Shown here piece by piece: positions 1-64,000 of a stretch of DNA of 64,000 nucleotides. The position numbers were made by a program, and so were the translations under genes. Origin of the DNA: Pseudobutyrivibrio sp. OR37 (GTDB lineage Bacteria; Bacillota; Clostridia; Lachnospirales; Lachnospiraceae); NCBI RefSeq assembly GCF_900113655.1, contig NZ_FOQF01000003.1, positions 62,001 through 126,000 of the forward strand, written 5' to 3'. Within the stretch, counting starts at the first letter, position 1; each line of letters begins with the position of its first letter. A model generated the notes under the pieces. The model did no database searches, was not told where the DNA came from, and saw only the letters and a program-made list of their open reading frames with translations.

Positions 1-1060
1 TAGCCTTTGATGCATCTGGGTTATCAAGCTTTGTCTTAGTCTGTCCTTCAAAACGAGGATCAGGATGCTTGATGCTGACAATAGCTGTAATACCGTTTCT
101 TACATCGGCGCCTGTGAAGTTAGCGTCCTTATCCTTAAGAATGCCAAGCTCTCTGGCATAATTGTTAATGACTGTAGTTAAAACAGTCTTGAAACCAGTA
201 ATATGTGTACCACCCTCAGAGTTGTAAATGTTATTACAAAAGCCAAGGATGTTTTCCTTGAATTCATTGCAATATTGGAATGCTACCTCTAGCTCGATTC
301 CATCAGCGCTGCCCTTAAAATAAATAACATCATGAAGCGCTTCTGCAGTCTTGTTGATTTCCTTTACAAAGCCTTTGATACCATCTGGCTCATGGAAGGT
401 CTCATAATCAGGCTCTTCCTGACGTAAATCTGCGTAAATTATAGTAAGGCCTGGATTAAGATATGCTGTCTCATGAAGACGGCTCTTAATATCGTCCTCC
501 TTGAAATATGTCTTTTCAAAGATTTCTGGATCTGGTAAGAAATTGATCTTTGTACCATGCTTTGTTGTCTTTGAAATCTTTGGAAGAAGTCCATCTACCA
601 GCTTCTCAACTGGAACACCTCTTTCGTATCTATCGTGATGAACATATCCCTCACGTGAAATATCAACTGTCATATATGTGCTAAGTGCGTTAACAACAGA
701 TGAACCTACACCGTGAAGACCACCACTGGTTTTGTATACACTGTCGTCAAACTTACCACCAGCGTGAAGTGTAGAGAAAACAAGACGTGCAGCAGGAACT
801 CCCTTTGCATGTAAACCAACAGGAATACCACGCCCATTATCTTCTACTGTACAGCTGCCATCCTTTTCTAGTGTGACATAAATTGTATCGCATTCGCCGG
901 CTAAATGTTCATCCACAGAGTTATCTACAATTTCGTAAATAAGATGATTCAAACCCTTTCTAGATGTGGAACCAATATACATACCAGGACGTTTTCTAAC
1001 GGCCTCAAGTCCCTCTAAAACGGATATGCTACTTTCATCATAAGTAACCTTTTTTGCCAT
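1..1060 (-). CDS. Type IIA DNA topoisomerase B subunit (ParE-like), 3' part missing
   Basis: ATPase subunit of a type II topoisomerase that drives DNA strand passage together with an A subunit expected beyond the left edge. About 353 residues are visible, starting at ATG 1060 behind a GAGAG ribosome site. The GHKL ATPase motifs are readable: EIVDN with the catalytic Glu near residue 43, DNGRG near 74-78 and GGLHGVG near 113-119. The transducer reaches a FEGQTKTKLDN motif just before the edge. The family contains GyrB and ParE. The KLDNPDA wording and a location away from an origin region (no dnaA, recF or gyrA in view) favour the ParE-like paralogue, but gyrB cannot be excluded. A terminator separates it from dut, so it is transcribed by readthrough or from a weak local promoter. 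Confidence 0.85.
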   Translation of the reverse strand, partial: MAKKVTYDESSISVLEGLEAVRKRPGMYIGSTSRKGLNHLIYEIVDNSVDEHLAGECDTIYVTLEKDGSCTVEDNGRGIPVGLHAKGVPAARLVFSTLHAGGKFDDSVYKTSGGLHGVGSSVVNALSTYMTVDISREGYVHHDRYERGVPVEKLVDGLLPKISKTTKHGTKINFLPDPEIFEKTYFKEDDIKSRLHETAYLNPGLTIIYADLRQEEPDYETFHEPDGIKGFVKEINKTAEALHDVIYFKGSADGIELEVAFQYCNEFKENILGFCNNIYNSEGGTHITGFKTVLTTVINNYARELGILKDKDANFTGADVRNGITAIVSIKHPDPRFEGQTKTKLDNPDASKA

Positions 1061-1084
1061 AAACTTACTCTCTTTCAAATTTTT

Positions 1085-1124
1085 TATAAAAAACAGCTAA
1101 AGGCGTCTGGAAAAACCAGGCGCC
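1085..1124 (-). terminator. Hairpin plus T-tract after dut
   Basis: On the minus strand GGCGcCTGG, a T5 loop and CCAGaCGCC form a 9-bp stem with one mismatch (1102-1124). A run of six T's follows (1088-1093). It lies 11 bp after the dut stop codon and would end or attenuate the nrdD-nrdG-dut transcript before the topoisomerase gene. Confidence 0.7.
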
Positions 1125-1135
1125 AATTAAAAGCT

Positions 1136-1573
1136 TTAGTGTTTTCCTGTAGAACCAAATCCACCAGCTCCTCGGACTGTATCAGAAAGCTCTGATACCT
1201 CATTAAAGCTAACAGGTAAAAATGGAACTACCACAAGCTGAGCAATTTTCTCAGCAGGTGTCACAACTCTTTGAACCTCTCCATCATTGTGAAGAGCAAC
1301 CTTAATTTCTCCCCTGTAGTCTGCATCTACAACACCCACACAGTTGGCAGGTCTAAGTCCTTCCTTTGCTGAAAGACCGCTTCTTGCAAAAATGCCTCCG
1401 AAATATCCCTCTGGGATTTCCATTACAAGACCAGTTCCAATCATTTTGGTCTCGTGAGGCTCTATAGTAACATCCTCTGTAACATCTGCAAACAAATCAT
1501 ATCCTGCAGCAAATGCTGAACCTCTATCTGGAAGCTTAGCAGAGTCTGTTAAACGCTTAATATTAATATCCAT
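1136..1573 (-). CDS. dut: Deoxyuridine 5'-triphosphate nucleotidohydrolase (dUTPase)
   Basis: Hydrolyses dUTP to dUMP and pyrophosphate, which keeps uracil out of DNA and feeds dTMP synthesis. The 145-residue protein is typical of the trimeric dUTPase family and all five motifs are visible: GYDLFAD (near 24), ARSGLS, GVVDADYRGEI (near 80-90, with the catalytic Asp), the PAEKIAQLVV segment, and the C-terminal RGAGGFGSTG arm that closes over the nucleotide. It lies 20 bp downstream of nrdG, so ribonucleotide reduction and dUTP clean-up are made from one transcript. Cytoplasmic. Confidence 0.95.
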   Translation of the reverse strand: MDINIKRLTDSAKLPDRGSAFAAGYDLFADVTEDVTIEPHETKMIGTGLVMEIPEGYFGGIFARSGLSAKEGLRPANCVGVVDADYRGEIKVALHNDGEVQRVVTPAEKIAQLVVVPFLPVSFNEVSELSDTVRGAGGFGSTGKH

Positions 1574-1593
1574 TATTTAATTCTCCCTATATT

Positions 1594-2085
1594 TTAATCA
1601 CATGCAAGCACAATCTGACCTAGCTTAAGTGTCTGAGGTACATCAATAACTCGCTGATTAATGCTTCCTCTCCATTTTGCCTGCAAATCTATCTTATCAA
1701 TTTCAAATTCTCCGTCAACTAATACGTCCAAATAATTCATAATTTCTAGCTCTTTTATTTCCTCAAATGAGAAACCTGTGTAGAGCCAGACGGTCTTCCC
1801 GGGAAACCTCTCCCTAATCTCCCGGGCAAGGGCCGTCACTTCCTGTCTATTGCCAGGAAATAGTGGGTCACCACCACTAAATGTTATGCCTGATATATAG
1901 TCGCGAGATAATGACTCGTACAACTCTTCCTTTGCTGCATCGTCGAATTTGATGCCACTGTCAGGATCCCAGGTCTGAGGATTCTGGCATTCCTTACAAT
2001 GATGATCGCAACCTGCTACCCAAAGTACTACGCGCAAGCCATCACCATTGAGCATATCATCCTTCGTAATATTATGGTAATTCAT
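1594..2085 (-). CDS. nrdG: Anaerobic ribonucleoside-triphosphate reductase activating enzyme
   Basis: Radical SAM activase that uses a 4Fe-4S cluster and S-adenosylmethionine to place the glycyl radical on NrdD. With the start at ATG 2085 (GGGAGAG about 10 nt upstream) the protein has 163 residues, and the cluster motif CDHHCKEC falls at C26, C30 and C33. A longer reading from 2112 has no better ribosome site and would overlap the end of the upstream hairpin. The VWLYTGF and LVDGEFE segments are typical of the family. Its partner nrdD is directly upstream, separated by hairpin element A, whose GACTA end touches the nrdG ribosome site. Translation of nrdG may therefore be tuned relative to nrdD. 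Confidence 0.93.
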   Translation of the reverse strand: MNYHNITKDDMLNGDGLRVVLWVAGCDHHCKECQNPQTWDPDSGIKFDDAAKEELYESLSRDYISGITFSGGDPLFPGNRQEVTALAREIRERFPGKTVWLYTGFSFEEIKELEIMNYLDVLVDGEFEIDKIDLQAKWRGSINQRVIDVPQTLKLGQIVLACD

Positions 2086-2103
2086 TATGTCTATTCTCTC
2101 CCT

Positions 2104-2202
2104 AGTCCGCAATTTATTACGTTAACAAGCATTATTATTCTTCATTCGACTAACATGTCTCATTCAGAACAATAATAGCTTATTAACTATAAATTGCTCT
2201 TC
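2104..2202 (-). repeat. Hairpin element A (A/GTA family), nrdD-nrdG gap
   Basis: A long imperfect palindrome fills the gap between nrdD and nrdG (stem 2109-2197). Read on the minus strand, GCAATTTAT pairs with ATAAATTGC. An asymmetric internal loop follows (A on the left, GTA on the right). GTTAATAAGC then pairs with GCTTGTTAAC, a bulged T comes next, and an AT-rich inner stem ends the arm. The apical loop is TGAGACATGTTAGTCGA (2146-2162). The 3' end reads CGGACTA directly before the nrdG ribosome site. The same layout occurs at 8.2, 10.4, 10.5 and 35.3 kb. Whether it acts as RNA or is a passive small mobile repeat is not known. Confidence 0.7.
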
Positions 2203-2207
2203 TATAT

Positions 2208-4331
2208 TTACATTGATTTACGATCGGCTATTTCTGCCATTTTTGCTTCATTTAGACGAGTGTCGCCCTTTACACGTGAATAAGATAAATATCCATTCAT
2301 GCGGTCAATCTTTGTAAGATTCTTGCTACCGCATACTGGACAAACATCCATTTCAAGCTCTTGATGACCACAATCATCGCAATATGAAAGGGAAAGATTA
2401 ACTCCTTCGTAAAATCCCTTATCCATGGCACGACGAACTAAAGTCTTAACTGCTTCACGGTTATAGTTGATTGGATAACGAACATATTGGATTTTACCAC
2501 CGTTTGAAAGCTCCCAGAAGCGTCCCTCTAAATCCTGCTTTTGGATTGGTGTAATATCCTCTGTAACATGGCAATGGAATGAATTAGATACATAAGGTCT
2601 ATCCGATACATTCTCTACAAGGCCATATTTATTTCTGAACTGTTTAATCTGTAAGCCACAAAGATTTTCAGCTGGTGTACCGTAGATAGCATAAAGATTG
2701 CCATCCTCTTCCTTAAACTGATTAACCTTTTCGTTTATATGCTTAAGAACCTCGATAGCGAAATCTCCATCCTCAACTAAAGATTTGCCATTGTAAAGCT
2801 CCTGAAGCTCATTAAATGCTGTGATTCCAAAGGATGCTGTAGCTGCCTTAAGAAGTGGCTTAATCTTATCGTGGAAGCCAAGGTGTCCACCATAGAAGCC
2901 GCCTTCGCAATATGCAAGTGGGTTTGTAGATGCACGCATCTCACCAAGGTATGCATAGGTACGAATGTGAAGCTTTCTAATCATCTCCAAATAGTAATCA
3001 AGCACCTCGTAGAAATCTCTAGATTCCTGACGAGCTTTTGCGAGAATCATAGGCAGATGAAGCGATACTGCACCAATATTGAAACGTCCAATAAATACAG
3101 GCTCATCATTTTCATCAGCCGGCTTCATGCCGCCTCTTTCATACCATGGTGAAAGGAAGGCACGACATCCCATTGGAGAAATAACCTTGCCGTATTTTTT
3201 GTACATGCTAGCAATATAGCCTTCTCCCGTAAGTGAAAGCCAATCAGGATACATAGTCTTTCTAGAGCAATCAATACCTGCTTCGAAAACATCCTCGAGC
3301 TCTTTTCCAGGACCATGGAGATTTTCATCATAAAGGAAAACAACCTTAGGGAAAAGAACTGGCTTTTTGAAGCCTGGCTTGCCCTGGCCGATTGAACGAA
3401 CCTTAAGGCATGCCTTAGATGCCATCTTTGCAAAAACGCTAGTTCCAAGTCCAATTGTAACAGTAATAAATGGATAATCACCACGAGAAGATGCAACTGT
3501 GTTGAACTTGTACTCCCACCCCTGGAAGCCCTGCTCCATCTCACGCTGAACCTCAGCCATAGCAACTTCTTCAGCCTTATCCTTTTCAATTCCAAGATTT
3601 ATGTATTTTTCAACATATTTGTCGTATGATTTCTGAGCATATTTTTCAAGAATCTGATCTGCCTGTGGAATAGTGAAACCACCGTACTGCTGGCTGGCCG
3701 CAGAAAGAACGATATCACCGATAACATCAAATGCTACATCAAGGCTCTTTGGCTCGTTGTAGAAGATGTTACCCATTTCAAAACCGCCCTCAAGTACTGA
3801 TTTAACATCAAACAAGCAGCAGTTCATGGTATCACGTCTGGCGTTCATATCATGAATGTAAATATATCCATCACGGATAGCCTGAATTTCTTCTGTTGTA
3901 AGGAAAAACTTTTTATAAAGCTCACGGTTAAGCTCATTAAAGATTAATGAACGTTTTGTAGAGACAAGCGCAGAATCTGTATTTGAATTCTCCTTGTCAC
4001 CGATGTACATAATGTTTTGAGACTTCTTGTAAACATCATCAAGCATTTGTACGAAATCCTGCTTATAGTTTCGATAATCCCTGTAAGACTTTGCCACCAT
4101 AGGATTAACACGTTCCAAAGCACCTTCAACAATATTATGCATTTGCGCAATCTCAATTTTCTCAAGGCCAAGCTCCTCCACTCTTTCCTCAACAAATTGA
4201 CAAATAAACTGCTCCTGCTCAGGTGTAAATTTAACAAGCACACGTGTAGCTGACTTACCAACAGCATCTACAACCTTTTGTACGTTAAAAGGCTCCAGTG
4301 CGCCGTCCTTCTTAACAACAAATTTTTCCAT
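2208..4331 (-). CDS. nrdD: Anaerobic (class III) ribonucleoside-triphosphate reductase
   Basis: Reduces ribonucleoside triphosphates to deoxy forms in the absence of oxygen with a glycyl radical made by NrdG. ATG 4331 is preferred over the GTG three bases earlier because GGAGG then sits 5 nt upstream; this gives 707 residues. An N-terminal ATP-cone (about 3-95, KKDGALEPFN) provides allosteric control. The C-terminus has four zinc-binding cysteines (C651, C654, C664, C667) and the glycyl radical site G680 in RMNGYLS, the usual position. Promoter-proximal gene of an nrdD-nrdG-dut unit controlled by NrdR-like boxes. The protein is oxygen-labile, which fits a strict anaerobe. Confidence 0.97.
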   Translation of the reverse strand: MEKFVVKKDGALEPFNVQKVVDAVGKSATRVLVKFTPEQEQFICQFVEERVEELGLEKIEIAQMHNIVEGALERVNPMVAKSYRDYRNYKQDFVQMLDDVYKKSQNIMYIGDKENSNTDSALVSTKRSLIFNELNRELYKKFFLTTEEIQAIRDGYIYIHDMNARRDTMNCCLFDVKSVLEGGFEMGNIFYNEPKSLDVAFDVIGDIVLSAASQQYGGFTIPQADQILEKYAQKSYDKYVEKYINLGIEKDKAEEVAMAEVQREMEQGFQGWEYKFNTVASSRGDYPFITVTIGLGTSVFAKMASKACLKVRSIGQGKPGFKKPVLFPKVVFLYDENLHGPGKELEDVFEAGIDCSRKTMYPDWLSLTGEGYIASMYKKYGKVISPMGCRAFLSPWYERGGMKPADENDEPVFIGRFNIGAVSLHLPMILAKARQESRDFYEVLDYYLEMIRKLHIRTYAYLGEMRASTNPLAYCEGGFYGGHLGFHDKIKPLLKAATASFGITAFNELQELYNGKSLVEDGDFAIEVLKHINEKVNQFKEEDGNLYAIYGTPAENLCGLQIKQFRNKYGLVENVSDRPYVSNSFHCHVTEDITPIQKQDLEGRFWELSNGGKIQYVRYPINYNREAVKTLVRRAMDKGFYEGVNLSLSYCDDCGHQELEMDVCPVCGSKNLTKIDRMNGYLSYSRVKGDTRLNEAKMAEIADRKSM

Positions 4332-4381
4332 CACAACCTCCGGGTTTTATCTAAAAATAATTGCATTTGTATATAATATTC

Positions 4382-4467
4382 TGTCAATATCTAGTTTCCC
4401 ACAAATAAAAAACTACTAGATATTGTGTTGATAGAATTATACTACCACCACATTATCTAGTAGTCAA
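4382..4467 (-). promoter_or_regulatory. nrdD promoter with three NrdR-box-like sites
   Basis: On the minus strand a TATAAT (4436-4441) lies 20 bp after TTGACT (4462-4467); the spacing is long. Three related 16-mers surround it: 4448-4463 (between the -35 and -10), 4413-4428 (reads ACACAATATCTAGTAG on the minus strand, close to the published NrdR consensus acaCwAtATaTwGtgt) and 4382-4397 (weaker). The last two centres are 31 bp apart, the usual three-turn spacing of NrdR box pairs. NrdR represses nrd operons when dATP is high. The assignment is by motif only. Confidence 0.65.
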
Positions 4468-4501
4468 TAGACTTCTGTACCACAAAATAAAGTTTCACAA
4501 T

Positions 4502-5491
4502 TTAGTCATAATAACACCCTACATCTTTATGATTTAAATCACCATAGGTGGCATAAGTAAGGCACTTTAGCCCACCTTTACAGAATGAGCAATAGTCACA
4601 ATCCATACATTCATCAGGGGTAGTATCATCTCTAAGCTCCTGTAGCACCCTAGAATTATAATATAAATCCATCATGTTATCCTCTAGCAGATTCCCAACC
4701 ACTATAGGCATACGTCTACAAGGAACTAAATCACCATTTTCCATGACAGTCAGCAAGGTATCTCCTGCTGTGCAGGAATATGGCAAATTATTAGTCTTTA
4801 AAAATTGCAGGGCACGATATAGCGCCACTTCTGTTTTACAGCCCTGTCTTCTTAGTGCAAAGCTCTCCCTTGTGATTATATCAAGATACTCTTTCGTTTG
4901 CTCTTTATTCATGCAAAGGTTAACTTCTGGAGAATTCAATGGAATATATCTATCCGACCATACAGTGTCCACTCCATATCTTTTTGCAAACTTAACGACC
5001 TTTGGAAGCTCTTTATAATTGAGAGCCGTTGCAGTAAAAGATAAAGAAACATAAACATTGTACTTTTTCAGCAGCTTTACAGCCTTTGCAACTTTAGAAT
5101 AAACGCCCTTGCCTCTTATATAGTCGTTAGTTTTCTTGCTGCCTTCCAGGCTCACCTGAACGTATTCTGGGCCATAACTGGCAATCCTTTTTGCTATCTC
5201 ATCAGTGATAAGCGTGCCATTTGTAAGAATCGAGAAACTATATAAATCTCTATCCTTCTTAAACTCTTCTAAGAGCTCAAAAAAATGAGGAGAACACAGT
5301 GGTTCCCCTCCTGTTATATTAATATGTCCTTTTATTTTCTGCTTCTTAAGAAGCTGTCTGTATTGATTTAAAATGTCAAAAAGCTGCTCACTATTAAGTG
5401 AAACAGGTGCATGACCTTCTTGATAACAATGTAAGCATTTAAGATTGCAGCTTTCACTGATATGCCATTGCAATACAAATTCTCTTACCAT
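4502..5491 (-). CDS. Radical SAM/SPASM domain protein, coupled to the DUF2207 gene
   Basis: Radical SAM enzyme of the peptide-maturase type; its substrate is unknown. Start ATG 5491 has GCGGAGG six bases upstream, and that ribosome site lies inside the Gly-Cys tail codons of the preceding gene. The two genes overlap by 7 nt, so translation is probably coupled. The 329-residue protein has the 4Fe-4S motif CNLKCLHC at C15, C19 and C22, and a C-terminal SPASM-like set of eight cysteines (C240, C258, C295, C298, C301, C304, C310, C326) for auxiliary clusters. SPASM enzymes commonly modify ribosomally made peptides or proteins. The neighbour's periodic Cys tail is the obvious candidate (inference). 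An alternative is a stand-alone heme- or cofactor-related SPASM enzyme. No terminator separates it from the nrdD promoter region. Confidence 0.85.
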   Translation of the reverse strand: MVREFVLQWHISESCNLKCLHCYQEGHAPVSLNSEQLFDILNQYRQLLKKQKIKGHINITGGEPLCSPHFFELLEEFKKDRDLYSFSILTNGTLITDEIAKRIASYGPEYVQVSLEGSKKTNDYIRGKGVYSKVAKAVKLLKKYNVYVSLSFTATALNYKELPKVVKFAKRYGVDTVWSDRYIPLNSPEVNLCMNKEQTKEYLDIITRESFALRRQGCKTEVALYRALQFLKTNNLPYSCTAGDTLLTVMENGDLVPCRRMPIVVGNLLEDNMMDLYYNSRVLQELRDDTTPDECMDCDYCSFCKGGLKCLTYATYGDLNHKDVGCYYD

Positions 5492-7209
5492 GAGCCGCCT
5501 CCGCCGCAAGAAGAACATCCACCACCACAAGATGAGCATCCGCCGCCACATCCTGAACTAGAGCTAGAGCTAGAACCGCTACTTGTAGATGTATCTGTGT
5601 AATATACAGAGCTTGTTATATTATCTGTATATTTAATATATCTATTTGTTGCATTTGCAGTGTAATCATATTTCTGCACAAGCTTTTTTGATATACCCAA
5701 TATAAAGGCATAAGGAAGGATCTCATCAAAGTAATCATGGTCGTCTTTTATCTTAGCCTCTAGATCCTGCTTCTTGATTGTAGATAAATAATTCTTGTAT
5801 GCTTCTATCCTAGCTATAAGCTCTTCACCATAAGCAGATTTTTTAGGAGTTTTGACTGCAAAAAAACCAGTAGCTATTACTGATAAAAAAGCAGGTAAAA
5901 AGAACCATCTAAGGGTTGGATCCATATCCTCTGACCAAATATAGGCAACGCATATCCCTATTGAAGAAATCAAAAACAAAAAGCTTGAAATCATAAACTC
6001 AACATAGGATGCAATATTGTAAATCTTAGAATCGAATTTCTCCTCTAACATTTTATTAAGCTTACTATTGAGCTTACGTATACGAGTATCCTCAGCCGGA
6101 ATAACATTGTAACCATTTTTAAAAAGCCCGTCATATACAAGCTTTTCTGCATCGGACAATGCGACCTCGCTCTTGTTTACTTTTTGTAATGTCAGCTTCT
6201 TTTTGCTACTTGGATTCTTGATTCGGATATACCCTTTGGTTGCCAGCTGAATGATTACTGTAATAAGTAACAGTTGGCCACTTCCACCATAAATATATCC
6301 CATTTCAACAGCTTCAAGCCCACCAACATTAATTCCTGATACATCACCTTTGTCAAACAAATCACTGTCTTTGTTTTTATTCCAAAAGAAAAAGCTAACT
6401 AAAAGACTAAGCATACACAATGCGCTTAATACAAATGCAGTTGTCTTGTAATTAACCTGAGCAGCTTCAAAATAACCGTCTGGCAACTCCACATCCACAG
6501 TAAGTGCGCCATTAAGGTTATAATCCTTTGACACCTGAGCTACAATAGTATTGTCCTCGACTGTATAATCCACGTAAGAAGTAATATCTTTTTTACGCTT
6601 TTTATCTGCAAAGAATCTAACAGCGCTTGTATCGTCAATCTTCTTTGGCAAATTTATAGTGACCTTGGCTCCATTTATTTCTGTGCCCCAGTAATCACCA
6701 AAAGCATGAAAAATCAGTTCGTCGAAGCCCTTATAAATATCTCCGCCCATATCATAGTCATATGAAATCACATACTCATGGATTCCTGTATCTAAGGTTT
6801 CATAGGCGCTTCCAATTTTGACTCTTTGCTTGCCTTTAATTGTATCTACTTCATAGTCCTCATTTTCGCAACGTAGATTTGTTATTACCCCTCGTCTAGA
6901 TTTAGTTTTACCATCCTTTGAAGTATATTTAAGCCATTCTGGAACAAAACGAAAAATCCCATGATGCCCAGTTTCATAGAAATTAACACCGATGATTTCT
7001 ATAACATGAATCTGATTTTTTGTATTTACATCCAGATTTACTTCATAATAATCGATTGTAAAACCGTCGGCTTTAGAATCGTTTTTTCCTGACGTAGCAC
7101 TAATGTGACTAAAAACCATGATTCCAGCCGAAATTAAAACAATTATTCCTAAAATAAAAAAGGTTACACCGAAGAAGTGCAACCATTCCTTACATCTTTT
7201 GAACATCAT
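5485..7209 (-). CDS. DUF2207 membrane protein with periodic Cys/Gly C-terminal tail
   Basis: Membrane protein of the DUF2207 family, whose function is unknown. Residues about 14-35 form an N-terminal membrane anchor. A large extracytoplasmic beta-rich domain follows to about 245, then a membrane segment near 252-271, a cytoplasmic winged-helix-like part (IQLATKGYIRI), and two more membrane segments near 405-450. The tail is a Ser/Gly linker followed by five cysteines (C554, C558, C561, C565, C568) spaced x3, x2, x3, x2 and separated only by Gly or Ser, ending GGGGSW. Gly-rich tails ending in GGSW are familiar in DUF2207 proteins; regular cysteines are less so. ATG 7209 or 7206 can start translation behind GGGAG, overlapping the gpsA end by 20 nt. 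The radical SAM/SPASM gene begins within the tail codons. Confidence 0.85.
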   Translation of the reverse strand: MMFKRCKEWLHFFGVTFFILGIIVLISAGIMVFSHISATSGKNDSKADGFTIDYYEVNLDVNTKNQIHVIEIIGVNFYETGHHGIFRFVPEWLKYTSKDGKTKSRRGVITNLRCENEDYEVDTIKGKQRVKIGSAYETLDTGIHEYVISYDYDMGGDIYKGFDELIFHAFGDYWGTEINGAKVTINLPKKIDDTSAVRFFADKKRKKDITSYVDYTVEDNTIVAQVSKDYNLNGALTVDVELPDGYFEAAQVNYKTTAFVLSALCMLSLLVSFFFWNKNKDSDLFDKGDVSGINVGGLEAVEMGYIYGGSGQLLLITVIIQLATKGYIRIKNPSSKKKLTLQKVNKSEVALSDAEKLVYDGLFKNGYNVIPAEDTRIRKLNSKLNKMLEEKFDSKIYNIASYVEFMISSFLFLISSIGICVAYIWSEDMDPTLRWFFLPAFLSVIATGFFAVKTPKKSAYGEELIARIEAYKNYLSTIKKQDLEAKIKDDHDYFDEILPYAFILGISKKLVQKYDYTANATNRYIKYTDNITSSVYYTDTSTSSGSSSSSSSGCGGGCSSCGGGCSSCGGGGSW

Positions 7210-8221
7210 AACACTCCCACTCTAAATCTGATGTTTCATCTTTCTTTGAACGAGTCATCAGCTCATAGACCGCATCCTTTGCAGCCATGCCATCGAAAAG
7301 AACTGCATTTACCACATCAACGATAGGCATTTCAATATCATATTTTTCTGCCAATTTTTTAGCAGCTTTAGCTGAATAAACGCCTTCAACAACCATTGCT
7401 ACCTTTTCCATGGCCTCATCTTTGGACATCCCCTGACCAATGTAAAATCCTGCCATTCTATTACGAGAATGCATAGATGAGCATGTGACAATTAAATCGC
7501 CAACACCAGTAAGTCCAGCTAATGTCTCTGCCTGTCCACCCATTGCAACAGCAAGCTCTGAAATTTCTTTAATACCACGTGTAATCAGAGCCGCCTTTGC
7601 ATTATCTCCAAAACCAAGACCATCTGACATACCTGCAGCAAGAGCGATGACATTTTTAAGAGCAGCTCCCACCTCGATACCCTTAACATCAGGGGACGAA
7701 TAAACTCTAAAATATTTATTCATGAAAAGATTCTGTACGAATAGAGCTGTCTGCCTATCGGTTGAGCCAGCTACAACTAAAGTAGGCTTGAATACAACTA
7801 CCTCTTCTGCATGGCTTGGACCTGATAGAACACATATCTTCTTATCAGCTCCGAGTACATCTTCTAATATCTCTGTTTGAGTATATAAGGTATCCTCTTC
7901 AATACCCTTTGTTACAGTAATAAAAATCTGATTTGAATTAACAAAATCCTTAACCTTTTCTGCAGTCTCTCTTGTAGCCTTTGAAGGAACTGAGAACAAA
8001 ATAACATCTGCTGATTTTGCAGCAGATTCAATGTTGGCAGTAAACTCCATAGACTTTGGAAGCTTTACGCCTTTAATTTTATCGCTGGTATGAGTATCGT
8101 TCATCTGGTCTACCTGTGACTGTCTGTGTGACCAAACCTTTACCTCATGACCATTCTTATTAAGCATAACAGCCAGGGCAATGCCCCAGCTACCTGCACC
8201 AAGTACACTAATTCTTGCCAT
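7190..8221 (-). CDS. gpsA: Glycerol-3-phosphate dehydrogenase [NAD(P)+]
   Basis: Reduces dihydroxyacetone phosphate to sn-glycerol 3-phosphate, the backbone for phospholipids. The 343-residue protein has the Rossmann motif GAGSWGIALA at its N-terminus, the SGPSHAEEV segment, the AALKNVIALAAG region with the catalytic Lys, and GLTGVGDLIVTC. It sits after plsY, which acylates its product, so two successive steps of phosphatidic acid synthesis are co-transcribed. Start ATG 8221 has AGAGG, which itself overlaps the GACTA end of hairpin element D. The 3' end overlaps the DUF2207 gene by 20 nt. Confidence 0.96.
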   Translation of the reverse strand: MARISVLGAGSWGIALAVMLNKNGHEVKVWSHRQSQVDQMNDTHTSDKIKGVKLPKSMEFTANIESAAKSADVILFSVPSKATRETAEKVKDFVNSNQIFITVTKGIEEDTLYTQTEILEDVLGADKKICVLSGPSHAEEVVVFKPTLVVAGSTDRQTALFVQNLFMNKYFRVYSSPDVKGIEVGAALKNVIALAAGMSDGLGFGDNAKAALITRGIKEISELAVAMGGQAETLAGLTGVGDLIVTCSSMHSRNRMAGFYIGQGMSKDEAMEKVAMVVEGVYSAKAAKKLAEKYDIEMPIVDVVNAVLFDGMAAKDAVYELMTRSKKDETSDLEWECYDVQKM

Positions 8222-8225
8222 AAAT

Positions 8226-8341
8226 TACCTCTAGTCTTTATAAAAATTACGCTGGTTACGGCAACAATCTCTATATTACTACGTCGCGAGATTGGCTCCT
8301 TTAGTAATATAGAGATTGTTACCTACCAGCTGCCCGTTACT
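8226..8341 (-). repeat. Hairpin element D (A/GTA family), plsY-gpsA gap
   Basis: Nearly the entire gap is one hairpin. On the minus strand GCTGGT pairs with ACCAGC (8251-8256 with 8325-8330). The A/GTA internal loop follows, then a stem of about 20 bp including AACAATCTCTATATTAC. The apical loop is GGAGCCAATCTCGCGAC (8283-8299), similar to those of elements A, C and F. A T5 run and AAAGACTA precede the gpsA ribosome site AGAGG. The T-run after the stem could also give partial termination. Pairing is kept although the sequence differs from the other copies, which suggests selection for structure. Confidence 0.75.
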
Positions 8342-9001
8342 TTACGCTCTTGTCTCTGGGTGGAATGAAAACTTATTCTCGGTGCCGTTAAGTAAGCGTC
8401 CGATGTTTGCATGATGAAGTGCAATTGAAAGAGCTGAAACAATACAGCAAATAATTACAACTTCTTTAAGCTGTCCACCTGGATACTTTTCAGATAAAAG
8501 TCCAAGGCATGCTGCAACGATTATTTCAATTGCAAAGGAAAGCTCACCTATAATAGAACCAAGTGATACATATCTTGTTAAAGCAACAAGACCAATAAAT
8601 ACAACTGCAGGAATTGGAATTCCCATTGGGAAAAGTGCAATGATGAAGCCTAAAGTAGATGCAACACCCTTGCCACCCTTAAAATGTAAATAACAAGGAA
8701 AATCGTGTCCAAGTACACAGCCCAAACCTGCATATACCATATAAATATTTACGTTTTCTACGAATCTTCCAAATGTAAGCCAAATGAAAAATACAGCTAT
8801 AACACACTTAAAGCAATCCCATGCAAGTGTAATAAGACCTGCAGGAACACCTAAGTTTCTCATAGTGTTGGTAGAACCTAAATTACCGCTACCAACCTTT
8901 GTTAAATCAATGTTCTTTGATTTTCCGATGAAATATCCCATCAGAACCATTCCAAAACAATACCCAATAATAATTGCTAAAATTCTCCCCACTACAGCCA
9001 T
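8342..9001 (-). CDS. plsY: Acyl phosphate:glycerol-3-phosphate acyltransferase
   Basis: Integral membrane enzyme that transfers a fatty acyl group from acyl-phosphate (made by PlsX, encoded at 36.5 kb) to glycerol 3-phosphate, giving lysophosphatidic acid. The 219-residue protein has several hydrophobic helices and the family motifs GSGNLGSTNTMR (about 37-48) and HFKGGKGVAS with the preceding HDFPCYL. Its ATG at 9001 shares one base with the der stop codon (TAATG), so the two are translationally coupled. The next gene, gpsA, makes its acceptor substrate. Confidence 0.96.
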   Translation of the reverse strand: MAVVGRILAIIIGYCFGMVLMGYFIGKSKNIDLTKVGSGNLGSTNTMRNLGVPAGLITLAWDCFKCVIAVFFIWLTFGRFVENVNIYMVYAGLGCVLGHDFPCYLHFKGGKGVASTLGFIIALFPMGIPIPAVVFIGLVALTRYVSLGSIIGELSFAIEIIVAACLGLLSEKYPGGQLKEVVIICCIVSALSIALHHANIGRLLNGTENKFSFHPETRA

Positions 9002-10326
9002 TATTCGTTTTCCTTTCTCTCTCTAATAATAAATTTTAAAGATGTTCCTTCGAAACCAAAGGCATCTCTAATTCGATTTTCTAGATAACGAACGTATGAA
9101 AAATGCATCAAGTATTTTTCATTAACGAAAATTACAAATGTAGGCGGCTTAACCGCAACCTGAGTTGTGTAGAATATCTTAAGTCTCTTACCCTTATCTG
9201 TAGGTGGCTGCTGAAGTGCAACTGCCTCAGATACGATTTCATTGAGGACACCTGTTGCAATACGCATAGAGTTGTTCTCTATAACTGCATCGATTGTCTC
9301 GTAAATTTTTCCAAGACGCTGACCACTTTTAACAGATATGAAAAGAATTGAAGCATAAGGCATAAACGAAAGAATCTGGCGAATCTTTGTCTCGTGCTCC
9401 TTCATAGTCTTATCATTCTTTTCAATGGCATCCCATTTGTTTACACAAATAATTATACCCTTTCCACGTTCGTGAGCAATACCAGCAATCTTTGCATCCT
9501 GCTCGGTAACACCTTCAGTGGCATCAATCATAATGATAACAACATCTGCTTTTTCAACAGAAGCTACAGCTCTAACAATTGAATAACGCTCTAAGTCTTC
9601 TTTGATTTTGCTCTTTCGACGAAGTCCTGCAGTATCAATAAAGATATAGTCCTTGTGATTGTAGCGAACCCTTGTATCTACTGCATCACGAGTAGTACCA
9701 GCGATATCTGAAACAATAACACGGTCCTCACCACAAAGCTTGTTAATAAGAGATGATTTACCTACATTAGGCTTACCGATAACGGCAATCTTTGGAGTAT
9801 CGTCCTCTTCCTCATCCCCTGTAGGCTCTGGGAAGTAGCTACATACAACATCAAGCATATCACCAAAACCAAGACGTGAAGATGCTGAAATAGCGATTGG
9901 ATCACCAATTCCCAGATTATAGAACTCGTAAACATCTGCCATATCTCTTTCAAAGCTATCTACCTTGTTAACTACAAGTACTACAGGCTTGTGACTGCGA
10001 CGAAGCATATCTGCAACCTTTGAATCACTATCCTGTAATCCCTGCTTTACATCAACAAGGAAAACAATAACGTCTGCAGTATCGATGGCAATCTGAGCCT
10101 GTTCTCTCATCTGGGACAAAATGATGTCCTTTGAATCCGGCTCAATACCACCTGTATCAATCATAGTAAAATCATAGTTAAGCCATGAAATATCTGCATA
10201 AATTCTATCTCTTGTGACACCTGGTGTGTCTTTTACAATTGAAATACGCTCTCCAGCAAGTGCATTAAAAAGCGTAGATTTTCCAACATTTGGGCGGCCA
10301 ACAATAGCCACAACTGGTCTTGCCAT
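9001..10326 (-). CDS. der: Ribosome-assembly GTPase Der (EngA)
   Basis: Essential GTPase with two tandem G domains that takes part in maturation of the 50S subunit. In 441 residues the first G domain shows GRPNVGKST (near 10), DTGGIEPD and NKVD. The second shows GKPNVGKSS (near 183), [10 protein letters not shown] and NKWD. The C-terminal KH-like domain ends in a basic tail. ATG 10326 follows AGAGG, which is 13 nt downstream of the GACTA end of hairpin element B. It overlaps plsY by one base. The association of der with plsY-gpsA is common in Firmicutes. Confidence 0.97.
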
Positions 10327-10343
10327 ATCTTACCTCTTTCTTT

Positions 10344-10445
10344 CCTAGTCCGTAATCAGTTACGTTCACAAGCATTATAATTCTCCGTTCAGCAGAACGC
10401 TTCTCTTGAGAATCATAATAGCTTGTGAACTACTGATTACTCATC
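10344..10445 (-). repeat. Hairpin element B (A/GTA family), before der
   Basis: Stem from 10352 to 10440. On the minus strand GTAATCAGT pairs with ACTGATTAC, the A/GTA internal loop follows, GTTCACAAGC pairs with GCTTGTGAAC, a bulged T follows and an AT-rich inner stem closes on a loop around AGAGAAGCGTTCTGC. Compared with element A, almost every stem base that changed is matched by a change on the opposite arm, and the bulged T, the A/GTA loop and one G-T pair are in the same places. CGGACTA closes the element just before the der ribosome site. Confidence 0.75.
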
Positions 10446-10451
10446 TATAAA

Positions 10452-10552
10452 CTGTAGAACAAAATCTAGTTAACAATGTATTTCAATTCTGAAGGAGACA
10501 TCAGTCGACGTAAGAATTCGGAATCATTGTTAACGTGAGATTTTGAACACAG
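10452..10552 (+). repeat. Hairpin element F (A/GTG variant), inverted copy next to element B
   Basis: Second hairpin in the same gap, 12 bp from element B and 8 bp from the DUF512 stop. Read on the plus strand, CAAAATCT pairs with AGATTTTG. An A/GTG internal loop follows (GTG where the others have GTA), then GTTAACAATG pairs with CATTGTTAAC, a bulged T is followed by an inner stem, and the apical loop is GGAGACATCAGTCGAC (10494-10509). The asymmetric features show that it points opposite to the operon and to elements A to D. The two copies stand as an inverted pair, which is easier to explain by insertion of a repeat than by a cis-acting leader. Confidence 0.65.
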
Positions 10553-10560
10553 CGTAAATT

Positions 10561-11880
10561 TTATCGTCCGATTATCGCGTATACGAAGTCGCGACCGTCT
10601 GATTGTACTATACGTGTTTTAACTTGTAAAGCATCCTCAAGCTCTGAGAGAGTTATATCATCAAGAAAAACCTCTTCCCCGCTTCGAAGCATTGTACAAG
10701 ATAAAAGAAGATTATCTCCTAAATCTTTGTCCTTAAGCTGTTTAATTAAATCCTGGCCAGTGATTAGTCCAGAAACTGTTATTTCTTCACCAAAGAACTC
10801 ATTTGTTATTGCAACAACATCAACAGTAACCTTTTTAAACTTTTCAGTGATTATTGCGGCAAGCTCTCTCATGAATGGAGCTGCAAGCTTTCCTGTTGCA
10901 ATCGTAACATGACGTTTTTTCATAAATAATGGCTTTTTGATGTCCTCAAGAGCATCTAAAACCTCTTCATGTAAAAGACGAAGCATTCCAACGCCATTTT
11001 CAAGCTGAATAAAACCGTCATATCTATCTGCTTCTGGAAGAGGTCTTCCTGCTAATATGTACCATTCATCAGAAGCCTGAACAAAATGATTGCCAAAGCG
11101 TTCCATAGCAACATCCTGCCAATGCTCAATCTGGTCAATAACCTTGCCAGCTTCCTCAGCTGTATAAGTCCTTAATGGGAAAAGTCCGTCTCTAAATTTT
11201 GTTACACCAACAGGAACTACAGACATGGAGCTCATTACCGGTGCAAATTGAAGCAAATCAGATATTGTTCTGTCTAATTCAGGCCCATCATTTAAGCCTG
11301 GGCACGCAACTACCTGAGCATTCATAGGAATCTCTGCTTCGTAAAGCTTACGAATCTTATCTAATATATCTCCTGCAAATCGGTTGTGCAAAAGCTTAAC
11401 TCTAAGCTCTGGATTGGTAGCATGAACAGAAATGTTGATAGGTCCAAGCTTGTAAGCGATGATTCTATCTAAATCCGCCATTTTCATATTTGTAAGGGTA
11501 ACATAATTACCCTGCAAAAATGAAAGTCTGGTATCATCATCCTTAAAATACAAAGTCTCACGCATGCCAGGTGGCATTTGATCTATGAAGCAAAAGGCAC
11601 ATTTATTGGAGCAGGATTTGTAATCATCCATAAGACCATTGCAAAAAATTACTCCTAAATCCTCCCCCTCTTCCTTTTCAACTAAAACAGTAGAGGTAGC
11701 TCCATCCTCATGCAAAAGCTCAACAGTGATATTTGCATCGTCCGAATAATAATGATAATCAAAAATATCTACAAGTGTTACATTATTAATTTTTGTGATT
11801 ATATCGCCAGGTAAAAGGCCTGCTCTTTCAGCGGGGCTGCCTTCCATAATACTGGCTATTTTATGACTTGAATTTAACAT
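10561..11880 (-). CDS. PDZ/DUF512 radical SAM protein
   Basis: Conserved protein of unknown function found near der in many Firmicutes. In 439 residues it has an N-terminal PDZ-like domain (about 5-70, SPAERAGLLPGDIITKIN). A radical SAM-like region follows with the cysteine motif CSNKCAFC near 92-99 and FIDQMPPGMR, then the DUF512 region to the end. The cysteines suggest an iron-sulphur cluster; substrate and reaction are not established. Related cyanobacterial proteins have been proposed as Fe-S chaperones. ATG 11880 overlaps the yraN end by 7 nt, indicating coupled translation. Confidence 0.88.
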   Translation of the reverse strand: MLNSSHKIASIMEGSPAERAGLLPGDIITKINNVTLVDIFDYHYYSDDANITVELLHEDGATSTVLVEKEEGEDLGVIFCNGLMDDYKSCSNKCAFCFIDQMPPGMRETLYFKDDDTRLSFLQGNYVTLTNMKMADLDRIIAYKLGPINISVHATNPELRVKLLHNRFAGDILDKIRKLYEAEIPMNAQVVACPGLNDGPELDRTISDLLQFAPVMSSMSVVPVGVTKFRDGLFPLRTYTAEEAGKVIDQIEHWQDVAMERFGNHFVQASDEWYILAGRPLPEADRYDGFIQLENGVGMLRLLHEEVLDALEDIKKPLFMKKRHVTIATGKLAAPFMRELAAIITEKFKKVTVDVVAITNEFFGEEITVSGLITGQDLIKQLKDKDLGDNLLLSCTMLRSGEEVFLDDITLSELEDALQVKTRIVQSDGRDFVYAIIGR

Positions 11881-12233
11881 ACTGGTATATATTCAAAAGC
11901 ATTTTTTAGATGCTTTAAATGTCCTTCCTCTATAACAACTACATCAAACCTAACATTTGTGTCACCACTATAATGATGACTAAACATATAATAATCAGCA
12001 ACACGACTGATTTTTCTCATTTTGTTGAAATTAACTGCCTCAAAGCCAGAGCCTTTGGCAGAAGATTTTCGATATTTTACCTCTACAAAGACTAGGTACT
12101 CCTCGTCTTTAGCAATTATATCGACCTCACCCATTTTACAATAAAAATTTAGTTTAAGTATAGTCATTCCCTGGGTTTTTAGGAAATTTGCTGCAAGTTT
12201 TTCAAAATCATTCCCTTGTTTTCTACTATTCAA
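11874..12233 (-). CDS. yraN: UPF0102 (YraN) nuclease-fold protein
   Basis: Small protein (119 residues) of the UPF0102 family with a restriction-endonuclease-like fold. The PD-(D/E)xK pattern is visible as GEVDIIAKD (near 36) and FVEVKYRKS (near 50). Members are widespread and sit close to rnhB and signal peptidase genes, as here, but their role is not firmly established; a part in DNA or recombination processing has been suggested. The start at 12233 begins MNSRKQGNDFEKLAANFL, matching the family N-terminus. Confidence 0.9.
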   Translation of the reverse strand: MNSRKQGNDFEKLAANFLKTQGMTILKLNFYCKMGEVDIIAKDEEYLVFVEVKYRKSSAKGSGFEAVNFNKMRKISRVADYYMFSHHYSGDTNVRFDVVVIEEGHLKHLKNAFEYIPVC

Positions 12234-12251
12234 ATAAACCTCAATTCTAAT

Positions 12252-12539
12252 CTAAGCAAGTTTTGCTTTAATCTTCTCCATGTCGTTAACAAAGACCAAG
12301 ATTTCCGCAACAACCTCGTACAATTCCGGTGGAATTGCATCTCCTATATTAAGTTTACTAAGAGTCTGGGCAAGCTCATTATCCTGATAAAATGGCACAT
12401 CCGCCTTCTTGGCTTCCTCAATAATTTGTTCTGCCACGTAACCCTTTCCTGATGCTAGTATTTTAGGCGCAGAATCTCCCGCCTCATAGGAAAGTGCAAC
12501 TGCAGTTTTGTTTTTATCAAAATCCTTTTCCGCTGCCAT
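12252..12539 (-). CDS. ylqH: FlhB C-terminal-like protein (YlqH/FlhX)
   Basis: A 95-residue protein that corresponds to the cytoplasmic export-switch domain of FlhB/YscU, without membrane helices. Family segments are visible: KTAVALSYE, APKILASGKGYVAEQI, VPFYQDNELAQTLSKLNIGDAIPPELYEVVAEILVF (read in parts). The autocleavage NPTH motif of full FlhB is absent. In Bacillus the equivalent ylqH follows ylqG, exactly as here (2 bp gap). It may assist flagellar export when FlhB is processed, but its role in this organism is inferred. Confidence 0.88.
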   Translation of the reverse strand: MAAEKDFDKNKTAVALSYEAGDSAPKILASGKGYVAEQIIEEAKKADVPFYQDNELAQTLSKLNIGDAIPPELYEVVAEILVFVNDMEKIKAKLA

Positions 12540-12541
12540 GC

Positions 12542-14413
12542 TTAAGCCCTCATGTCAAAGCTATATCTGTGAACCATTCCATCTTTTGAAACCTTGTTCT
12601 CTACAGGCGGTACTCCAAGAAAATCAAAAGCATTACTTGCCTTTGGTTCCCCACAGGTAACCTCAGATGAAACATTGAAGCCTTTTCTTGCCAAACGTTC
12701 CGTAAGTATATCCAAATTATCCTCTATAAGCTTCATAGAATCCTCATTGGCAAGAGTCCATTTACAGCCCACATTTGATTCCTTCAAGCTAATAAATACA
12801 TCGGTAGAACCAAGATACTCCATATCAAAATGTAAAAATGCAGTAATCTCTTCGCCTGCCTCGTAGGAGATTTTTTTGTTTTGCCTTACGTAAAGCATGC
12901 TATCAGTATTTTGATTATACATCTTAAGTGGAATCTGCACAAAATTGTACATATCATTGGCAGAATTCATAAAGTTGATATTTTGCTTTATTTCACTGGT
13001 CTGATTCTTGATGGATTCTGCCGCCTTATTATTAAAGGCTGCCACCAATTTATCTAATGCCTCTGTTTGCTTTAAGACTCTTTCATAAAGCTTTGAAATT
13101 TCTCCTGGCTTTGTCACATCCTTAGGCTCCATAGCAAAGCTATTGGAAATAATACTCTTTAGCAAACCTCTATACAAAGGCTCTCTTACTATATCATTCA
13201 AGGTTTCTTTTGGAATATCAGGATGATTATTAAGATAATCCGTAATTTCCCTAAAGAGCTGATTAACATCTGCATCTGCCTTAAGGGCTCCATTTTCAGC
13301 AAAGATAGCCGTATTATCCTTTGGAAAATCGGGAAGAGTGTTAAGAATTGTATTAAAGGACAATACCTGCTTTTCACTGGCAAAGCTATTAATTACATTT
13401 TCGCCCATTTCGTTTTGAGCAAGGTTAGATTCAATTGAAGACTTTGCTTCAAGCTGACTTTGGGTTGTCGACTCAGCTGTGGCTGCAGGGGCACTTTCCT
13501 GCGCGCCATTATTAGCCTGAATATTCTCTAGCCCTTTATCCATAGTAATTTCAAGCTGTTTTGCCAGATTCGCTGCTTCTTTAACGGTAGCAGCCCCTTC
13601 TTCTATCACTTCTACAGATATAGAAGATGCACTTTCAGGATTATTACCTGCTAGCTGGGAGGATATATTTTCTGTTGTAGCAGACATTTCTGTAGTAACC
13701 TGCTCTAAAGCGGCCGCCTGCTCCATACCATCTACAAAAATCTCTTTTATGCTATTGCTAATATTTATCACATCAGCTGTAGAAAGCTCCTCTGATGCCA
13801 TAAGCTCTGGAAGCATATTAGATATTGTTTCAAAATTGTTTGAAAGCACAGCCTTGTCATTAACATAGTTTTGGAACATGTTAACGTTGTCAGGTGTCAG
13901 CTCCATTCCTGCCTTACTCATTGCAACCAGTGTATTAATATTGGCTTCAGGATTATTTATCATAACCCTATTCATAGCTGCAAGACTCTCTGGACTAATG
14001 GACATAGAGTTTTGCATCATTGAATTAACCATATTAATGGTACGCTCATTTGCCACAAGATTAGCCATATCAAGGGCTTTTAAAAGTGTGGGATTGGCAG
14101 CTAGACCCTCTAAAGAAACTGGACGAATTTGCACAAGATTACCATCATTGCTTTTAACCTCAAAAAACACAGACTGCCCTGGTGTAATATTGACGCCATA
14201 ATCAAGACGCGCAGTCATAGTCTGTCCATTGGCAAGTCCAATGGTAACCTTTCCGTTTTCGATAGAGTTTACAGAGCCCTCAAAAACTTCTCCTTCTTTT
14301 AAGGTATCTGCAACACTACCTGTCAACGACTGACTCTGACTCATCTTTGTTCTATCAGCAGCCTGATTTACATAATTAGAGTTGTAAGGATTCAGTCCAG
14401 TGTTAATGTTCAT
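12542..14413 (-). CDS. FliK-like hook-length-control domain protein (YlqG-like)
   Basis: A 623-residue, largely hydrophilic protein. The N-terminal 100 residues form a beta-rich domain (EGEVFEGSVNSIENGKVTIG). A long Asn/Ala/Ser/Glu-rich middle (about 150-480) looks disordered or helical. The last 130 residues match the C-terminal domain of flagellar hook-length proteins (LPLKMY-type start, FHFDMEYLG core). Position between rnhB and ylqH matches ylqG of Bacillus. FliK uses its middle part as a ruler and its C-terminus to switch FlhB specificity. That this protein acts with the FlhB-like protein next door is an inference. No other flagellar genes are in the window. Confidence 0.75.
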   Translation of the reverse strand: MNINTGLNPYNSNYVNQAADRTKMSQSQSLTGSVADTLKEGEVFEGSVNSIENGKVTIGLANGQTMTARLDYGVNITPGQSVFFEVKSNDGNLVQIRPVSLEGLAANPTLLKALDMANLVANERTINMVNSMMQNSMSISPESLAAMNRVMINNPEANINTLVAMSKAGMELTPDNVNMFQNYVNDKAVLSNNFETISNMLPELMASEELSTADVINISNSIKEIFVDGMEQAAALEQVTTEMSATTENISSQLAGNNPESASSISVEVIEEGAATVKEAANLAKQLEITMDKGLENIQANNGAQESAPAATAESTTQSQLEAKSSIESNLAQNEMGENVINSFASEKQVLSFNTILNTLPDFPKDNTAIFAENGALKADADVNQLFREITDYLNNHPDIPKETLNDIVREPLYRGLLKSIISNSFAMEPKDVTKPGEISKLYERVLKQTEALDKLVAAFNNKAAESIKNQTSEIKQNINFMNSANDMYNFVQIPLKMYNQNTDSMLYVRQNKKISYEAGEEITAFLHFDMEYLGSTDVFISLKESNVGCKWTLANEDSMKLIEDNLDILTERLARKGFNVSSEVTCGEPKASNAFDFLGVPPVENKVSKDGMVHRYSFDMRA

Positions 14414-14423
14414 AAATCACCTA

Positions 14424-15188
14424 TTATATAAAGTTTCCAATAAATGAACGTCTGTGAATTGGGCATGGGCCATATTCCTTTAAGGCCGCAATATGCTCAG
14501 CACTTCCATAGCCCTTGTTTGATGCAAAATGATATTCTGGATAAATGTTATCGTATTCCACCATCATTCTATCTCTGGTAACCTTAGCAATAATACTTGC
14601 TGCACCGATAGAAATAGATTTAGCATCACCCTTAATTATAGGGACCTGCTGAATATTTACCCCAGGAATGGTGACTGCATCGTTAAGCAAAACCTGAGGC
14701 TCAACTGAAGCTTCTGAAATAGCCTGTCTCATAGCCTCATAAGTAGCCTGTAAAATATTGATTTCATCAATGCGCTGTTCTGAAACTACACCGATGCTAA
14801 CAGAAACAGCCTCCTTCATGATAATATCGTAAAGCTCATCACGCTTTGCAGCAGAAAGCTTTTTAGAATCATTAATATAAAGAATATTGCAATCCTTTGG
14901 CAAAATAACACAGGCTGTAACAACAGGGCCAGCAAGTGGGCCTCTGCCTACTTCATCTATTCCACCAATATAATCGTAAGTTTGCCAATATTGATTTTCA
15001 TATTCCTTTAGCTTTTCTATACGCTCCTGCTCAATTCTAAGCTTTTCCATTCGCTTTTGAGCAACGCCGATGATTTTTGAAACTCCAGGTCTGCCATCAG
15101 AAATATATTCTTCAATAAAATTAGGCAAACCATCTATAGAGATTTCTTTGTATTCTTTTTGGATTTCTGAAATTTTCTTATCGCTCAT
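14424..15188 (-). CDS. rnhB: Ribonuclease HII
   Basis: Cleaves RNA in RNA/DNA hybrids, including single ribonucleotides in duplex DNA. The 254-residue protein has about 70 extra N-terminal residues, helical and charged, as in Bacillus RNase HII. The catalytic domain starts YIGGIDEVGRGPLAGPVV near residue 73, with the first Asp-Glu pair of the active site; the second Asp is in NDSKKLS and the last in the SIIAKVTRDR region. It lies 1 bp upstream of nothing but lepB (stop 15190, start 15188), in the conserved rplS-rbgA-rnhB neighbourhood. Confidence 0.96.
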   Translation of the reverse strand: MSDKKISEIQKEYKEISIDGLPNFIEEYISDGRPGVSKIIGVAQKRMEKLRIEQERIEKLKEYENQYWQTYDYIGGIDEVGRGPLAGPVVTACVILPKDCNILYINDSKKLSAAKRDELYDIIMKEAVSVSIGVVSEQRIDEINILQATYEAMRQAISEASVEPQVLLNDAVTIPGVNIQQVPIIKGDAKSISIGAASIIAKVTRDRMMVEYDNIYPEYHFASNKGYGSAEHIAALKEYGPCPIHRRSFIGNFI

Positions 15189-15189
15189 C

Positions 15190-15882
15190 TTATTCTATGT
15201 TATCTACCAGTCCAAAGTTGTTAAAAGGATATACTCTAACCCACGCTTTACCTACAATATCATCCCCATGGATGTTTCCAACGGCCTCAAAACGTGAATC
15301 TGTACTATTATTACGATTATCTCCAAGAACAAAGTATTCATCTGTGCCAAGTAATATTTCATTTGATGCAAGACCTGAATTAAGAATAACCTCTGTTCCA
15401 TAGTTTTCTTCTAAAGGCTTGTCATTGATGTAGATAGTACCATCAATATCAATACGAACAACCTCTCCAGGAAGACCTATAATACGCTTGATATAGTATG
15501 TATCCTCCTCATACTGATATGGAAATACAACAACATCGAAACGCTCTGGATCATGGAATCTATAGCTGATTTTATCAACAATAAGATTATCACCATCTGA
15601 AAGTGTATCTTCCATTGAAGATCCACTAACAACAGTACGCTGTCCTACAAAATGAGTAATTAGAAATACAATGGCAAAACATATAAGAACATTAATAATA
15701 ACGCTTATGACTTCCTTACCAATAGATTCCTTGGTGATTTCTTCTGAATCACCATCCTCGGAAGGTTTACTGTCTTTTGAAGCAAACTCTGATAAGTCCT
15801 CAACATCCTTCATGTTCTTTCTTGCATTTTCAATGTTTTTCTTAATTTGCTGTTCTTCTTCGTTAAAGTCGATTACATTCAT
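15190..15882 (-). CDS. lepB: Signal peptidase I, first copy
   Basis: Membrane protease that removes signal peptides from exported proteins. In 230 residues there is an acidic/basic cytoplasmic N-terminus of about 57 residues, one membrane segment (about 58-78) and the extracellular catalytic domain. The Ser/Lys dyad is S89 in SGSSMEDT and K132 in YYIKRIIG; the GDNRNNSTDSR box follows. The N-terminal tail is longer than in the second copy at 16.7 kb. Two copies flanking rbgA suggest local duplication followed by divergence; substrate split is unknown. Confidence 0.95.
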   Translation of the reverse strand: MNVIDFNEEEQQIKKNIENARKNMKDVEDLSEFASKDSKPSEDGDSEEITKESIGKEVISVIINVLICFAIVFLITHFVGQRTVVSGSSMEDTLSDGDNLIVDKISYRFHDPERFDVVVFPYQYEEDTYYIKRIIGLPGEVVRIDIDGTIYINDKPLEENYGTEVILNSGLASNEILLGTDEYFVLGDNRNNSTDSRFEAVGNIHGDDIVGKAWVRVYPFNNFGLVDNIE

Positions 15883-15884
15883 GT

Positions 15885-16724
15885 TTATGGCCTCTCAAGT
15901 GATATTTTTCCTAGACTACCATTTCTAAATTCGTCTATAAGTACAAAACAAGCTTTGTCAAAATCTAACTCAGAACCTTTTTTCACAAAGTTTCTTTTTG
16001 CAGCGATACCAGAAATGATTTCGTGATTAATTAAATCCTCATCAACATCGTATCTTGCTTTTAAAACTCCAGGATATTGCTCCTTTAAAAAATCAGTAAG
16101 CTCTAATGCCAATTCCCTGGTTTCGATAATTGCATCATTAATAGAACCAATGAATGCAAGATGAAGACCTACTGTGTTATCTTCGAATTTAGGCCAAAGA
16201 ATACCTGGCGTATCTAAAAGCTCAACAGATTTATTAAGCTTAATCCATTGTTTTCCTTTTGTGACACCTGGCTTATTGCCAGTCTTTGCCACTGATTTTC
16301 CGGCAAAGGAATTGATAAATGTAGATTTACCAACATTAGGAATACCAACTACCATAGCTCTAACTGGTCGATTCTTAATTCCTCGCTTTCTGTCCTTTTC
16401 AAACTTAGCAGCGCAGACCTCGTCCAAGGTAGCCTGTACACCCTTCATATTTTTTCTATCTCTAGAATCTAGCTCTACAGCATAATATCCCTTTGATTTG
16501 TAATATTCTATCCATTTTTGATTGGCAGCTTTATCCGAAAGATCAGATTTGTTAAGAAGGACCAATCTAAGCTTACCATTTGCAAGACCATTGATATCTG
16601 GATTAGTACTAGAAATAGGACATCTTGCATCAATAACCTCTATAATCAAATCTATAAGCTTTATATCCTCCTGCATCTGACGTTTTGCTTTCGTCATATG
16701 GCCTGGATACCATTGAAATTCCAT
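15885..16724 (-). CDS. rbgA: Ribosome biogenesis GTPase RbgA (YlqF)
   Basis: Circularly permuted GTPase needed for late assembly of the 50S subunit. The motif order is permuted as expected: NKSDL (G4, near 58) comes before GIPNVGKSTFIN (G1, near 127) and DTPGILWP (G3). ATG 16724 is chosen because GAGG lies 5 nt upstream; a GTG six bases earlier would overlap that site. This gives 279 residues starting MEFQWYPGHM, the typical N-terminus. It sits 2 bp from the first lepB gene and 17 bp from the second. Confidence 0.96.
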   Translation of the reverse strand: MEFQWYPGHMTKAKRQMQEDIKLIDLIIEVIDARCPISSTNPDINGLANGKLRLVLLNKSDLSDKAANQKWIEYYKSKGYYAVELDSRDRKNMKGVQATLDEVCAAKFEKDRKRGIKNRPVRAMVVGIPNVGKSTFINSFAGKSVAKTGNKPGVTKGKQWIKLNKSVELLDTPGILWPKFEDNTVGLHLAFIGSINDAIIETRELALELTDFLKEQYPGVLKARYDVDEDLINHEIISGIAAKRNFVKKGSELDFDKACFVLIDEFRNGSLGKISLERP

Positions 16725-16741
16725 AAGCACCTCTTAATTTA

Positions 16742-17341
16742 TTATTTGAAAGGATAAGTCATCCAAACTCTTCCTAATATATCCTCGTTTGAAACGAATC
16801 CAACACTCTCATATCTAGAATCCTCAGAAGAATTACGATTATCACCTAAAACAAAATACTGGTCCTCCAGCAAAGTAATTGGCGATGCAGCAATACCTGG
16901 ATTCTCTATGCGCTCTACCTCAAGATTTTCTTTATAAATCTCGTCATTAATGTAGATACGACCATTGTTTATATAAATGGTATCCCCTGGAACCGCAATA
17001 ACTCTCTTAACACTATAGCTTGCATTAACATTAGACTTTGGCTTAAATGCAATAACCTCACCTGTCTTTGGCTCAGAAAATTTATAAGCAATAGTGTTTA
17101 CAAGTAATATATCGGATGTTTCGTATGTGGGTTCCATAGATGCATTAGAACATTCTACCTGCTTTCCAAACGCAAGTACAACGCCAAATGCGACTGCGAT
17201 AACTACCGCAATCTCAAGAGCAAATATAAGAACATATTGAACTTTATCGAAATTGATTTTTCTACGCCGTCTATTAAAATTAAGTCCATTTGACCTGCGG
17301 CGGAATAAACTACTATAAAAATTGCTAATTGATGTAAACAT
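16742..17341 (-). CDS. Signal peptidase I, second copy
   Basis: Second LepB-type protease, 199 residues from ATG 17341 (AAAGGA 8 nt upstream). A longer reading from 17410 is rejected because it would begin inside the rplS terminator hairpin. A basic N-terminus rich in Arg precedes one membrane segment (about 36-58). The catalytic Ser is S68 in SNASMEPT and the Lys is K112 in YSVKRVIAVPGD; GDNRNSSEDSR is present. The two copies share about the same core but differ in the N-terminal tail and the region after the Lys. It begins the unit running on through rbgA and lepB. Confidence 0.93.
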   Translation of the reverse strand: MFTSISNFYSSLFRRRSNGLNFNRRRRKINFDKVQYVLIFALEIAVVIAVAFGVVLAFGKQVECSNASMEPTYETSDILLVNTIAYKFSEPKTGEVIAFKPKSNVNASYSVKRVIAVPGDTIYINNGRIYINDEIYKENLEVERIENPGIAASPITLLEDQYFVLGDNRNSSEDSRYESVGFVSNEDILGRVWMTYPFK

Positions 17342-17387
17342 ACTAAGTATCCTTTTAATCTTTAGTATAAATATACCGCACTTTGCA

Positions 17388-17424
17388 ATAAAAATAAAGA
17401 ACAGCCGCAAAACCTGCGACTGTT
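17388..17424 (-). terminator. Terminator after rplS
   Basis: On the minus strand ACAGTCGCA and TGCGGCTGT form a 9-bp stem (one G-T pair) around a GGTTT loop, followed by TTTATTTTTATT. It starts about 13 bp after the rplS stop and separates rplS from the signal peptidase gene. Confidence 0.8.
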
Positions 17425-17437
17425 CGAACTTTCGAGA

Positions 17438-17788
17438 CTAGATTCTCTCTTTAACCTTAGCCTTCTTACCTGTGAGCTGTCTGAGGTAGAATAGCTTAGC
17501 TCTACGAACTTTACCTTTTCTAACTACTTCGATCTTCTCAACGTTAGGGCTGTGAAGTGGCCAAGTCTTTTCAACACCAACACCGTTTGATGACTTACGA
17601 ACTGTGAATGTCTCACGGTTGCTTCCGCCCTGTCTCTTAATAACTGTACCTTCAAATACCTGAGTACGTGTACGGTTACCTTCAACGATACGGCCGTAAA
17701 CCTTAACTGTGTCGCCTACTGCGAACTCTGTAACTTCGCTCTTAAGCTCAGCTGCTTCGATGTTTCTAATAATCTCGTTTGCGTTCAT
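17438..17788 (-). CDS. rplS: Ribosomal protein bL19
   Basis: Large-subunit protein at the 30S-50S interface. ATG 17788 follows AGGAGG by 8 nt and gives 116 residues, the usual length. Landmarks are [19 protein letters not shown] and the C-terminal [13 protein letters not shown] longer in-frame reading to 17848 lacks a ribosome site. It is preceded by its own promoter (TTGAAA-17-TATCAT) and followed by a terminator, so it can be expressed separately from trmD and rimM. Confidence 0.97.
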
Positions 17789-17869
17789 TTTAAATCCTCC
17801 TAAACTGGCGACGTTCTTGATATTCCCTATTGAATAACAGCGGACCATCTCTTCTTTAGCAACTCATTA

Positions 17870-17898
17870 ATGATAGCATGACTTTACATTAATTTCAA
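17870..17898 (-). promoter_or_regulatory. rplS promoter
   Basis: Minus-strand TTGAAA (17893-17898), a 17-bp spacer and TATCAT (17870-17875), ending 81 bp before the rplS start. The -35 overlaps the last codons of trmD. The leader of about 75 nt could hold an L19-type regulatory leader, but no structure was recognised. Confidence 0.65.
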
Positions 17899-18593
17899 CA
17901 ATCATTTTCAAGAAATTTTGCGTATAAATCAGGTCTTCTTTCCTTTGTACGCTCAATTGATTGCTCATGTCTCCATGCATCAACCTTAGCATGATCTCCT
18001 GATAATAAAATAGGTGGAACCTTTCGTCCATTCCAGGTTTCAGGTCTTGAATACTGAGGGTACTCAAGCAGATTGTTTTCTAATGATTCATCCTCACCAG
18101 AATCTGAATTAGTAAGAACTCCTGGAACCATTCTTGATATAGCATCAATCATAACAAGAGATGGAAGCTCTCCACCTGTAAGCACATAATCACCAATAGA
18201 ATAATATTCATCAACGATTTCCTCTAAAACTCGCTCATCAATACCTTCGTAGTGGCCACAAAGCAAGCAAATATCCTCTTCTAAGGCAAGTGTTTTAGCC
18301 GCTGGCTGAGTAAAAAGCTGTCCTTGTGGTGTAAGATAAATACATTTAACGTGATGACCTGCTTTTTTGCAAACAGCCTGGTATGCATCATATATAGGCT
18401 GAGCCTGCATAACCATGCCAGCTCCACCTCCATAAGGATAATCGTCTACCTTTTTATGCTTATCTAATGTGTAATCTCGGATATTAATTGCTTCAAAGGA
18501 AATGCAGCCTGCATTTTTAGCTCTGCCAAGAATACTTGTGTTAAGTACTCCTTCAATCATCTCTGGAAATAATGTTAGTATATAAAACTTCAT
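17895..18593 (-). CDS. trmD: tRNA (guanine37-N1)-methyltransferase
   Basis: Methylates G37 next to the anticodon of several tRNAs using S-adenosylmethionine, preventing frameshifts. The 232-residue protein starts MKFYILTLFPEMIEG and shows the SPOUT-knot motifs GHYEGIDERV and YSIGDYVLTGGELPS, plus SRMVPGVL. It directly follows rimM (4 bp), the common rimM-trmD-rplS order. Confidence 0.97.
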   Translation of the reverse strand: MKFYILTLFPEMIEGVLNTSILGRAKNAGCISFEAINIRDYTLDKHKKVDDYPYGGGAGMVMQAQPIYDAYQAVCKKAGHHVKCIYLTPQGQLFTQPAAKTLALEEDICLLCGHYEGIDERVLEEIVDEYYSIGDYVLTGGELPSLVMIDAISRMVPGVLTNSDSGEDESLENNLLEYPQYSRPETWNGRKVPPILLSGDHAKVDAWRHEQSIERTKERRPDLYAKFLENDC

Positions 18594-18597
18594 AAAT

Positions 18598-19119
18598 CTA
18601 TTCTCCTAACAATCCATCCAAAAGATGAATAATCATTTTATTGTTTTCCATATCTACGGCTTTGATACAGTCCTTGATTGCAGGGACAAGAACTGATGAG
18701 CCATTTGTCATTTCGATTTCATACACATCATTTGCACCTGTCTGCAATACATCTGTAATCTCACCAAATTCTGTATTCTCATCTGTATCAAGATAAACCT
18801 TTACACCGATTAAATCTGCGATAAAGTATTCATCCTCTTTAAGCTCAACACGGTTTTCCTTTGTAACATAGAGACCGCGTCCCTTATATTTTTCGATATC
18901 GTTAATATTGTCGATTCCCTTAAATTTAAGAATAACGATATTCTTCTGTTGACGAACGTTCTGAACCTCAAGCTCGATATAGCCGTCCTTGCCTCCGTCC
19001 AAAAGTAGATGCTTCATGTTTTTAAAACGTGAAATATCATCAGTTAAAGGAAAAACCTTTACTTCACCCTTGATACCATGAGTCTGTGTAATTGCTCCAA
19101 CCTGATATAAATCTTCCAA
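18598..19119 (-). CDS. rimM: Ribosome maturation factor RimM
   Basis: Assembly factor for the head of the 30S subunit that binds uS19. The 173-residue protein has the N-terminal GAITQTHGIKGEVKVFPLTDD segment and a C-terminal PRC-barrel (from about 95, YFIADLIGVKVY) with VLVPAIKDCIK. Partner of trmD in the conserved operon. In many firmicutes rpsP and khpA would stand directly upstream; here those genes lie 8 kb away, separated by a small membrane protein and the opp operon. Confidence 0.96.
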   Translation of the reverse strand: MEDLYQVGAITQTHGIKGEVKVFPLTDDISRFKNMKHLLLDGGKDGYIELEVQNVRQQKNIVILKFKGIDNINDIEKYKGRGLYVTKENRVELKEDEYFIADLIGVKVYLDTDENTEFGEITDVLQTGANDVYEIEMTNGSSVLVPAIKDCIKAVDMENNKMIIHLLDGLLGE

Positions 19120-19131
19120 ATATAACTCCTT

Positions 19132-19524
19132 CTAATGCGTAAGCATTGTAAAAATAATATAAAACACAAAGAGAACGAAAACTACAAGCGTTTCTATATA
19201 TACTGTTTTTCGCTTCTTTAATAATATCTCCTCTGTCTTATCGATTTCTGCCTGAATATGAGAAGGGATAACATACTCAGTAATATACTCTGAAAGACCC
19301 TCTTTTGTCAAAATTTCTTTTGAAAAAGCCCAATCCGCTGCTGGAACATATAAAGTGTCAGCTTCTGAAAAATCGCTTTTATCATTAACTATTTTAAAAT
19401 CTCCATAATTTACTTCTATATAGACTTCAAGTCCCTCATTGCTGAGAGACTTGTATGCCTTGAAAAGTAAATTTGGATTGTCACAAGAAAATATCTTTCT
19501 TAAATAATCAAATTTATCTTTCAT
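19132..19524 (-). CDS. Hypothetical protein with C-terminal membrane anchor
   Basis: Not recognised with confidence. The 130-residue protein has a soluble part of about 105 residues and one C-terminal hydrophobic helix (about 107-127), so it is probably tail-anchored with its body in the cytoplasm. The FKAYKSLSNEGLEVYIEV and LYVPAADWAFSKEIL segments resemble the two-strand pattern of small DUF2007-like domains, a weak similarity by eye only. It lies 12 bp from rimM and 18 bp from oppF, in the same direction as both. Confidence 0.6.
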   Translation of the reverse strand: MKDKFDYLRKIFSCDNPNLLFKAYKSLSNEGLEVYIEVNYGDFKIVNDKSDFSEADTLYVPAADWAFSKEILTKEGLSEYITEYVIPSHIQAEIDKTEEILLKKRKTVYIETLVVFVLFVFYIIFTMLTH

Positions 19525-19542
19525 ATTAAAATTTCCTAAATT

Positions 19543-20526
19543 TTATTTGTCATCATATAAGTGACATCTTACAACATGGCCGTTACCCATATCCTTTGCT
19601 TCTGGAGCAACTTCCTTACAAATACCCATGCACTCTGAGCATCTTGTGTGGAACTTACATCCCTTAGGTGGGTTGGCTGGTGATGGGATATCACCCTCAA
19701 GAGGAACTCTGTCCTTCTTGAAATCAGGGTCTGGCATTGGAATAGCTGAGAACAATGCCTTTGTGTATGGATGAAGAGGATTAGCAAAAATATCCTCTGT
19801 CTTACCTGTCTCAACAAGACCGCCAAGGTACATAACACCAACAGTATCAGAGATGTGCTCTACAACTGAAAGGTCATGTGAAATGAAGAGGTATGTAAGA
19901 CCTCTATCCTTCTGAAGCTTGCGAAGAAGGTTAATAATCTGTGCCTGAATAGAAACATCAAGAGCAGATACTGGTTCATCGCAAACGATGAAGTCAGGAT
20001 TAAGAGCAAGTGCACGAGCGATACATACACGCTGTCTCTGTCCACCTGAGAACTCATGAGGATATCTATCCTTGTGGTGCTCCTGAAGACCACACTCTGC
20101 CATAATCTTTGAGATGTATTCATCATAGTCCTTCTTATCTACAAGACCATGTTCTCTAACAGCTTCACCAATGATTTCACCGATTGGAAGACGTGGTGAA
20201 AGTGATGAATAAGGATCCTGGAAAACAATCTGCATCTTTGTACGAAGGTTTCTCATTTCCTTTTTATCGTTATCATAAACTTCCTTGCCGTTGAAGATAA
20301 CGTCACCCTCTGTCTTTTCGATAAGACGAAGGATTGTACGTCCTGTTGTAGACTTACCACAACCAGACTCACCTACAAGACCCATTGTTGTGCCTCTCTC
20401 AATTTTGAAAGAGACATCATCAACAGCCTTAACCTCTCCAGTTACACCACCGAAGAAGCCTCCCTTAATAGGGAAATATTTCTTAAGGTGATTGACTTCT
20501 AGAATATAATCTTTCTCGTTACTCAT
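19543..20526 (-). CDS. oppF: Oligopeptide ABC transporter ATP-binding protein OppF-like
   Basis: One of two ATPases that power peptide import. ATG 20526 has GGAGG nine bases upstream and overlaps the oppD end by 8 nt; the GTG at 20535 would touch the ribosome site. In 327 residues: Walker A GESGCGKST, Q-loop FQDPYSSL, signature SGGQRQR, Walker B FIVCDEPVSALD and the H-loop SHDLSVV. The C-terminal oligopeptide-transporter extension has the cysteine motif of the family (CKFHTRC..CMGICKE), which in relatives can bind an Fe-S cluster. Confidence 0.93.
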   Translation of the reverse strand: MSNEKDYILEVNHLKKYFPIKGGFFGGVTGEVKAVDDVSFKIERGTTMGLVGESGCGKSTTGRTILRLIEKTEGDVIFNGKEVYDNDKKEMRNLRTKMQIVFQDPYSSLSPRLPIGEIIGEAVREHGLVDKKDYDEYISKIMAECGLQEHHKDRYPHEFSGGQRQRVCIARALALNPDFIVCDEPVSALDVSIQAQIINLLRKLQKDRGLTYLFISHDLSVVEHISDTVGVMYLGGLVETGKTEDIFANPLHPYTKALFSAIPMPDPDFKKDRVPLEGDIPSPANPPKGCKFHTRCSECMGICKEVAPEAKDMGNGHVVRCHLYDDK

Positions 20527-21664
20527 GTCTTTCACCCTCCTCTTTACATCTGTAACATCTTACCATATGTGTTGGTGATACATAGTATTCCTCTGGGAAA
20601 TCACCATTGCAGCATCCCATGCACATATCACATCTATCCTTGAAATAGCAATAATTTGGCATATTTACTGGGTTTGGAACAGAACCAGGGATTGAGTAAA
20701 GCTCATCAACCTTCTGTCCAACTACAGGCTTAGACTTCATGAGACCGATTGTATATGGATGTCTAGGGTCCTTGAAGATTTCCTGGGCTGTACCTTTTTC
20801 TACTACACGGCCAGCGTACATAACAACAACATAATCAGCCATCTCAGCAACAACACCAAGGTCGTGTGTGATAAGCATGATTGAGCTGTTGATTCTGTCC
20901 TTAAGGTCACGAAGAAGGTCAAGAATCTGTGCCTGGATAGTAACATCAAGAGCTGTTGTAGGCTCATCAGCTACGATAAGCTTTGGCTCGCAAGCTAAAG
21001 CCATAGCGATACATACACGCTGTCTCATACCACCTGAAAGCTCATGTGGATACATGCTGTAAACGCCTTCCTTATTAGCAATACCAACCATACCAAGCAT
21101 TTCGATTGTACGTGCCTTGATATCCTCGTCGCTCATTTCTGGACGGTGAAGCTTGATAACTTCATCAATCTGAGCGCCAATTCTAAATACAGGGTTAAGA
21201 GCTGTCATTGGCTCCTGGAAGATCATAGACATCTTCTCACCACGCATGCTACGCATAACTGAATCTGGAGCGTTAACAACGTTAATAACTTTGTCACCAG
21301 AGTTAAATCTGATTTCACCAGAAACTGTCTGTCCCTGTGGACGCTGAACAAGCTGAAGCATTGAAAGTGAAGTAACTGACTTACCACAGCCAGATTCACC
21401 AACGATACCAACAGTTTTTCCCTGTGGTACGTTGAATGAAACACCGTCAACAGCCTTAACTGTTCCGATATCTGTGAAGAAGTATGTATGAACATCATCA
21501 AATTCAACACAGTTCTCAGGATTTTTCATCTGAGTTACATATTCCTCTTCTGGAATATGCTTTCTATTTCTCTTTGCCTCGAACTCCTTTGTAATCTTGC
21601 GATTTTCCTTCGCAATTCTACGAGATTCTCTGGCAGATATATAATTTACATTCTTTTTTGCCAT
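20519..21664 (-). CDS. oppD: Oligopeptide ABC transporter ATP-binding protein OppD-like
   Basis: Second ATPase of the peptide importer, 381 residues. It has about 45 extra N-terminal residues that are strongly basic and helical (KKNVNYISARESRRIAKEN) before the ATPase domain proper. Walker A GESGCGKSV, signature SGGMRQR, Walker B LIVADEPTTALD and H-loop THDLGVV are present. The C-terminal extension carries cysteines (CYFKDRCDMCMGCC) in the pattern typical of OppD/DppD. Coupled to oppF by overlap and 9 bp from oppC. Confidence 0.92.
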   Translation of the reverse strand: MAKKNVNYISARESRRIAKENRKITKEFEAKRNRKHIPEEEYVTQMKNPENCVEFDDVHTYFFTDIGTVKAVDGVSFNVPQGKTVGIVGESGCGKSVTSLSMLQLVQRPQGQTVSGEIRFNSGDKVINVVNAPDSVMRSMRGEKMSMIFQEPMTALNPVFRIGAQIDEVIKLHRPEMSDEDIKARTIEMLGMVGIANKEGVYSMYPHELSGGMRQRVCIAMALACEPKLIVADEPTTALDVTIQAQILDLLRDLKDRINSSIMLITHDLGVVAEMADYVVVMYAGRVVEKGTAQEIFKDPRHPYTIGLMKSKPVVGQKVDELYSIPGSVPNPVNMPNYCYFKDRCDMCMGCCNGDFPEEYYVSPTHMVRCYRCKEEGERHE

Positions 21665-21673
21665 TTCACACCT

Positions 21674-23221
21674 CTATCTCTTCATCTTTGGATCAAAGGC
21701 GTCACGAAGTCCGTCTCCGATAAAGTTAAATGCAAGTACTGTAAGAAGGATTAAGAATCCAGCTGGAATCCATACGAACCAATAGTTAGTCATAACGTAT
21801 GAATCTGTAACAGCATTGATGATATTACCCCAAGATGCTGCAGGATACTTAACACCAAGTCCTAAATATGAAAGTGTAGACTCTGCAAGGATAACCTCAC
21901 CTACACCCATAGATGCAAATACTACAAGCTGTGGAATAACATTAGGAATCAAGTGCTTGAAGATTCTTCTTCTAATGCTAATACCGCAAGCCTCGCAAGC
22001 TGTCATAAATTCCTGTTCACGAAGAGATAAAATCTGACCACGTACTATACGAGCCAAGCTAACCCAACCGATAACACCCATGATAATACATAGGTAGAAA
22101 ATACGAACACCGGCGTCTATCTTGTAGAAATCCATGATTGAACCAATGATAAGGTAAAGTGGCATTGTTGGGATACAGTAGATAATATCTACAAATCTCA
22201 TAAGAAGGTTATCTACCCAACCTCCAAAGAAACCAGCTGTACCACCGACGATAATACCGAGTAAAAGCTCGATAGCTACTACTACGAAACCGATAAGAAG
22301 AGAAATACGACCACCATACATAAGTCTTGCAAGTAAGTCCATACCATTTCCATCTGTACCAACTAAATGCTTTGCTGAAGGTGACTCGAACTGATTAATA
22401 ACACTTGTAGACTTATATTTTGTAATAAGGTACTGACCGTTCTTGTTAGAAACCTGATATTCTTCCTCACCATCTTCGCCTGCAAATTTAAACTCCGAAG
22501 AACCATTATTAATAGCTTCTACAATAGCTTCTCTGAAATCAACTGTAAGTGTAACACCACTTTCAACTGCATTCATGCTATAGCCGCTGATATATGCTAC
22601 TTCACTACCATCAGCTGCAGTAACTAATGCACCATTTCCGTGCTCATCTACTGTATATCTTTCATCATCAGCTGCAAACATTGTCTCATCTGTTGCAAGA
22701 GCCTTAATAAGATTTACATTGAATGTACCTGAAAGCTTTTTAGATGAATCAACTGGTGTAACCTGAAGCTTTGCTGCAACAGCAAGTGTTTCTGCCCCAC
22801 CTACTTTTTTAATTTCAAATGAATTGTCATCAAGCTGAGTAAGAGAAAACTGTGAACCATCTCTTGTCTCAACAACATCCTGCTTCTTTGTAAGAGCAAG
22901 AATAAGCTTTGCCCCAATATCTGAAGGAAGCTCTACGCCATCAGCTGCAAAAACCTGGTAATCAGTGATAAGAGTTGCACCAGCATAGTCCTTCTTCATT
23001 TCCTCAGTAGTATAAAATACCTGACTCTGAGAATATGGAATAATAACTCCGCCTAAGAAAGCGAATAAAAACATACAAATTATAATTACAAGACCTGCAA
23101 TAGCAAGCTTATTTCTAAAGAAACGCTTTGCTACCATCATTCCAGGAGAAAGTACCTGGACACGGTTAGCATCATCTAAAGCAAGCTCTTCTTCATTTTC
23201 AATATTTCTTACGTCTGCCAC
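21674..23221 (-). CDS. oppC: Oligopeptide ABC transporter permease OppC-like with large insertion
   Basis: Membrane permease subunit. At 515 residues it is about 200 longer than the usual OppC (near 300). The extra part lies between the first membrane helix (about 39-60) and the conserved HLVGTDGNGMDLLARLMYGGR segment near 285, so it should be outside the cell. It is acidic and rich in Asp, Ser and short beta-like stretches, with no cysteines seen and no domain recognised. The rest is a standard binding-protein-dependent permease with the EAA loop (EACGISIRRRIFKHLIPN). The insertion is in frame and has the same base composition as its surroundings, so it is part of the gene. Confidence 0.88.
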   Translation of the reverse strand: MADVRNIENEEELALDDANRVQVLSPGMMVAKRFFRNKLAIAGLVIIICMFLFAFLGGVIIPYSQSQVFYTTEEMKKDYAGATLITDYQVFAADGVELPSDIGAKLILALTKKQDVVETRDGSQFSLTQLDDNSFEIKKVGGAETLAVAAKLQVTPVDSSKKLSGTFNVNLIKALATDETMFAADDERYTVDEHGNGALVTAADGSEVAYISGYSMNAVESGVTLTVDFREAIVEAINNGSSEFKFAGEDGEEEYQVSNKNGQYLITKYKSTSVINQFESPSAKHLVGTDGNGMDLLARLMYGGRISLLIGFVVVAIELLLGIIVGGTAGFFGGWVDNLLMRFVDIIYCIPTMPLYLIIGSIMDFYKIDAGVRIFYLCIIMGVIGWVSLARIVRGQILSLREQEFMTACEACGISIRRRIFKHLIPNVIPQLVVFASMGVGEVILAESTLSYLGLGVKYPAASWGNIINAVTDSYVMTNYWFVWIPAGFLILLTVLAFNFIGDGLRDAFDPKMKR

Positions 23222-23234
23222 GATATCTCTCCTT

Positions 23235-24221
23235 TTAATTTACTCTAACTCTAGGATCTACTACAGCATAAAGAATATCTGCAATAAGGTTTCCTAAAAG
23301 AATTAAAACTGCAAAGAACAGCATATAGAACATTACAAATGGGATATCTCCCTGTACGATGCACTGATATGATGTATAGCCGATTCCTGGAATCTGGAAC
23401 AGTGTTTCTGTAATAAGAGCACCACCAAATAATCCTGGAAGTGATGAACCAAGTAATGTAACGATTGGAATCAAGATATTTCTGAAAGCATGATAATTTA
23501 CTACTCTCTTTTCAGAAAGACCCTTCGCTCTAGCTGTACGAATATAATCGGCACTAAGAACCTCAAGCATGTTAGTACGAGTGTAACGCATTAAATATCC
23601 TACTGATACAATAGTAAGAGTAATCACTGGAAGTACCATGTGATATGCCATATCAAAAATCTTACCAACAGTAGACAGGTTCATAAAATCACGACCTACA
23701 ATACCATACAAATCAAAAATTCCAAGCTTAACTGAGAAAATGTATTTCAAAATTGTAGCAAAGAAGAAGCTAGGTAATGAAATACCGATAAGTGCAAATA
23801 CGACTACAGAATAATCTACGGCACTATACTGCTTTCTTGCAGCAACAACACCAAGAGGAATAGCGATAACTATCTCAAGGATGAAAGATGCAAGGCCAAG
23901 TGCAAATGAATACCAAATAACGCTTGAGAACTTTTCAAGTACTGGCATATTAAAGTACCAGCTGTCTCCGAAATCAAAGCGGATAGCCTTAGCCAGCCAT
24001 TTAAAATAACCCGGAACGATGCCAACGTCCAAGCCATATGCAGCATTGAGCTGATCAATCCATTCCTGATAGCTCTTTGCACCAGGTTTCTGTGATAGCT
24101 GCATTGCTTTCTGTTCTACGAATGAAGTAGGCATTGCACGCATGATGCAATAGATAATCATAGAAACAAAAAACAATATTACTATCGATAATAATAGTCT
24201 TTTGATTACAAATTTTTTCAT
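23235..24221 (-). CDS. oppB: Oligopeptide ABC transporter permease OppB-like
   Basis: Membrane permease partner of OppC, 328 residues with about six hydrophobic helices. The first helix is about 7-28. The EAA loop reads ADYIRTARAKGLSEKRVVNYHAFRN (in parts) and the end LADILYAVVDPRVRVN-like segment is typical. It follows a structured gap of 187 bp after oppA, which probably lowers expression of the permease and ATPase genes relative to the binding protein. Confidence 0.94.
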   Translation of the reverse strand: MKKFVIKRLLLSIVILFFVSMIIYCIMRAMPTSFVEQKAMQLSQKPGAKSYQEWIDQLNAAYGLDVGIVPGYFKWLAKAIRFDFGDSWYFNMPVLEKFSSVIWYSFALGLASFILEIVIAIPLGVVAARKQYSAVDYSVVVFALIGISLPSFFFATILKYIFSVKLGIFDLYGIVGRDFMNLSTVGKIFDMAYHMVLPVITLTIVSVGYLMRYTRTNMLEVLSADYIRTARAKGLSEKRVVNYHAFRNILIPIVTLLGSSLPGLFGGALITETLFQIPGIGYTSYQCIVQGDIPFVMFYMLFFAVLILLGNLIADILYAVVDPRVRVN

Positions 24222-24249
24222 TATTGTAATTCCTTTCTTTATTTTTAGA

Positions 24250-24380
24250 CCCCAATAAAGGTATTTTATGATAGGACAAAAAAACGTTTATTCAAACGTT
24301 TACAAACTTTCCAAAACCCCATCCCATCATAAAATACCTTTATCATAAAAATGTCTTCTTGGGGCCTAAGCCCCAAGAAG
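24250..24380 (-). promoter_or_regulatory. Two intercistronic hairpins between oppA and oppB
   Basis: The first minus-strand structure after oppA is a perfect 11-bp stem, CTTCTTGGGGC with GCCCCAAGAAG (24355-24380). Next is a 16-bp perfect inverted repeat, AAAGGTATTTTATGAT at 24257-24272 with its complement at 24326-24341. Its loop contains two AAACGTTT palindromes 12 bp apart (24282-24289, 24294-24301). A distal TTGGGG (complement of 24250-24255) could compete for the CCCCAA arm of the first hairpin. The T-tract is weak, so partial termination, transcript protection or a LacI-type operator are all possible. Confidence 0.6.
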
Positions 24381-24408
24381 CAACTTAATCAATATCTAGT
24401 ATTGATAA

Positions 24409-26670
24409 TTATCTCATCTGAATATCTGTAAGAGCATCAGACCAATCATAGAAAGGTGTTGCATCCTTTACTATTGTATCTGTGTTAACACGCTGTGTTG
24501 AATATGTTACACAGTTCTGTCTCTGATAAATAGGAATCTCAACAGCGTAATCTACGATAAAGTCAAGACATTCCTTGTAAGTAGCCTTTCTGTATGCCTG
24601 GTCTGCTGATGCTCTAGCATCTTCAATAAGCTGATCAAGCTCATCAGAATAAATAGCATACTGGTAAGCGCTACCACCTTCACTGTGGTATACCTGATAC
24701 ATATCAGGATCAGCTGTAGCACCCCAAGCTGCACACCAGATTTCAGCCTTCTGAGCTGAAAGTGTATCCCAAAGTACTGATGAATCTGAAAGATCGTTGA
24801 TTGTAAGCTCAAAACCAATCTTAGCAAATGCCTCAGAAGCTGCTGTAAGGATACCAAATGATGGATGGTCACCAGAACCTCCGCCTGGAATCATAGCTTC
24901 ATAAGAAAGCTTAGCACCAGCTGGAGCAGCTGTAAGCTTGCCATCCTCTACTGTGTAACCAGCTGCCTCGAAGTAGCCAAGAGCTGCCTGAAGAGCTGCA
25001 TCATACTTCTCATCATCGCTCATTCCATCTGAGTAGATTTCGTTGCCATCAACATCCTTAGAGAATGCAATTGCGTAATCTGGATCAGACTTCTGTGGAG
25101 CTGCCCATGAAGAGTTTGAAATTGGGTAGTTAATAACCTCTGCTGCCTCTCCATAGTATGAATCAATAACTACATCACGGTATGCTGCAATAACTGTTGC
25201 AATAGCCTTACGTAAATCCTTTGACTGCTCACTTGATGGATCATTACCAACCTTTACGTTAAGTGAGCACATACCAATGTAACCATAACCAAGATAATCT
25301 GTAAGCTGAGTTGTGATTTTATCACCAACTAAGTCTTTTTCAGAGTTTTCAGAAGAAATCTGCTCTGATGTTGCCTTAGAGAATGAAGGCTCAGCAATAT
25401 CAGCTGTACCCTGAACAATAGCAGGTACCTTATCAGCTTCCTGTGTCTCCTTAAACTGAATCTCAGATACGCCAGGAGCACCAAGGTAGTAGTTCTCATT
25501 TGCCTCTAAGTAAGCAACCTTGTTTGAGTATTCCTTAAATGTGAAAGGACCAGCACCAAGTGGCTTTGTTGTCTTTTCTCTGATTAATGAAAGATCATTC
25601 TTAGGGAAACCAAACTTGTTGTTATCAAAATCGTACTGAGCCTTGTCACCATAGTAGTGCATTGGAGCAATTGGAAGTGCAAGCTTCTCGATTGCTGGAG
25701 CTGAGAACTCAGTAAGTGTAAGTGTCATTGAATAATCGCCAGTCTTAACGATACCAGCAATGTGATCTGCAGACTCACCTGTCTCTACACCAGTTGTAGA
25801 CATTGCAAGAACATCTGCTGGGAATGAATCAGCGATTGTTACGTTAGCAGCTTCCTTATCCATAGCTGAGAAGTTCCATCCGTACTGCTCACCGATTGCC
25901 ATGAAGAAGTCTTCTGTTGTAGCGCCATCTGGAAGCTCAAATCCCCAACCAGCAGCAGCTGTCTTAACATCATCCTTATCAGCAGCTGCACCAGCTTCTA
26001 CCATGTAATCTACGATAGACTGTGTAAATGCTGCACCTTCGTTAGCGCATGCATCCCAGAAGGCCTTCTGCTGTTCTTCTGTCCAATTAGTAAAGTCTGT
26101 ATTGTCTTTACCAGCAGCAGCGATAAGTGATGAAAGTGTTGAAACACCGCTTCTATATTCTTCCATACCCTCTACAGGAAGTGAAGCAAATGTACCAGGT
26201 CCATCATAAGTTGGATCTGCCTGTACATACATACTGAAAATTAAGTCATCAATAGTAAGTGGCTCACCATCTGAGAACTTAATGTCATCTCTAAGTGTAA
26301 TATCATAAGTAACTGTTCCATCTTCGTTCTCGTTAATATCGATCTTTGATGGTGTGTAGTAAGTGTACTCTGTACCGTTGTAATCTTCTTTGTAACCGTC
26401 AATACCATCAAGAATGTACTGACCACCTCTTGTAGTTCTTGTTAATGTGATATTAACAAGCTTCTCCTCGATGTACATATCTGGATGTGACTCAGCAAAA
26501 AATGGGCTGAACTTCTGGCTCATTGCGTCCCAAGCAATAACAAGTGGAGTATCTGAGCCCTTTGTATCTCCACCCTTTGAAGCGCTGTCGTCGCCCTTTG
26601 AACCACAGCCTACCATTGAAAGTGCCATTGCAGCTGCAAGAACAAGGGAAACTACCTTTTTCTTCTTCAT
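24409..26670 (-). CDS. oppA: Oligopeptide-binding lipoprotein OppA-like
   Basis: Surface lipoprotein that captures peptides for the OppBCDF transporter. ATG 26670 follows AGGAGG; the in-frame stretch upstream to 26754 has no ribosome site. Residues 1-22 form a lipoprotein signal (MKKKKVVSLVLAAAMALS, lipobox ending in C22), followed by a Gly/Ser/Asp linker. The remaining sequence is of the SBP family 5 type. At 753 residues it is longer than most OppA proteins (about 540-600), the extra length lying in the first half around the DNTDFTNWTEEQQ region. Strong promoter and long leader upstream; a hairpin follows the stop. Confidence 0.93.
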   Translation of the reverse strand: MKKKKVVSLVLAAAMALSMVGCGSKGDDSASKGGDTKGSDTPLVIAWDAMSQKFSPFFAESHPDMYIEEKLVNITLTRTTRGGQYILDGIDGYKEDYNGTEYTYYTPSKIDINENEDGTVTYDITLRDDIKFSDGEPLTIDDLIFSMYVQADPTYDGPGTFASLPVEGMEEYRSGVSTLSSLIAAAGKDNTDFTNWTEEQQKAFWDACANEGAAFTQSIVDYMVEAGAAADKDDVKTAAAGWGFELPDGATTEDFFMAIGEQYGWNFSAMDKEAANVTIADSFPADVLAMSTTGVETGESADHIAGIVKTGDYSMTLTLTEFSAPAIEKLALPIAPMHYYGDKAQYDFDNNKFGFPKNDLSLIREKTTKPLGAGPFTFKEYSNKVAYLEANENYYLGAPGVSEIQFKETQEADKVPAIVQGTADIAEPSFSKATSEQISSENSEKDLVGDKITTQLTDYLGYGYIGMCSLNVKVGNDPSSEQSKDLRKAIATVIAAYRDVVIDSYYGEAAEVINYPISNSSWAAPQKSDPDYAIAFSKDVDGNEIYSDGMSDDEKYDAALQAALGYFEAAGYTVEDGKLTAAPAGAKLSYEAMIPGGGSGDHPSFGILTAASEAFAKIGFELTINDLSDSSVLWDTLSAQKAEIWCAAWGATADPDMYQVYHSEGGSAYQYAIYSDELDQLIEDARASADQAYRKATYKECLDFIVDYAVEIPIYQRQNCVTYSTQRVNTDTIVKDATPFYDWSDALTDIQMR

Positions 26671-26984
26671 AAGTAATCCTCCTGAATTATATTTATCTAC
26701 ATCTCTTCCCGAGAATGCAAACCCCTGTAAATAAAACACAACATAAAAAAGCATTATTATTCATTAAAAATGCTTCTCCTGTAAAAACAGTATTAAGAAA
26801 AGAAACTAATGGAATAATGTAGGGCATGTAGAAATGTATCTTAATACATTAAGACTATCTAATGCTTGCATTAAAATTTCTCCCTTAAAAACAACTGTAC
26901 ACCCCCGAAAGACAACCCTTATACAAAAACCCCATATATCGTATAAAGTATGCTTATTATAGTAAAAATTTACTCATTATTCAA
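26671..26984 (-). promoter_or_regulatory. oppA promoter and long leader
   Basis: TTGAAT (26979-26984), a 17-bp spacer and TATAAT (26956-26961) on the minus strand form a near-consensus promoter. The predicted leader is about 280 nt. It contains short self-complementary stretches and a GGGGG run near 26908, but no riboswitch or T-box was recognised. The remaining AT-rich stretch from 26985 to 27156 shows no gene or clear element. Confidence 0.65.
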
Positions 26985-27156
26985 CTTTTGCATATTCTTG
27001 CATTTTCGAATTATATTTATACATTTTGCATTAAAAATAGCGGTTTTATAGGATGTTTTATTCATTTAAACGCCTATCACTTTAAAGCGGTGGTGTATTG
27101 TATCGATAAAAAAACAATCTATATTTAATTATGTTAGAAAATCCCTAAAAATAAGC

Positions 27157-27189
27157 AAAAAAGGAGCCTGATAAAAATCAGACTCCTTT
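27157..27189 (-). terminator. Terminator after khpA
   Basis: Minus-strand AAAGGAGTCTGA and TCAGGCTCCTTT form a 12-bp stem (one G-T pair) with a T-rich loop and a run of T's after it. It begins 5 bp after the khpA stop and ends the ylxM-ffh-rpsP-khpA operon. Confidence 0.85.
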
Positions 27190-27193
27190 GTCT

Positions 27194-27430
27194 TTACTCT
27201 ACATCAATTATGTCAACAATAACCTTCTTGTCAATCTTTGAAGCTGCAGCCTTAACAACTGCACGGATAGCCTTGGCGATACGGCCCTGCTTTCCAATAA
27301 CCTTGCCCATATCTGAAGGGGCAACACGAAGCTCTACAACAATAGACTTAGCATCTTCCTTCTCGGATACTACAACTTCATCAGGATTGTCTACAAGTGA
27401 CTTAGCAATTACTTCAACTAATTCTTTCAT
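27194..27430 (-). CDS. khpA: KH-domain RNA-binding protein KhpA
   Basis: Small RNA-binding protein (78 residues from ATG 27430, AAGGA 8 nt upstream; a GTG three bases earlier is also in frame). The single KH domain has the GKQGR loop (GxxG) in MGKVIGKQGRIAKAI. In Firmicutes KhpA pairs with KhpB (Jag) to regulate cell division and cell wall genes. It follows rpsP, its standard position, and a strong terminator closes the operon. Confidence 0.95.
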   Translation of the reverse strand: MKELVEVIAKSLVDNPDEVVVSEKEDAKSIVVELRVAPSDMGKVIGKQGRIAKAIRAVVKAAASKIDKKVIVDIIDVE

Positions 27431-27459
27431 CACTATTATCCTTTTCCTTTCGAGTTATC

Positions 27460-27702
27460 TTACTGAACACCTGCCTGCTTGAAAAGTCTTGCTACTGTCT
27501 CTGTTGGCTTTGCACCGTTAGCAATCCACTTCTTAGCTGCTTCAGCGTCAACTGTTACTTCAGCTGGCTCCTGGTTAGGATCGTATGTACCGATTTCATC
27601 GATGTTTCTACCATCACGAGGTGCTCTTGCATCTGCAACTACGATTCTGTAGATAGGTCTCTTCTTCTGTCCCATTCTCTTTAATCTAATCTTTACTGCC
27701 AT
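27460..27702 (-). CDS. rpsP: Ribosomal protein bS16
   Basis: Small-subunit assembly protein, 80 residues. [26 protein letters not shown] and [15 protein letters not shown] are the family signatures, read in parts. An AGGAGG site precedes ATG 27702. It stands between ffh and khpA as in many Firmicutes, but trmD and rimM, which often follow, are 8 kb away on the other side of the opp genes. Confidence 0.97.
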
Positions 27703-27743
27703 TTTTAATTTCCTCCTAAATTATAATACTTTAAATGGTCTTG

Positions 27744-29084
27744 TTAAAATGGGAAACGCATACCACGTCTGCCTTTACCCATTATATTTGGCATCTGCTT
27801 CATCATTTTTTTCGATTGCTCGAACTGTTTAACAAAGCGGTTTACCTCTGCTATATCTAAACCAGCTCCAGCAGCAATTCTGTGCTTTCTGCTAGGATTT
27901 AGTAATTTTGGATTCTCGCGCTCAGCTGGTGTCATTGAAAGAATGATTGCTTCAATATGCGCAAGCTTTTTATCATCTACAGCGCCTTCTATCTGAGCCA
28001 TCTGGCTTGCATTAATACCTGGCATCATTCCAAGAATGGAAGTCAAACCACCAAGCTTTTTCATTTGCTCCATAGATGTAAGATAATCATTGAAATCAAA
28101 GGAAGCTTTCTTTACCTTTTTAGATAACTGAAGGGCTGCATCTTTATCGATTTCTGCCTCTGCCTTTTCAATTAGGGAAAGTACATCACCCATGCCAAGG
28201 ATTCGGCTAGCCATTCTGTCTGGATGGAACTGCTCTAAATCTGAAAGCTTTTCCCCCATACCAGCATAAAGAATAGGCTTTCCTGTAACGGCCTTAATTG
28301 AAAGTGCCGCACCACCTCTTGTATCACCATCAAGCTTTGTGATGATAACACCATCAATGCCAATTTTTTCATCAAAGGTAGATGAAACATTAACAGCATC
28401 CTGACCTGTCATGGCATCTACTACCAATAAGGTGTTGAGGATATTGATATTTTTCTTTATAGATGCAAGCTCATCCATCATATCCTCATCTATATGAAGA
28501 CGACCAGCTGTATCGAAAATGACTACATCAAAGCCGTTCTTCTTAGCGTAATCCATAGCTTCGCGGGCAATCTTTACTGGCTTTTCCTTATCGCCTAAGG
28601 AGAACACCTCAACCTCTTGCTTTTTACCATTTATCTGCAACTGCTCTATAGCGGCTGGACGATAAATATCACAAGCAACAAGAAGTGGTTTCTTACCACG
28701 CTGCTTTACCTTACCTGCAAGCTTTGCTGTGGTGGTAGTTTTACCAGCACCCTGGAGACCAACCATCATGATTGTGGTGATTTCTCCACCCTTGCCAAAG
28801 GTAATATCTGTAACTTCAGAGCCCATAAGATTAACAAGCTCTTCGTTAACAATCTTTATAACCATCTGTCCAGGGTTAAGACCATTCATTACATCAGAAC
28901 CAATGGCGCGCTCTGTGACAGTGTTTGTAAACTGTTTTACAACTTTGAAATTAACATCAGCTTCTAGAAGAGCCATTTTAACTTCCTTAAGTGCAGCTTT
29001 AACATCTGCCTCAGAAAGTCTACCTTTGCTCTTAAGGCTTTTAAAAACCCCTTGAAGCTTCTCTGAAAGAGAATCAAATGCCAT
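27744..29084 (-). CDS. ffh: Signal recognition particle protein Ffh
   Basis: GTPase of the signal recognition particle that binds signal sequences of nascent membrane and exported proteins with SRP RNA. In 446 residues: helical N domain, G domain with GLQGAGKTTTTAKLA (near 107), DTAGRLHID, TKLDGDTRGGAA, and the Met-rich M domain ending KKMMKQMPNIMGKGRRGMRFPF (in parts). It lies 3 bp from ylxM and pairs functionally with FtsY at 30.8 kb. Confidence 0.97.
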   Translation of the reverse strand: MAFDSLSEKLQGVFKSLKSKGRLSEADVKAALKEVKMALLEADVNFKVVKQFTNTVTERAIGSDVMNGLNPGQMVIKIVNEELVNLMGSEVTDITFGKGGEITTIMMVGLQGAGKTTTTAKLAGKVKQRGKKPLLVACDIYRPAAIEQLQINGKKQEVEVFSLGDKEKPVKIAREAMDYAKKNGFDVVIFDTAGRLHIDEDMMDELASIKKNINILNTLLVVDAMTGQDAVNVSSTFDEKIGIDGVIITKLDGDTRGGAALSIKAVTGKPILYAGMGEKLSDLEQFHPDRMASRILGMGDVLSLIEKAEAEIDKDAALQLSKKVKKASFDFNDYLTSMEQMKKLGGLTSILGMMPGINASQMAQIEGAVDDKKLAHIEAIILSMTPAERENPKLLNPSRKHRIAAGAGLDIAEVNRFVKQFEQSKKMMKQMPNIMGKGRRGMRFPF

Positions 29085-29087
29085 AAA

Positions 29088-29423
29088 TTATAATTCCTCT
29101 AAAATTAATTTGGATATACTAGCTATCTGTGAAAGTGTATCTGTATCAGCTTCCTTTTCAGTAAGCTCGTTGATACGAAGTACATCCTCTCTAATAATCA
29201 TAAACTTTTCTACTAAGTGAAGCCTGTTTTCATAATCAGATAATAGCTTATCACAACGCTTTAAAATATCGTGAACAGCCTGACGAGATATAGAAAGTGA
29301 ATCGGCAATCTCTGAAAGGGATAAATCCTCATTGATGCTCATCTCGTATACACTACGCTGATGTTCTGTAAGTAACTCACCGTAGAAATCATATAAATAA
29401 CCTGATTTAATCTTATCTTCCAT
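29088..29423 (-). CDS. ylxM: YlxM family helix-turn-helix protein
   Basis: Acidic 111-residue protein with a sigma-70 region 4-like helix-turn-helix (LSEIADSLSISRQAVHDILKRCDK, about 36-60, read in parts). YlxM precedes ffh in most Firmicutes and has been reported to affect SRP activity in streptococci. The start at ATG 29423 has AGAGGAG 5 nt upstream and lies just after a strong promoter. Confidence 0.93.
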   Translation of the reverse strand: MEDKIKSGYLYDFYGELLTEHQRSVYEMSINEDLSLSEIADSLSISRQAVHDILKRCDKLLSDYENRLHLVEKFMIIREDVLRINELTEKEADTDTLSQIASISKLILEEL

Positions 29424-29447
29424 TGTGCTCCTCTTATGACCTCATAT

Positions 29448-29476
29448 AATATACTATATAAAAAAAGAGGTGTCAA
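29448..29476 (-). promoter_or_regulatory. Promoter of ylxM-ffh-rpsP-khpA, -35 inside the ilvA terminator
   Basis: Minus-strand TTGACA (29471-29476), exactly 17 bp, then TATATT (29448-29453), 25 bp before the ylxM start. The TTGACA is part of the right arm of the ilvA terminator and the T-tract forms part of the spacer, so the terminator and promoter share DNA. Confidence 0.75.
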
Positions 29477-29496
29477 GTGTTTTTGCTTGACACCTC
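29460..29496 (-). terminator. Terminator after ilvA
   Basis: Minus-strand AAAGAGGTGTCAAG and CTTGACACCTCTTT form a perfect 14-bp stem around an eight-base loop, followed by T7. It ends the plsX to ilvA transcription unit. Confidence 0.9.
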
Positions 29497-29499
29497 TTT

Positions 29500-29542
29500 C
29501 CTCATCCTCCCCTTCAAAGTACCTTCCTTCTCTGGGGAAGGC
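29500..29542 (-). repeat. GC-rich hairpin repeat, copy 1 (after ilvA)
   Basis: On the minus strand GCCTTCCCC...AGGAAGGT...GGGGAGGATGAGG follows the ilvA stop codon directly. The same skeleton follows galE at 41.2 kb. Similar CCTTCCCC/GGATGAGG repeats are common near gene ends in gut Clostridia (from memory, not checked). It could add to termination or be a small mobile repeat. Confidence 0.55.
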
Positions 29543-29544
29543 TA

Positions 29545-30756
29545 TTATAATGAAGTTCTTACTATTTTTGGTCTGTAGCCTGCTTTATCTAAAGCTTTTA
29601 TGATTTGCTCCTTGTGCTCTGTGCCGAAAGCTTCAAGTGTAATACGAAGCTCAACAGCTGCGGAACGATTGGTTGTAACAAACTGATTATGCTCAAGCTT
29701 GATAACATTTCCCTGTTCATCCGCTATAACCTGAGAAACTTTGGCAAGCATACCTGGCTTATCAGGAAGCAAAACAGAAACAGTAAAGATTCTATCACGG
29801 AAGATAAGTCCCTGCTGTACAACAGATGACATTGTAATAACATCCATATTGCCGCCAGAAAGAACTGAAACCACTCTCTTATCCTTAAATCCAAGATGAT
29901 TAAGGGCCGCTACTGTAAGAAGACCTGAATTTTCAACAACCATCTTATGATTCTCTACCATATCAAGGAAGGCAACGATAAGCTCATCATCATCAACTGT
30001 AATAATCTCATCAATGTTTTCCTGAAGATATGGGAAAATATTGCTACCTGGTGTCTTAACAGCTGTACCATCAGCAATAGTATTAACACTCTTAAGTGTT
30101 GTAACTTCACCCTTTTCAAAGGATGCCTTAAGGGATGCAGCACCACTTGGCTCTACACCAATAACTTTTATCTTTGGATTAAGAAGCTTTGCAAGTGTAG
30201 AAACACCTGTTGCAAGTCCGCCTCCTCCAATTGGAACTAAAATATACTCTACAAGTGGAAGCTCCTTGAAGATTTCCATTGCAATTGTACCCTGACCTGT
30301 AGCCACAGCCAAATCATCAAATGGATGAATAAAGGTATATCCATGCTCATCTGCAAGCTTATATGCATATTCACATGCCTCATCATATACATCGCCATAA
30401 AGAACAACCTCTGCTCCATAGCTCTTTGTACGATTAACCTTAATCAAAGGTGTTGTGGTAGGCATAACAATTGTAGCCTTAACACCATATTTGCTGGCTG
30501 CATAGGCAACGCCCTGTGCATGGTTACCAGCCGATGCTGTGATTAAGCCCTTTGCACGCTCTTCCTCAGAAAGTGTGCTTATTTTGTAATAGGCGCCTCT
30601 AAGCTTGTATGCACCAGTAAGCTGCATATTTTCTGGCTTAAGGTAAACCATATTACCGCATTTCTCACTAAAATAATCACTGTAAACTAGCTTTGTCTCA
30701 TGAGTAACTTCTGTTACGATCTTTGAGGCTTCTTCAAATTTGTCCAATGTAAGCAT
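29545..30756 (-). CDS. ilvA: Threonine ammonia-lyase (PLP-dependent)
   Basis: Deaminates threonine to 2-oxobutanoate for isoleucine synthesis or threonine catabolism. In 403 residues: the PLP Lys is K51 in GAYKLRGA, ASAGNHAQGVAY binds substrate and GGGGLATGV holds the phosphate. The last 80 residues form an ACT-like regulatory domain (VSVLLPDKPGMLAKVSQVI). One ACT domain of this length is the tdcB/short ilvA type rather than the longer two-domain biosynthetic form, so the symbol could also be tdcB. It sits 23 bp after ftsY at the end of a cell-envelope and chromosome operon, an unusual companion, and has a strong terminator. Confidence 0.92.
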   Translation of the reverse strand: MLTLDKFEEASKIVTEVTHETKLVYSDYFSEKCGNMVYLKPENMQLTGAYKLRGAYYKISTLSEEERAKGLITASAGNHAQGVAYAASKYGVKATIVMPTTTPLIKVNRTKSYGAEVVLYGDVYDEACEYAYKLADEHGYTFIHPFDDLAVATGQGTIAMEIFKELPLVEYILVPIGGGGLATGVSTLAKLLNPKIKVIGVEPSGAASLKASFEKGEVTTLKSVNTIADGTAVKTPGSNIFPYLQENIDEIITVDDDELIVAFLDMVENHKMVVENSGLLTVAALNHLGFKDKRVVSVLSGGNMDVITMSSVVQQGLIFRDRIFTVSVLLPDKPGMLAKVSQVIADEQGNVIKLEHNQFVTTNRSAAVELRITLEAFGTEHKEQIIKALDKAGYRPKIVRTSL

Positions 30757-30779
30757 AATTAATCTCCCTCTTGTTTGTC

Positions 30780-31709
30780 TTAGCCTTCAGCGTAGAATAA
30801 AGCATCCACAAATTCATCTGCGTTGAATTTCTCTAAGTCGTCAATAGTTTCTCCTACACCAATATATTTTACTGGCAATTTTAACTCAGATTGTATTGCA
30901 ATTGCAATACCCCCTTTAGCAGTTCCATCTAATTTTGTTAAAACAATACCAGAAATATCTGTAACCTCAGAGAATTCCTTAGCCTGAACTAAGGCATTTT
31001 GACCAGTTGTACCGTCTAAAACTATAAGTGTTTCGCGATAAGCCTCTGGGAACTCTTTTGAAATTGTATTATTAATCTTAGAAAGCTCATTCATAAGATT
31101 CTTTTTGTTATGAAGTCGACCTGCTGTATCTACCAAAAGGACATCAACCCCTCTTGATTTAGCAGCATGAACCGCATCATACACAACTGCTGCTGGATCA
31201 GAGCCTTCTGGACCGCCAACGAAATCAACACTTGCTCTATCGGCCCATTCCTTAAGCTGATCAGATGCAGCCGCTCTAAAGGTATCGGCTCCAGCCACCA
31301 TAACCTTCTTGCCGTTTGCCTTAAGCTTTCCTGCAAGCTTGCCAATTGTGGTAGTTTTTCCAACACCATTTACTCCAATTACAAGTACTACAGATGTCTT
31401 TTTCTCAAAATCAAAGGCAGTCTCACCAAGAGCCATCTGATTTTTAATTTCATTAATGAGAAATTCCTTGCATTCAGAAGGCTCCTTGATGTGTTCCTTT
31501 TTAACAGCATCCCTTAAATCATCAAGGATAGTTTCTGTAGTACGTACACCAATATCTCCCATAATCAGAACCTCTTCCAGCTCCTCATAAAAATCATCAT
31601 CGATATTGGTAAATCCATTGAAAATGTAATCCATGGATTTAATAAAATTATCTCTTGTCTTGGTCAGGCCCTTAATAAGGCGCTGCCAGAAACCAATCTT
31701 TTCTGCCAT
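30780..31709 (-). CDS. ftsY: Signal recognition particle receptor FtsY
   Basis: Membrane-associated GTPase that docks SRP-ribosome complexes at the Sec translocon. The 309-residue form lacks the long acidic N-terminal A domain of proteobacteria, as usual in Firmicutes. The N domain is followed by GVNGVGKTTTIGKLA (near 113), GADTFRAAA, DTAGRLHNKKNLM and TKLDGTAKGGIA. It is 15 bp from smc, the conserved rnc-smc-ftsY order. Confidence 0.97.
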   Translation of the reverse strand: MAEKIGFWQRLIKGLTKTRDNFIKSMDYIFNGFTNIDDDFYEELEEVLIMGDIGVRTTETILDDLRDAVKKEHIKEPSECKEFLINEIKNQMALGETAFDFEKKTSVVLVIGVNGVGKTTTIGKLAGKLKANGKKVMVAGADTFRAAASDQLKEWADRASVDFVGGPEGSDPAAVVYDAVHAAKSRGVDVLLVDTAGRLHNKKNLMNELSKINNTISKEFPEAYRETLIVLDGTTGQNALVQAKEFSEVTDISGIVLTKLDGTAKGGIAIAIQSELKLPVKYIGVGETIDDLEKFNADEFVDALFYAEG

Positions 31710-31724
31710 GTTGCCTCCAGATGA

Positions 31725-34700
31725 TTAGTCATCCAACTGTGATTCAATAAGATTTACAGAAACAAGAGCAGATATACCCTTTTCCTGCATGGTGATACCA
31801 AACAATCTATCAGCAGCATTCATGGTACCACGTCTATGAGTAATAACAATAAACTGTGTATTCTTTGTAAGCTTGTGTAAATAGCCTGCAAATCTATCTA
31901 CGTTTGCATCATCCAATGCCGCCTCAATCTCGTCAAGAAGACAGAATGGTGATGGCTTAAGATTCTGAATTGCAAATAAAAGTGCGATAGCTGTAAGGGA
32001 TTTCTCACCACCGGACATCTGCATCATATTGATAAGCTTCTTTCCTGGTGGCTGAGCATTAATTATAATACCTGTCTCAAGAAGATCATCCTCATCAACA
32101 AGTGCAAGTGAACCATGTCCACCGCCAAACAATTCCTTAAAAGCCTTATCAAACTCACGCTGAATATCTTTAAAGCCTTCAGCAAACTGCTTTCTCATTC
32201 CTTCGTCCAGCTCGTCAATGATTCTGATAAGTGAAGCCTCTGCCTCAACCAAATCATCATGCTGTCCCTTAAGGAAATTATATCTTTCTGAAAGTTCCTT
32301 AAATTCTTCAATGGCATTTACATTTACATTGCCCATTGAACGAATTGCATTTTTTATTTTTGCAGCATCCTTTTTCATCTGATCTAAATCAGTGTACTCA
32401 GGGTCCTTTAATTCCTCAGCAGAATGATATGTAAGCTCATATTCATTCCACATATAATTATTCTGACTTGAAATTGCATCAACAATCTTTTCATGCTGCG
32501 AATCCAATCTGTAGATTTCCTTATCAAGCTCAGAAATTCTATCTGAAATTTCCTGACGCTGCTCGAAGAAATTCTTATGAGAGCTATTAAGCTCTTCACG
32601 CTTAGCTGTAGCTTCTTTGATTTCCTCCTCAAGCTGTCCAAAGGAATCATCAGATGCTGCGATTGTAGCCTTTATTTCTTCAATTCGATTCTTTTTATTT
32701 TCAGTTTCTTCTTTTGTAGACTGAGCATTTTCTTTGATGTTAGCAATATCACTGTCACATTTTTCAATCTCAGAAAGTACACGGTCTAAGTTCTGCTGAA
32801 CGAAATCAACCTTCTGTCTAGCATTAGCCTCTTCAATCTGAACCTCAGACATAGTTCTATTGACAGAAGTCTCCATGTAAGTCTTTTCATCTACTTCATC
32901 AGAAAGTTTTGCGATTTCCGCCTTAAGCTCTGCTTCCTTAGCCTCGGATTCATTCTTTTCGAATTCGATTTCTTTTCTGCCAGCTGCGATTTCAGTAAGC
33001 TGTGCTTCAAGCTCTTCGCTTTCTCTAGAAAGACCTTCATAAGCTGTAAGACTTTCCTTCTTTTGCTCGTTAGCCCTATCAAGACCTAACTTTGCTGTGT
33101 TAAGAGCAATGGCTGCTTCGTTTAACTTAGCTGTGTTTTCTTCTCTATCAGAATCAAGCAAAGCAGCAGCTGTTTCAATTTCACCAGCTCTATTTTTAAG
33201 CTGATCAATTTCCTCGGAAATAGCATCAAGCTTTGTTTCTAATTCTTCGATTTCACGGTTACGGCCGAGAAGATTAGATTTATTCTTAAAATGACCACCA
33301 GTCATTGAGCCACCTGGGGCCAGGTATTCACCATCAACAGTGACGATGTGAATACTGTAGTTGTTTTTCTTGGCAAGAGCAATAGCCGAATCAATATGAT
33401 CTGTAACAACAACTCTTCCTAACAAATAAGCAACTACGCCGTCGAATTTGCTGTCACAGCTAACAAGCTCTGACGCAAGACCAAGAACACCTTTTTCTTT
33501 TAAGACTTCAGTCTTCTTGAAATTACCTCGTCCATCAACAGATGTAAGTGGAAGGAATGTGGCTCTACCAAGCTTGTTTTCCTTAAGAAAGGCAATAAGC
33601 TTTTTAGCGCTGGACTCATCTGCAGTAACAATATTTTGGATGTTACCACCAAGTGCTGTTTCGATGGCCATCTCATATTTCTTTTCTACATGAATAAGAT
33701 CAGAAACAACGCCCTCGATACCATCGATTTTGCCCTTCTGCTCCATTATCTTACGAGTAGAATTGCCATAGCCCTCGTATCGCTCTGCAATATTCTTTAC
33801 GGATTCAAGTCTTGTCTGAACACGGGCAAATTCATCCTTTTTCGCCTGGAGCTTTTCAGTATTCTCCTTCCCCTTCTGCTTCCACTCAACAGCCTTTGCA
33901 GAAAATTCTTTGTCCTTATCCTGTAATTCAATAAGTAAATCTTGAGCCTTCTTAAACTCTTCCTCTGCCAGAGATACGGCTACATCCAAATCTTCTTCAC
34001 GAGTCTTACGCTCTAACAATCTCTGAGTAAGCTTTGCTTTACGGATATTAGTCTGCTCTAGCATTGTCTCAAGACGCTGCTCCTTAGACTTAATTGAAGC
34101 CCTATTATTAAGCAATTCCATAATAGCCTTGTTATCAGCTTCAATTTTCTCATTGTTTGCATTAATTGCAATCTGCAATTCGCTGTAATTATTCTTAACT
34201 GATGTAAGACGCTCTACAGCCTCCTCTAAGGTCTTATCAAGCTCTTCCTTTTCCTGCTTAAACTCATCTAACTGAGCTTGCTTTGTAGCCTTTTCTGATT
34301 CAATTTCAGCCACACGTGCTGCCAAGCTTTCATCAGTAGCATTTGCAGAACGAATCTGCTCTTCTAAAAGCAGGATTTCATTTTCAAGCTTTCCCTTGAG
34401 AAGTGTGGAGTCTGATTGATTTTTCTTGAGAGTTTCAATCTGCTCATCCAGACCTGTAATCTGTTCCTCTAAAGAATCGTATTTAGCACGAATCTCTTCC
34501 TGGGCAGTCTTGCTCTCTTCCATATGTTCCTTTGCAAGAGTTGTATTCTTTTCTACTTCATTTAAAGCGGCATTTAATCTATCAACCTCAAGCATAAATG
34601 AATTGACATCAATTCTTTTTAATTCTTCTTTATATTTTAAGTATTTTTTAGCATCCTCAGATTGCTTCTCTAAAGGCCCGATGCGACGCTCCTGCTCAGA

Positions 34701-35285
34701 TAGAATATCATTTACACGAACAAGATTTTCTCTTTCATTTTCAAGCTTCTTAACAGACGCAGCTTTACGCTTTTTGTATTTAACAATACCAACAGCTTCA
34801 TCAAAAAGCTCTCGTCTATCTTCAGGCTTACCAGAAAGAATTTTTTCAATCTGACCCTGTCCGATAATCGAATAGCCTTCTTTACCTACACCTGTATCAT
34901 AAAATAGCTCTGAAACATCCTTTAATCTACATGGTGTTCCATTAAGAAGATATTCGCTTTCTCCAGAGCGATATACTCTTCGCGCTATTGTTACCTCTTC
35001 GTATTCAACTGGAAGTACATGGTCAGAATTGTCCATTGTAAGGGCTACATAGGCGTAAGAAAGTGGCTTTCTGGCTTCTGTTCCTGCAAAGATGATATCC
35101 TGCATAGAAGAACCACGAAGCTGCTTAGCTGACTGTTCACCAAGAACCCATCTAACGGCATCCGCAACATTACTTTTACCTGAACCATTTGGACCTACAA
35201 TGCCTGTAATACCATTGTGAAATTCAAATTTCATCTTATTGGCAAAAGACTTAAATCCATATATTTCAATACTCTTTAGATACAT
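31725..35285 (-). CDS. smc: Chromosome segregation ATPase SMC
   Basis: Condensin-like ATPase that organises and separates chromosomes with ScpA and ScpB. The 1186-residue length is typical. The N-terminal head has Walker A GPNGSGKSN (near 32-40). Long coiled coils (about 165-500 and 680-1010) flank the hinge (about 515-665, with VVTDHIDSAI and APGGSMTGG). The C-terminal head carries the signature MSGGEKS and Walker B FCLLDEIEAALDD. ATG 35285 follows AGGAG, which touches the GACTA end of hairpin element C. The coiled-coil codons explain several antisense open frames. Confidence 0.97.
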   Translation of the reverse strand: MYLKSIEIYGFKSFANKMKFEFHNGITGIVGPNGSGKSNVADAVRWVLGEQSAKQLRGSSMQDIIFAGTEARKPLSYAYVALTMDNSDHVLPVEYEEVTIARRVYRSGESEYLLNGTPCRLKDVSELFYDTGVGKEGYSIIGQGQIEKILSGKPEDRRELFDEAVGIVKYKKRKAASVKKLENERENLVRVNDILSEQERRIGPLEKQSEDAKKYLKYKEELKRIDVNSFMLEVDRLNAALNEVEKNTTLAKEHMEESKTAQEEIRAKYDSLEEQITGLDEQIETLKKNQSDSTLLKGKLENEILLLEEQIRSANATDESLAARVAEIESEKATKQAQLDEFKQEKEELDKTLEEAVERLTSVKNNYSELQIAINANNEKIEADNKAIMELLNNRASIKSKEQRLETMLEQTNIRKAKLTQRLLERKTREEDLDVAVSLAEEEFKKAQDLLIELQDKDKEFSAKAVEWKQKGKENTEKLQAKKDEFARVQTRLESVKNIAERYEGYGNSTRKIMEQKGKIDGIEGVVSDLIHVEKKYEMAIETALGGNIQNIVTADESSAKKLIAFLKENKLGRATFLPLTSVDGRGNFKKTEVLKEKGVLGLASELVSCDSKFDGVVAYLLGRVVVTDHIDSAIALAKKNNYSIHIVTVDGEYLAPGGSMTGGHFKNKSNLLGRNREIEELETKLDAISEEIDQLKNRAGEIETAAALLDSDREENTAKLNEAAIALNTAKLGLDRANEQKKESLTAYEGLSRESEELEAQLTEIAAGRKEIEFEKNESEAKEAELKAEIAKLSDEVDEKTYMETSVNRTMSEVQIEEANARQKVDFVQQNLDRVLSEIEKCDSDIANIKENAQSTKEETENKKNRIEEIKATIAASDDSFGQLEEEIKEATAKREELNSSHKNFFEQRQEISDRISELDKEIYRLDSQHEKIVDAISSQNNYMWNEYELTYHSAEELKDPEYTDLDQMKKDAAKIKNAIRSMGNVNVNAIEEFKELSERYNFLKGQHDDLVEAEASLIRIIDELDEGMRKQFAEGFKDIQREFDKAFKELFGGGHGSLALVDEDDLLETGIIINAQPPGKKLINMMQMSGGEKSLTAIALLFAIQNLKPSPFCLLDEIEAALDDANVDRFAGYLHKLTKNTQFIVITHRRGTMNAADRLFGITMQEKGISALVSVNLIESQLDD

Positions 35286-35295
35286 TATTCACTCC

Positions 35296-35436
35296 TATAG
35301 TCCGCCTGAAAAATAGTCTTACTCTCGCTTGTTACGCAGACAATAATTAATCCTCTTACAGTCACTGGATGTTCCTTTCAGAGGATAAATCATTGTCTGC
35401 TACAAGCTATTTGTACGTATCTATTCAGGCTCATTA
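35296..35436 (-). repeat. Hairpin element C (A/GTA family), rnc-smc gap
   Basis: Longest clear member, stem 35304-35430. On the minus strand the outer GCCTGAA pairs with TTCAGGC. A less regular middle follows, then GCTTGT pairs with ACAAGC, the A/GTA internal loop, and GCAGACAAT pairs with ATTGTCTGC. An inner stem closes on the loop GGAACATCCAGTGAC (35361-35375). CGGACTA runs into the smc ribosome site. The extra outer stem makes it about 40 bp longer than elements A and B. From 35437 to 35489 nothing else is seen. Confidence 0.75.
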
Positions 35437-35489
35437 AAATTTTTCATAAACCAATATTCCCTGATTAATATCTGCACAACAATATTGAA

Positions 35490-36194
35490 CTATATTATAT
35501 TAATCGATTCCTCTTTGTGTAAACGAAGAAGGCCTTCGTAGGCAGCTTCTTGTTCTGCGGCTTTTTTGGTGCGACCAATTCCGGTACCAAGGACTTTAGA
35601 GCCTACAACGGCTTCTACTTTAAATTCCTTTGCATGATCTGGACCTGATTCAGATATAAGGTTGTAGGTAAGTGGCTCTTTGTAATTTGCCTGAACAACC
35701 TCCTGCAATCTGGTCTTACTATCATGGAATAGCTGTTTATGTTCGATATCATTTAAAACAAATCTATGGATATATTTAGCGGCAGGCTCCATGCCGCCAT
35801 CCAGGAAAATGGCTCCGATAGTAGCTTCAAAGGCATCTGAAAGAATTGACTTTCTTTCACGGCCCCCAGTCATATCCTCGCCCTTAGAAAGGAGAACAAA
35901 ATCTCCAAGATTAATCTCTTTACAGATGAAAGCTAATGTAGGCTCACAAACAATACTTGCTCTGAGTCTTGAAAGCTTTCCCTCGTTTAAATCAGTATAA
36001 TTTAGATACAAAAACTCACTAGATACAATTTCTAGCACTGCATCCCCTAAAAACTCTAATCGCTCGTTATCACTAAGCTTAGGCATGTGATGCTCATTTG
36101 CATAAGAACTGTGTGTAAGGGCCTGCTTTAGTAAGCTTTCGTCTCTAAACTCATAACCGATAATCTTCTGAAATTCCTTTAAATCGTTATTCAA
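35490..36194 (-). CDS. rnc: Ribonuclease III
   Basis: Double-stranded RNA endonuclease for rRNA and mRNA processing. In 234 residues: catalytic domain with NERLEFLGDAVLEI (signature, near 42-55) and the second acidic cluster DAFEATIGAIFLDGG; the dsRNA-binding domain covers about 160-230. The start codon is TTG at 36194, with AGGAGG 8 nt upstream; no ATG fits. A perfect 12-bp hairpin lies just upstream, and element C just downstream, both possible substrates of the enzyme itself (inference). Confidence 0.95.
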   Translation of the reverse strand: MNNDLKEFQKIIGYEFRDESLLKQALTHSSYANEHHMPKLSDNERLEFLGDAVLEIVSSEFLYLNYTDLNEGKLSRLRASIVCEPTLAFICKEINLGDFVLLSKGEDMTGGRERKSILSDAFEATIGAIFLDGGMEPAAKYIHRFVLNDIEHKQLFHDSKTRLQEVVQANYKEPLTYNLISESGPDHAKEFKVEAVVGSKVLGTGIGRTKKAAEQEAAYEGLLRLHKEESINII

Positions 36195-36216
36195 TAATCT
36201 TACCTCCTGAGTTTAA

Positions 36217-36247
36217 GAAAGCATCCAGTGAAAAGCTGGATGCTTTC
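36217..36247 (-). promoter_or_regulatory. Perfect hairpin between acpP and rnc
   Basis: GAAAGCATCCAG (36217-36228) and its complement (36236-36247) form a 12-bp stem with a seven-base loop. On the minus strand it is followed only by TTAAAC, so it is a weak terminator at best. It starts 10 bp after the acpP stop and ends about 10 bp before the rnc ribosome site, so processing or attenuation between the abundant acpP and the scarce rnc is likely. Confidence 0.6.
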
Positions 36248-36257
36248 AGCAATTCAA

Positions 36258-36494
36258 TTAATTACCTGCAACTGTCTTCTTGATAAGCTCAACAGCATCA
36301 CCAACTGTAGAAAGCTTTTCAGCAGCGTCAGTATCAACTTCGATGTTAAGCTTTTCCTCAACACCCATGATAATCTGGAATACATCAAGTGAATCTGCAC
36401 CAAGATCGTCTACAAAAGTAGTCTCTGCTGTGATTTCAGCAGCATCTACATTTAAAACCTCTGCAATAATCTCTTTCAATAAATCGAATTCCAT
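36258..36494 (-). CDS. acpP: Acyl carrier protein
   Basis: Carries growing fatty acyl chains on a 4'-phosphopantetheine attached to Ser in GADSLD (near residue 37). The 78-residue acidic protein starts MEFDLLKEIIAEVLNVD. It is 3 bp after plsX and precedes rnc, the usual firmicute order (fabD/fabG, often between plsX and acpP, are absent here). Confidence 0.95.
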   Translation of the reverse strand: MEFDLLKEIIAEVLNVDAAEITAETTFVDDLGADSLDVFQIIMGVEEKLNIEVDTDAAEKLSTVGDAVELIKKTVAGN

Positions 36495-36497
36495 GTC

Positions 36498-37520
36498 TTA
36501 TTCCTCCTTTTTATTTTCTAAAACAATGTTATCTCTAATAAGCTCGTTAATTTTCTGTTCCTTAAAGGTTACACACTGGAAAATAGTATTCTTAACCTCT
36601 CCAGCCTTAGCACTGCCGTGAGTCTTTACAACAAGGCCTTTAAGACCAAGCAAAGGAGCTCCGCCATATTCAGTTGCATCAAAAGTCTTTAATGTACCTT
36701 TCAATGCTGGAAGAGCAAGGGCTGCACCAATCTTTGACCTAAGAGTACTCATAAGTCCACCCTTAATAATTGATACAAGAGTGCCCGCTAAGCCTTCATA
36801 TAATTTTAAAATAACATTACCAACAAATCCATCGCAGATAATTACATCTGCATCACCATTTGGAATATTTCTAGCTTCAATGCTACCGATGAAATTAATA
36901 TCCTTGCATTCCTTTAAAAGAGGCATAGTCTCCTTTACAAGAGCATTACCCTTTTCTTCCTCGGCACCAACATTGACGATAGCAACACGTGGATTTTTGA
37001 TTCCAACGACCTTTTCCATGTAGATGCTTCCCATTTTTGCAAACTGCACAAGATGGCTTGCTCTACAATCCACATTCGCTCCAGAATCGGCAAGGAATGC
37101 CACGCCAGTCTTAACTGGGAAAATTGCGCCAAATGGAGCGCGTTCTATTCCTCTAATACGACCAACCATTCCAAGTCCACCTGTTAAAAGTGCCCCTGAA
37201 TTACCAGCAGAAACAAAAGCATCTGCCTCCCCATCCTTAACAAGATGAAGACCAACAACCATTGAAGAATCTTTCTTGCGCTTAATAGCTGCAACAGGAT
37301 GTTCAGCTGTCTCAATTACTTCTGTAGCGTTTTTTATTTCAAGCTGCTCTTTTGGGTAGGAATATTTAGCTAATTCTGTGTTGATATCAGCTTCTCTTCC
37401 GACCAAAATAACCTTTATATCTTTTTTAAGATTTACTGCATCTACAGCACCTTTTACCATCTCTGAAGGAGCATTATCTCCACCCATGGCATCAAGTGCA
37501 ACAACTGTTAATTCACTCAT
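36498..37520 (-). CDS. plsX: Phosphate acyltransferase PlsX
   Basis: Converts acyl-ACP to acyl-phosphate, the donor used by PlsY (encoded at 8.3 kb). The 340-residue protein starts with VVALDAMGGDNAPSEMVKG and contains the ADAFVSAGNSGALLTGG segment and ICDGFVGNV. First gene of the plsX-acpP-rnc-smc-ftsY-ilvA unit with its own promoter. The last part reads LLGLKGLVVKTHGSA, then a mixed charged tail. Confidence 0.96.
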   Translation of the reverse strand: MSELTVVALDAMGGDNAPSEMVKGAVDAVNLKKDIKVILVGREADINTELAKYSYPKEQLEIKNATEVIETAEHPVAAIKRKKDSSMVVGLHLVKDGEADAFVSAGNSGALLTGGLGMVGRIRGIERAPFGAIFPVKTGVAFLADSGANVDCRASHLVQFAKMGSIYMEKVVGIKNPRVAIVNVGAEEEKGNALVKETMPLLKECKDINFIGSIEARNIPNGDADVIICDGFVGNVILKLYEGLAGTLVSIIKGGLMSTLRSKIGAALALPALKGTLKTFDATEYGGAPLLGLKGLVVKTHGSAKAGEVKNTIFQCVTFKEQKINELIRDNIVLENKKEE

Positions 37521-37549
37521 AAGAAATCCTTTCCATGCATACTTATAAA

Positions 37550-37578
37550 AGTATATATGATATATGAAAATATTTCAA
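37550..37578 (-). promoter_or_regulatory. plsX promoter
   Basis: Minus-strand TTGAAA (37573-37578), 17 bp, TATACT (37550-37555), about 30 bp before the plsX ATG and directly after the rpmF terminator. No clear FapR-type inverted repeat was seen around it. Confidence 0.7.
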
Positions 37579-37609
37579 ATAAAAAACCTCTCGGCAGCAC
37601 CGAGAGGCT
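37579..37609 (-). terminator. Terminator after rpmF
   Basis: Minus-strand CCTCTCGG, loop TGCTG and CCGAGAGG form an 8-bp GC-rich stem followed by T6. It starts 6 bp after the rpmF stop. Confidence 0.9.
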
Positions 37610-37614
37610 TCAAA

Positions 37615-37794
37615 TTAATCAACTGCGATGATTTCTTTTTTGTTGTATGATCCACAGTTCTTGCAAACTCTATGTGGTACCATAAGCTCGCCACACTTGC
37701 TGCACTTAACAAGAGTAGGGTTGCTCATCTTCCAGTTTGCTCTTCTTTTATCTCTTCTTCCCTTAGAAGATTTGTTCTTTGGACAAATAGACAT
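37615..37794 (-). CDS. rpmF: Ribosomal protein bL32
   Basis: A 59-residue basic protein starting MSICPKNKSSKGRRDKRR, with a zinc ribbon of two CxxC pairs (CSKC and CKNC, near 30-33 and 43-46). It follows yceD by 1 bp (stop 37796, start 37794), and the ribosome site lies within the end of yceD. yceD-rpmF-plsX is a widely conserved order. Length and cysteines match the family well. Confidence 0.96.
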   Translation of the reverse strand: MSICPKNKSSKGRRDKRRANWKMSNPTLVKCSKCGELMVPHRVCKNCGSYNKKEIIAVD

Positions 37795-37795
37795 G

Positions 37796-38326
37796 CTATT
37801 TCACCTCCTTAAAGCTATTAAAGACATCTAAAAATTGTGCCATTCTAGGATCTAAAACTGTATCATCACAACCGCAAGGCTCGATGTTACGATTCTTACC
37901 GCACACTGGGCAAATGCCCTTGCAGTCATCCTGGCACAATATCTTTGCCGGGAAATTCACTAAGATCTCGTTTAAAATGAGTTCATCTACATCTATTTCT
38001 TCGCCTTCGGCAAAGGAATAAGGTCCAAGGTCCTCATCTGCAACGACCTGTCCTTCTGAAACTTCAACAGTTTCATCAACAGAAACAGGAACATTAAAAG
38101 TTACCTCTGATAAGCATCTGTCACACTGCCCCTTAATAGTACTGTTAGTATTGAAGGTAATGTGAAGCTTACCCGAACCAATCATAGATAAAACTACATC
38201 AAATGGCTCTATGTGATTGATAGAAAAATCACTGCCAAGATAAGAAAAATTACTTATATCACATGTTCCAGCAAACTTCTTACTTTGATCAGGTAATGAA
38301 GTAATATCTTTAATAGAAATCTTCAT
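37796..38326 (-). CDS. yceD: DUF177 (YceD) protein
   Basis: Conserved 176-residue protein found next to rpmF in most bacteria. It is linked to 23S rRNA or large-subunit biogenesis in other organisms; the exact role is uncertain. Cysteine pairs CDRC (near 84) and the C-terminal CQDDCKGICPVCG (near 135-147), followed by CGC, suggest metal binding. A perfect consensus promoter precedes it. Confidence 0.92.
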   Translation of the reverse strand: MKISIKDITSLPDQSKKFAGTCDISNFSYLGSDFSINHIEPFDVVLSMIGSGKLHITFNTNSTIKGQCDRCLSEVTFNVPVSVDETVEVSEGQVVADEDLGPYSFAEGEEIDVDELILNEILVNFPAKILCQDDCKGICPVCGKNRNIEPCGCDDTVLDPRMAQFLDVFNSFKEVK

Positions 38327-38352
38327 AAATATCTCCTATCCACACTTGCTCA

Positions 38353-38381
38353 ATTATACTAAGCTTTATATTTCTTGTCAA
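38353..38381 (-). promoter_or_regulatory. Consensus promoter of yceD-rpmF
   Basis: Minus-strand TTGACA (38376-38381), exactly 17 bp, TATAAT (38353-38358), 27 bp before the yceD start. It is the best sigma-A match in the window. Confidence 0.85.
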
Positions 38382-38416
38382 ACATTTTTTCAAAATTAAC
38401 AAAGCAATTAAGAAAA

Positions 38417-39613
38417 TTATTTTCCTGATACGATTGCAGCTGTATCTCTAGCAATCATAACCTCTTCATTTGTAGGTACAACGTATACCTTAACCTTTGA
38501 AGAATCAGATGAAACAAGTCTCTCTTCGCCAGCTACATCATTTCTTTCATCATCAATCTCAACGCCCATAAATCCAAGGTGGTTACATACAGCCTTTCTA
38601 AGACCTGCATTGTTCTCTCCAAGACCAGCTGTGAAGCAGATGATGTCTGCACCGTTCATAGCTGCTGCGTATGCACCAACATACTTAGCGATACGATATG
38701 CAATCATATCCATAGCAAGCTGTGCTCTCTCGTTTCCTTCTGCAGAAGCTGCGATAAGGTCACGGAAGTCTGATGAAATACCAGAAACACCAAGTGCACC
38801 TGATTCCTTGTTAAGTACGTTCATAACACCTGCGAAATCAAGACCTTCCTTCTTAGCCATGTATTCAACAGCTGAAGGATCGATATCACCTGAACGTGTT
38901 CCCATAACAAGACCCTCAAGTGGTGAAAGACCCATTGAAGTATCTACAGACTCACCGTTTAATACTGCACAGCAAGATGCACCGTTACCGATGTGGCAAA
39001 CGATAATCTTAGAGTTCTTAAGATCACATCCGTCCATCTCAGCTACACGCTTTGAAACATAGCTGTGACTTGTTCCGTGGAAGCCGTAACGACGAACGCC
39101 GTACTTCTCATAATATTTGTAAGGAACTGCATACATGTATGCTTCCTTAGGCATTGTCTGGTGGAATGCTGTATCAAAAACACCAACCTGTGGCTTACCT
39201 GGCATAAGCTCACGACATGCATTAATACCAATGATATTTGCTGGGTTGTGAAGTGGAGCAAGGTCATTACACTCTTCTACAACCTTAATCATTTCATCTG
39301 TAATAAGAGCAGACGCAGCGAACTTCTCACCGCCGTGTACAACTCTGTGACCTACAGCATCGATTTCATCAAGAGATGCAATAGCGCCTGTTTTATCGTT
39401 AGTAATAGCATCAATAACAGCTGCTACAGCCTCTTTGTGTGTAGGCATAGAGATTTCTGTTGTCTCCTTACCTAGACCAGCTTTCTGGTATACGATACGT
39501 CCATCGATACCAATTCTCTCGCAAAGACCCTTGCAAAGTACCTGCTCGCTCTCAGAATCAATCACCTGATACTTAAGAGATGAGCTACCACAGTTGATTA
39601 CTAAAATCTTCAT
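38417..39613 (-). CDS. ackA: Acetate kinase
   Basis: Interconverts acetyl phosphate and acetate with ADP/ATP, the energy-yielding last step of acetate fermentation. The 398-residue protein begins MKILVINCGSSSLKYQV and has the VGHRVVHGGEKF, RRYGFHGTSHSYVS and GNGASCCA segments typical of the family. No pta gene is adjacent. It is divergent from tmcAL, whose product consumes acetate. Confidence 0.97.
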   Translation of the reverse strand: MKILVINCGSSSLKYQVIDSESEQVLCKGLCERIGIDGRIVYQKAGLGKETTEISMPTHKEAVAAVIDAITNDKTGAIASLDEIDAVGHRVVHGGEKFAASALITDEMIKVVEECNDLAPLHNPANIIGINACRELMPGKPQVGVFDTAFHQTMPKEAYMYAVPYKYYEKYGVRRYGFHGTSHSYVSKRVAEMDGCDLKNSKIIVCHIGNGASCCAVLNGESVDTSMGLSPLEGLVMGTRSGDIDPSAVEYMAKKEGLDFAGVMNVLNKESGALGVSGISSDFRDLIAASAEGNERAQLAMDMIAYRIAKYVGAYAAAMNGADIICFTAGLGENNAGLRKAVCNHLGFMGVEIDDERNDVAGEERLVSSDSSKVKVYVVPTNEEVMIARDTAAIVSGK

Positions 39614-39674
39614 AGTAAAAAATCCTTTCTTGTCGAAATTTTTCTTTCTTTAAAATTTTTCTCATAACTAGTAT

Positions 39675-39721
39675 ATTATACCACTAAATGGTATCATCAC
39701 AACATAATTTTCATGTATAAT
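39675..39721. promoter_or_regulatory. Divergent promoters of ackA and tmcAL
   Basis: For ackA (minus): TTGTGA (39697-39702), 16 bp, TATAAT (39675-39680). For tmcAL (plus): TATAAT at 39716-39721 with no good -35. The short inverted repeat CACTAAATGGT-like (about 39682-39693) lies between them and could be an operator. Confidence 0.5.
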
Positions 39722-39753
39722 GTACATAATAAAAGTTTTTTCGGAGGAACAAG

Positions 39754-40923
39754 ATGACTATAGGAATAGTTGCAGAATATAATCCATTCCATAACGGCCA
39801 TAAATTCCAAATAGATTATGCTAAAAAGGTGCTTAGTGCCGATACAGTAGTAGTCGCAATGTCAGGTTCATTTACCCAACGAGGCGAAATTGCCTGCTAC
39901 GATAAATATGTAAGAGCAGAGGCCGCTCTTAAATGTGGAGCAGATATTATTTTAGAAATTCCTACTATTTTTGCGACAAGCTCTGCTAGAGAATTCGCTT
40001 CAGCCGGAGTGGCTCTTCTAGCCGCAACAAATGTAGTTGATACTATATTATTTGGCGCAGAATGCGATGATGTAAATATGTTTAAAAGCTGCGCTATAAA
40101 ACTTAATGAATTAGAAAACAGCGGTCAATTAGACGAAAGTATACGCAAATCCATGGCCTCCGGCCAAAGCTTCGCTACAGCCCGTTCAAAGGCCTTAGAA
40201 GCTCATATTCCCGCCGAATTGATTAGTAGCCCAAATAACATACTTGGGCTTGAATATTGCAGGTATATCGACGCAAACAAGCTTAATATGGATATAGCCA
40301 TCATAAAGCGACAGGGAAATGATTATAATTCAACAGAATTGACTGGAGAAATCAGTTCCGCATCTGCCATCAGAAAAAATCTCAATGAACAGGGTGTCAT
40401 AACCGCCGTACCAGAGACTGCAAAAAAAATATACGAAAAAGCTATAGCCATTAACCCAGATTCTATTTCAGAAATGCTACACTACAAGCTTTTGTCTACT
40501 TTGGATTTCAGCAATTACCTTGATTGCAACAAGGACCTTTCTGACAGGATTAATAATTCAAAGGGTAAATTTATTTCCTTTACCCAGTTTTGTGATTTAC
40601 TCAAATCTAAAAACAATACCTATTCAAAAATTAGCCGCGTCCTGTGCCATATTCTATTAGACATAACCTGGGATGATTTTGAAGTAGCTAAAAATAAAGG
40701 ATATATATCGTATATACGAATGCTAGGATTTAGCAAAAATGGAGCTGCTCTTTTATCTGCAATTAAAGAATATAAAAAAGTGCCACTACTTACACGTCCT
40801 AATGATTTAACCTATAAATCAGATATATATTCAAGCGATATTTACAGAGCTGTACAAACAGCAAAAAGCAAAGCTCCTCTTCCAACAGAATACACTCGAA
40901 AATTCACACTTAATAATATCTAA
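39754..40923 (+). CDS. tmcAL: tRNA(Met) cytidine acetate ligase TmcAL (YlbM)
   Basis: Uses acetate and ATP to make acetyl-AMP and acetylates C34 of elongator tRNA-Met, which prevents misreading of AUA. The 389-residue protein starts MTIGIVAEYNPFHNGHKFQ with the nucleotidyltransferase motif NPFHNGH, followed by VVAMSGSFTQRGE and SSPNNILGLEY. GGAGG precedes ATG 39754 by 8 nt. The only confident plus-strand coding gene in the window. A bidirectional hairpin ends it, facing tRNA-Glu. Confidence 0.94.
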   Translation: MTIGIVAEYNPFHNGHKFQIDYAKKVLSADTVVVAMSGSFTQRGEIACYDKYVRAEAALKCGADIILEIPTIFATSSAREFASAGVALLAATNVVDTILFGAECDDVNMFKSCAIKLNELENSGQLDESIRKSMASGQSFATARSKALEAHIPAELISSPNNILGLEYCRYIDANKLNMDIAIIKRQGNDYNSTELTGEISSASAIRKNLNEQGVITAVPETAKKIYEKAIAINPDSISEMLHYKLLSTLDFSNYLDCNKDLSDRINNSKGKFISFTQFCDLLKSKNNTYSKISRVLCHILLDITWDDFEVAKNKGYISYIRMLGFSKNGAALLSAIKEYKKVPLLTRPNDLTYKSDIYSSDIYRAVQTAKSKAPLPTEYTRKFTLNNI

Positions 40924-40954
40924 TAGTAACAGCGTTTATCCATAAGATTATATA

Positions 40955-40988
40955 ACAAAAAAGCACTCGAATTATCGAGTGCTTTTAG
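40955..40988. terminator. Bidirectional terminator between tmcAL and tRNA-Glu
   Basis: AAAAGCACTCGA (40959-40970), loop ATTA, TCGAGTGCTTTT (40975-40986): a perfect 12-bp stem with A's on one side and T's on the other, so it works for tmcAL on plus and for tRNA-Glu on minus. Confidence 0.85.
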
Positions 40989-41060
40989 CAGTTCCTAGCG
41001 GAATCGAACCGCTGTTTTCGCCGTGAGAGGGCGACGTCTTAACCGCTTGACCAAGGAACC
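40989..41060 (-). tRNA. tRNA-Glu (CTC anticodon)
   Basis: The minus-strand cloverleaf folds fully: acceptor GGTTCCT with AGGAACT (one G-T at the end), D-arm GTC...GAC, anticodon stem TCGCC/GGCGA with loop CTCTCAC (anticodon CTC, reading GAG), T-arm AGCGG-TTCGATT-CCGCT, discriminator G. CCA is not encoded. It is 72 nt long and stands alone with its own promoter and terminator. Confidence 0.9.
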
Positions 41061-41090
41061 AAATTGTTTCTGTCGCTTGCGACGAGTGTT

Positions 41091-41119
41091 ATATTACTAT
41101 GGATTGAAAGATAAGTCAA
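41091..41119 (-). promoter_or_regulatory. tRNA-Glu promoter
   Basis: Minus-strand TTGACT (41114-41119), 17 bp, TAATAT (41091-41096), about 30 bp before the tRNA 5' end. The remaining 41120-41202 shows no further element. Confidence 0.7.
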
Positions 41120-41202
41120 CAGGTTTTTTGAAAATTTTTAAAGAAATTTTTCATGAATACTATTACCATATTTTAATTTATCAAAAGAGCCTTCTATTCA
41201 TA

Positions 41203-41250
41203 CCCTCATCCGCCCCGAAGGGGCACCTTCCCCCTACTTAGGGGGAAGGC
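41203..41250 (-). repeat. GC-rich hairpin repeat, copy 2 (after galE)
   Basis: On the minus strand GCCTTCCCCCT and AGGGGGAAGG form a strong stem just after the galE stop. A second small stem (GCCCC-TTCG-GGGC) and GGATGAGGG follow. It shares the order CCTTCCCC, GGAAGGT, CGGATGAGG with the copy after ilvA. It lacks a T-tract, so termination is not certain. Confidence 0.6.
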
Positions 41251-41253
41251 ATT

Positions 41254-42270
41254 TTAGTCTTCGTAACCATTTGGGTTATTCTTCTGCCATCTCCAAGAAT
41301 CTGCACACATTTCCTTAATTCCGTACTCTGCTGTCCAACCAAGCTCTTCCTTAGCCTTTGTAGCATCAGAATAGCATGTTGCAATATCACCAGCTCGACG
41401 TGGCTTAATAGAATAAGGAATCTTAATATCATTAGCTTCCTCGAAATTCTTTACAATATCAAGAACTGAGTATCCAACACCTGTTCCAAGATTGTAAATC
41501 TTAAGACCTGCATTCTCTTCAATCTTCTTAAGAGCCTTAACATGTCCCTTAGCAAGATCTACTACATGGATGTAATCACGTACACCTGTACCATCCGGAG
41601 TATCGTAATCATCACCAAATACACCAAGTTCTGGAAGCTTTCCTACTGCTACCTGTGTAATGTATGGCATAAGGTTGTTTGGAATACCATTTGGGTTCTC
41701 TCCCATTGTTCCTGATGGATGAGCACCGATTGGGTTAAAGTAACGAAGAAGTACAACGTTCCACTCATTATCAGCCTTCTGCATATCTGAAAGAATTTGC
41801 TCAAGCATTGACTTGGTCCATCCGTAAGGATTTGTACACTGTCCCTTTGGGCAATTCTCAGTAATAGGTATCTCTGCTGGATCACCGTAAACTGTAGCTG
41901 ATGATGAGAAGATAATATTCTTGCAGTTGTGCTGACGCATAACATCTACAAGCGTAAGTGTACCTGCAATATTATTTTCGTAGTATTCCCAAGGCTTTGC
42001 AACTGATTCACCAACTGCCTTAAGACCTGCAAAATGAATACATGAATCAAGCTGCTCCTTTTCGAATACTTCATTTAATCTATCTCTATCAAGAATATCC
42101 CCCTTATAGAATTTAACAGGCTTTCCTGTGATTGCCTCAACTCTCTTTAAAGACTTTTCTGATGAATTACTAAGATTATCATAAACAACTACATCATAAC
42201 CTGCCTGCTGGAGCTCAACACATGTGTGGCTTCCAATAAAACCTGCACCACCTGTAACTAATATAGCCAT
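41254..42270 (-). CDS. galE: UDP-glucose 4-epimerase
   Basis: Interconverts UDP-glucose and UDP-galactose for sugar use and cell-surface polysaccharides. The 338-residue short-chain dehydrogenase-type protein has [14 protein letters not shown] at the N-terminus, SSSATVYGD, and the catalytic YGWTK (YxxxK near 149). An AGGAGG site precedes the ATG. It is flanked by terminator-like elements and its promoter was not clearly seen in the AT-rich gap to rplT. Confidence 0.96.
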
Positions 42271-42410
42271 AGTTTTATCCTCCTTAAAATAAATTCAGTA
42301 ATTAGATTAACAGATATCTATCAATAATAAAAGTCGAATAAAAGTAAATTTTTTACAAAAATAATCATAAATTACTCAAATTTTTGGAAATATGTATTAA
42401 ATGTTTTTTT

Positions 42411-42449
42411 GCAATAAAAAAACTCTTATCAGAATCAATCTGATAAGAG
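42411..42449 (-). terminator. Terminator after rplT
   Basis: Minus-strand CTCTTATCAG and CTGATAAGAG form a perfect 10-bp stem with a seven-base loop, followed by T7. It ends the infC-rpmI-rplT operon. The gap from 42271 to 42410 is AT-rich and shows only the galE ribosome site. Confidence 0.9.
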
Positions 42450-42469
42450 CATTTTTCATCATGTTAAGA

Positions 42470-42829
42470 TTAAGCTGCAACCTTAGACTTAGCAAGCTCA
42501 ACAAGCTTAGCAAATCCTTCAGCATCGTTAACTGCCATCTCAGCAAGCATCTTTCTGTTCATTTCAACACCTGCAAGCTTAAGACCGTACATGAACTTAG
42601 AGTATGAAAGTCCATTGATACGAGCTGCAGCATTGATACGAGCGATCCAAAGCTGTCTGAACTGTCTCTTTCTCTGCTTTCTACCAGCGTATGCTGATGT
42701 AAGGGCACGCATAACTGACTGCTTTGCAACACGATACTGCTTGCTTCTAGCGCCTCTGTAACCCTTTGCTAACTTTAATGTTCTATTATGTCTTTTCTTA
42801 GCGTTTAATCCGCCTTTAATTCTTGCCAT
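42470..42829 (-). CDS. rplT: Ribosomal protein bL20
   Basis: Basic 119-residue protein that binds 23S rRNA early in assembly and, in Bacillus, represses its own operon. It starts [20 protein letters not shown] and contains [11 protein letters not shown] and [13 protein letters not shown]. It follows rpmI with a 43-bp gap and an AGGAGG site. It is the likely effector of the infC leader attenuator. Confidence 0.97.
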
Positions 42830-42872
42830 TTTAAATTCCTCCTAACCAAAAATCAATTACACTACCAACATC

Positions 42873-43070
42873 TTAGATGTATGGAAGTACTTTCTTCATG
42901 TTCTTTACATTTGTTGAATCAACGATAGCTGACTGACGAAGATTTCTCTTTCTCTTTGTAGTCTTCTTGGTTAAGATATGGCTCTTGTATGCCTTGTTTC
43001 TCTTAAGCTTTCCTGTTCCTGTTACCTTAAAGCGCTTTGCAGCTGCTCTTCTTGTCTTCATCTTTGGCAT
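42873..43070 (-). CDS. rpmI: Ribosomal protein bL35
   Basis: Basic 65-residue large-subunit protein, starting [22 protein letters not shown] and containing [16 protein letters not shown]. Middle gene of the infC-rpmI-rplT operon, with an AGGAGG site upstream. Confidence 0.97.
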
Positions 43071-43087
43071 GATAAATTCCTCCTGTA

Positions 43088-43597
43088 TTACGATTTCTTT
43101 TCTGTAAGCACCAGACTCATACTACGGCCTTCAATCTTTGGTGCCTTTTCCACTACTGCAACATCAGCAAGTGCCTCTGCAAAATCATCTAAGATGTGCT
43201 TAGAAGACTGCATGTGAGCCATCTCACGTCCACGGAAACGAAGTGTAACCTTAACCTTGTCACCCTTCGAAATGAACTTCTTAGCTGCATTTACCTTTGT
43301 GTTCATATCATTAGCATCAATGTTTGGAGACATACGTATTTCCTTTACCTCAACAACATGCTGCTTTTTCTTAGCTTCCTTTTCCCTGCGTGCCTGCTCA
43401 TAGCGGTATTTACCGTAATCTACAATCTTGCACACTGGTGGATTTGCCTTAGGTGAAATCTTAACTAAATCTAAACCTTCATCATCGGCAATCTTCTGTG
43501 CCTCTCTTGCTGACATAATGCCAAGCTGTTCCCCATCAGAGCCAATTACACGAACCTCTTTGTCACGAATCTGCTCATTAATCATTAAATCGCTAAT
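43088..43597 (-). CDS. infC: Translation initiation factor IF-3 with AUU start codon
   Basis: Binds the 30S subunit and enforces start-codon choice. The start is placed at ATT 43597 (then AGC GAT TTA ATG), because GGAGG lies 7 nt upstream, while the first nearby ATG (43585) is 19 nt from that site. AUU is the conserved, self-limiting start of infC in many bacteria, including Bacillus. This gives 169 residues. Landmarks: [33 protein letters not shown] (in parts), [11 protein letters not shown], and [12 protein letters not shown]. Longer readings enter the terminator of the leader. Confidence 0.94.
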
Positions 43598-43611
43598 GGT
43601 ACTACCTCCAA

Positions 43612-43738
43612 ATAATAAAAAAATAGTGGATACAGAATATCCACCATAAATCATCACAAACAAGGTTTGTGTGAAATATAAACCCGAGTCACTAACAAGT
43701 GCTAAGGTGAGAGTGGATACTCTACTTTGTTTTCACAA
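43612..43738 (-). promoter_or_regulatory. infC leader attenuator (L20-leader-like)
   Basis: On the minus strand the leader ends with a terminator: GTGGATA, loop TTCTG, TATCCAC, then T7 (43617-43644), just before the infC ribosome site. About 70 nt upstream a second TATCCAC (plus 43713-43719) could pair with the GTGGATA arm and block the terminator. That upstream copy can itself be hidden in the small stem AGAGT-ATCC-ACTCT. Three mutually exclusive states of this type fit transcription attenuation, as known for the L20 leader in Bacillus. The middle part was not folded in full. Confidence 0.7.
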
Positions 43739-43745
43739 CATTGAT

Positions 43746-43774
43746 AATTTAACATAAAACCTATGTTACGTCAA
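43746..43774 (-). promoter_or_regulatory. infC operon promoter
   Basis: Minus-strand TTGACG (43769-43774), 17 bp, TAAATT (43746-43751), about 150 bp before the infC start and 14 bp after the stop of the HAD gene. Confidence 0.6.
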
Positions 43775-43787
43775 CAGTTTTTGGAAA

Positions 43788-44603
43788 TTAAAATATAAAT
43801 TTATCAATTACTTCTGCTATTGCCCCATGATTATTGTCGTTTTCAGTAATGTAATCAGCTACGGCTTTAAGCTCTTCTCTGGCATTTGCGACTGCTACAC
43901 CAGTGCCAGCAGCTTCCACCATACTGATATCATTTCTCTCATCACCTACAGTTACAACATCTTCTATGGAAATATTCATAATACCAGCAAGCTTTTTAAC
44001 ACCATCGCCCTTTCCGGTACCCTTTTTAATGTACTCTAAAAATGCATAATGTGAGAAAAAGCTTTCGAATCGATCTCCATAGACAGCCTCATGTTCATCC
44101 TTAAAGGCCTGTAAGTTTTCAGGATGATCATAGTCTATTGCAATAAGCTTTGTAATGTTCTTTCCTTTAAGTTCGTCTACGCTGGACAGATAAACCAGCT
44201 GTTCCCCTGAAAGCTTTTTATAGCTTTCTACAAACCAATTGTCATTAAATGTATAAATGTGTGTGGCGTCAAACGTAACGCAGGTAAAACCGGAATTTAA
44301 AACCTCTGTTATTACTTCTCTTGCATCGTTATTATCTAGGTAATCGCCAAATAAGGCTTCATCACTATCGAATTTAGTACCGATATTACCCTGATGACCA
44401 AGTATAAAAACATTATCTCTGTTAAACTCATCATAAACAGACAAGATTTCTCTTAATGCATGATTTGGTCTTCCAGTATTAAATGCAAAAACATGGCCAG
44501 CATCTAAAAGCTTGGTAATAGCCTGAAGATTCTCCTTTGAAATAGTCTTATCATCATTAAATAGTGTACCGTCCATATCAACGGCTAATAGCTTTCTACT
44601 CAT
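43788..44603 (-). CDS. HAD-superfamily Cof-type phosphatase
   Basis: Cytoplasmic phosphatase of the Cof subfamily, 271 residues from ATG 44603 (GAGGT 5 nt upstream; an ATG 12 bases earlier has no better site). HAD motif I is LAVDMDGTLFN (near residue 7) with the nucleophile Asp, motif II Thr is near 41 (FNTGRP), motif III Lys lies in KKGTGKGDGVK and motif IV is VGDERNDISM. Cof enzymes act on sugar phosphates, pyridoxal phosphate or flavin derivatives; the substrate here is unknown. It overlaps ppk1 by 8 nt, so it is probably made with the polyphosphate enzymes. Confidence 0.9.
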   Translation of the reverse strand: MSRKLLAVDMDGTLFNDDKTISKENLQAITKLLDAGHVFAFNTGRPNHALREILSVYDEFNRDNVFILGHQGNIGTKFDSDEALFGDYLDNNDAREVITEVLNSGFTCVTFDATHIYTFNDNWFVESYKKLSGEQLVYLSSVDELKGKNITKLIAIDYDHPENLQAFKDEHEAVYGDRFESFFSHYAFLEYIKKGTGKGDGVKKLAGIMNISIEDVVTVGDERNDISMVEAAGTGVAVANAREELKAVADYITENDNNHGAIAEVIDKFIF

Positions 44604-46761
44604 CGATAACCTCATTTGCTAGAATTGGTGTAAATGTTCGTTTGTTTAAGAAGTCTACTTCTGGCTCATTATTTCTTTTTGCTTCTTTGCAGAAGGTATC
44701 CTGTGCACCTACTGCCTTCTTTCCACGAAGCGGCTTTATTCTAACATAAGTAGAATCATCTGTCATCTGATAAGCCTTAAGATTATCTGCAAGCTGAACA
44801 TCAAGAATGTGCTTAACCTTTAACTTTAGAGCCTCATCCTCTACTGGAAAAATAATTTCCACACGTCTGTCTAAGTTACGTGGCATCCAATCGGCAGAGC
44901 CCATGTAAATATCTTCTACACCATTATTGTAGAAATAAAAAATTCTAGCATGCTCTAAGTAAGTTCCTACAATTGAGGTTACATGTATGTTTTCGCTAAC
45001 GCCTTGAATTCCTGTTCTAAGGCAACAGATTCCTCTAATAATAAGCTGAATCTTTACCCCTGCACAGCTTGCTTCATAGAGTTTTTCAATTATCTGCTTA
45101 TCGCAGAGAGAATTCATCTTGGCAATAATAATTGCCTCCTTACCCTCCTTGGCATGACTGATTTCCCTGTTGATAAGATTGATAAAGGTATCTCGAAGCC
45201 ATAATGGGGCAACTACCAGTTTGTTCCAGCTTTCTGGCTCTGAATATCCTGATAGCATATTAAATACAGCGGTAGCATCCTCACCATAGGTTTCGTTGCA
45301 GGTAAACATGCCGCAGTCTGTGTAAAGCTTTGCTGTAGAATCATTATAATTTCCTGTGCCAAGATGTACATATCTACGAATACCATCTTCCTCACGGCGT
45401 ACAACAAGGGCGATTTTACAGTGAGTCTTTAGTCCAACAAGACCATATATTACATGAACCCCTGCTTTTTCAAGCTTCTTTGCCCAGATGATATTATTTT
45501 CCTCATCAAATCTAGCCTTTAGTTCAACTAAAACAGTAACCTGCTTACCATTTTCGGCAGCATGTGCAAGACTTGCGATAATTGGAGAATTACCGCTGAC
45601 TCGGTATAAGGTCTGTTTAATCGCAAGAACCTGAGGATCAAAGGCTGCCTGGGCCACAAAATCAACTACAGGATCAAAGGTCTCGTAAGGATGATGTAAT
45701 AAAATGTCACCCTTTTTAATTTCATCAAAAATCTTTTCACCTGGTCGAAGCCTTGGGTTCTCCTGTGGCTTGAAGGCTGGCTGTCTAAGATTGTCACGCC
45801 CTTCAATTCCATAAAGCTTCATAAGGAAGGTTAAATCTATTGGCCCCTTTATTTTATAGATATCAATTTCATTTACACCCAAATTCTTCTTAAGAATTGA
45901 AAGCAGCTTTTTGTTAATGGTGGATTCAACCTCTAGTCGAATAACCTCACCCCATTGACGGGACTTTATCTGCTTTTCTATTTCAAGCAGCAAATCCTCT
46001 GCGCCCTCTTCATCAATAGAAAAATCGGCATTACGCATGATTCGATATGGAGATGCTGCCACCACATTGTAATTCAAAAACAGCTTGTCCATATTATGCT
46101 CGATTATCTGCTCCAAAAGAATAAAGCAATCATGGCTTTTTTCATCAGATGGAAGTGCTACGAATCGTGGCAGTACTGATGGCACCTGAACTGTGGCAAA
46201 TTCAACATCATCATTGGTTCTTCCTGCAACAGTGCTATCCTTTTTCTTTTCTATCAAGGCAGCTATGTTTAAGGACTTGTTTCGAATAAGTGGAAATGGT
46301 CTTGAAGCATCAAAGGCCATTGGCGTAAGAACCGGATAAACCTGACTCATGAAAAAGGAATCAATAAACTTTAACTGTTCTTCATTTAAGTCCTCATACT
46401 TATCATATATAATAATTCCATTTTCCTTGAGGATCGGATTTAGGTGCTTGCCAAAAATATTATATTGTAAATCCACCAATTCTCTTGTCTTTTCATTTAT
46501 GCAAATCAGCTGCTCTGTAGGTGTCATTCCAGCAATATCAGGCTTTGTGTAACCAGCGTGCTCCATATCCTTTAAAGAGGCTACCCTGACCATAAAAAAC
46601 TCATCTAAATTTGAAGATGTAATACTTACAAATTTTACACGGTCCAAAATAGGCAAATCCTTCACCATGGCTTCATTTAAAACCCTAAGCTCGAATTTAA
46701 GCCAGCTTAGCTCTCTATTATCATAATATTTTGGATCTGATAGATTTAATTTATTTGCCAT
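44596..46761 (-). CDS. ppk1: Polyphosphate kinase 1
   Basis: Makes inorganic polyphosphate from ATP. The 721-residue protein has the N domain (NRELSWLKFELRVL), a head domain, and the two phospholipase-D-like C domains. The autophosphorylated His is in YVHLGTGNYND (near 447). Conserved KARFDEENNI and GSADWMPRNLDRRVEI also match. It lies 8 bp after ppx, pairing the synthetic and degrading enzymes. Confidence 0.96.
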   Translation of the reverse strand: MANKLNLSDPKYYDNRELSWLKFELRVLNEAMVKDLPILDRVKFVSITSSNLDEFFMVRVASLKDMEHAGYTKPDIAGMTPTEQLICINEKTRELVDLQYNIFGKHLNPILKENGIIIYDKYEDLNEEQLKFIDSFFMSQVYPVLTPMAFDASRPFPLIRNKSLNIAALIEKKKDSTVAGRTNDDVEFATVQVPSVLPRFVALPSDEKSHDCFILLEQIIEHNMDKLFLNYNVVAASPYRIMRNADFSIDEEGAEDLLLEIEKQIKSRQWGEVIRLEVESTINKKLLSILKKNLGVNEIDIYKIKGPIDLTFLMKLYGIEGRDNLRQPAFKPQENPRLRPGEKIFDEIKKGDILLHHPYETFDPVVDFVAQAAFDPQVLAIKQTLYRVSGNSPIIASLAHAAENGKQVTVLVELKARFDEENNIIWAKKLEKAGVHVIYGLVGLKTHCKIALVVRREEDGIRRYVHLGTGNYNDSTAKLYTDCGMFTCNETYGEDATAVFNMLSGYSEPESWNKLVVAPLWLRDTFINLINREISHAKEGKEAIIIAKMNSLCDKQIIEKLYEASCAGVKIQLIIRGICCLRTGIQGVSENIHVTSIVGTYLEHARIFYFYNNGVEDIYMGSADWMPRNLDRRVEIIFPVEDEALKLKVKHILDVQLADNLKAYQMTDDSTYVRIKPLRGKKAVGAQDTFCKEAKRNNEPEVDFLNKRTFTPILANEVIDE

Positions 46762-46769
46762 ATTACCTC

Positions 46770-48293
46770 CTAAAGCTTTCCATTATCCTTAAGAACAGGT
46801 TTTATAGAGAATATATCTGCAAAGAAATCCGCGTTCTTTTTAAATAATCCTTTTTCCAAGGCAAGAGAGCTGTTAGCTTCTATGGAAATCACAAGCTCTC
46901 CATCCTTTACCTTCATGGATACATTTTTGATTTTCTGCTTATGCGAACGATCAAGGGCATTTGCCACCTTCAAAATAGCTAATAGCTTTAGAATTACAAT
47001 ATATTCATCCTGTGTAAATCTATCTGAAAGATATTCGTAAGGTGCAACATTTTTTCTATTGTATTCTACAGTGGTTGCTACAAGCTCTCTTTCCTTATGA
47101 CTAAGGCCTAAAATCTCAGAGGCCATAATTATAGTGTAGGAACAGTTGGAGGCTTCTGCCAAGGAAATATATTTTCCGCAATCATGCAATATAGCTATGC
47201 ACTGAATCAGAATACGCTCTCTTTTTCCCATGCCATGATACTTTTTCATAGCATCAAATATTTCTGAGGAAAGCTTATACAAAGCCTTAAGATGAGGCTG
47301 ATAGCTGCCATATCTTTTTGCAATAGCCCAGGCAGCAGATATAATATCGTTTTCGAAATCATGTGTAGCAGTCAGCCATTTTTTCGAATAGCTATGGTTG
47401 TAGGCAATGCCCTCACTTATGGACACACCTGGTGCATACACAATGGATGGATTTAAGGTTAAAGCCAAAGCTTTATAAAGCATTACAACTGGCTCCACAA
47501 AGCCTTTATTATCTAAATAAACATCATTTTCTGATTCAAAGCTTCGGATGAAGTTTTTATTAATTTTATTTAAAAACTCCATATAGTCCTTTATCTTAAC
47601 TTTTCTGGAGGTAAAGCCAGACAAGCGCTCTGCAATAGCACTAACCTGCACTCCTAAAAGAATCATGTACTTTGGTTCAAGGTCATTTAAAAACATGGTT
47701 TTAAATACCTCAAGCTCCTTGTACATCATCTCGTAGGTCTGCTCTAGTGAATTGCTGGAAGCTGTTCCAAGCTTCTTCAGATTTTCACTAATCGAAACTG
47801 TTCCCAAAGACAGGTGTTGTGTAGTTACGATTTTACCCTTTGAAAAGAAGGTGATTTGAAGAGAAATTCCGCCTACATCAATCATGACTGCGCTATCTGA
47901 AATAATCTCCTCAAAATCTGGAATGGCAGCGGCAGCCTGATATCCTAAAAATCTCTGTTCTGAATTTGATAATACTGTAACGGAAAAGCCTGTGTGAACC
48001 TTAATCTGTTCAAGAACAATTAAAGAATTGCTTGCAAGCCTAATATTTGGCCCTGCAACAATGGAAAAGCTATCTACCTTGTAGCCCTCCATGGTGCGTT
48101 TCATATCGTTTAGAATACGACATAATTTATCAGTAGTTTCAGGCAGAATCTTACCTACTGACAGAATATCCTTAATAACATCAGAAGGGATTTTAAGAGT
48201 GTCAATAGTCTTAATCCCCTTCTGCTTACCTATTTCAAACACCTTCATAGTAGTTTCATAAGAACCTATATAAATGCTAGCAAATAGTTTCAT
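46770..48293 (-). CDS. ppx: Ppx/GppA-family exopolyphosphatase with HD domain
   Basis: Hydrolyses polyphosphate ends, or (p)ppGpp in the GppA branch. 507 residues from ATG 48293 (GGGGGA 5 nt upstream), with an alternative start four codons earlier. The actin-like ATPase fold is seen as FASIYIGSYETTMKVFEIG near the start (the usual DIGSNS is altered to IGSYET) and MIDVGGISLQI near 130. An HD domain follows from about 310 with ILHDCGKYIS. Coupled to ppk1, so the polyphosphatase role is more likely. Confidence 0.85.
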   Translation of the reverse strand: MKLFASIYIGSYETTMKVFEIGKQKGIKTIDTLKIPSDVIKDILSVGKILPETTDKLCRILNDMKRTMEGYKVDSFSIVAGPNIRLASNSLIVLEQIKVHTGFSVTVLSNSEQRFLGYQAAAAIPDFEEIISDSAVMIDVGGISLQITFFSKGKIVTTQHLSLGTVSISENLKKLGTASSNSLEQTYEMMYKELEVFKTMFLNDLEPKYMILLGVQVSAIAERLSGFTSRKVKIKDYMEFLNKINKNFIRSFESENDVYLDNKGFVEPVVMLYKALALTLNPSIVYAPGVSISEGIAYNHSYSKKWLTATHDFENDIISAAWAIAKRYGSYQPHLKALYKLSSEIFDAMKKYHGMGKRERILIQCIAILHDCGKYISLAEASNCSYTIIMASEILGLSHKERELVATTVEYNRKNVAPYEYLSDRFTQDEYIVILKLLAILKVANALDRSHKQKIKNVSMKVKDGELVISIEANSSLALEKGLFKKNADFFADIFSIKPVLKDNGKL

Positions 48294-48312
48294 AAATTCC
48301 CCCATTTATCTT

Positions 48313-49449
48313 CTAGTAGTTACCTAGTACTCTAACACTTACGCATTCTTCGGAAAGACCAATAAGCGCATTTCTGACGGCTTCATCATTAAGATTGCCA
48401 TCAATATCAATAAAGAATCTATACTGCCAATTAACCCCCTTAATTGGTCGTGATTCTATTCTGTTCATATTAATTCCATTGAAGATAAGATTTGAAAGTA
48501 TACGATAAAGACTTCCTGGCTGATGACTGATTTCCAGACATAGGCTGATTTTATCTGCTGATTTTCTATATTTCTTATCCTTTGAAACAATAATAAATCT
48601 TGTTTCGTTATTCTTATCATCCTGGATATTTTCTTCGAGTATATCAAGATCATAAAGAATAGCATTATATTTACTTCCGATTGCAGCCTGGGTAATGTCC
48701 CCATCGTCACGAATCTTCATGGCAGACATGGCTGTATTTCTAAGGTTTTTAACGTCCCAATCGAGGTGCTTTGTTCTAATGTAACCTTCGCATTGAGAAA
48801 TTGCCTTTGGATGAGAATAGACGGTTTTAATATCATCTATTGTAGCTCCCTTTATTCCAAGAAGGGCGTGATTCACCTTTAAAATCTGCTCTCCAATAAT
48901 TGCAACATTGTATTCAGAAAGTAAATCAAAATTTTCTTCTATTGAACCAGCCAAGCTGTTTTCGATAGGAAGCACGGCATAGTCTGCTCTACCATCGCTG
49001 ATGGCATCCATAGCATCCCGCCACAAATCTACATGGAAGCTGTCCTTCATATCTTCATTAAAAAAAGCAAGCATGGCAAGCTGGGAATAAGCTCCCTGCA
49101 CTCCCTGAAAGCAAACCGTAGCATCAGAAAAATCGAAGTCCTGGATTTGTGTAAATCCTGTATCAAAGCTAACACCATTATCCCTAAGAATAGCGAACTG
49201 CTTCTTTCTACTAATGGACATTATCTGAGTATATAATTCATGTACAGCCTGAGCGTTGAATGGGTCGTCTACGTAAGAAGCAAGCTTTGCAAGTTTTTCA
49301 TCCTCGCGAGCCTTATCGTAAACCTTTTTGCCTGTGGCAATTTTATATTCTGCCACCTGACAGGCCAGCTCCATTCTTTCGGTAAATAACTTAAGTATCT
49401 CCTTATCTACCTTGTCAATATCTTCTCTTAATTCCCCTAAATCTCTCAT
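48313..49449 (-). CDS. pheA: Bifunctional chorismate mutase/prephenate dehydratase
   Basis: Converts chorismate to prephenate and then to phenylpyruvate for phenylalanine synthesis. ATG 49449 follows AGGAGA; upstream in-frame ATGs run into the DUF5050 gene. 378 residues: AroQ-type mutase (about 1-85, LREDIDKVDKEILKLFTERM in parts), prephenate dehydratase (about 105-285, CFQGVQGAYSQLA and NTAMSAMKI region), and an ACT domain (about 295-375) with the ESRP motif (RIESRPIKG) for feedback by phenylalanine. Confidence 0.94.
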   Translation of the reverse strand: MRDLGELREDIDKVDKEILKLFTERMELACQVAEYKIATGKKVYDKAREDEKLAKLASYVDDPFNAQAVHELYTQIMSISRKKQFAILRDNGVSFDTGFTQIQDFDFSDATVCFQGVQGAYSQLAMLAFFNEDMKDSFHVDLWRDAMDAISDGRADYAVLPIENSLAGSIEENFDLLSEYNVAIIGEQILKVNHALLGIKGATIDDIKTVYSHPKAISQCEGYIRTKHLDWDVKNLRNTAMSAMKIRDDGDITQAAIGSKYNAILYDLDILEENIQDDKNNETRFIIVSKDKKYRKSADKISLCLEISHQPGSLYRILSNLIFNGINMNRIESRPIKGVNWQYRFFIDIDGNLNDEAVRNALIGLSEECVSVRVLGNY

Positions 49450-49456
49450 AAGTCTC

Positions 49457-50476
49457 CTAATCATCAAGCGGTATAATAGGCGGATCAAACAGTTCTACCT
49501 GATTGCTTCCCACAGGCGAATGGAAGGTAGTACCTGATCGATAATCTGCAAAATATACATATTTACTAGTTACATTGATATTATTATACTCTCCTTCAGC
49601 CAGCAGTATTTCTGCTCCACTGGTTAAGTCCACTCTGTATATTCCATCTGGATTTCCCTTGATTGACTGATAATATAAATAATTGCCTGCCACATTGTAG
49701 CCACTTGTTCCATAGGTGGTAATGCCTGTTTTGTTCTCGCCTGATAATGTGCTACGGTATACACGATTCTTATCGTCAAGATTCATGTAATATAAATTAT
49801 TACCGTCAATAATAGGCAACCATAAATTTTCTGAAGAAACAAATGCCGAATCTTTTGAATCAAGGTTCATGCTGTGTAGGTTATGATCATGCTCTACACC
49901 GGAATAATATAGTCTTCCATTATAAATACAGCGTGGATCAATTGCTGATTTTGTAAGCTGCTCTCTTTCGCTTCCATCTATTTTAACAGTATAGACTGAT
50001 GTTGCATCTTCAGCATCATAGTGGAAATAAACTATTTTGTTATCGCAAAGTGCAGCAGCATTACAATTCGCATCATCTAAAATGATGACTTTACCATTTC
50101 TTTTAGACATTCTACAAAGGCTATTAATGTTTACATTTAAAAAACCCATCTGCGAATAGTCTCTATTACCATTACGGCTGTAATAAAGATAGTGAGAATC
50201 AGCATTTATAAAATAAACACTGTCATTAGCTAATACTTCAATATCTGATTCATCAGGATTCATTTTATAAATCCTACTGTAATCATTTGGATTGGCAAAA
50301 TATACAACACCGTCATTCTCGCAGAACAGACCATTTCCGTATAGATTACCAGTGGTATTTCCTACGGTGCCTGGCTCGTTGAAATAGGTGACGGTATTAA
50401 TATATTTGTAATAACCTAAACCTCCAATAATACCTAATGCAACAACTAAAATGATAATCCTTTTTACTACCTTCAT
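49457..50476 (-). CDS. DUF5050-type beta-propeller surface protein
   Basis: A 339-residue protein with an N-terminal membrane anchor (about 5-24) and an exported body made of repeated 40-50 residue units of the form YYx..(R)IYKMN..G.. typical of DUF5050/propeller proteins (VYFANPNDYSRIYKMN, LYYSRNGNRD, IYYSG-like). Aromatic and Asp/Asn-rich; no enzyme motif seen. Function unknown; likely a surface sensor or adhesive protein. It lies 16 bp after polC and 7 bp before pheA, so it is an unrelated gene carried in the same transcript. Confidence 0.75.
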   Translation of the reverse strand: MKVVKRIIILVVALGIIGGLGYYKYINTVTYFNEPGTVGNTTGNLYGNGLFCENDGVVYFANPNDYSRIYKMNPDESDIEVLANDSVYFINADSHYLYYSRNGNRDYSQMGFLNVNINSLCRMSKRNGKVIILDDANCNAAALCDNKIVYFHYDAEDATSVYTVKIDGSEREQLTKSAIDPRCIYNGRLYYSGVEHDHNLHSMNLDSKDSAFVSSENLWLPIIDGNNLYYMNLDDKNRVYRSTLSGENKTGITTYGTSGYNVAGNYLYYQSIKGNPDGIYRVDLTSGAEILLAEGEYNNINVTSKYVYFADYRSGTTFHSPVGSNQVELFDPPIIPLDD

Positions 50477-50492
50477 TTACCTGCCCTCCCCG

Positions 50493-53400
50493 TTAAAGGT
50501 TAAAGAAATCTGATAGTGAAAGCTGATTAGACTTAGGTAAATCCTTTACGATTCCAAGTTCAATCATTTTATCAAGAATTGTCTGAGAAACCTTTCCTCT
50601 ATCTCTAATTTCGTCCTGAGATAAGAATTTACCCTGACTTGCAGCAATCTGCAATTGTTCGGCAGCCTTATCACCCATTCCCGAAATAACATTGAATGGA
50701 GGAAGTAGCTTCCCATCTACTATTTTAAAGTATCTTGAGTCAGATTGGTATAGGTCCATAGGTAAAAATTCAAAACCTCTTGCATACATTTCCTGACAAA
50801 GACGAAGGGCAATTAATATATCTTTATCAGTTGCAGATAAATCTGACTGAGATTTATAGTATTTAATTTCCTGCTCACATCTAGCCTTACCAAGACAGCA
50901 TTTTTCGTAATCAAAACCACCAGCTCTGATTGAGAAAAAGGCAGCGTAATATGCCAATGGATAATTAATCTTACAATAGGCAACGCGCCAAGCCATCATA
51001 ACGTAGGCAGCAGCATGAGCCTTTGGGAACATATATTTAATCTTTTCGCAGGAACCAATGTACCAATCTGGCACTCCATGCTCTTGCATGTGCTGCTTGT
51101 AGGTTGGCCATTCATCACATTTTCCTTTTGCTACAACACCCTTACGTACACGCTCCATAATGGTGAAGGATTCCGCTGGATCAAGGCCCTTATGAATAAG
51201 ATAAACCATGATATCATCACGAGTACAAATGGCCTCCGTGATGGTAGCAATACCGTTTAAGATAAGATCCTGGGCATTACCTAACCATACGTCAGTACCA
51301 TGGGCAAGACCTGCTATACGAACCAAGTCCGTAAAATACTTAGGCTTTGCCTCCACAAGCATCTGCATGGCAAAATCAGTACCAAACTCTGGAATTCCAA
51401 GTGTACCAAGAGGTGTTCCCATAATATCGTCTGGTGTAATTCCAAGTGCTTCCGTGCTTTGGAAAAGGGACATAACCCCTTTATCATCTAAAGGAATCTT
51501 TGTAGCATCTATTCCTGTCAAATCCTCTAATCGCTTAATCATGGTAGGATCCAAATGTCCTAGGATATCAAGCTTAAGCAGGTTGGCATCAATCTTATGG
51601 TAATCGAAGTGAGTGGTGACAATATCCGTATCCTTATTAGCTGGATGCTGAACAGGTGTGAAGGAATAAATGTCCTCACCATTTGGAAGAACTACTACAC
51701 CACCTGGATGCTGACCTGTGGTAGATTTAACACCTTCAACACCCTTTGCAAGACGTTCGTTTTCAGCACGACGTTTTCTGATATCACGCTTGTCATAATA
51801 CTTAAGCACGTAACCTACGGCGTTTTTATCAGCAAGAGTGGAAACTGTACCAGCCTTAAAGGTTTGACCATCACCGAAAATAACTTCTGTATATTTATGA
51901 GCCTTCGATTGATATTCGTTTGAGAAGTTCAAATCGATATCAGGCTCTTTATCACCTTTGAATCCAAGGAAGGTTTCAAATGGAATATCAAATCCATCCT
52001 TAGCAAGAGGCTTGCCGCACTTAGGGCAAATCTTATCTGGCATGTCTACACCGGAAAGTCCCTGGTTTACAATATCCTGCACCTCTGGTCCATCGAAATC
52101 TACATAGAAGCAGTTAGGACATCTATAATGAGGTGGCAATGGATTAACCTCTGTAATACCAGCCATTGTGGCAGCAAAGGATGAACCTACAGAACCACGG
52201 GAGCCTACCAGATATCCATCCTCGTTGGACTTCCAAACCAGCTTCTGAGCAATAATATACATAACGGAATAGCCATTACCAATGATAGAATTAAGCTCTC
52301 GCTCAAGACGGGCTGATACTATTTCTGGAAGCTCAGGACCGTAAACCTCATGTGCTCTGGTTTCGCAAATGCGTCGTAAATCCTCCTCCGAATGTTCGAT
52401 AACTGGAGGACATTTATCTGGTCGAACTGGATGAATGCGCTCGCACATATCTGCAATCTTATTGGTATTTTCTACTACTACCTCATGGGCCTTTGCAAGG
52501 CCTAGATATGCAAACTCTTCAAGCATTTCATCTGTGCTATGCAAATACAAAGGTGCCTGCTGATCAGCATCATCAAAGCCCTTATTAGCCATGATAATTC
52601 GTCTATATACCTCATCCTCAGGATCAAGGAAATGCACGTCACATGTGGCAACTACAGGCTTGTTTAATTCTTCGCCTAAAGCAACAATTTGTTTATTTAT
52701 CTCCTGCAAATCCTTTACAGAATTGATATGCTCATATTTACTCTTTTCCGAGCGAATCATAAACTCATTATTTCCCACAGGCTGAATTTCAAGATAATCA
52801 TAGAAATTAGCAATACGCATAATTTCTGATTCATCCCTGCCATCAACTATGGCATCATAAAGCTCACCAGCCTCGCAGGCAGAACCAATAATAAGTCCCT
52901 CTCTACATTCCTCAAGAAGGCTCTTTGGCACTCTCGGATGTCTACTGAAATAATATAAATGAGATTCAGAAACTAACCTGTAAAGATTGATTCGTCCTAA
53001 ATCGTTTTTAGCAAGCACAATGCAGTGGTTGCTTCGCATCTTTTTAATCTGCTCTGGACCTGGCTTGCTGTGGGCATTAAGCTCGGTAAGATTAAATATG
53101 TTTTCTGCTTCAAGCTTGACAATAAACTTTTCAAAAATCTTGGAGGTAACCTCAGCATCATCTACCGCTCTGTGGTGGTGCTCATTCACAAGATTTTCAG
53201 CTTTACATACGGCATCAAGATTAAATCTTGCCATATTTGGATGGAGATATCTGGCCATCTCTACTGTATCCACATGTGTGAAATCATATTCAAGGCCAAG
53301 CAATTTGCAATTGTGTTTGATAAAGCTTGTATCAAAGCCTGCGTTGTGAGCAACCAGCACGGTACCCTTACAAAACTCCATGAACCTAGGCAGAATAACA

Positions 53401-54923
53401 TCGATTGTTGGAGCATCCTCTACCATTTCATCCTTAATAGAAGTTAGTTCAGTAATCTTGTATGGAATTGGAACCTCAGGATTTACAAACTCAGAGAATC
53501 TATCAACTACCTGACCATCTACAATCTTTACTGCACCAATTTCAATAATCTTGCAGGTACGAGGATTAAATCCTGTAGTCTCAATATCAAATACAACAAA
53601 TTCCCCTCTAAGGGACTGGCCTCTATCGTTTGTGACAATCTGCTTAGTATCATCTACCAAATAGATTTCACAGCCATAGATAACCTTGAAATCTCCAAGT
53701 CCCTTCATGTGGTCTGCGTCACAGAATGCCTGAACTACGCCATGGTCTGTAATAGCAAGAGCCTTGTGGCCCCAGTCCATAGCACGCTTGATGATTGTGG
53801 TTATTTCTGATACACCATCGAAATCCGACATCTTGGTATGACAGTGAAGCTCTACACGCTTATCTACAGCATTGTCCTGTCTTACCACCCTAAAATCACG
53901 AATTTTTTGAATGGAATTTATACGACCAACAGTAAGCTCCTTAGAATACATATCCTCGTCAAGCTTACCAGAAATCTTGTAAAAACCACCTACACTAAGA
54001 GCACTCTCAAGCTGACGTCCCTGGTCTGCATCGCTAAAGAAGAACTTAATAGAAATAGAATCTGTAAAATCTGTAATAGCTCCTGTTCCGAAGTATCCAC
54101 CCTTTTTGGTTTCTCTAAACTCTAGAGCTGTAAGCTGACCACGAATAATAATTGGTCCAAGCTGTTCACCATTGATGTCCTCAAGTGGTGTGGCATTTTC
54201 AAGTATCTCGTTTCCGTAAATAACATCAGGGTCATCAGATTTAGTAAGTGGCTTAATAATCTTTTGAGGCTCTTCCTTCTCTTCTACATTATCCTTGGAA
54301 GCTTCGGCAACCTTTTTCTCCTCTGCCTTTTCCTCAACAGCATTAGTTCTAGAATTGATGGCAGCAATCTTGTTTTCCATTTCCTTGATTGCATTTTCCA
54401 GATACTTACTCTTAACAGGCTCCTTGTAAGCAAAATCAATTACTACGTCCTGATGGCATCTACGGCAGATAATAGAATGAAGCACATCGAAAAGCTCATG
54501 CTCCTTTTCTCTGCCAATAACAGTATCTTCGATAGTAACCTTTAGATGGCCATCATCAGTAATGTCTAAATCTGCTTTTTTGTATATGTTAAAAAGAAGA
54601 GCACTTCTATCTTCTAGCTCCTCTAAAATACTATCATTGTATGAACTTATAAGATTAGATGGTGTGTACTGACTAGATAAATCAAAGTCTTCTAGAATTC
54701 TGATTGTAACACCATTGTTTGGGAAGAATTGTTTCTTAATGGATTTTTCCAAATGCCAAATACGGCGCTTTGGAATCAACGTATTAAAAGTAACGTATAT
54801 ACGTATATCATCTTTGTTACGACCTGTACTTACCTTAGTGACAGTGGCGTCACTTAAGGCAGTCTCAAGATCGTTTTCCGTATCCATATTTGGAAACACA
54901 TCATAAAAACTCATTTGATCCAT
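50493..54923 (-). CDS. polC: DNA polymerase III alpha subunit, PolC type
   Basis: Replicative DNA polymerase of low-GC Gram-positives with built-in 3'-5' exonuclease. ATG 54923 (GGAG 7 nt upstream, MDQMSFYDVF) gives 1476 residues; a longer frame to 55034 runs through the GC-rich hairpin E and is rejected. Order of domains: N-terminal region, a Lys/Glu-rich linker (about 190-225), OB fold, PHP domain (ELHCHTKMSDFDG near 360), DEDDh exonuclease inserted in it (VVFDIETTGFN near 443), and the polymerase core with a zinc-binding segment (CPNC...CPKC) and DIDLNFSNEY. A helix-hairpin-helix (ISGMGDKAAEQL) and the end follow. Follows ispG as in most Firmicutes. Confidence 0.96.
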   Translation of the reverse strand: MDQMSFYDVFPNMDTENDLETALSDATVTKVSTGRNKDDIRIYVTFNTLIPKRRIWHLEKSIKKQFFPNNGVTIRILEDFDLSSQYTPSNLISSYNDSILEELEDRSALLFNIYKKADLDITDDGHLKVTIEDTVIGREKEHELFDVLHSIICRRCHQDVVIDFAYKEPVKSKYLENAIKEMENKIAAINSRTNAVEEKAEEKKVAEASKDNVEEKEEPQKIIKPLTKSDDPDVIYGNEILENATPLEDINGEQLGPIIIRGQLTALEFRETKKGGYFGTGAITDFTDSISIKFFFSDADQGRQLESALSVGGFYKISGKLDEDMYSKELTVGRINSIQKIRDFRVVRQDNAVDKRVELHCHTKMSDFDGVSEITTIIKRAMDWGHKALAITDHGVVQAFCDADHMKGLGDFKVIYGCEIYLVDDTKQIVTNDRGQSLRGEFVVFDIETTGFNPRTCKIIEIGAVKIVDGQVVDRFSEFVNPEVPIPYKITELTSIKDEMVEDAPTIDVILPRFMEFCKGTVLVAHNAGFDTSFIKHNCKLLGLEYDFTHVDTVEMARYLHPNMARFNLDAVCKAENLVNEHHHRAVDDAEVTSKIFEKFIVKLEAENIFNLTELNAHSKPGPEQIKKMRSNHCIVLAKNDLGRINLYRLVSESHLYYFSRHPRVPKSLLEECREGLIIGSACEAGELYDAIVDGRDESEIMRIANFYDYLEIQPVGNNEFMIRSEKSKYEHINSVKDLQEINKQIVALGEELNKPVVATCDVHFLDPEDEVYRRIIMANKGFDDADQQAPLYLHSTDEMLEEFAYLGLAKAHEVVVENTNKIADMCERIHPVRPDKCPPVIEHSEEDLRRICETRAHEVYGPELPEIVSARLERELNSIIGNGYSVMYIIAQKLVWKSNEDGYLVGSRGSVGSSFAATMAGITEVNPLPPHYRCPNCFYVDFDGPEVQDIVNQGLSGVDMPDKICPKCGKPLAKDGFDIPFETFLGFKGDKEPDIDLNFSNEYQSKAHKYTEVIFGDGQTFKAGTVSTLADKNAVGYVLKYYDKRDIRKRRAENERLAKGVEGVKSTTGQHPGGVVVLPNGEDIYSFTPVQHPANKDTDIVTTHFDYHKIDANLLKLDILGHLDPTMIKRLEDLTGIDATKIPLDDKGVMSLFQSTEALGITPDDIMGTPLGTLGIPEFGTDFAMQMLVEAKPKYFTDLVRIAGLAHGTDVWLGNAQDLILNGIATITEAICTRDDIMVYLIHKGLDPAESFTIMERVRKGVVAKGKCDEWPTYKQHMQEHGVPDWYIGSCEKIKYMFPKAHAAAYVMMAWRVAYCKINYPLAYYAAFFSIRAGGFDYEKCCLGKARCEQEIKYYKSQSDLSATDKDILIALRLCQEMYARGFEFLPMDLYQSDSRYFKIVDGKLLPPFNVISGMGDKAAEQLQIAASQGKFLSQDEIRDRGKVSQTILDKMIELGIVKDLPKSNQLSLSDFFNL

Positions 54924-54941
54924 AACATATCTCCAGGGGTT

Positions 54942-55086
54942 TAGTCCGGGGGTTTGAGCAGGGGTGTTATTTAGGTTTTCAAAGCTCCCGCAAGCCATCT
55001 CCCATACTTTCGCTCCGGTCCAGTAGGTCCTCACTCGGTATGGGGCCCTCTTGCTCGCGCCTGCCTAGACTGTGTACACCCCTCAC
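54942..55086 (-). repeat. GC-rich hairpin element E, before polC (possible divergent family member)
   Basis: The gap between ispG and polC is a GC-rich imperfect palindrome. On the minus strand GGGTGT pairs with ACACCC near the ends, and CCCATAC with GTATGGG near the centre. The central loop contains TGAGGACCTACTGGACC, loosely like the GGAGACATCAGTCGAC loops of the other elements. It begins GTGAG and ends CGGACTA before the polC ribosome site, the same ends as elements B and C (ATGAG...CGGACTA). The A/GTA internal loop was not found, so membership is tentative. Confidence 0.5.
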
Positions 55087-55094
55087 TTATTACT

Positions 55095-56153
55095 TTACGA
55101 TTGTGGGCGAGGCCAGGCGATAAGTTCTTGACGGAGGGCGCCAAGAAGTTCGGACTCGGGCATTTTGCGGATGACTTCACCATGCTTTATGAGGAGGCCT
55201 TCGCCAATGCCACCGGCTACGCCGAGGTCGGCTTCTTTTGCTTCGCCTGGGCCATTTACTACGCAGCCCATAACGGCTACTTTAATATCTAAATCAGAAA
55301 ATTCTTCAACAAGATTTTCTACCTTATTTGCAAGGCCGATTAAATCTATTTGTGTACGTCCACAGGTTGGACAAGATACAACTTCGATTCCACCCTTTCT
55401 AAGACCAAGTGTACGAAGAATGAGCTTGGCTGATTTAATCTCTTCTATAGGATCACCGGTAAGTGAAACTCTAATTGTATCACCAATGCCCTGCGAAAGA
55501 ATCATTGAAAGTCCGCAGGCACTCTTAATGTTACCAGCCTTAACAGTACCCGCCTCGGTAATACCAACATGAAGTGGATGTGTAGTCTTATCTGCTATTA
55601 ATTCATGAGCCTTAACGCACATCATAACATCAGAGGATTTAATACTGATTACAAGATTATCATATCCCATATCCTCAATAATCTTTACCTTATCAAGGGC
55701 AGATTCAACCAAACCTTCAGCAGTAACTCCACCGTATTTTTCCACAAGATTTTTCTCTAAAGAGCCAGAATTAACGCCAACTCGGATAGGAATATTTTTA
55801 GCCTTTGCAGCATCTACAACAGCCTTGATTCTATCCTGGCTTCCAATATTACCAGGATTAATTCTAATCTTATCAGCACCGTTTTCGATAGCAGCAATTG
55901 CAAGTCTATAGTCAAAATGAATATCTGCAACAAGAGGAATGCTAATCTGCTTTTTTATCTCAGCTATAGCTTTTGCTGCTTCCATATCAGGAACAGCACA
56001 GCGAATGATGTCACAGCCTGCTTTTTCAAGCTCTTTTATCTGGGCAACAGTAGCTGCAACGTCCTGTGTCTTTGTATTTGTCATAGATTGGATAAGGATT
56101 GGATTATCTCCTCCAATAACTCTATTTCCAATTTTTACTTCTGTAGTCTTCAT
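55095..56153 (-). CDS. ispG: 4-hydroxy-3-methylbut-2-en-1-yl diphosphate synthase
   Basis: Fe-S enzyme of the MEP isoprenoid pathway, two steps before isopentenyl diphosphate. The 352-residue protein has the TIM-barrel N-terminus (RVIGGDNPILIQSMTNTKTQD in parts) and the C-terminal 4Fe-4S ligands in CPTCGRTQID and MGCVVNGPGEA. dxr of the same pathway lies two genes upstream. The last 60 or so codons are clearly GC-richer than the rest (GCC, CTC, CGC codons), with 99 of 180 bases G or C in 55081-55260 by hand count, but the protein sequence remains normal. Confidence 0.96.
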   Translation of the reverse strand: MKTTEVKIGNRVIGGDNPILIQSMTNTKTQDVAATVAQIKELEKAGCDIIRCAVPDMEAAKAIAEIKKQISIPLVADIHFDYRLAIAAIENGADKIRINPGNIGSQDRIKAVVDAAKAKNIPIRVGVNSGSLEKNLVEKYGGVTAEGLVESALDKVKIIEDMGYDNLVISIKSSDVMMCVKAHELIADKTTHPLHVGITEAGTVKAGNIKSACGLSMILSQGIGDTIRVSLTGDPIEEIKSAKLILRTLGLRKGGIEVVSCPTCGRTQIDLIGLANKVENLVEEFSDLDIKVAVMGCVVNGPGEAKEADLGVAGGIGEGLLIKHGEVIRKMPESELLGALRQELIAWPRPQS

Positions 56154-56173
56154 ATATACACCTCAACCGTCAG

Positions 56174-57208
56174 CTATATTAACTTAATAATATCATTATA
56201 CATAACCACAACCATCAACAGCATTAGCAATGCAAATCCCACAAGATTAATGCCATTTTCAATTTCAGGCTTCATCTTCTTTCCTCTGATTGCTTCGATA
56301 ATGATAAGTAAAATTCTTCCTCCATCTAAAGCTGGAAATGGAAGCAAATTCATAACACCTAAGTTTGCAGAAAGTAAAATTGCAATAGATGTTAAATTAA
56401 TAAATACATAGAAAATACCACTAGTAACTGACTGGTCATATACAGATGATATAGTGGTAACCACACCGACAGGTCCTGACACTTCGTTTACAGATACCTG
56501 ACCAGTAAACAGTAGCTTTAAGCTTGATAATGTAACATATATCTGATATTTAATCTCGTATAGAGAATATTTAAGCACGCCTATTGGAGAAACCTTTTGA
56601 TAATCGGCATTCTTTGTAACACCAATCATCTTTCTTCCTGTCTCCTCGGAATACTTAGGTGTGAGTGTGGTGGTGTGCTTCTGACCATCTCGCATATATA
56701 CAACCTTATAGCTATCTTCATTGGCGTGAAGGAAGGTATATATACTAACCTCATTATAAAAATGAACATTGTAGCCATTAATACTGATGATTTCATCACC
56801 TGCTTCCATACCAGCTTCGGCAGCAGGCATGTTTTCCATTACATCAGTAATGGTGGTGTCATTAACACCTATTGATGCAATGTAAACCACTGAAAGAATA
56901 TAGGCCAGAATAAAATTAAAAAGTGGTCCACCAAAAACGATTTGGAATCTCTCAAAAAGAGATTTGTTGCCAAATGCTCTTTCACTATCACTTTCCTCAT
57001 CCTCACCTTCCATTACACAAGAACCACCAAAAGGAAGAAGCTTAAGACAATACTTTGTCTCGCCCTTGCCCCAAGAAAGAATTGTTGGACCAAGTCCAAG
57101 AGTAAACTCATTTACTTTAACATTACATTTCTTTGCAAAAAGAAAATGTCCTAATTCATGAAAAATAATAATAAAGCTAAAAATAAGTATAGCGAGTATT
57201 ATTTTCAT
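56174..57208 (-). CDS. rseP: Site-2 protease RseP/RasP
   Basis: Intramembrane zinc protease that cleaves anti-sigma factors and leftover signal peptides. 344 residues from ATG 57208 (AGGTGG site). HELGH metal motif near residue 20 in the first membrane helix, a PDZ domain (about 110-185, AEAGMEAGDEIISING), and the LDG motif FPALDGGRIL near 285 with the third zinc ligand. Placed 2 bp after dxr in the conserved dxr-rseP-ispG order. Confidence 0.95.
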   Translation of the reverse strand: MKIILAILIFSFIIIFHELGHFLFAKKCNVKVNEFTLGLGPTILSWGKGETKYCLKLLPFGGSCVMEGEDEESDSERAFGNKSLFERFQIVFGGPLFNFILAYILSVVYIASIGVNDTTITDVMENMPAAEAGMEAGDEIISINGYNVHFYNEVSIYTFLHANEDSYKVVYMRDGQKHTTTLTPKYSEETGRKMIGVTKNADYQKVSPIGVLKYSLYEIKYQIYVTLSSLKLLFTGQVSVNEVSGPVGVVTTISSVYDQSVTSGIFYVFINLTSIAILLSANLGVMNLLPFPALDGGRILLIIIEAIRGKKMKPEIENGINLVGFALLMLLMVVVMYNDIIKLI

Positions 57209-57210
57209 TA

Positions 57211-58359
57211 TTACCACCTGCTCTCAATAAAGTCGTAAGTCATCTGCTCAGTTTCAAGAACCTGCTTAATAGTAGGATTATTAATAAAGTTAACATTAAT
57301 CATTGCCTCAGATACGATTTCTGGTATCTCTAAAAACTTAATCTTGTTATCTAAAAACTTTGCTACAGCTCTCTCATTTGCCGCATTGAAAACTGTAGGA
57401 ATATTTCCACCTGCGTCCATTGCATCATAAGCTAACGATAAGCCGTAGAAAGTCTCCATATCAGGCTTTTCAAAGGTAAGTGTGCCTACTTTGAATAAAT
57501 CAAGAGGCTCGGCATATAAAGTCTTTCTGTTAGGGTAGAACAATGCGTAAAGAATAGGAAGTCTCATATCTGGAGTTCCCATCTGACCAATAACTGCCCC
57601 ATCCATAAACTCTACTGCAGAATGCAATATACTCTGAGGATGAACAACAACCTCAATCTGATTAAGATTAACGCCAAATAACCATTTAGCTTCCATAACC
57701 TCCAAGCCCTTATTAATCATAGTCGCAGAATCAATAGTAATTTTTGCTCCCATTGACCAATTAGGGTGCTTTAAGGCATCCTCTACTCTAACATTTTCAA
57801 GCTCCTCCAAGGTACGACCTCTAAAAGGGCCACCCGACGCAGTAAGAAGAATCTTAGATATCTCATTGTGTCTCTCGCCATTTAAGGATTGAAAAATAGC
57901 ACTATGCTCACTATCAACAGGAAGTATTGAAACACCCTTTTCCTTTGCAAGTGGCATTATGATATGTCCTGCAGTAACTAATGTCTCTTTGTTGGCAAGA
58001 GCAATATTTTTCCCTGCATTAATTGCAGCTATAGTAGGCTGAACTCCAATCATACCCACAACTGCTGTTACAACTGTATCTGCACTATCAAAGGCAGCTA
58101 CAGAAATAAGACCATCCATACCGTATAAAACAGTAACATCCAAATCTGCAATACGAGTCTTTAAATCCTTGGCCAACTCTTCTGTGCCAACAGAAACCAA
58201 AGCTGGATTGTATTTTCTAATCTGCTTTTCAAAAAGATCTATGTTGCTACCACATGACATGGCAACAACCTGTAAGTCATTAGGATTCTGAGAAACAATA
58301 TCAAGAGTCTGTGTTCCTATTGATCCTGTAGAACCTAATATAGCAATTTTTTGTGACAT
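57211..58359 (-). CDS. dxr: 1-deoxy-D-xylulose 5-phosphate reductoisomerase
   Basis: First committed enzyme of the MEP pathway, making MEP with NADPH. The 382-residue protein starts with the nucleotide-binding GSTGSIGTQTLDIV, then ANKETLVTAG, the metal-binding SEHSAIFQ near 150, and the KILLTASGGPFRG and HPNWSMGAKITIDSATM segments (in parts). Member of the cdsA-dxr-rseP-ispG unit. Confidence 0.97.
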   Translation of the reverse strand: MSQKIAILGSTGSIGTQTLDIVSQNPNDLQVVAMSCGSNIDLFEKQIRKYNPALVSVGTEELAKDLKTRIADLDVTVLYGMDGLISVAAFDSADTVVTAVVGMIGVQPTIAAINAGKNIALANKETLVTAGHIIMPLAKEKGVSILPVDSEHSAIFQSLNGERHNEISKILLTASGGPFRGRTLEELENVRVEDALKHPNWSMGAKITIDSATMINKGLEVMEAKWLFGVNLNQIEVVVHPQSILHSAVEFMDGAVIGQMGTPDMRLPILYALFYPNRKTLYAEPLDLFKVGTLTFEKPDMETFYGLSLAYDAMDAGGNIPTVFNAANERAVAKFLDNKIKFLEIPEIVSEAMINVNFINNPTIKQVLETEQMTYDFIESRW

Positions 58360-58389
58360 ACAAAAACACCTCGAATCAAAATTTAAGTA

Positions 58390-59193
58390 TTATACATAAA
58401 AATAATATGCCAAGAAAAAGATAATTGGTGCAGTAATAATCATGCTATCAAAACGATCTAAAACTCCGCCGTGACCTGGGATTAATTTGCCATAATCCTT
58501 AATCTCAAAATTACGCTTAATAGCTGATGCTGCCAAATCTCCTACCATAGAAATAAGCGCACCAACGCCTGAGATAATTACAAGTGGTAAAATAGCAAAA
58601 TCATCCATATGGAATGCTGCAGAAATAGCATAACAATAGATTAGTGTAAATAGCATTGCACCAAGCACTCCGCCAATAGCACCTTCTACAGATTTCTTTG
58701 GCGACAAAATAGGTGACATTTTATGCTTTCCAAATAAAACGCCAACGCAATAAGCTGATGTATCACTACCCCATGAGCATAAGAAAATTGCCCATACAAT
58801 AAACTGTCCATCTGGAAGCATTCTTGTTTGATACAAGAATGAAAGCATTACGCCAACGTAAAATAATCCAAAGAATGTAGCCATTATCTGGTGACTATGA
58901 TATTTAGGATATCCAAATACAAACACTGCTAATAGGAAAATGAGAAATCCTAAGAATATAACCATATTATCCTGACAGAATTTGAATCTTAAATCCATGT
59001 AATAAGTGATACAAGCAACATAGCCTAATATTCCAGGCAAGCTCTTTTCAACCTTAAATATCCTGTAAAGCTCAAACATTCCTATCAAAGAAAGAACTAG
59101 CATTACGCCAAGTAAAACATCCCCACCTGTGCAAATAAATAATAGCGAAAGAGCTATAAGAACTACCCCACTTATCAATCTGGTAACAAACAT
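58390..59193 (-). CDS. cdsA: Phosphatidate cytidylyltransferase
   Basis: Membrane enzyme that makes CDP-diacylglycerol from phosphatidic acid and CTP. The 267-residue protein has about seven or eight hydrophobic helices and the C-terminal signature SMVGDLAASAIKRNFEIKDYGKLIPGHGGVLDRFDS (read in parts, about 214-250). 12 bp after uppS. Confidence 0.96.
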   Translation of the reverse strand: MFVTRLISGVVLIALSLLFICTGGDVLLGVMLVLSLIGMFELYRIFKVEKSLPGILGYVACITYYMDLRFKFCQDNMVIFLGFLIFLLAVFVFGYPKYHSHQIMATFFGLFYVGVMLSFLYQTRMLPDGQFIVWAIFLCSWGSDTSAYCVGVLFGKHKMSPILSPKKSVEGAIGGVLGAMLFTLIYCYAISAAFHMDDFAILPLVIISGVGALISMVGDLAASAIKRNFEIKDYGKLIPGHGGVLDRFDSMIITAPIIFFLAYYFYV

Positions 59194-59205
59194 ATTATTT
59201 CCTTC

Positions 59206-59904
59206 CTAAATTCCGCCAAATCGACGGTTTCTTTTATCATATTCTTCTATAGCTTTTTTAAGCTCATCTGGTGTAAATTCAGGCCATGGAACTGGAGTGA
59301 AATAAAACTCAGCATAAGCCAACTGCCATAGTAAATAGTTTGATAATCTCTGCTCCCCGGATGTACGAATCATAAAATCTGGATCTGGAATATCCTTAGT
59401 ATCAAGATATCCAGAAAATAACTTTTCATCTATATCGTTTATATCTATAGAGCCATCCTTTACATCACTGGCAACCTTTTTAATTGCTCTTGTCATTTCA
59501 TCTCTGCTACCGTAATTTATAGCAATAGTAAGTGTTAATCCTGTGAATTGAGATGAATATTCTGTAAGTTCAGCAATGCTGGCTCTAAGCTTATCATCTA
59601 ATTTTGATAAATCACCAATGAATCTAACTCGAAGATTATCCTTTTTTGCTGTTTTCATACAAGTCTTAATGTATTCTCCAAGTAGCTTCATTAAAGCTTT
59701 AACTTCATCAGCTGGTCGTGACCAGTTTTCTGTAGAAAAAGCATACATGGTCACATATTTAACGCCAAGATCATGGGCAGCTCTACAAATGACTTCCACG
59801 TTCTTAGCCCCTACAGTGTGGCCATAAGTACGTGGCATTCCCTTCGACTTGGCCCAACGACCATTTCCGTCTAATATAATCGCAATATGTTCTGGTACGT
59901 TCAT
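59206..59904 (-). CDS. uppS: Undecaprenyl diphosphate synthase
   Basis: Makes the C55 lipid carrier for cell wall synthesis from isopentenyl units (products of the dxr/ispG pathway). ATG 59904 with GGAGGG 5 nt upstream gives 232 residues; a longer frame to 59943 starts inside the frr terminator. Motifs: IILDGNGRWAK (near 10), YAFSTENWSRP and RTSGEQRLSNYLLWQ near the C-terminus. Confidence 0.96.
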   Translation of the reverse strand: MNVPEHIAIILDGNGRWAKSKGMPRTYGHTVGAKNVEVICRAAHDLGVKYVTMYAFSTENWSRPADEVKALMKLLGEYIKTCMKTAKKDNLRVRFIGDLSKLDDKLRASIAELTEYSSQFTGLTLTIAINYGSRDEMTRAIKKVASDVKDGSIDINDIDEKLFSGYLDTKDIPDPDFMIRTSGEQRLSNYLLWQLAYAEFYFTPVPWPEFTPDELKKAIEEYDKRNRRFGGI

Positions 59905-59935
59905 AGCACCCTCCAAAGTTCTATAAATAATTGAA

Positions 59936-59960
59936 AAGGGCACAAAACTGTGCCCTTAAA
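59936..59960 (-). terminator. Terminator after frr
   Basis: Minus-strand GGGCACA, loop GTTT, TGTGCCC forms a 7-bp GC-rich stem extended by flanking AA/TT pairs and followed by TTTTC. It is leaky by appearance because no separate uppS promoter is clear. Confidence 0.7.
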
Positions 59961-59970
59961 AGACTAAAAA

Positions 59971-60525
59971 TTAAACTGTCATAATTTCCTTTGTCTTAGC
60001 TTCAACAGCCTTATCGATTTCCGCGATGAACTTATCAGTCATCTTTTGGCACTTGTCCTCAAGGTCCTTAATTTCATCCTCAGAAACGCCCTCATCCTTT
60101 GAGTGCTTCTTTAATGTATCGATAGCATCTCTTCTGATATTTCTGATTGCAACCTTTGCATCTTCACCATGCTTCTTAACTTCCTTTGCAATCTCCTTAC
60201 GACGCTCTTCAGTAAGCTCTGGGAATACAAGACGAATAAGCTTTCCATCGTTTGTTGGGTTGATACCAATATCTGACATGTTAATAGCTTTTTCAATCTC
60301 TTTAACAAGTGATGGTTCCCATGGCTGAATCTGAATAAGACGTGGCTCTGGGACTGAGATATTAGCTACCTGCTGAAGTGGAGTTGGTGCTCCGTAGTAA
60401 TCAACTGTAATCTTATCTAAGATATGTGGATTAGCTCTTCCTGCACGAATAGTTGTGTATTCGCTTTCGAGATTATTATAACTCTTTGTCATTTTCTCTT
60501 CGTAGGTTGAAAGTATATTATCCAT
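59971..60525 (-). CDS. frr: Ribosome recycling factor
   Basis: Releases ribosomes from mRNA after termination together with EF-G. The 184-residue helical protein has RAGRANPHILDKITVDYYG (in parts), the QPWEPSLVKEIEKAI segment and VKKHGEDAKVAIRNIRRDA. 9 bp after pyrH, the conserved pyrH-frr order. Confidence 0.97.
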   Translation of the reverse strand: MDNILSTYEEKMTKSYNNLESEYTTIRAGRANPHILDKITVDYYGAPTPLQQVANISVPEPRLIQIQPWEPSLVKEIEKAINMSDIGINPTNDGKLIRLVFPELTEERRKEIAKEVKKHGEDAKVAIRNIRRDAIDTLKKHSKDEGVSEDEIKDLEDKCQKMTDKFIAEIDKAVEAKTKEIMTV

Positions 60526-60534
60526 TAATCCTCC

Positions 60535-61230
60535 TTAAACAGTAACAACTGTTCCATTAAATTTTCCTGTAATAGCCTTAACTATTGAATCCTCTTCATT
60601 TAAAGAGAATACATACATTGGCATTTTCTGCTCCATAGCGATGACAGATGCTGTCATATCTACTACCTGAAGCTTCTTATCGATTACTTCACTAATGCTA
60701 ACTTCATCATAACGCTTAGCGTCAGGATTCTTAGCAGGATCACTATCGTATACACCGTCGATAGATTTAGCAAGAAGAATAACATCTGCTTCAATCTCAA
60801 CTGCGCGAAGTACAGTAGCAGTATCTGTTGAGAAATATGGATGTCCTGTACCACCGGCAAAGAAAACAACCATTCCTCTTTCGAAGTATTTATTAGCTCT
60901 ATCCTTTGAATACAGCTTTGAAACATTTCCACATTCAAATGGAGTTAAAACTGAAGTTCTCATGCCTTCTGTTCTAAAGATTTCAGAAACATAAACACAG
61001 TTCATAACTGTAGCAAGCATACCAATCTGGTCAGCCTTTGTTCTATCGATTTTTTCTGATGAACGACCTCTCCAGAAATTACCACCGCCGATAACAACGC
61101 CTACTTGAACGCCATCATCAACAAGCTTTTTTACCTGCTTTGCTACCATGACACATGTAGCTTCATCGAAACCAAACCCCTTATCACCTGATAACGCTTC
61201 TCCACTAAGCTTAAGTAATACTCTCTTCAT
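60535..61230 (-). CDS. pyrH: Uridylate kinase
   Basis: Phosphorylates UMP to UDP; hexameric amino acid kinase-fold enzyme. The 231-residue protein begins MKRVLLKLSGEALSGDKGFG and has VVIGGGNFWRGR, the GGTGHPYFSTDTA loop and VDGVYDSDP-like SIDGVYDSDPAKN. In most Firmicutes it directly follows rpsB-tsf; here two cell-surface type genes are placed between tsf and pyrH. Confidence 0.97.
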   Translation of the reverse strand: MKRVLLKLSGEALSGDKGFGFDEATCVMVAKQVKKLVDDGVQVGVVIGGGNFWRGRSSEKIDRTKADQIGMLATVMNCVYVSEIFRTEGMRTSVLTPFECGNVSKLYSKDRANKYFERGMVVFFAGGTGHPYFSTDTATVLRAVEIEADVILLAKSIDGVYDSDPAKNPDAKRYDEVSISEVIDKKLQVVDMTASVIAMEQKMPMYVFSLNEEDSIVKAITGKFNGTVVTV

Positions 61231-61250
61231 TATTAGAATTTTCCTTTGTT

Positions 61251-62024
61251 TTAAATATTAAATACACTGTTAACATCAACATCAGAGTAGCTCTGTGAGC
61301 AGAAGCCCTCGATAACAGCGCCATTATTAATCTGTACTGAGCGAGACTTAATGTTACCCATTACAACTGCTGATGTGTCAACAACAACTGGTCCGTTAAC
61401 ATCGATATCGCCCTTAACAGCGCCTGCGATAACTGCTGATGTAGCAGTGATATTACCAATAATTACAGATCCAACACCAATTTTTGCTGTACCTGTTGTA
61501 ATAACTTCACCCTCGATTTTAGCAGCATCTGCAAAAAACTCAGATGAGTTAGAATTACCATTTACCTTACCTGTAATAACAAGCTTGCCATTACAAGCAA
61601 CATCACCAACGATTTCTCCCTGTACTTCAATTGAACCAACTGATTCAACATTACCTGTGATTTTCATACCTGCAGTAATAACTGCATTTTCATCTGATGC
61701 CTGAGCTCTTGTCTCAGGTGCATTTCCCATAACTTCCATTGCCCTTGGTGCCTCCATTTTAGTTTCTTTTTTTGTGTCGAAAAATGATTTTCTCTCCTCT
61801 TGAGGCTCAACATGTGTACTAGCCTCCGGCTTACTAACGGAAGGAGTTTCAACCTTCTTTGTGACTTGCTCTAAAAGACCATCAAGCTTATTAAGCTCAG
61901 ACTCAACATCAATATCCCCATCTAGAGTGTTGACCATAACCTCTTCGTTAGGTGTCTCTTCTGTTCCAGCCATTTCGTCTAAAGCGTCATTGAAATCCTC
62001 TTTAAAATCCTTAAAAAAGCCCAT
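61251..62024 (-). CDS. Bactofilin family protein
   Basis: Polymer-forming cytoskeletal protein, 257 residues. An acidic N-terminal tail of about 110 residues (low complexity, Glu/Thr/Lys/Val-rich) precedes the right-handed beta-helix bactofilin domain (about 113-245), with the repeated pattern of short V/I strands and Gly turns (ITGNVESVGSIEVQGEIVG and similar units). The tail may bind membrane or partners. Bactofilins guide local cell-wall growth; the neighbouring polysaccharide deacetylase may be a partner (inference). ATG 62024 has GGAGG upstream. Confidence 0.9.
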   Translation of the reverse strand: MGFFKDFKEDFNDALDEMAGTEETPNEEVMVNTLDGDIDVESELNKLDGLLEQVTKKVETPSVSKPEASTHVEPQEERKSFFDTKKETKMEAPRAMEVMGNAPETRAQASDENAVITAGMKITGNVESVGSIEVQGEIVGDVACNGKLVITGKVNGNSNSSEFFADAAKIEGEVITTGTAKIGVGSVIIGNITATSAVIAGAVKGDIDVNGPVVVDTSAVVMGNIKSRSVQINNGAVIEGFCSQSYSDVDVNSVFNI

Positions 62025-62044
62025 AACAAATCCTCCAATTTTAT

Positions 62045-62959
62045 TTATTGTACAACATTTACATGCTGTATAATTGTCGTTTCATCTGTGATTGGTAAAA
62101 TCATAGCTCCCTTTTCCTGTAGTGCTTCTATTAAGCCTGGTAAAGCTTCTACAGTAGCATTTTTATTTGATGCATCATGCAACAATACTACAGACGTCTT
62201 GTATTTTACCACATCTTTCATCACATTATCAACAAGCTGTTCTGATGAAAAAGCCTGTGAAGTAGCATCACCAGAGGCAACATTCCAATCGTAATAAATC
62301 GCCCCCTGCTCATTCAGATAATTAATGAAAGTAGACATGCTTGTGCTGCTCACCTTATTACTACTACCACCAGGAAATCTATAGTATTTAGTATCCACTC
62401 CTGTAGTATTTAATATAAGATCATGAATCTTATTGTAATCTGCAGCAAAAGCATCACCAGAAGAATAAATATCTCCAAAGCTATGACTGTAAGAATGCAT
62501 TCCTATGGTGTGGCCATCTTCAACTATTCGTTTATAGGCGTCACCATAAACCTCCAAATCCTTTCCACATACAAAGAAGGTAGCTTTGACATTATAATCA
62601 TCTAGAATATCAAGTATCTTGTCTGTATTAGAACTTGGGCCATCATCAAAAGTCAGATAAACCTTTGGAATATCCCCCTCCTCAGCGATATTATCGATGT
62701 CATCCACCTTGTAGACATCGTCTAATACGCTATCATCAACCATTTCATTCGAATCTGCTACATCTGTAGATACATAAACCTGTTTAGAAAGCTCACGAAG
62801 CTCTTTCTTCAGGGATAATACCTGGTAGCATAAAACACTCATGACTGTAATGGTAAGTACCATAAAGGCCAAAATCGTTGTAACAATGAATTTCTTCATA
62901 CGTGCAACGCGTTTCCGCTTAGCGCGTTGTCTTTCAAGCCCCTCGTTTACATTTTCCAC
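62045..62959 (-). CDS. Membrane-anchored polysaccharide deacetylase (NodB fold)
   Basis: Removes acetyl groups from cell-wall polysaccharide, probably peptidoglycan or chitin-like glycans. GTG 62959 is the start (GGGAGG 7 nt upstream). 304 residues: basic N-terminus, one membrane helix (about 25-47), a spacer, and the NodB domain (about 97-300). Motifs: VYLTFDDGPSS (Asp pair), the metal-binding HSYSH, RFPGGSS, YDWN and VVLLHDAS. It is located outside the membrane. First gene of the deacetylase-bactofilin-pyrH-frr unit. Confidence 0.92.
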   Translation of the reverse strand: MENVNEGLERQRAKRKRVARMKKFIVTTILAFMVLTITVMSVLCYQVLSLKKELRELSKQVYVSTDVADSNEMVDDSVLDDVYKVDDIDNIAEEGDIPKVYLTFDDGPSSNTDKILDILDDYNVKATFFVCGKDLEVYGDAYKRIVEDGHTIGMHSYSHSFGDIYSSGDAFAADYNKIHDLILNTTGVDTKYYRFPGGSSNKVSSTSMSTFINYLNEQGAIYYDWNVASGDATSQAFSSEQLVDNVMKDVVKYKTSVVLLHDASNKNATVEALPGLIEALQEKGAMILPITDETTIIQHVNVVQ

Positions 62960-62992
62960 AGCTCGTCCTCCCCCTTAAATTTTTCCTTTTCC

Positions 62993-63021
62993 ATTCTAAC
63001 ACAACATATTCTCAATATAAA
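62993..63021 (-). promoter_or_regulatory. Putative promoter of the deacetylase-bactofilin-pyrH-frr unit
   Basis: Minus-strand TTTATA (63016-63021), 17 bp, TAGAAT (62993-62998), about 34 bp before the GTG start. The -35 is weak (4 of 6 bases of the consensus). The gap 63022-63096 shows nothing else. Confidence 0.4.
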
Positions 63022-63096
63022 GGCAAAAAAACAAAGACAATGTTACTATTCGCACAATCCAGTAATTCTATAGGACAAGCCACACCAGCCCAGAAT

Positions 63097-63127
63097 ATAA
63101 AAAAAGGCAGTCACTTTCGTGACTGCC
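63097..63127 (-). terminator. Terminator after tsf
   Basis: Minus-strand GGCAGTCAC, loop GAAA, GTGACTGCC is a perfect 9-bp stem followed by T7. It starts 15 bp after the tsf stop. Confidence 0.9.
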
Positions 63128-63142
63128 TAAAATTCTTACGAA

Positions 63143-64000
63143 TTATGCGTTCATCTGAGCAGCAACCTCAGCTGCGAAGTCTTCGTTCTTCTTCTCAAGA
63201 CCTTCACCAGTCTCATAACGAACAAAGCTCTTAACTGTGATGTCAGAACCTGCTTCCTTAGATACCTGCTCTAAGTACTTAGCAACTGTCTGCTTTCCAT
63301 CCTCAGCCTTAACGTAAACCTGATCAAGTAAGCAGATTTCCTTAAGCTCCTTAGATACACGGCCTTCGATCATGCCATTGATAACCTTCTCAGGCTTCTG
63401 TGACTCCTTAGGATCGTTCATAATCTGAGCAAGAAGGATTTCCTTCTCGTGTGCGATGTAGTCTGCAGAAACTTCATCACGTGATACATACTTAGGATTA
63501 AGAGCTGCAATCTGCATAGCAATGTTTGTAGCTGCTTCCTTAGCTGCATCGCACTCAGCGCCAGCCATATTAACGATAACGCCAATACGTCCACCACCGT
63601 GTGTATATGATACTACGAAACCATCAGCTGTAACCTTCTCAAAACGACGAAGAGAAAGCTTCTCACCGATTGTAGCAACCATTTCTACGTGTACATCATT
63701 AACTGTCTTTGATGAATCCTCTGCCCATGGCTGAGCTAATAATTCATCGATAGTCTTAACATCAGACTTAAGAATCTGGTTAGCAACCTTTTCTACGTAA
63801 GTCTGGAACTTTTCGTTCTTAGCAACGAAGTCAGTCTCTGAGTTAACCTCAAGAACAACTGCTGTATTGCCATCAACTACAACCTTGCAGATACCCTCTG
63901 CTGCGATACGAGATGCCTTCTTTTCAGCCTTAGCCGCACCATTCTTACGAAGGAGCTCGAAAGCTGCATCCATATCACCATCGCACTCAGCGAGTGCCTT
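63143..64000 (-). CDS. tsf: Elongation factor Ts, 5' end missing
   Basis: Guanine nucleotide exchange factor that recharges EF-Tu. The frame is open to the right edge (KALAECDGD before MDAAFELLRK), so the true start lies outside; about 286 residues are visible. Typical segments: KALAECDGDMDAAFELLRK (in parts), NSETDFVAKNEKF, and the two core domains ending with SFVRYETGEGLEKKNEDFAAEV. Terminated by a strong hairpin, so it is uncoupled from the bactofilin and pyrH genes downstream. Confidence 0.97.
   Translation of the reverse strand, partial: KALAECDGDMDAAFELLRKNGAAKAEKKASRIAAEGICKVVVDGNTAVVLEVNSETDFVAKNEKFQTYVEKVANQILKSDVKTIDELLAQPWAEDSSKTVNDVHVEMVATIGEKLSLRRFEKVTADGFVVSYTHGGGRIGVIVNMAGAECDAAKEAATNIAMQIAALNPKYVSRDEVSADYIAHEKEILLAQIMNDPKESQKPEKVINGMIEGRVSKELKEICLLDQVYVKAEDGKQTVAKYLEQVSKEAGSDITVKSFVRYETGEGLEKKNEDFAAEVAAQMNA

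Follow-up and report, generated by a model that had tools for sequence, protein, structure and literature searches.

The window analyzed here is a whole 64,000-nt stretch of the Pseudobutyrivibrio sp. OR37 genome (contig NZ_FOQF01000003.1, positions 62,001 to 126,000), and five long hairpins lie between its genes. Element A (2102-2205, minus strand) occupies the gap between nrdD and nrdG and carries a GTAG-type unit on a 9-bp outer stem (84.1 bits with R1 and 75.3 bits with R2; z -9.2). Element D (8241-8341, minus strand) is found between plsY and gpsA (R1 72.4 bits, R2 68.5 bits; z -7.1). Upstream of der, element B (10345-10448, minus strand; R1 80.6 bits, R2 87.0 bits; z -8.4) is adjoined by element F in the opposite orientation (10451-10553, plus strand; R1 75.8 bits, R2 69.9 bits; z -5.9). 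Element C (35317-35418, minus strand; R1 76.4 bits, R2 70.1 bits; z -7.1) separates rnc, which encodes RNase III and lies 5′ of it, from smc. On the minus strand, A, B, C, and D are sense with their genes, and F, on the plus strand, is antisense. The genes 3′ of the elements, namely nrdG (A), gpsA (D), der (B), and smc (C), are unrelated, as the preliminary description of this DNA had stated.

All five of the intergenic hairpins reported there are present. For each of A, B, C, D, and F, none of 200 shuffles was as stable as the real fold, with z scores from -5.9 to -9.2. A search of the window with model R2, which was built in part from these same five-element copies, recovered all five at 68.5-87.0 bits, together with three weak reverse-strand echoes of the elements (12.5-21.2 bits); nothing else reached E ≤ 1 across the window. 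Element C is nested within a second hairpin (35303-35432, minus strand; TGAGCCTG .. CAGGCGGACTA), identified from the sequence, its fold, and a scan for a base hairpin, in which a stem at about 35303-35309 is paired with 35424-35432. The AUGA/GGA in the base hairpin might be read as a kink-turn.

GACTA, next to the ribosome site, had been counted among the features of the element. We found it also in element-free alleles, AAGACTAGAGG before gpsA (genome G008) and GGACTAGGGAG before nrdG (G008 and G014), and no longer assign it to the hairpin.

Copies across the genus

The further copies expected of a dispersed family are numerous. The hairpin family occupies 59 places in the OR37 genome (E ≤ 0.001) and is present in 28 of 29 Pseudobutyrivibrio genomes, and it was found in 0 of 333 other genera sampled. 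Its cultured carriers include P. xylanivorans DSM 14809 and P. ruminis DSM 9787. Within the genus, copies per genome number 0 in G015, 1 in G017, 8 in G018, and from 20 to at least 137 in the others (counted maximum 137-147), and they lie mostly in gaps between neighboring genes or inside transcription terminators. The genes neighboring the copies share no function. A search of about 2.8 Mb, overlaps included, for element halves separated by over 400 but at most 4000 bases detected no pair that could be a gene-carrying (autonomous) copy. Looking for the B-F region on phages or plasmids gave no match, and no paper on this Pseudobutyrivibrio hairpin family was found, as judged by title.

At orthologous sites the unit is present, absent, or inverted, with gain and loss indistinguishable at most sites. 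The plsY-gpsA site that holds element D is element-free in 11 of the 22 genomes compared, the B-F pair is inverted in G014, and a bare terminator (C19:42242) may be a deletion product. Presence and absence at orthologous sites, together with near-identical cores at differing loci, support the dispersal that had been proposed for these hairpins as a mobile element. As to the MITE pattern of terminal inverted repeats with target-site duplication, inverted repeats do form the ends of the unit, and short sequences that may be duplicated, TAA at plsY-gpsA and AACGG at C24:73480, are inconsistent between sites.

The repeated unit and its proposed host hairpin

Near-identical copies share a unit that runs from GTAG to GTAAC and ends two bases outside the A/GTA internal loop, with sharp ends in 18 pairs of like copies. 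GTAG stands at the hairpin foot in 43 of 57 copies, and, judged from the A-to-GTA spacing (65-73 in 27 seed copies), the unit measures about 72-80 nt. Local sequence makes up the outer stem, of which only the two innermost pairs belong to the repeated unit. The earlier assignment of the whole outer stem to the element finds no support beyond these pairs, and at one terminator or more this stem is a host hairpin.

There, one terminator stem occurs with the unit in G006 and G014 and without the unit in G011. Because the same stem is found in both states, we read the A/GTA internal loop as the place where a guest hairpin joins a host hairpin. One terminator site supports this reading and further sites suggest it; for all remaining sites we infer it. 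In intercistronic copies, conserved bases extend beyond the stem, and terminator copies retain the host stem. For these reasons we dropped, as a general rule, the idea suggested at nrdG that insertion creates the outer stem by copying the target flank in inverted form.

Structure and orientation

Covariation is above both kinds of control. In rows mostly picked by a filter that requires pairing, which raises the paired percentage, the helix covariation score was 0.600, compared with 0.161 when shuffled (0 of 500 shuffles reach the real value) and at most 0.101 when slid; pairs changed on both sides numbered 24, where shuffling gave 21.3 on average. Neither of the outcomes that the preliminary description had named as refuting, a lack of further copies and a lack of covariation above background, was thus observed. 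Inner-stem mismatches comprised 85 G·U, 2 A·C, and 134 others, and when counted as distinct contexts the ratio of G·U to A·C was 21 to 0 and 19 to 2. Given this excess of G·U over A·C, it is the sense strand of the hairpin, in its folded form, that seems to be constrained. In single-stranded DNA, too, G·T is the better of the two mismatches, and the excess therefore does not prove selection at the RNA level. Compensatory changes go on in orthologous copies, and exchange among copies could yield the same.

The apical loops had been described as related, and a covarying apex motif (pair-GA-stem-loop-stem-GA-pair) is indeed found in 92 of 124 non-redundant elements, compared with a shuffled mean of 2.1 and maximum of 7. 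The other 32, some solely because the sequence slice cuts the apex, fail the strict pattern; B, already described as more divergent, is among them.

Between co-oriented genes, 67 copies are sense and 10 antisense; among 60 copies, 10 lie in convergent gaps and 7 are antisense. In 1.03 Mb scanned for the element, 19 copies could be placed, of which 15 were sense and 2 antisense, while 1 lay in a convergent and 1 in a divergent gap; 2 more stood at stretch ends, and no copy was found between lagging-strand genes. The leading strand carries most of the genes, and replication may be behind part of the sense bias, orientation relative to replication being judged from 3 informative copies only. The sense bias and the asymmetry of G·U over A·C lend support to the selection on structure that the preliminary description had argued for. 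An avoidance of divergent gaps was considered and dropped, because only 61 of 855 gaps are divergent in stretches that were selected without regard to elements.

Interpretation and known repeats

With somewhat less than even confidence, we interpret the family as genus-wide, non-autonomous REP-like repeats, guest hairpins on host hairpins that are kept as folded RNA and act on mRNA. The repeated unit would be a hairpin of the form GTAG-stem-GA/GA apex-stem-GTAAC, seated at the tip of a host hairpin that it would lengthen; the host would be either an intrinsic terminator or a member of a small set of common intercistronic hairpins. Copies would be transcribed into mRNA mostly in sense, and the covariation, the G·U bias, and the sense bias suggest that they are kept as folded RNA. 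We hypothesize a role in mRNA processing or insulation: copies may act as intercistronic or 3′-end RNA hairpins recognized via the A/GUA and tandem-GA motifs, and may be substrates of a double-strand RNase (RNase III, for example) or else exonuclease barriers, which could give neighboring genes within one operon separate mRNA stabilities. Spread would probably be by a structure-recognizing recombinase, for which no candidate was found.

The copies could instead be selfish mobile DNA without benefit to the host. Along the lines of the REP/RAYT model, the hairpin would then be preserved through recognition of its folded, single-stranded DNA form by a transposase, and the sense bias would arise from replication direction and the loss of harmful insertions. 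We consider this possible, if rather doubtful. The GTAG foot, a REP hallmark according to PMC3733652, agrees with it, as do presence, absence, and inversion at sites, the wide span of copy number, and neighboring genes without a common function. However, the Y1 (RAYT-type) transposase domain PF01797 (E ≤ 1e-5) is without a match in this genome and matches only 10 of the 29 genus genomes, leaving 19 with none, no gene-bearing copy was found in the sequence scanned, and compensatory change continues in orthologous copies, although exchange between copies could mimic it. Mobilization of the copies by a RAYT was rejected in view of the missing Y1 match in this genome; REPtrons can be lost (PMC3733652). 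A mobile hairpin might also target structure itself, inserting at the tips of folded hairpins (terminators, intercistronic hairpins, or its own copies), mostly in sense, and moving as single-stranded DNA in folded form or by way of RNA and reverse transcription, such that nested mRNAs would still terminate or be processed; we regard this as unlikely.

Template switching between the arms, which corrects quasi-palindromes, could produce complementarity from mutation alone, giving covariation without selection. Copies do invert in place, and unfiltered outer stems are Watson-Crick at 331 of 360 pairs although variable in sequence. Yet arm copying gives no reason why G·T but not A·C should be left, or why the A/GTA loop and GA/GA apex should stay unpaired while the helices change, and we judge this explanation very improbable. 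Even less probable is a cis-regulatory RNA (riboswitch or attenuator) controlling the downstream genes. Placement before ribosome sites, conserved loop motifs, and a strong fold would suit such an RNA, but the downstream genes are unrelated, 10 of 60 copies lie in convergent gaps, and some orthologous sites lack the element. Moreover, Rfam at the gathering score matched only a tRNA in the window, with three implausible matches below threshold at B-F (the best at 17.6 bits, where the gathering score is 50).

If our preferred reading of repeats kept as folded RNA is right, this would be a bacterial repeat family shaped as RNA within mRNAs and placed at hairpin tips without the REP-associated transposase. 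The guest/host joint would then account for a terminator's ability to absorb about 80 bases yet keep its stem. Filled, empty, and inverted orthologous sites within one genus make the selfish-versus-functional question on intergenic repeats directly testable.

Integron attC sites, which are recognized by structure rather than sequence and have bulged bases, may be similar to the hairpins, although no cassette arrays were seen with the copies. By description, ERIC and NEMIS/Correia elements are also alike, and lend our preferred reading a precedent, being intergenic, transcribed long hairpins of about 107-155 bp that act, or are proposed to act, on mRNA; they differ in the short terminal repeats and target duplications tabled in PMC2229807, none of which could be pinned down here. 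The BOX, RUP, and SPRITE repeats of pneumococcus are likewise interspersed in a Gram-positive host, form folded RNA, and occur in 5′ and 3′ operon parts, whereas their phylogenetic range is different and the words "covariance" and "compensatory" are absent from the text of PMC3049150. The nearest known kind is the GTAG-tagged REPs, although these are shorter than our unit and no Y1 match exists in this genome. GTAG repeats are recorded from Proteobacteria, Cyanobacteria, Chloroflexi, and the PVC group in PMC3733652. As described there for REPs and BIMEs, the hairpins have GTAG at one end, many intergenic copies, opposed dimers (B-F), and a location mostly between co-oriented genes; they differ from the REP unit of 20-40 bp in their length of about 72-80 nt, their seat on a host hairpin, and their covarying helices.

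Distribution of the hairpin family

The window (G000:C58:62001-126000, G000 being the 3.56-Mb, 81-contig genome of Pseudobutyrivibrio sp. OR37 and C a contig) contains five intergenic hairpins, A, B, C, D and F, as the preliminary description had them, each with an internal loop of A opposite GTA, or GTG in F. Their fold z-scores range from -5.9 to -9.2, and for each hairpin 0/200 shuffles were equally stable. By NCBIfam matches, A lies between nrdD and nrdG, D between plsY and gpsA (the PlsY match is 1.1 bits below its cut-off), C between rnc and smc, and F and B between a gene for a TIGR03279-like protein (match below that cut-off) and der. A, B, C and D share the minus strand with their genes, and F lies antisense on the plus strand. 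Element C (35303-35433) is directly behind rnc (35490-36194, minus strand), whose product, RNase III, would be the first suspect enzyme for cutting such hairpins.

Queried with B and C, BLAST showed further related copies in G000. A covariance model built from 27 copies (R1) matched 66 places in this genome at E ≤ 1, 59 of them at E ≤ 0.001; six are reverse-strand echoes of places already counted, and the context counts use the remaining 60. The further copies anticipated in the preliminary description are present in 28 of the 29 genomes of the genus (G000 included), at 1 to at least 137 per genome, and a second model (R2) gave 147 matches in G028 (among 150 candidates scored) and 50 in G001, both relatives within the genus. 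In a collection covering 84,980 species, the exact pattern of the commonest core occurs in 28 stretches, each of them titled Pseudobutyrivibrio. Across 397 genomes of the bacterial family (334 genera), surveyed with R2 under stricter filters and 11 candidates scored per genome, the only matches were G000 and a second member of its genus, G021, as was the case with R1 across 200 genomes. Rfam at gathering score gave nothing in the window except one tRNA, and phage and plasmid records held no match to the B-F region. Copies also cluster in single gaps of G000, at C19:17000-22300 and C74:2900-7200; C19:20038-20245 holds two consecutive copies, and C74:4912-5194 nested copies in tandem.

Turnover and ends of the repeated unit

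Presence and absence at orthologous sites support the proposed dispersal of the element. The plsY-gpsA gap, covered in 22 of the 29 genomes, holds the element in 11 and lacks it in 11. Before der (20 genomes), B and F occur together in six, B with a cut F in one, F alone in four and neither in nine. The nrdD-nrdG gap (10 genomes) is filled in five, carries an apex-deleted copy in one and is without the element in four, and the rnc-smc gap (11 genomes) is filled in seven and without it in four, one of these with a remnant. G024 lacks the copies at C24:70970 and C24:73480 of G000 despite flank identity of 97-99%. The C24:70970 site holds three different elements (in G000 and G004, in G011 and G014, and in G001) and, in G024 and G007, an identical short gap, GGAATAGGAGAATGG. 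In G006 and G026 the site is occupied by an unrelated repeat, a relative of another repeat family, CCTTCCCC...GGGGAAGGTGCCCCGAAGGGGCGGATGAGGG, seen in the window at 41220-41249 and 29522-29541 (minus strand).

Inversion in place is seen at C19:39843 compared with G024, G004, G014 and G006, and the B-F pair is inverted in G014 and, by BLAST alone, perhaps in G026. The convergent gap at C19:39843 is also occupied by other, unrelated hairpin inserts, one of 371 nt in G011 and one of 219 nt in G028 that lies within a terminator-like stem. At the C24:73480 site of G007, the 3′ flank CAGGACTTCAGGACTTCAGGACCACAGGACTACAGGACTATAGG stands several times over behind a short copy, as if flanks expand in tandem.

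Unit ends were compared in 18 within-genome copy pairs of G000 with core identity of at least 0.80 (57/60 copies parsed). Outside A/GTA, the first base has an identity of 1.00, the second of 0.89 and 0.78, and those further out of 0.22 to 0.61. Because identity falls beyond the second base, the repeated unit is GTAG...GTAAC (literal GTAG in 43/57 copies), and the outer stem beyond it is local sequence.

In one clear case a terminator stem occurs both bare and with the unit, at the place orthologous to C42:34265, between convergent genes, which we examined in 6 of 15 relatives. Here G011 has a terminator, AGCCACTTAGT-loop-ACTAAGTGGCT plus a T run, and in G006 and G014 the AGCCACTTAGT/ACTAAGTGGCT stem is kept and the unit replaces the loop; the bare form in G011 either never held the unit or lost it. 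In G000 and G004 a unit sits in a terminator stem unlike this one; G024 has a unit stump and G008 a plain terminator. An 84-base core at C42:34265 is 98% identical at a different G004 locus, in a different terminator stem. At C19:42242, G000 retains ATATCTAG/CTAGATAT, part of a plain terminator in G024 and G004; this plain form could have arisen by deletion, because its inner stem resembles unit ends. As we read them, 9 of the 10 convergent copies in G000 have an extended outer stem, which in six of these nine is followed by a T run of at least 4.

Between co-oriented genes, a common host hairpin, or base, is TTTAGATGAG-stem/stem-CGGACTA. Among 75 base candidates in fetched sequence, 51 enclose an A/GTA core and 24 do not, the latter including some chance or nested cases and some around GC-rich hairpins. 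At 54931-55095 of the window (minus strand), a GC-rich hairpin, GCGCGAGCAAGAGGGCCCC...GGAGATGGCTTGCGGGAGC, lies inside the base GTGAGGGG/CCCCCGGACTA, and the orthologous base in G004 holds an A/GTA unit. Similar GC-rich hairpins were also noticed inside other such bases. Some copies sit within the apex of another copy. In general, A/GTA appears to be the joint between unit and host.

Covariation and the folding strand

Covariation was evaluated in an alignment (A2) of 99 of 118 dereplicated genus copies (the first 100 in the list minus one short copy), with 27 pairs assigned by hand. Copies were chosen by a filter that required A and GT[AG] and Watson-Crick pairs at ≥7/10 inner and ≥4/5 outer positions, and this choice explains why A/GTA is present and contributes to the paired percentage. 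Paired cells amount to 93.2% (69.2 shuffled), cells changed on both sides to 562 (141.6), further pair types to 79 (67.0) and pairs with changes on both sides to 24 (21.3). Covariation above background, on which the original proposal depended, was found, with a score of 0.600 compared to 0.161 shuffled (0/500); sliding by 1 to 3 positions gave no more than 0.101. Because the copies share kinship, the shuffle counts are not probabilities. In the 60 model-found G000 copies, which are unfiltered, 498/540 lower and 331/360 outer cells are Watson-Crick. The apex forms a second motif, pair-GA-stem-loop-stem-GA-pair, in 92/124 non-redundant copies compared to a shuffled mean of 2.1, with a varying stem (GAC/GTC, AGC/GCT, ATC/GAT, AAC/GTT and others). 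The hairpin structure appears to be under constraint. Orthologs of C24:76898 show paired changes, TTTCT/AGAAA (G004) versus TTACT/AGTAA (G006) and GAGAC...GTCGA versus GAATC...GATGA, for which exchange with another copy may be an alternative source.

Folding of the sense strand would tolerate G.U pairs but not A.C pairs. In the 124 non-redundant copies, the nine lower pairs contain 40 G.T, 0 A.C and 67 other mismatches and the upper stem 45, 2 and 67; the outer stem, at 4, 3 and 1, has no asymmetry. Counted as distinct contexts, G.T to A.C is 21 to 0 (lower) and 19 to 2 (upper), and the 60 unfiltered copies give 16 to 1 for the lower pairs and 8 to 4 for the outer stem. A.G or G.A makes up 95/134 of the other mismatches in the two inner stems. 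Lower pair 4 (A2 columns 13 and 83), where 41 of these 95 lie, is a recurrent mismatch, unpaired in 36/99 rows and A.G or G.A in 41/124 copies. Strand-biased C-to-T change could contribute to the G.T excess and would hardly reach such a ratio.

Placement, possible role and relation to known repeats

Of the 60 G000 copies, 42 are sense and 7 antisense in gaps between co-oriented genes, 10 are in convergent gaps and 1 is in a divergent gap, as placed by simple ORF calls with some doubtful neighbors; 17 of the 42 sense copies are flanked on both sides by 30 bases or fewer. Placement of 39 of the 50 G001 copies gave 25 in sense, 3 in antisense, 6 between convergent and 4 between divergent genes, and 1 left unassigned. 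Between co-oriented genes of both genomes, sense copies outnumber antisense 67 to 10 (p = 1.7e-11, shared descent ignored), and in stretches sampled regardless of elements 15/19 are sense and 2/19 antisense. Replication could account for part of this bias, because genes there are mostly leading-strand; the only informative copies, between lagging-strand genes, follow gene direction in 3/3 cases, one near a boundary.

We infer that the copies act on mRNA, as intercistronic or 3′-end hairpins that would be either cut by RNases or protective against them. PMC2229807 offers precedents in an orientation-dependent effect of ERIC on upstream mRNA and in the RNase III cleavage proposed for NEMIS. Nearly as good is an account in which the family is selfish DNA and the hairpin is retained as a transposase substrate, the main difference being what maintains the sense bias. 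The G.T bias fixes the strand but not the molecule, because single-stranded DNA would give the same bias; the folded molecule is probably RNA.

The GTAG tag of the unit resembles that of REPs, as described in PMC3733652; REP was rejected as a class because the unit is too long and G000 has no match to a Y1 transposase. No consistent target-site duplication could be fixed at the copies compared, and for this reason we do not class the family as a MITE. The family belongs with the small mobile palindromic repeats, among which it is distinct by its placement at hairpin tips and its sense-strand covariation.
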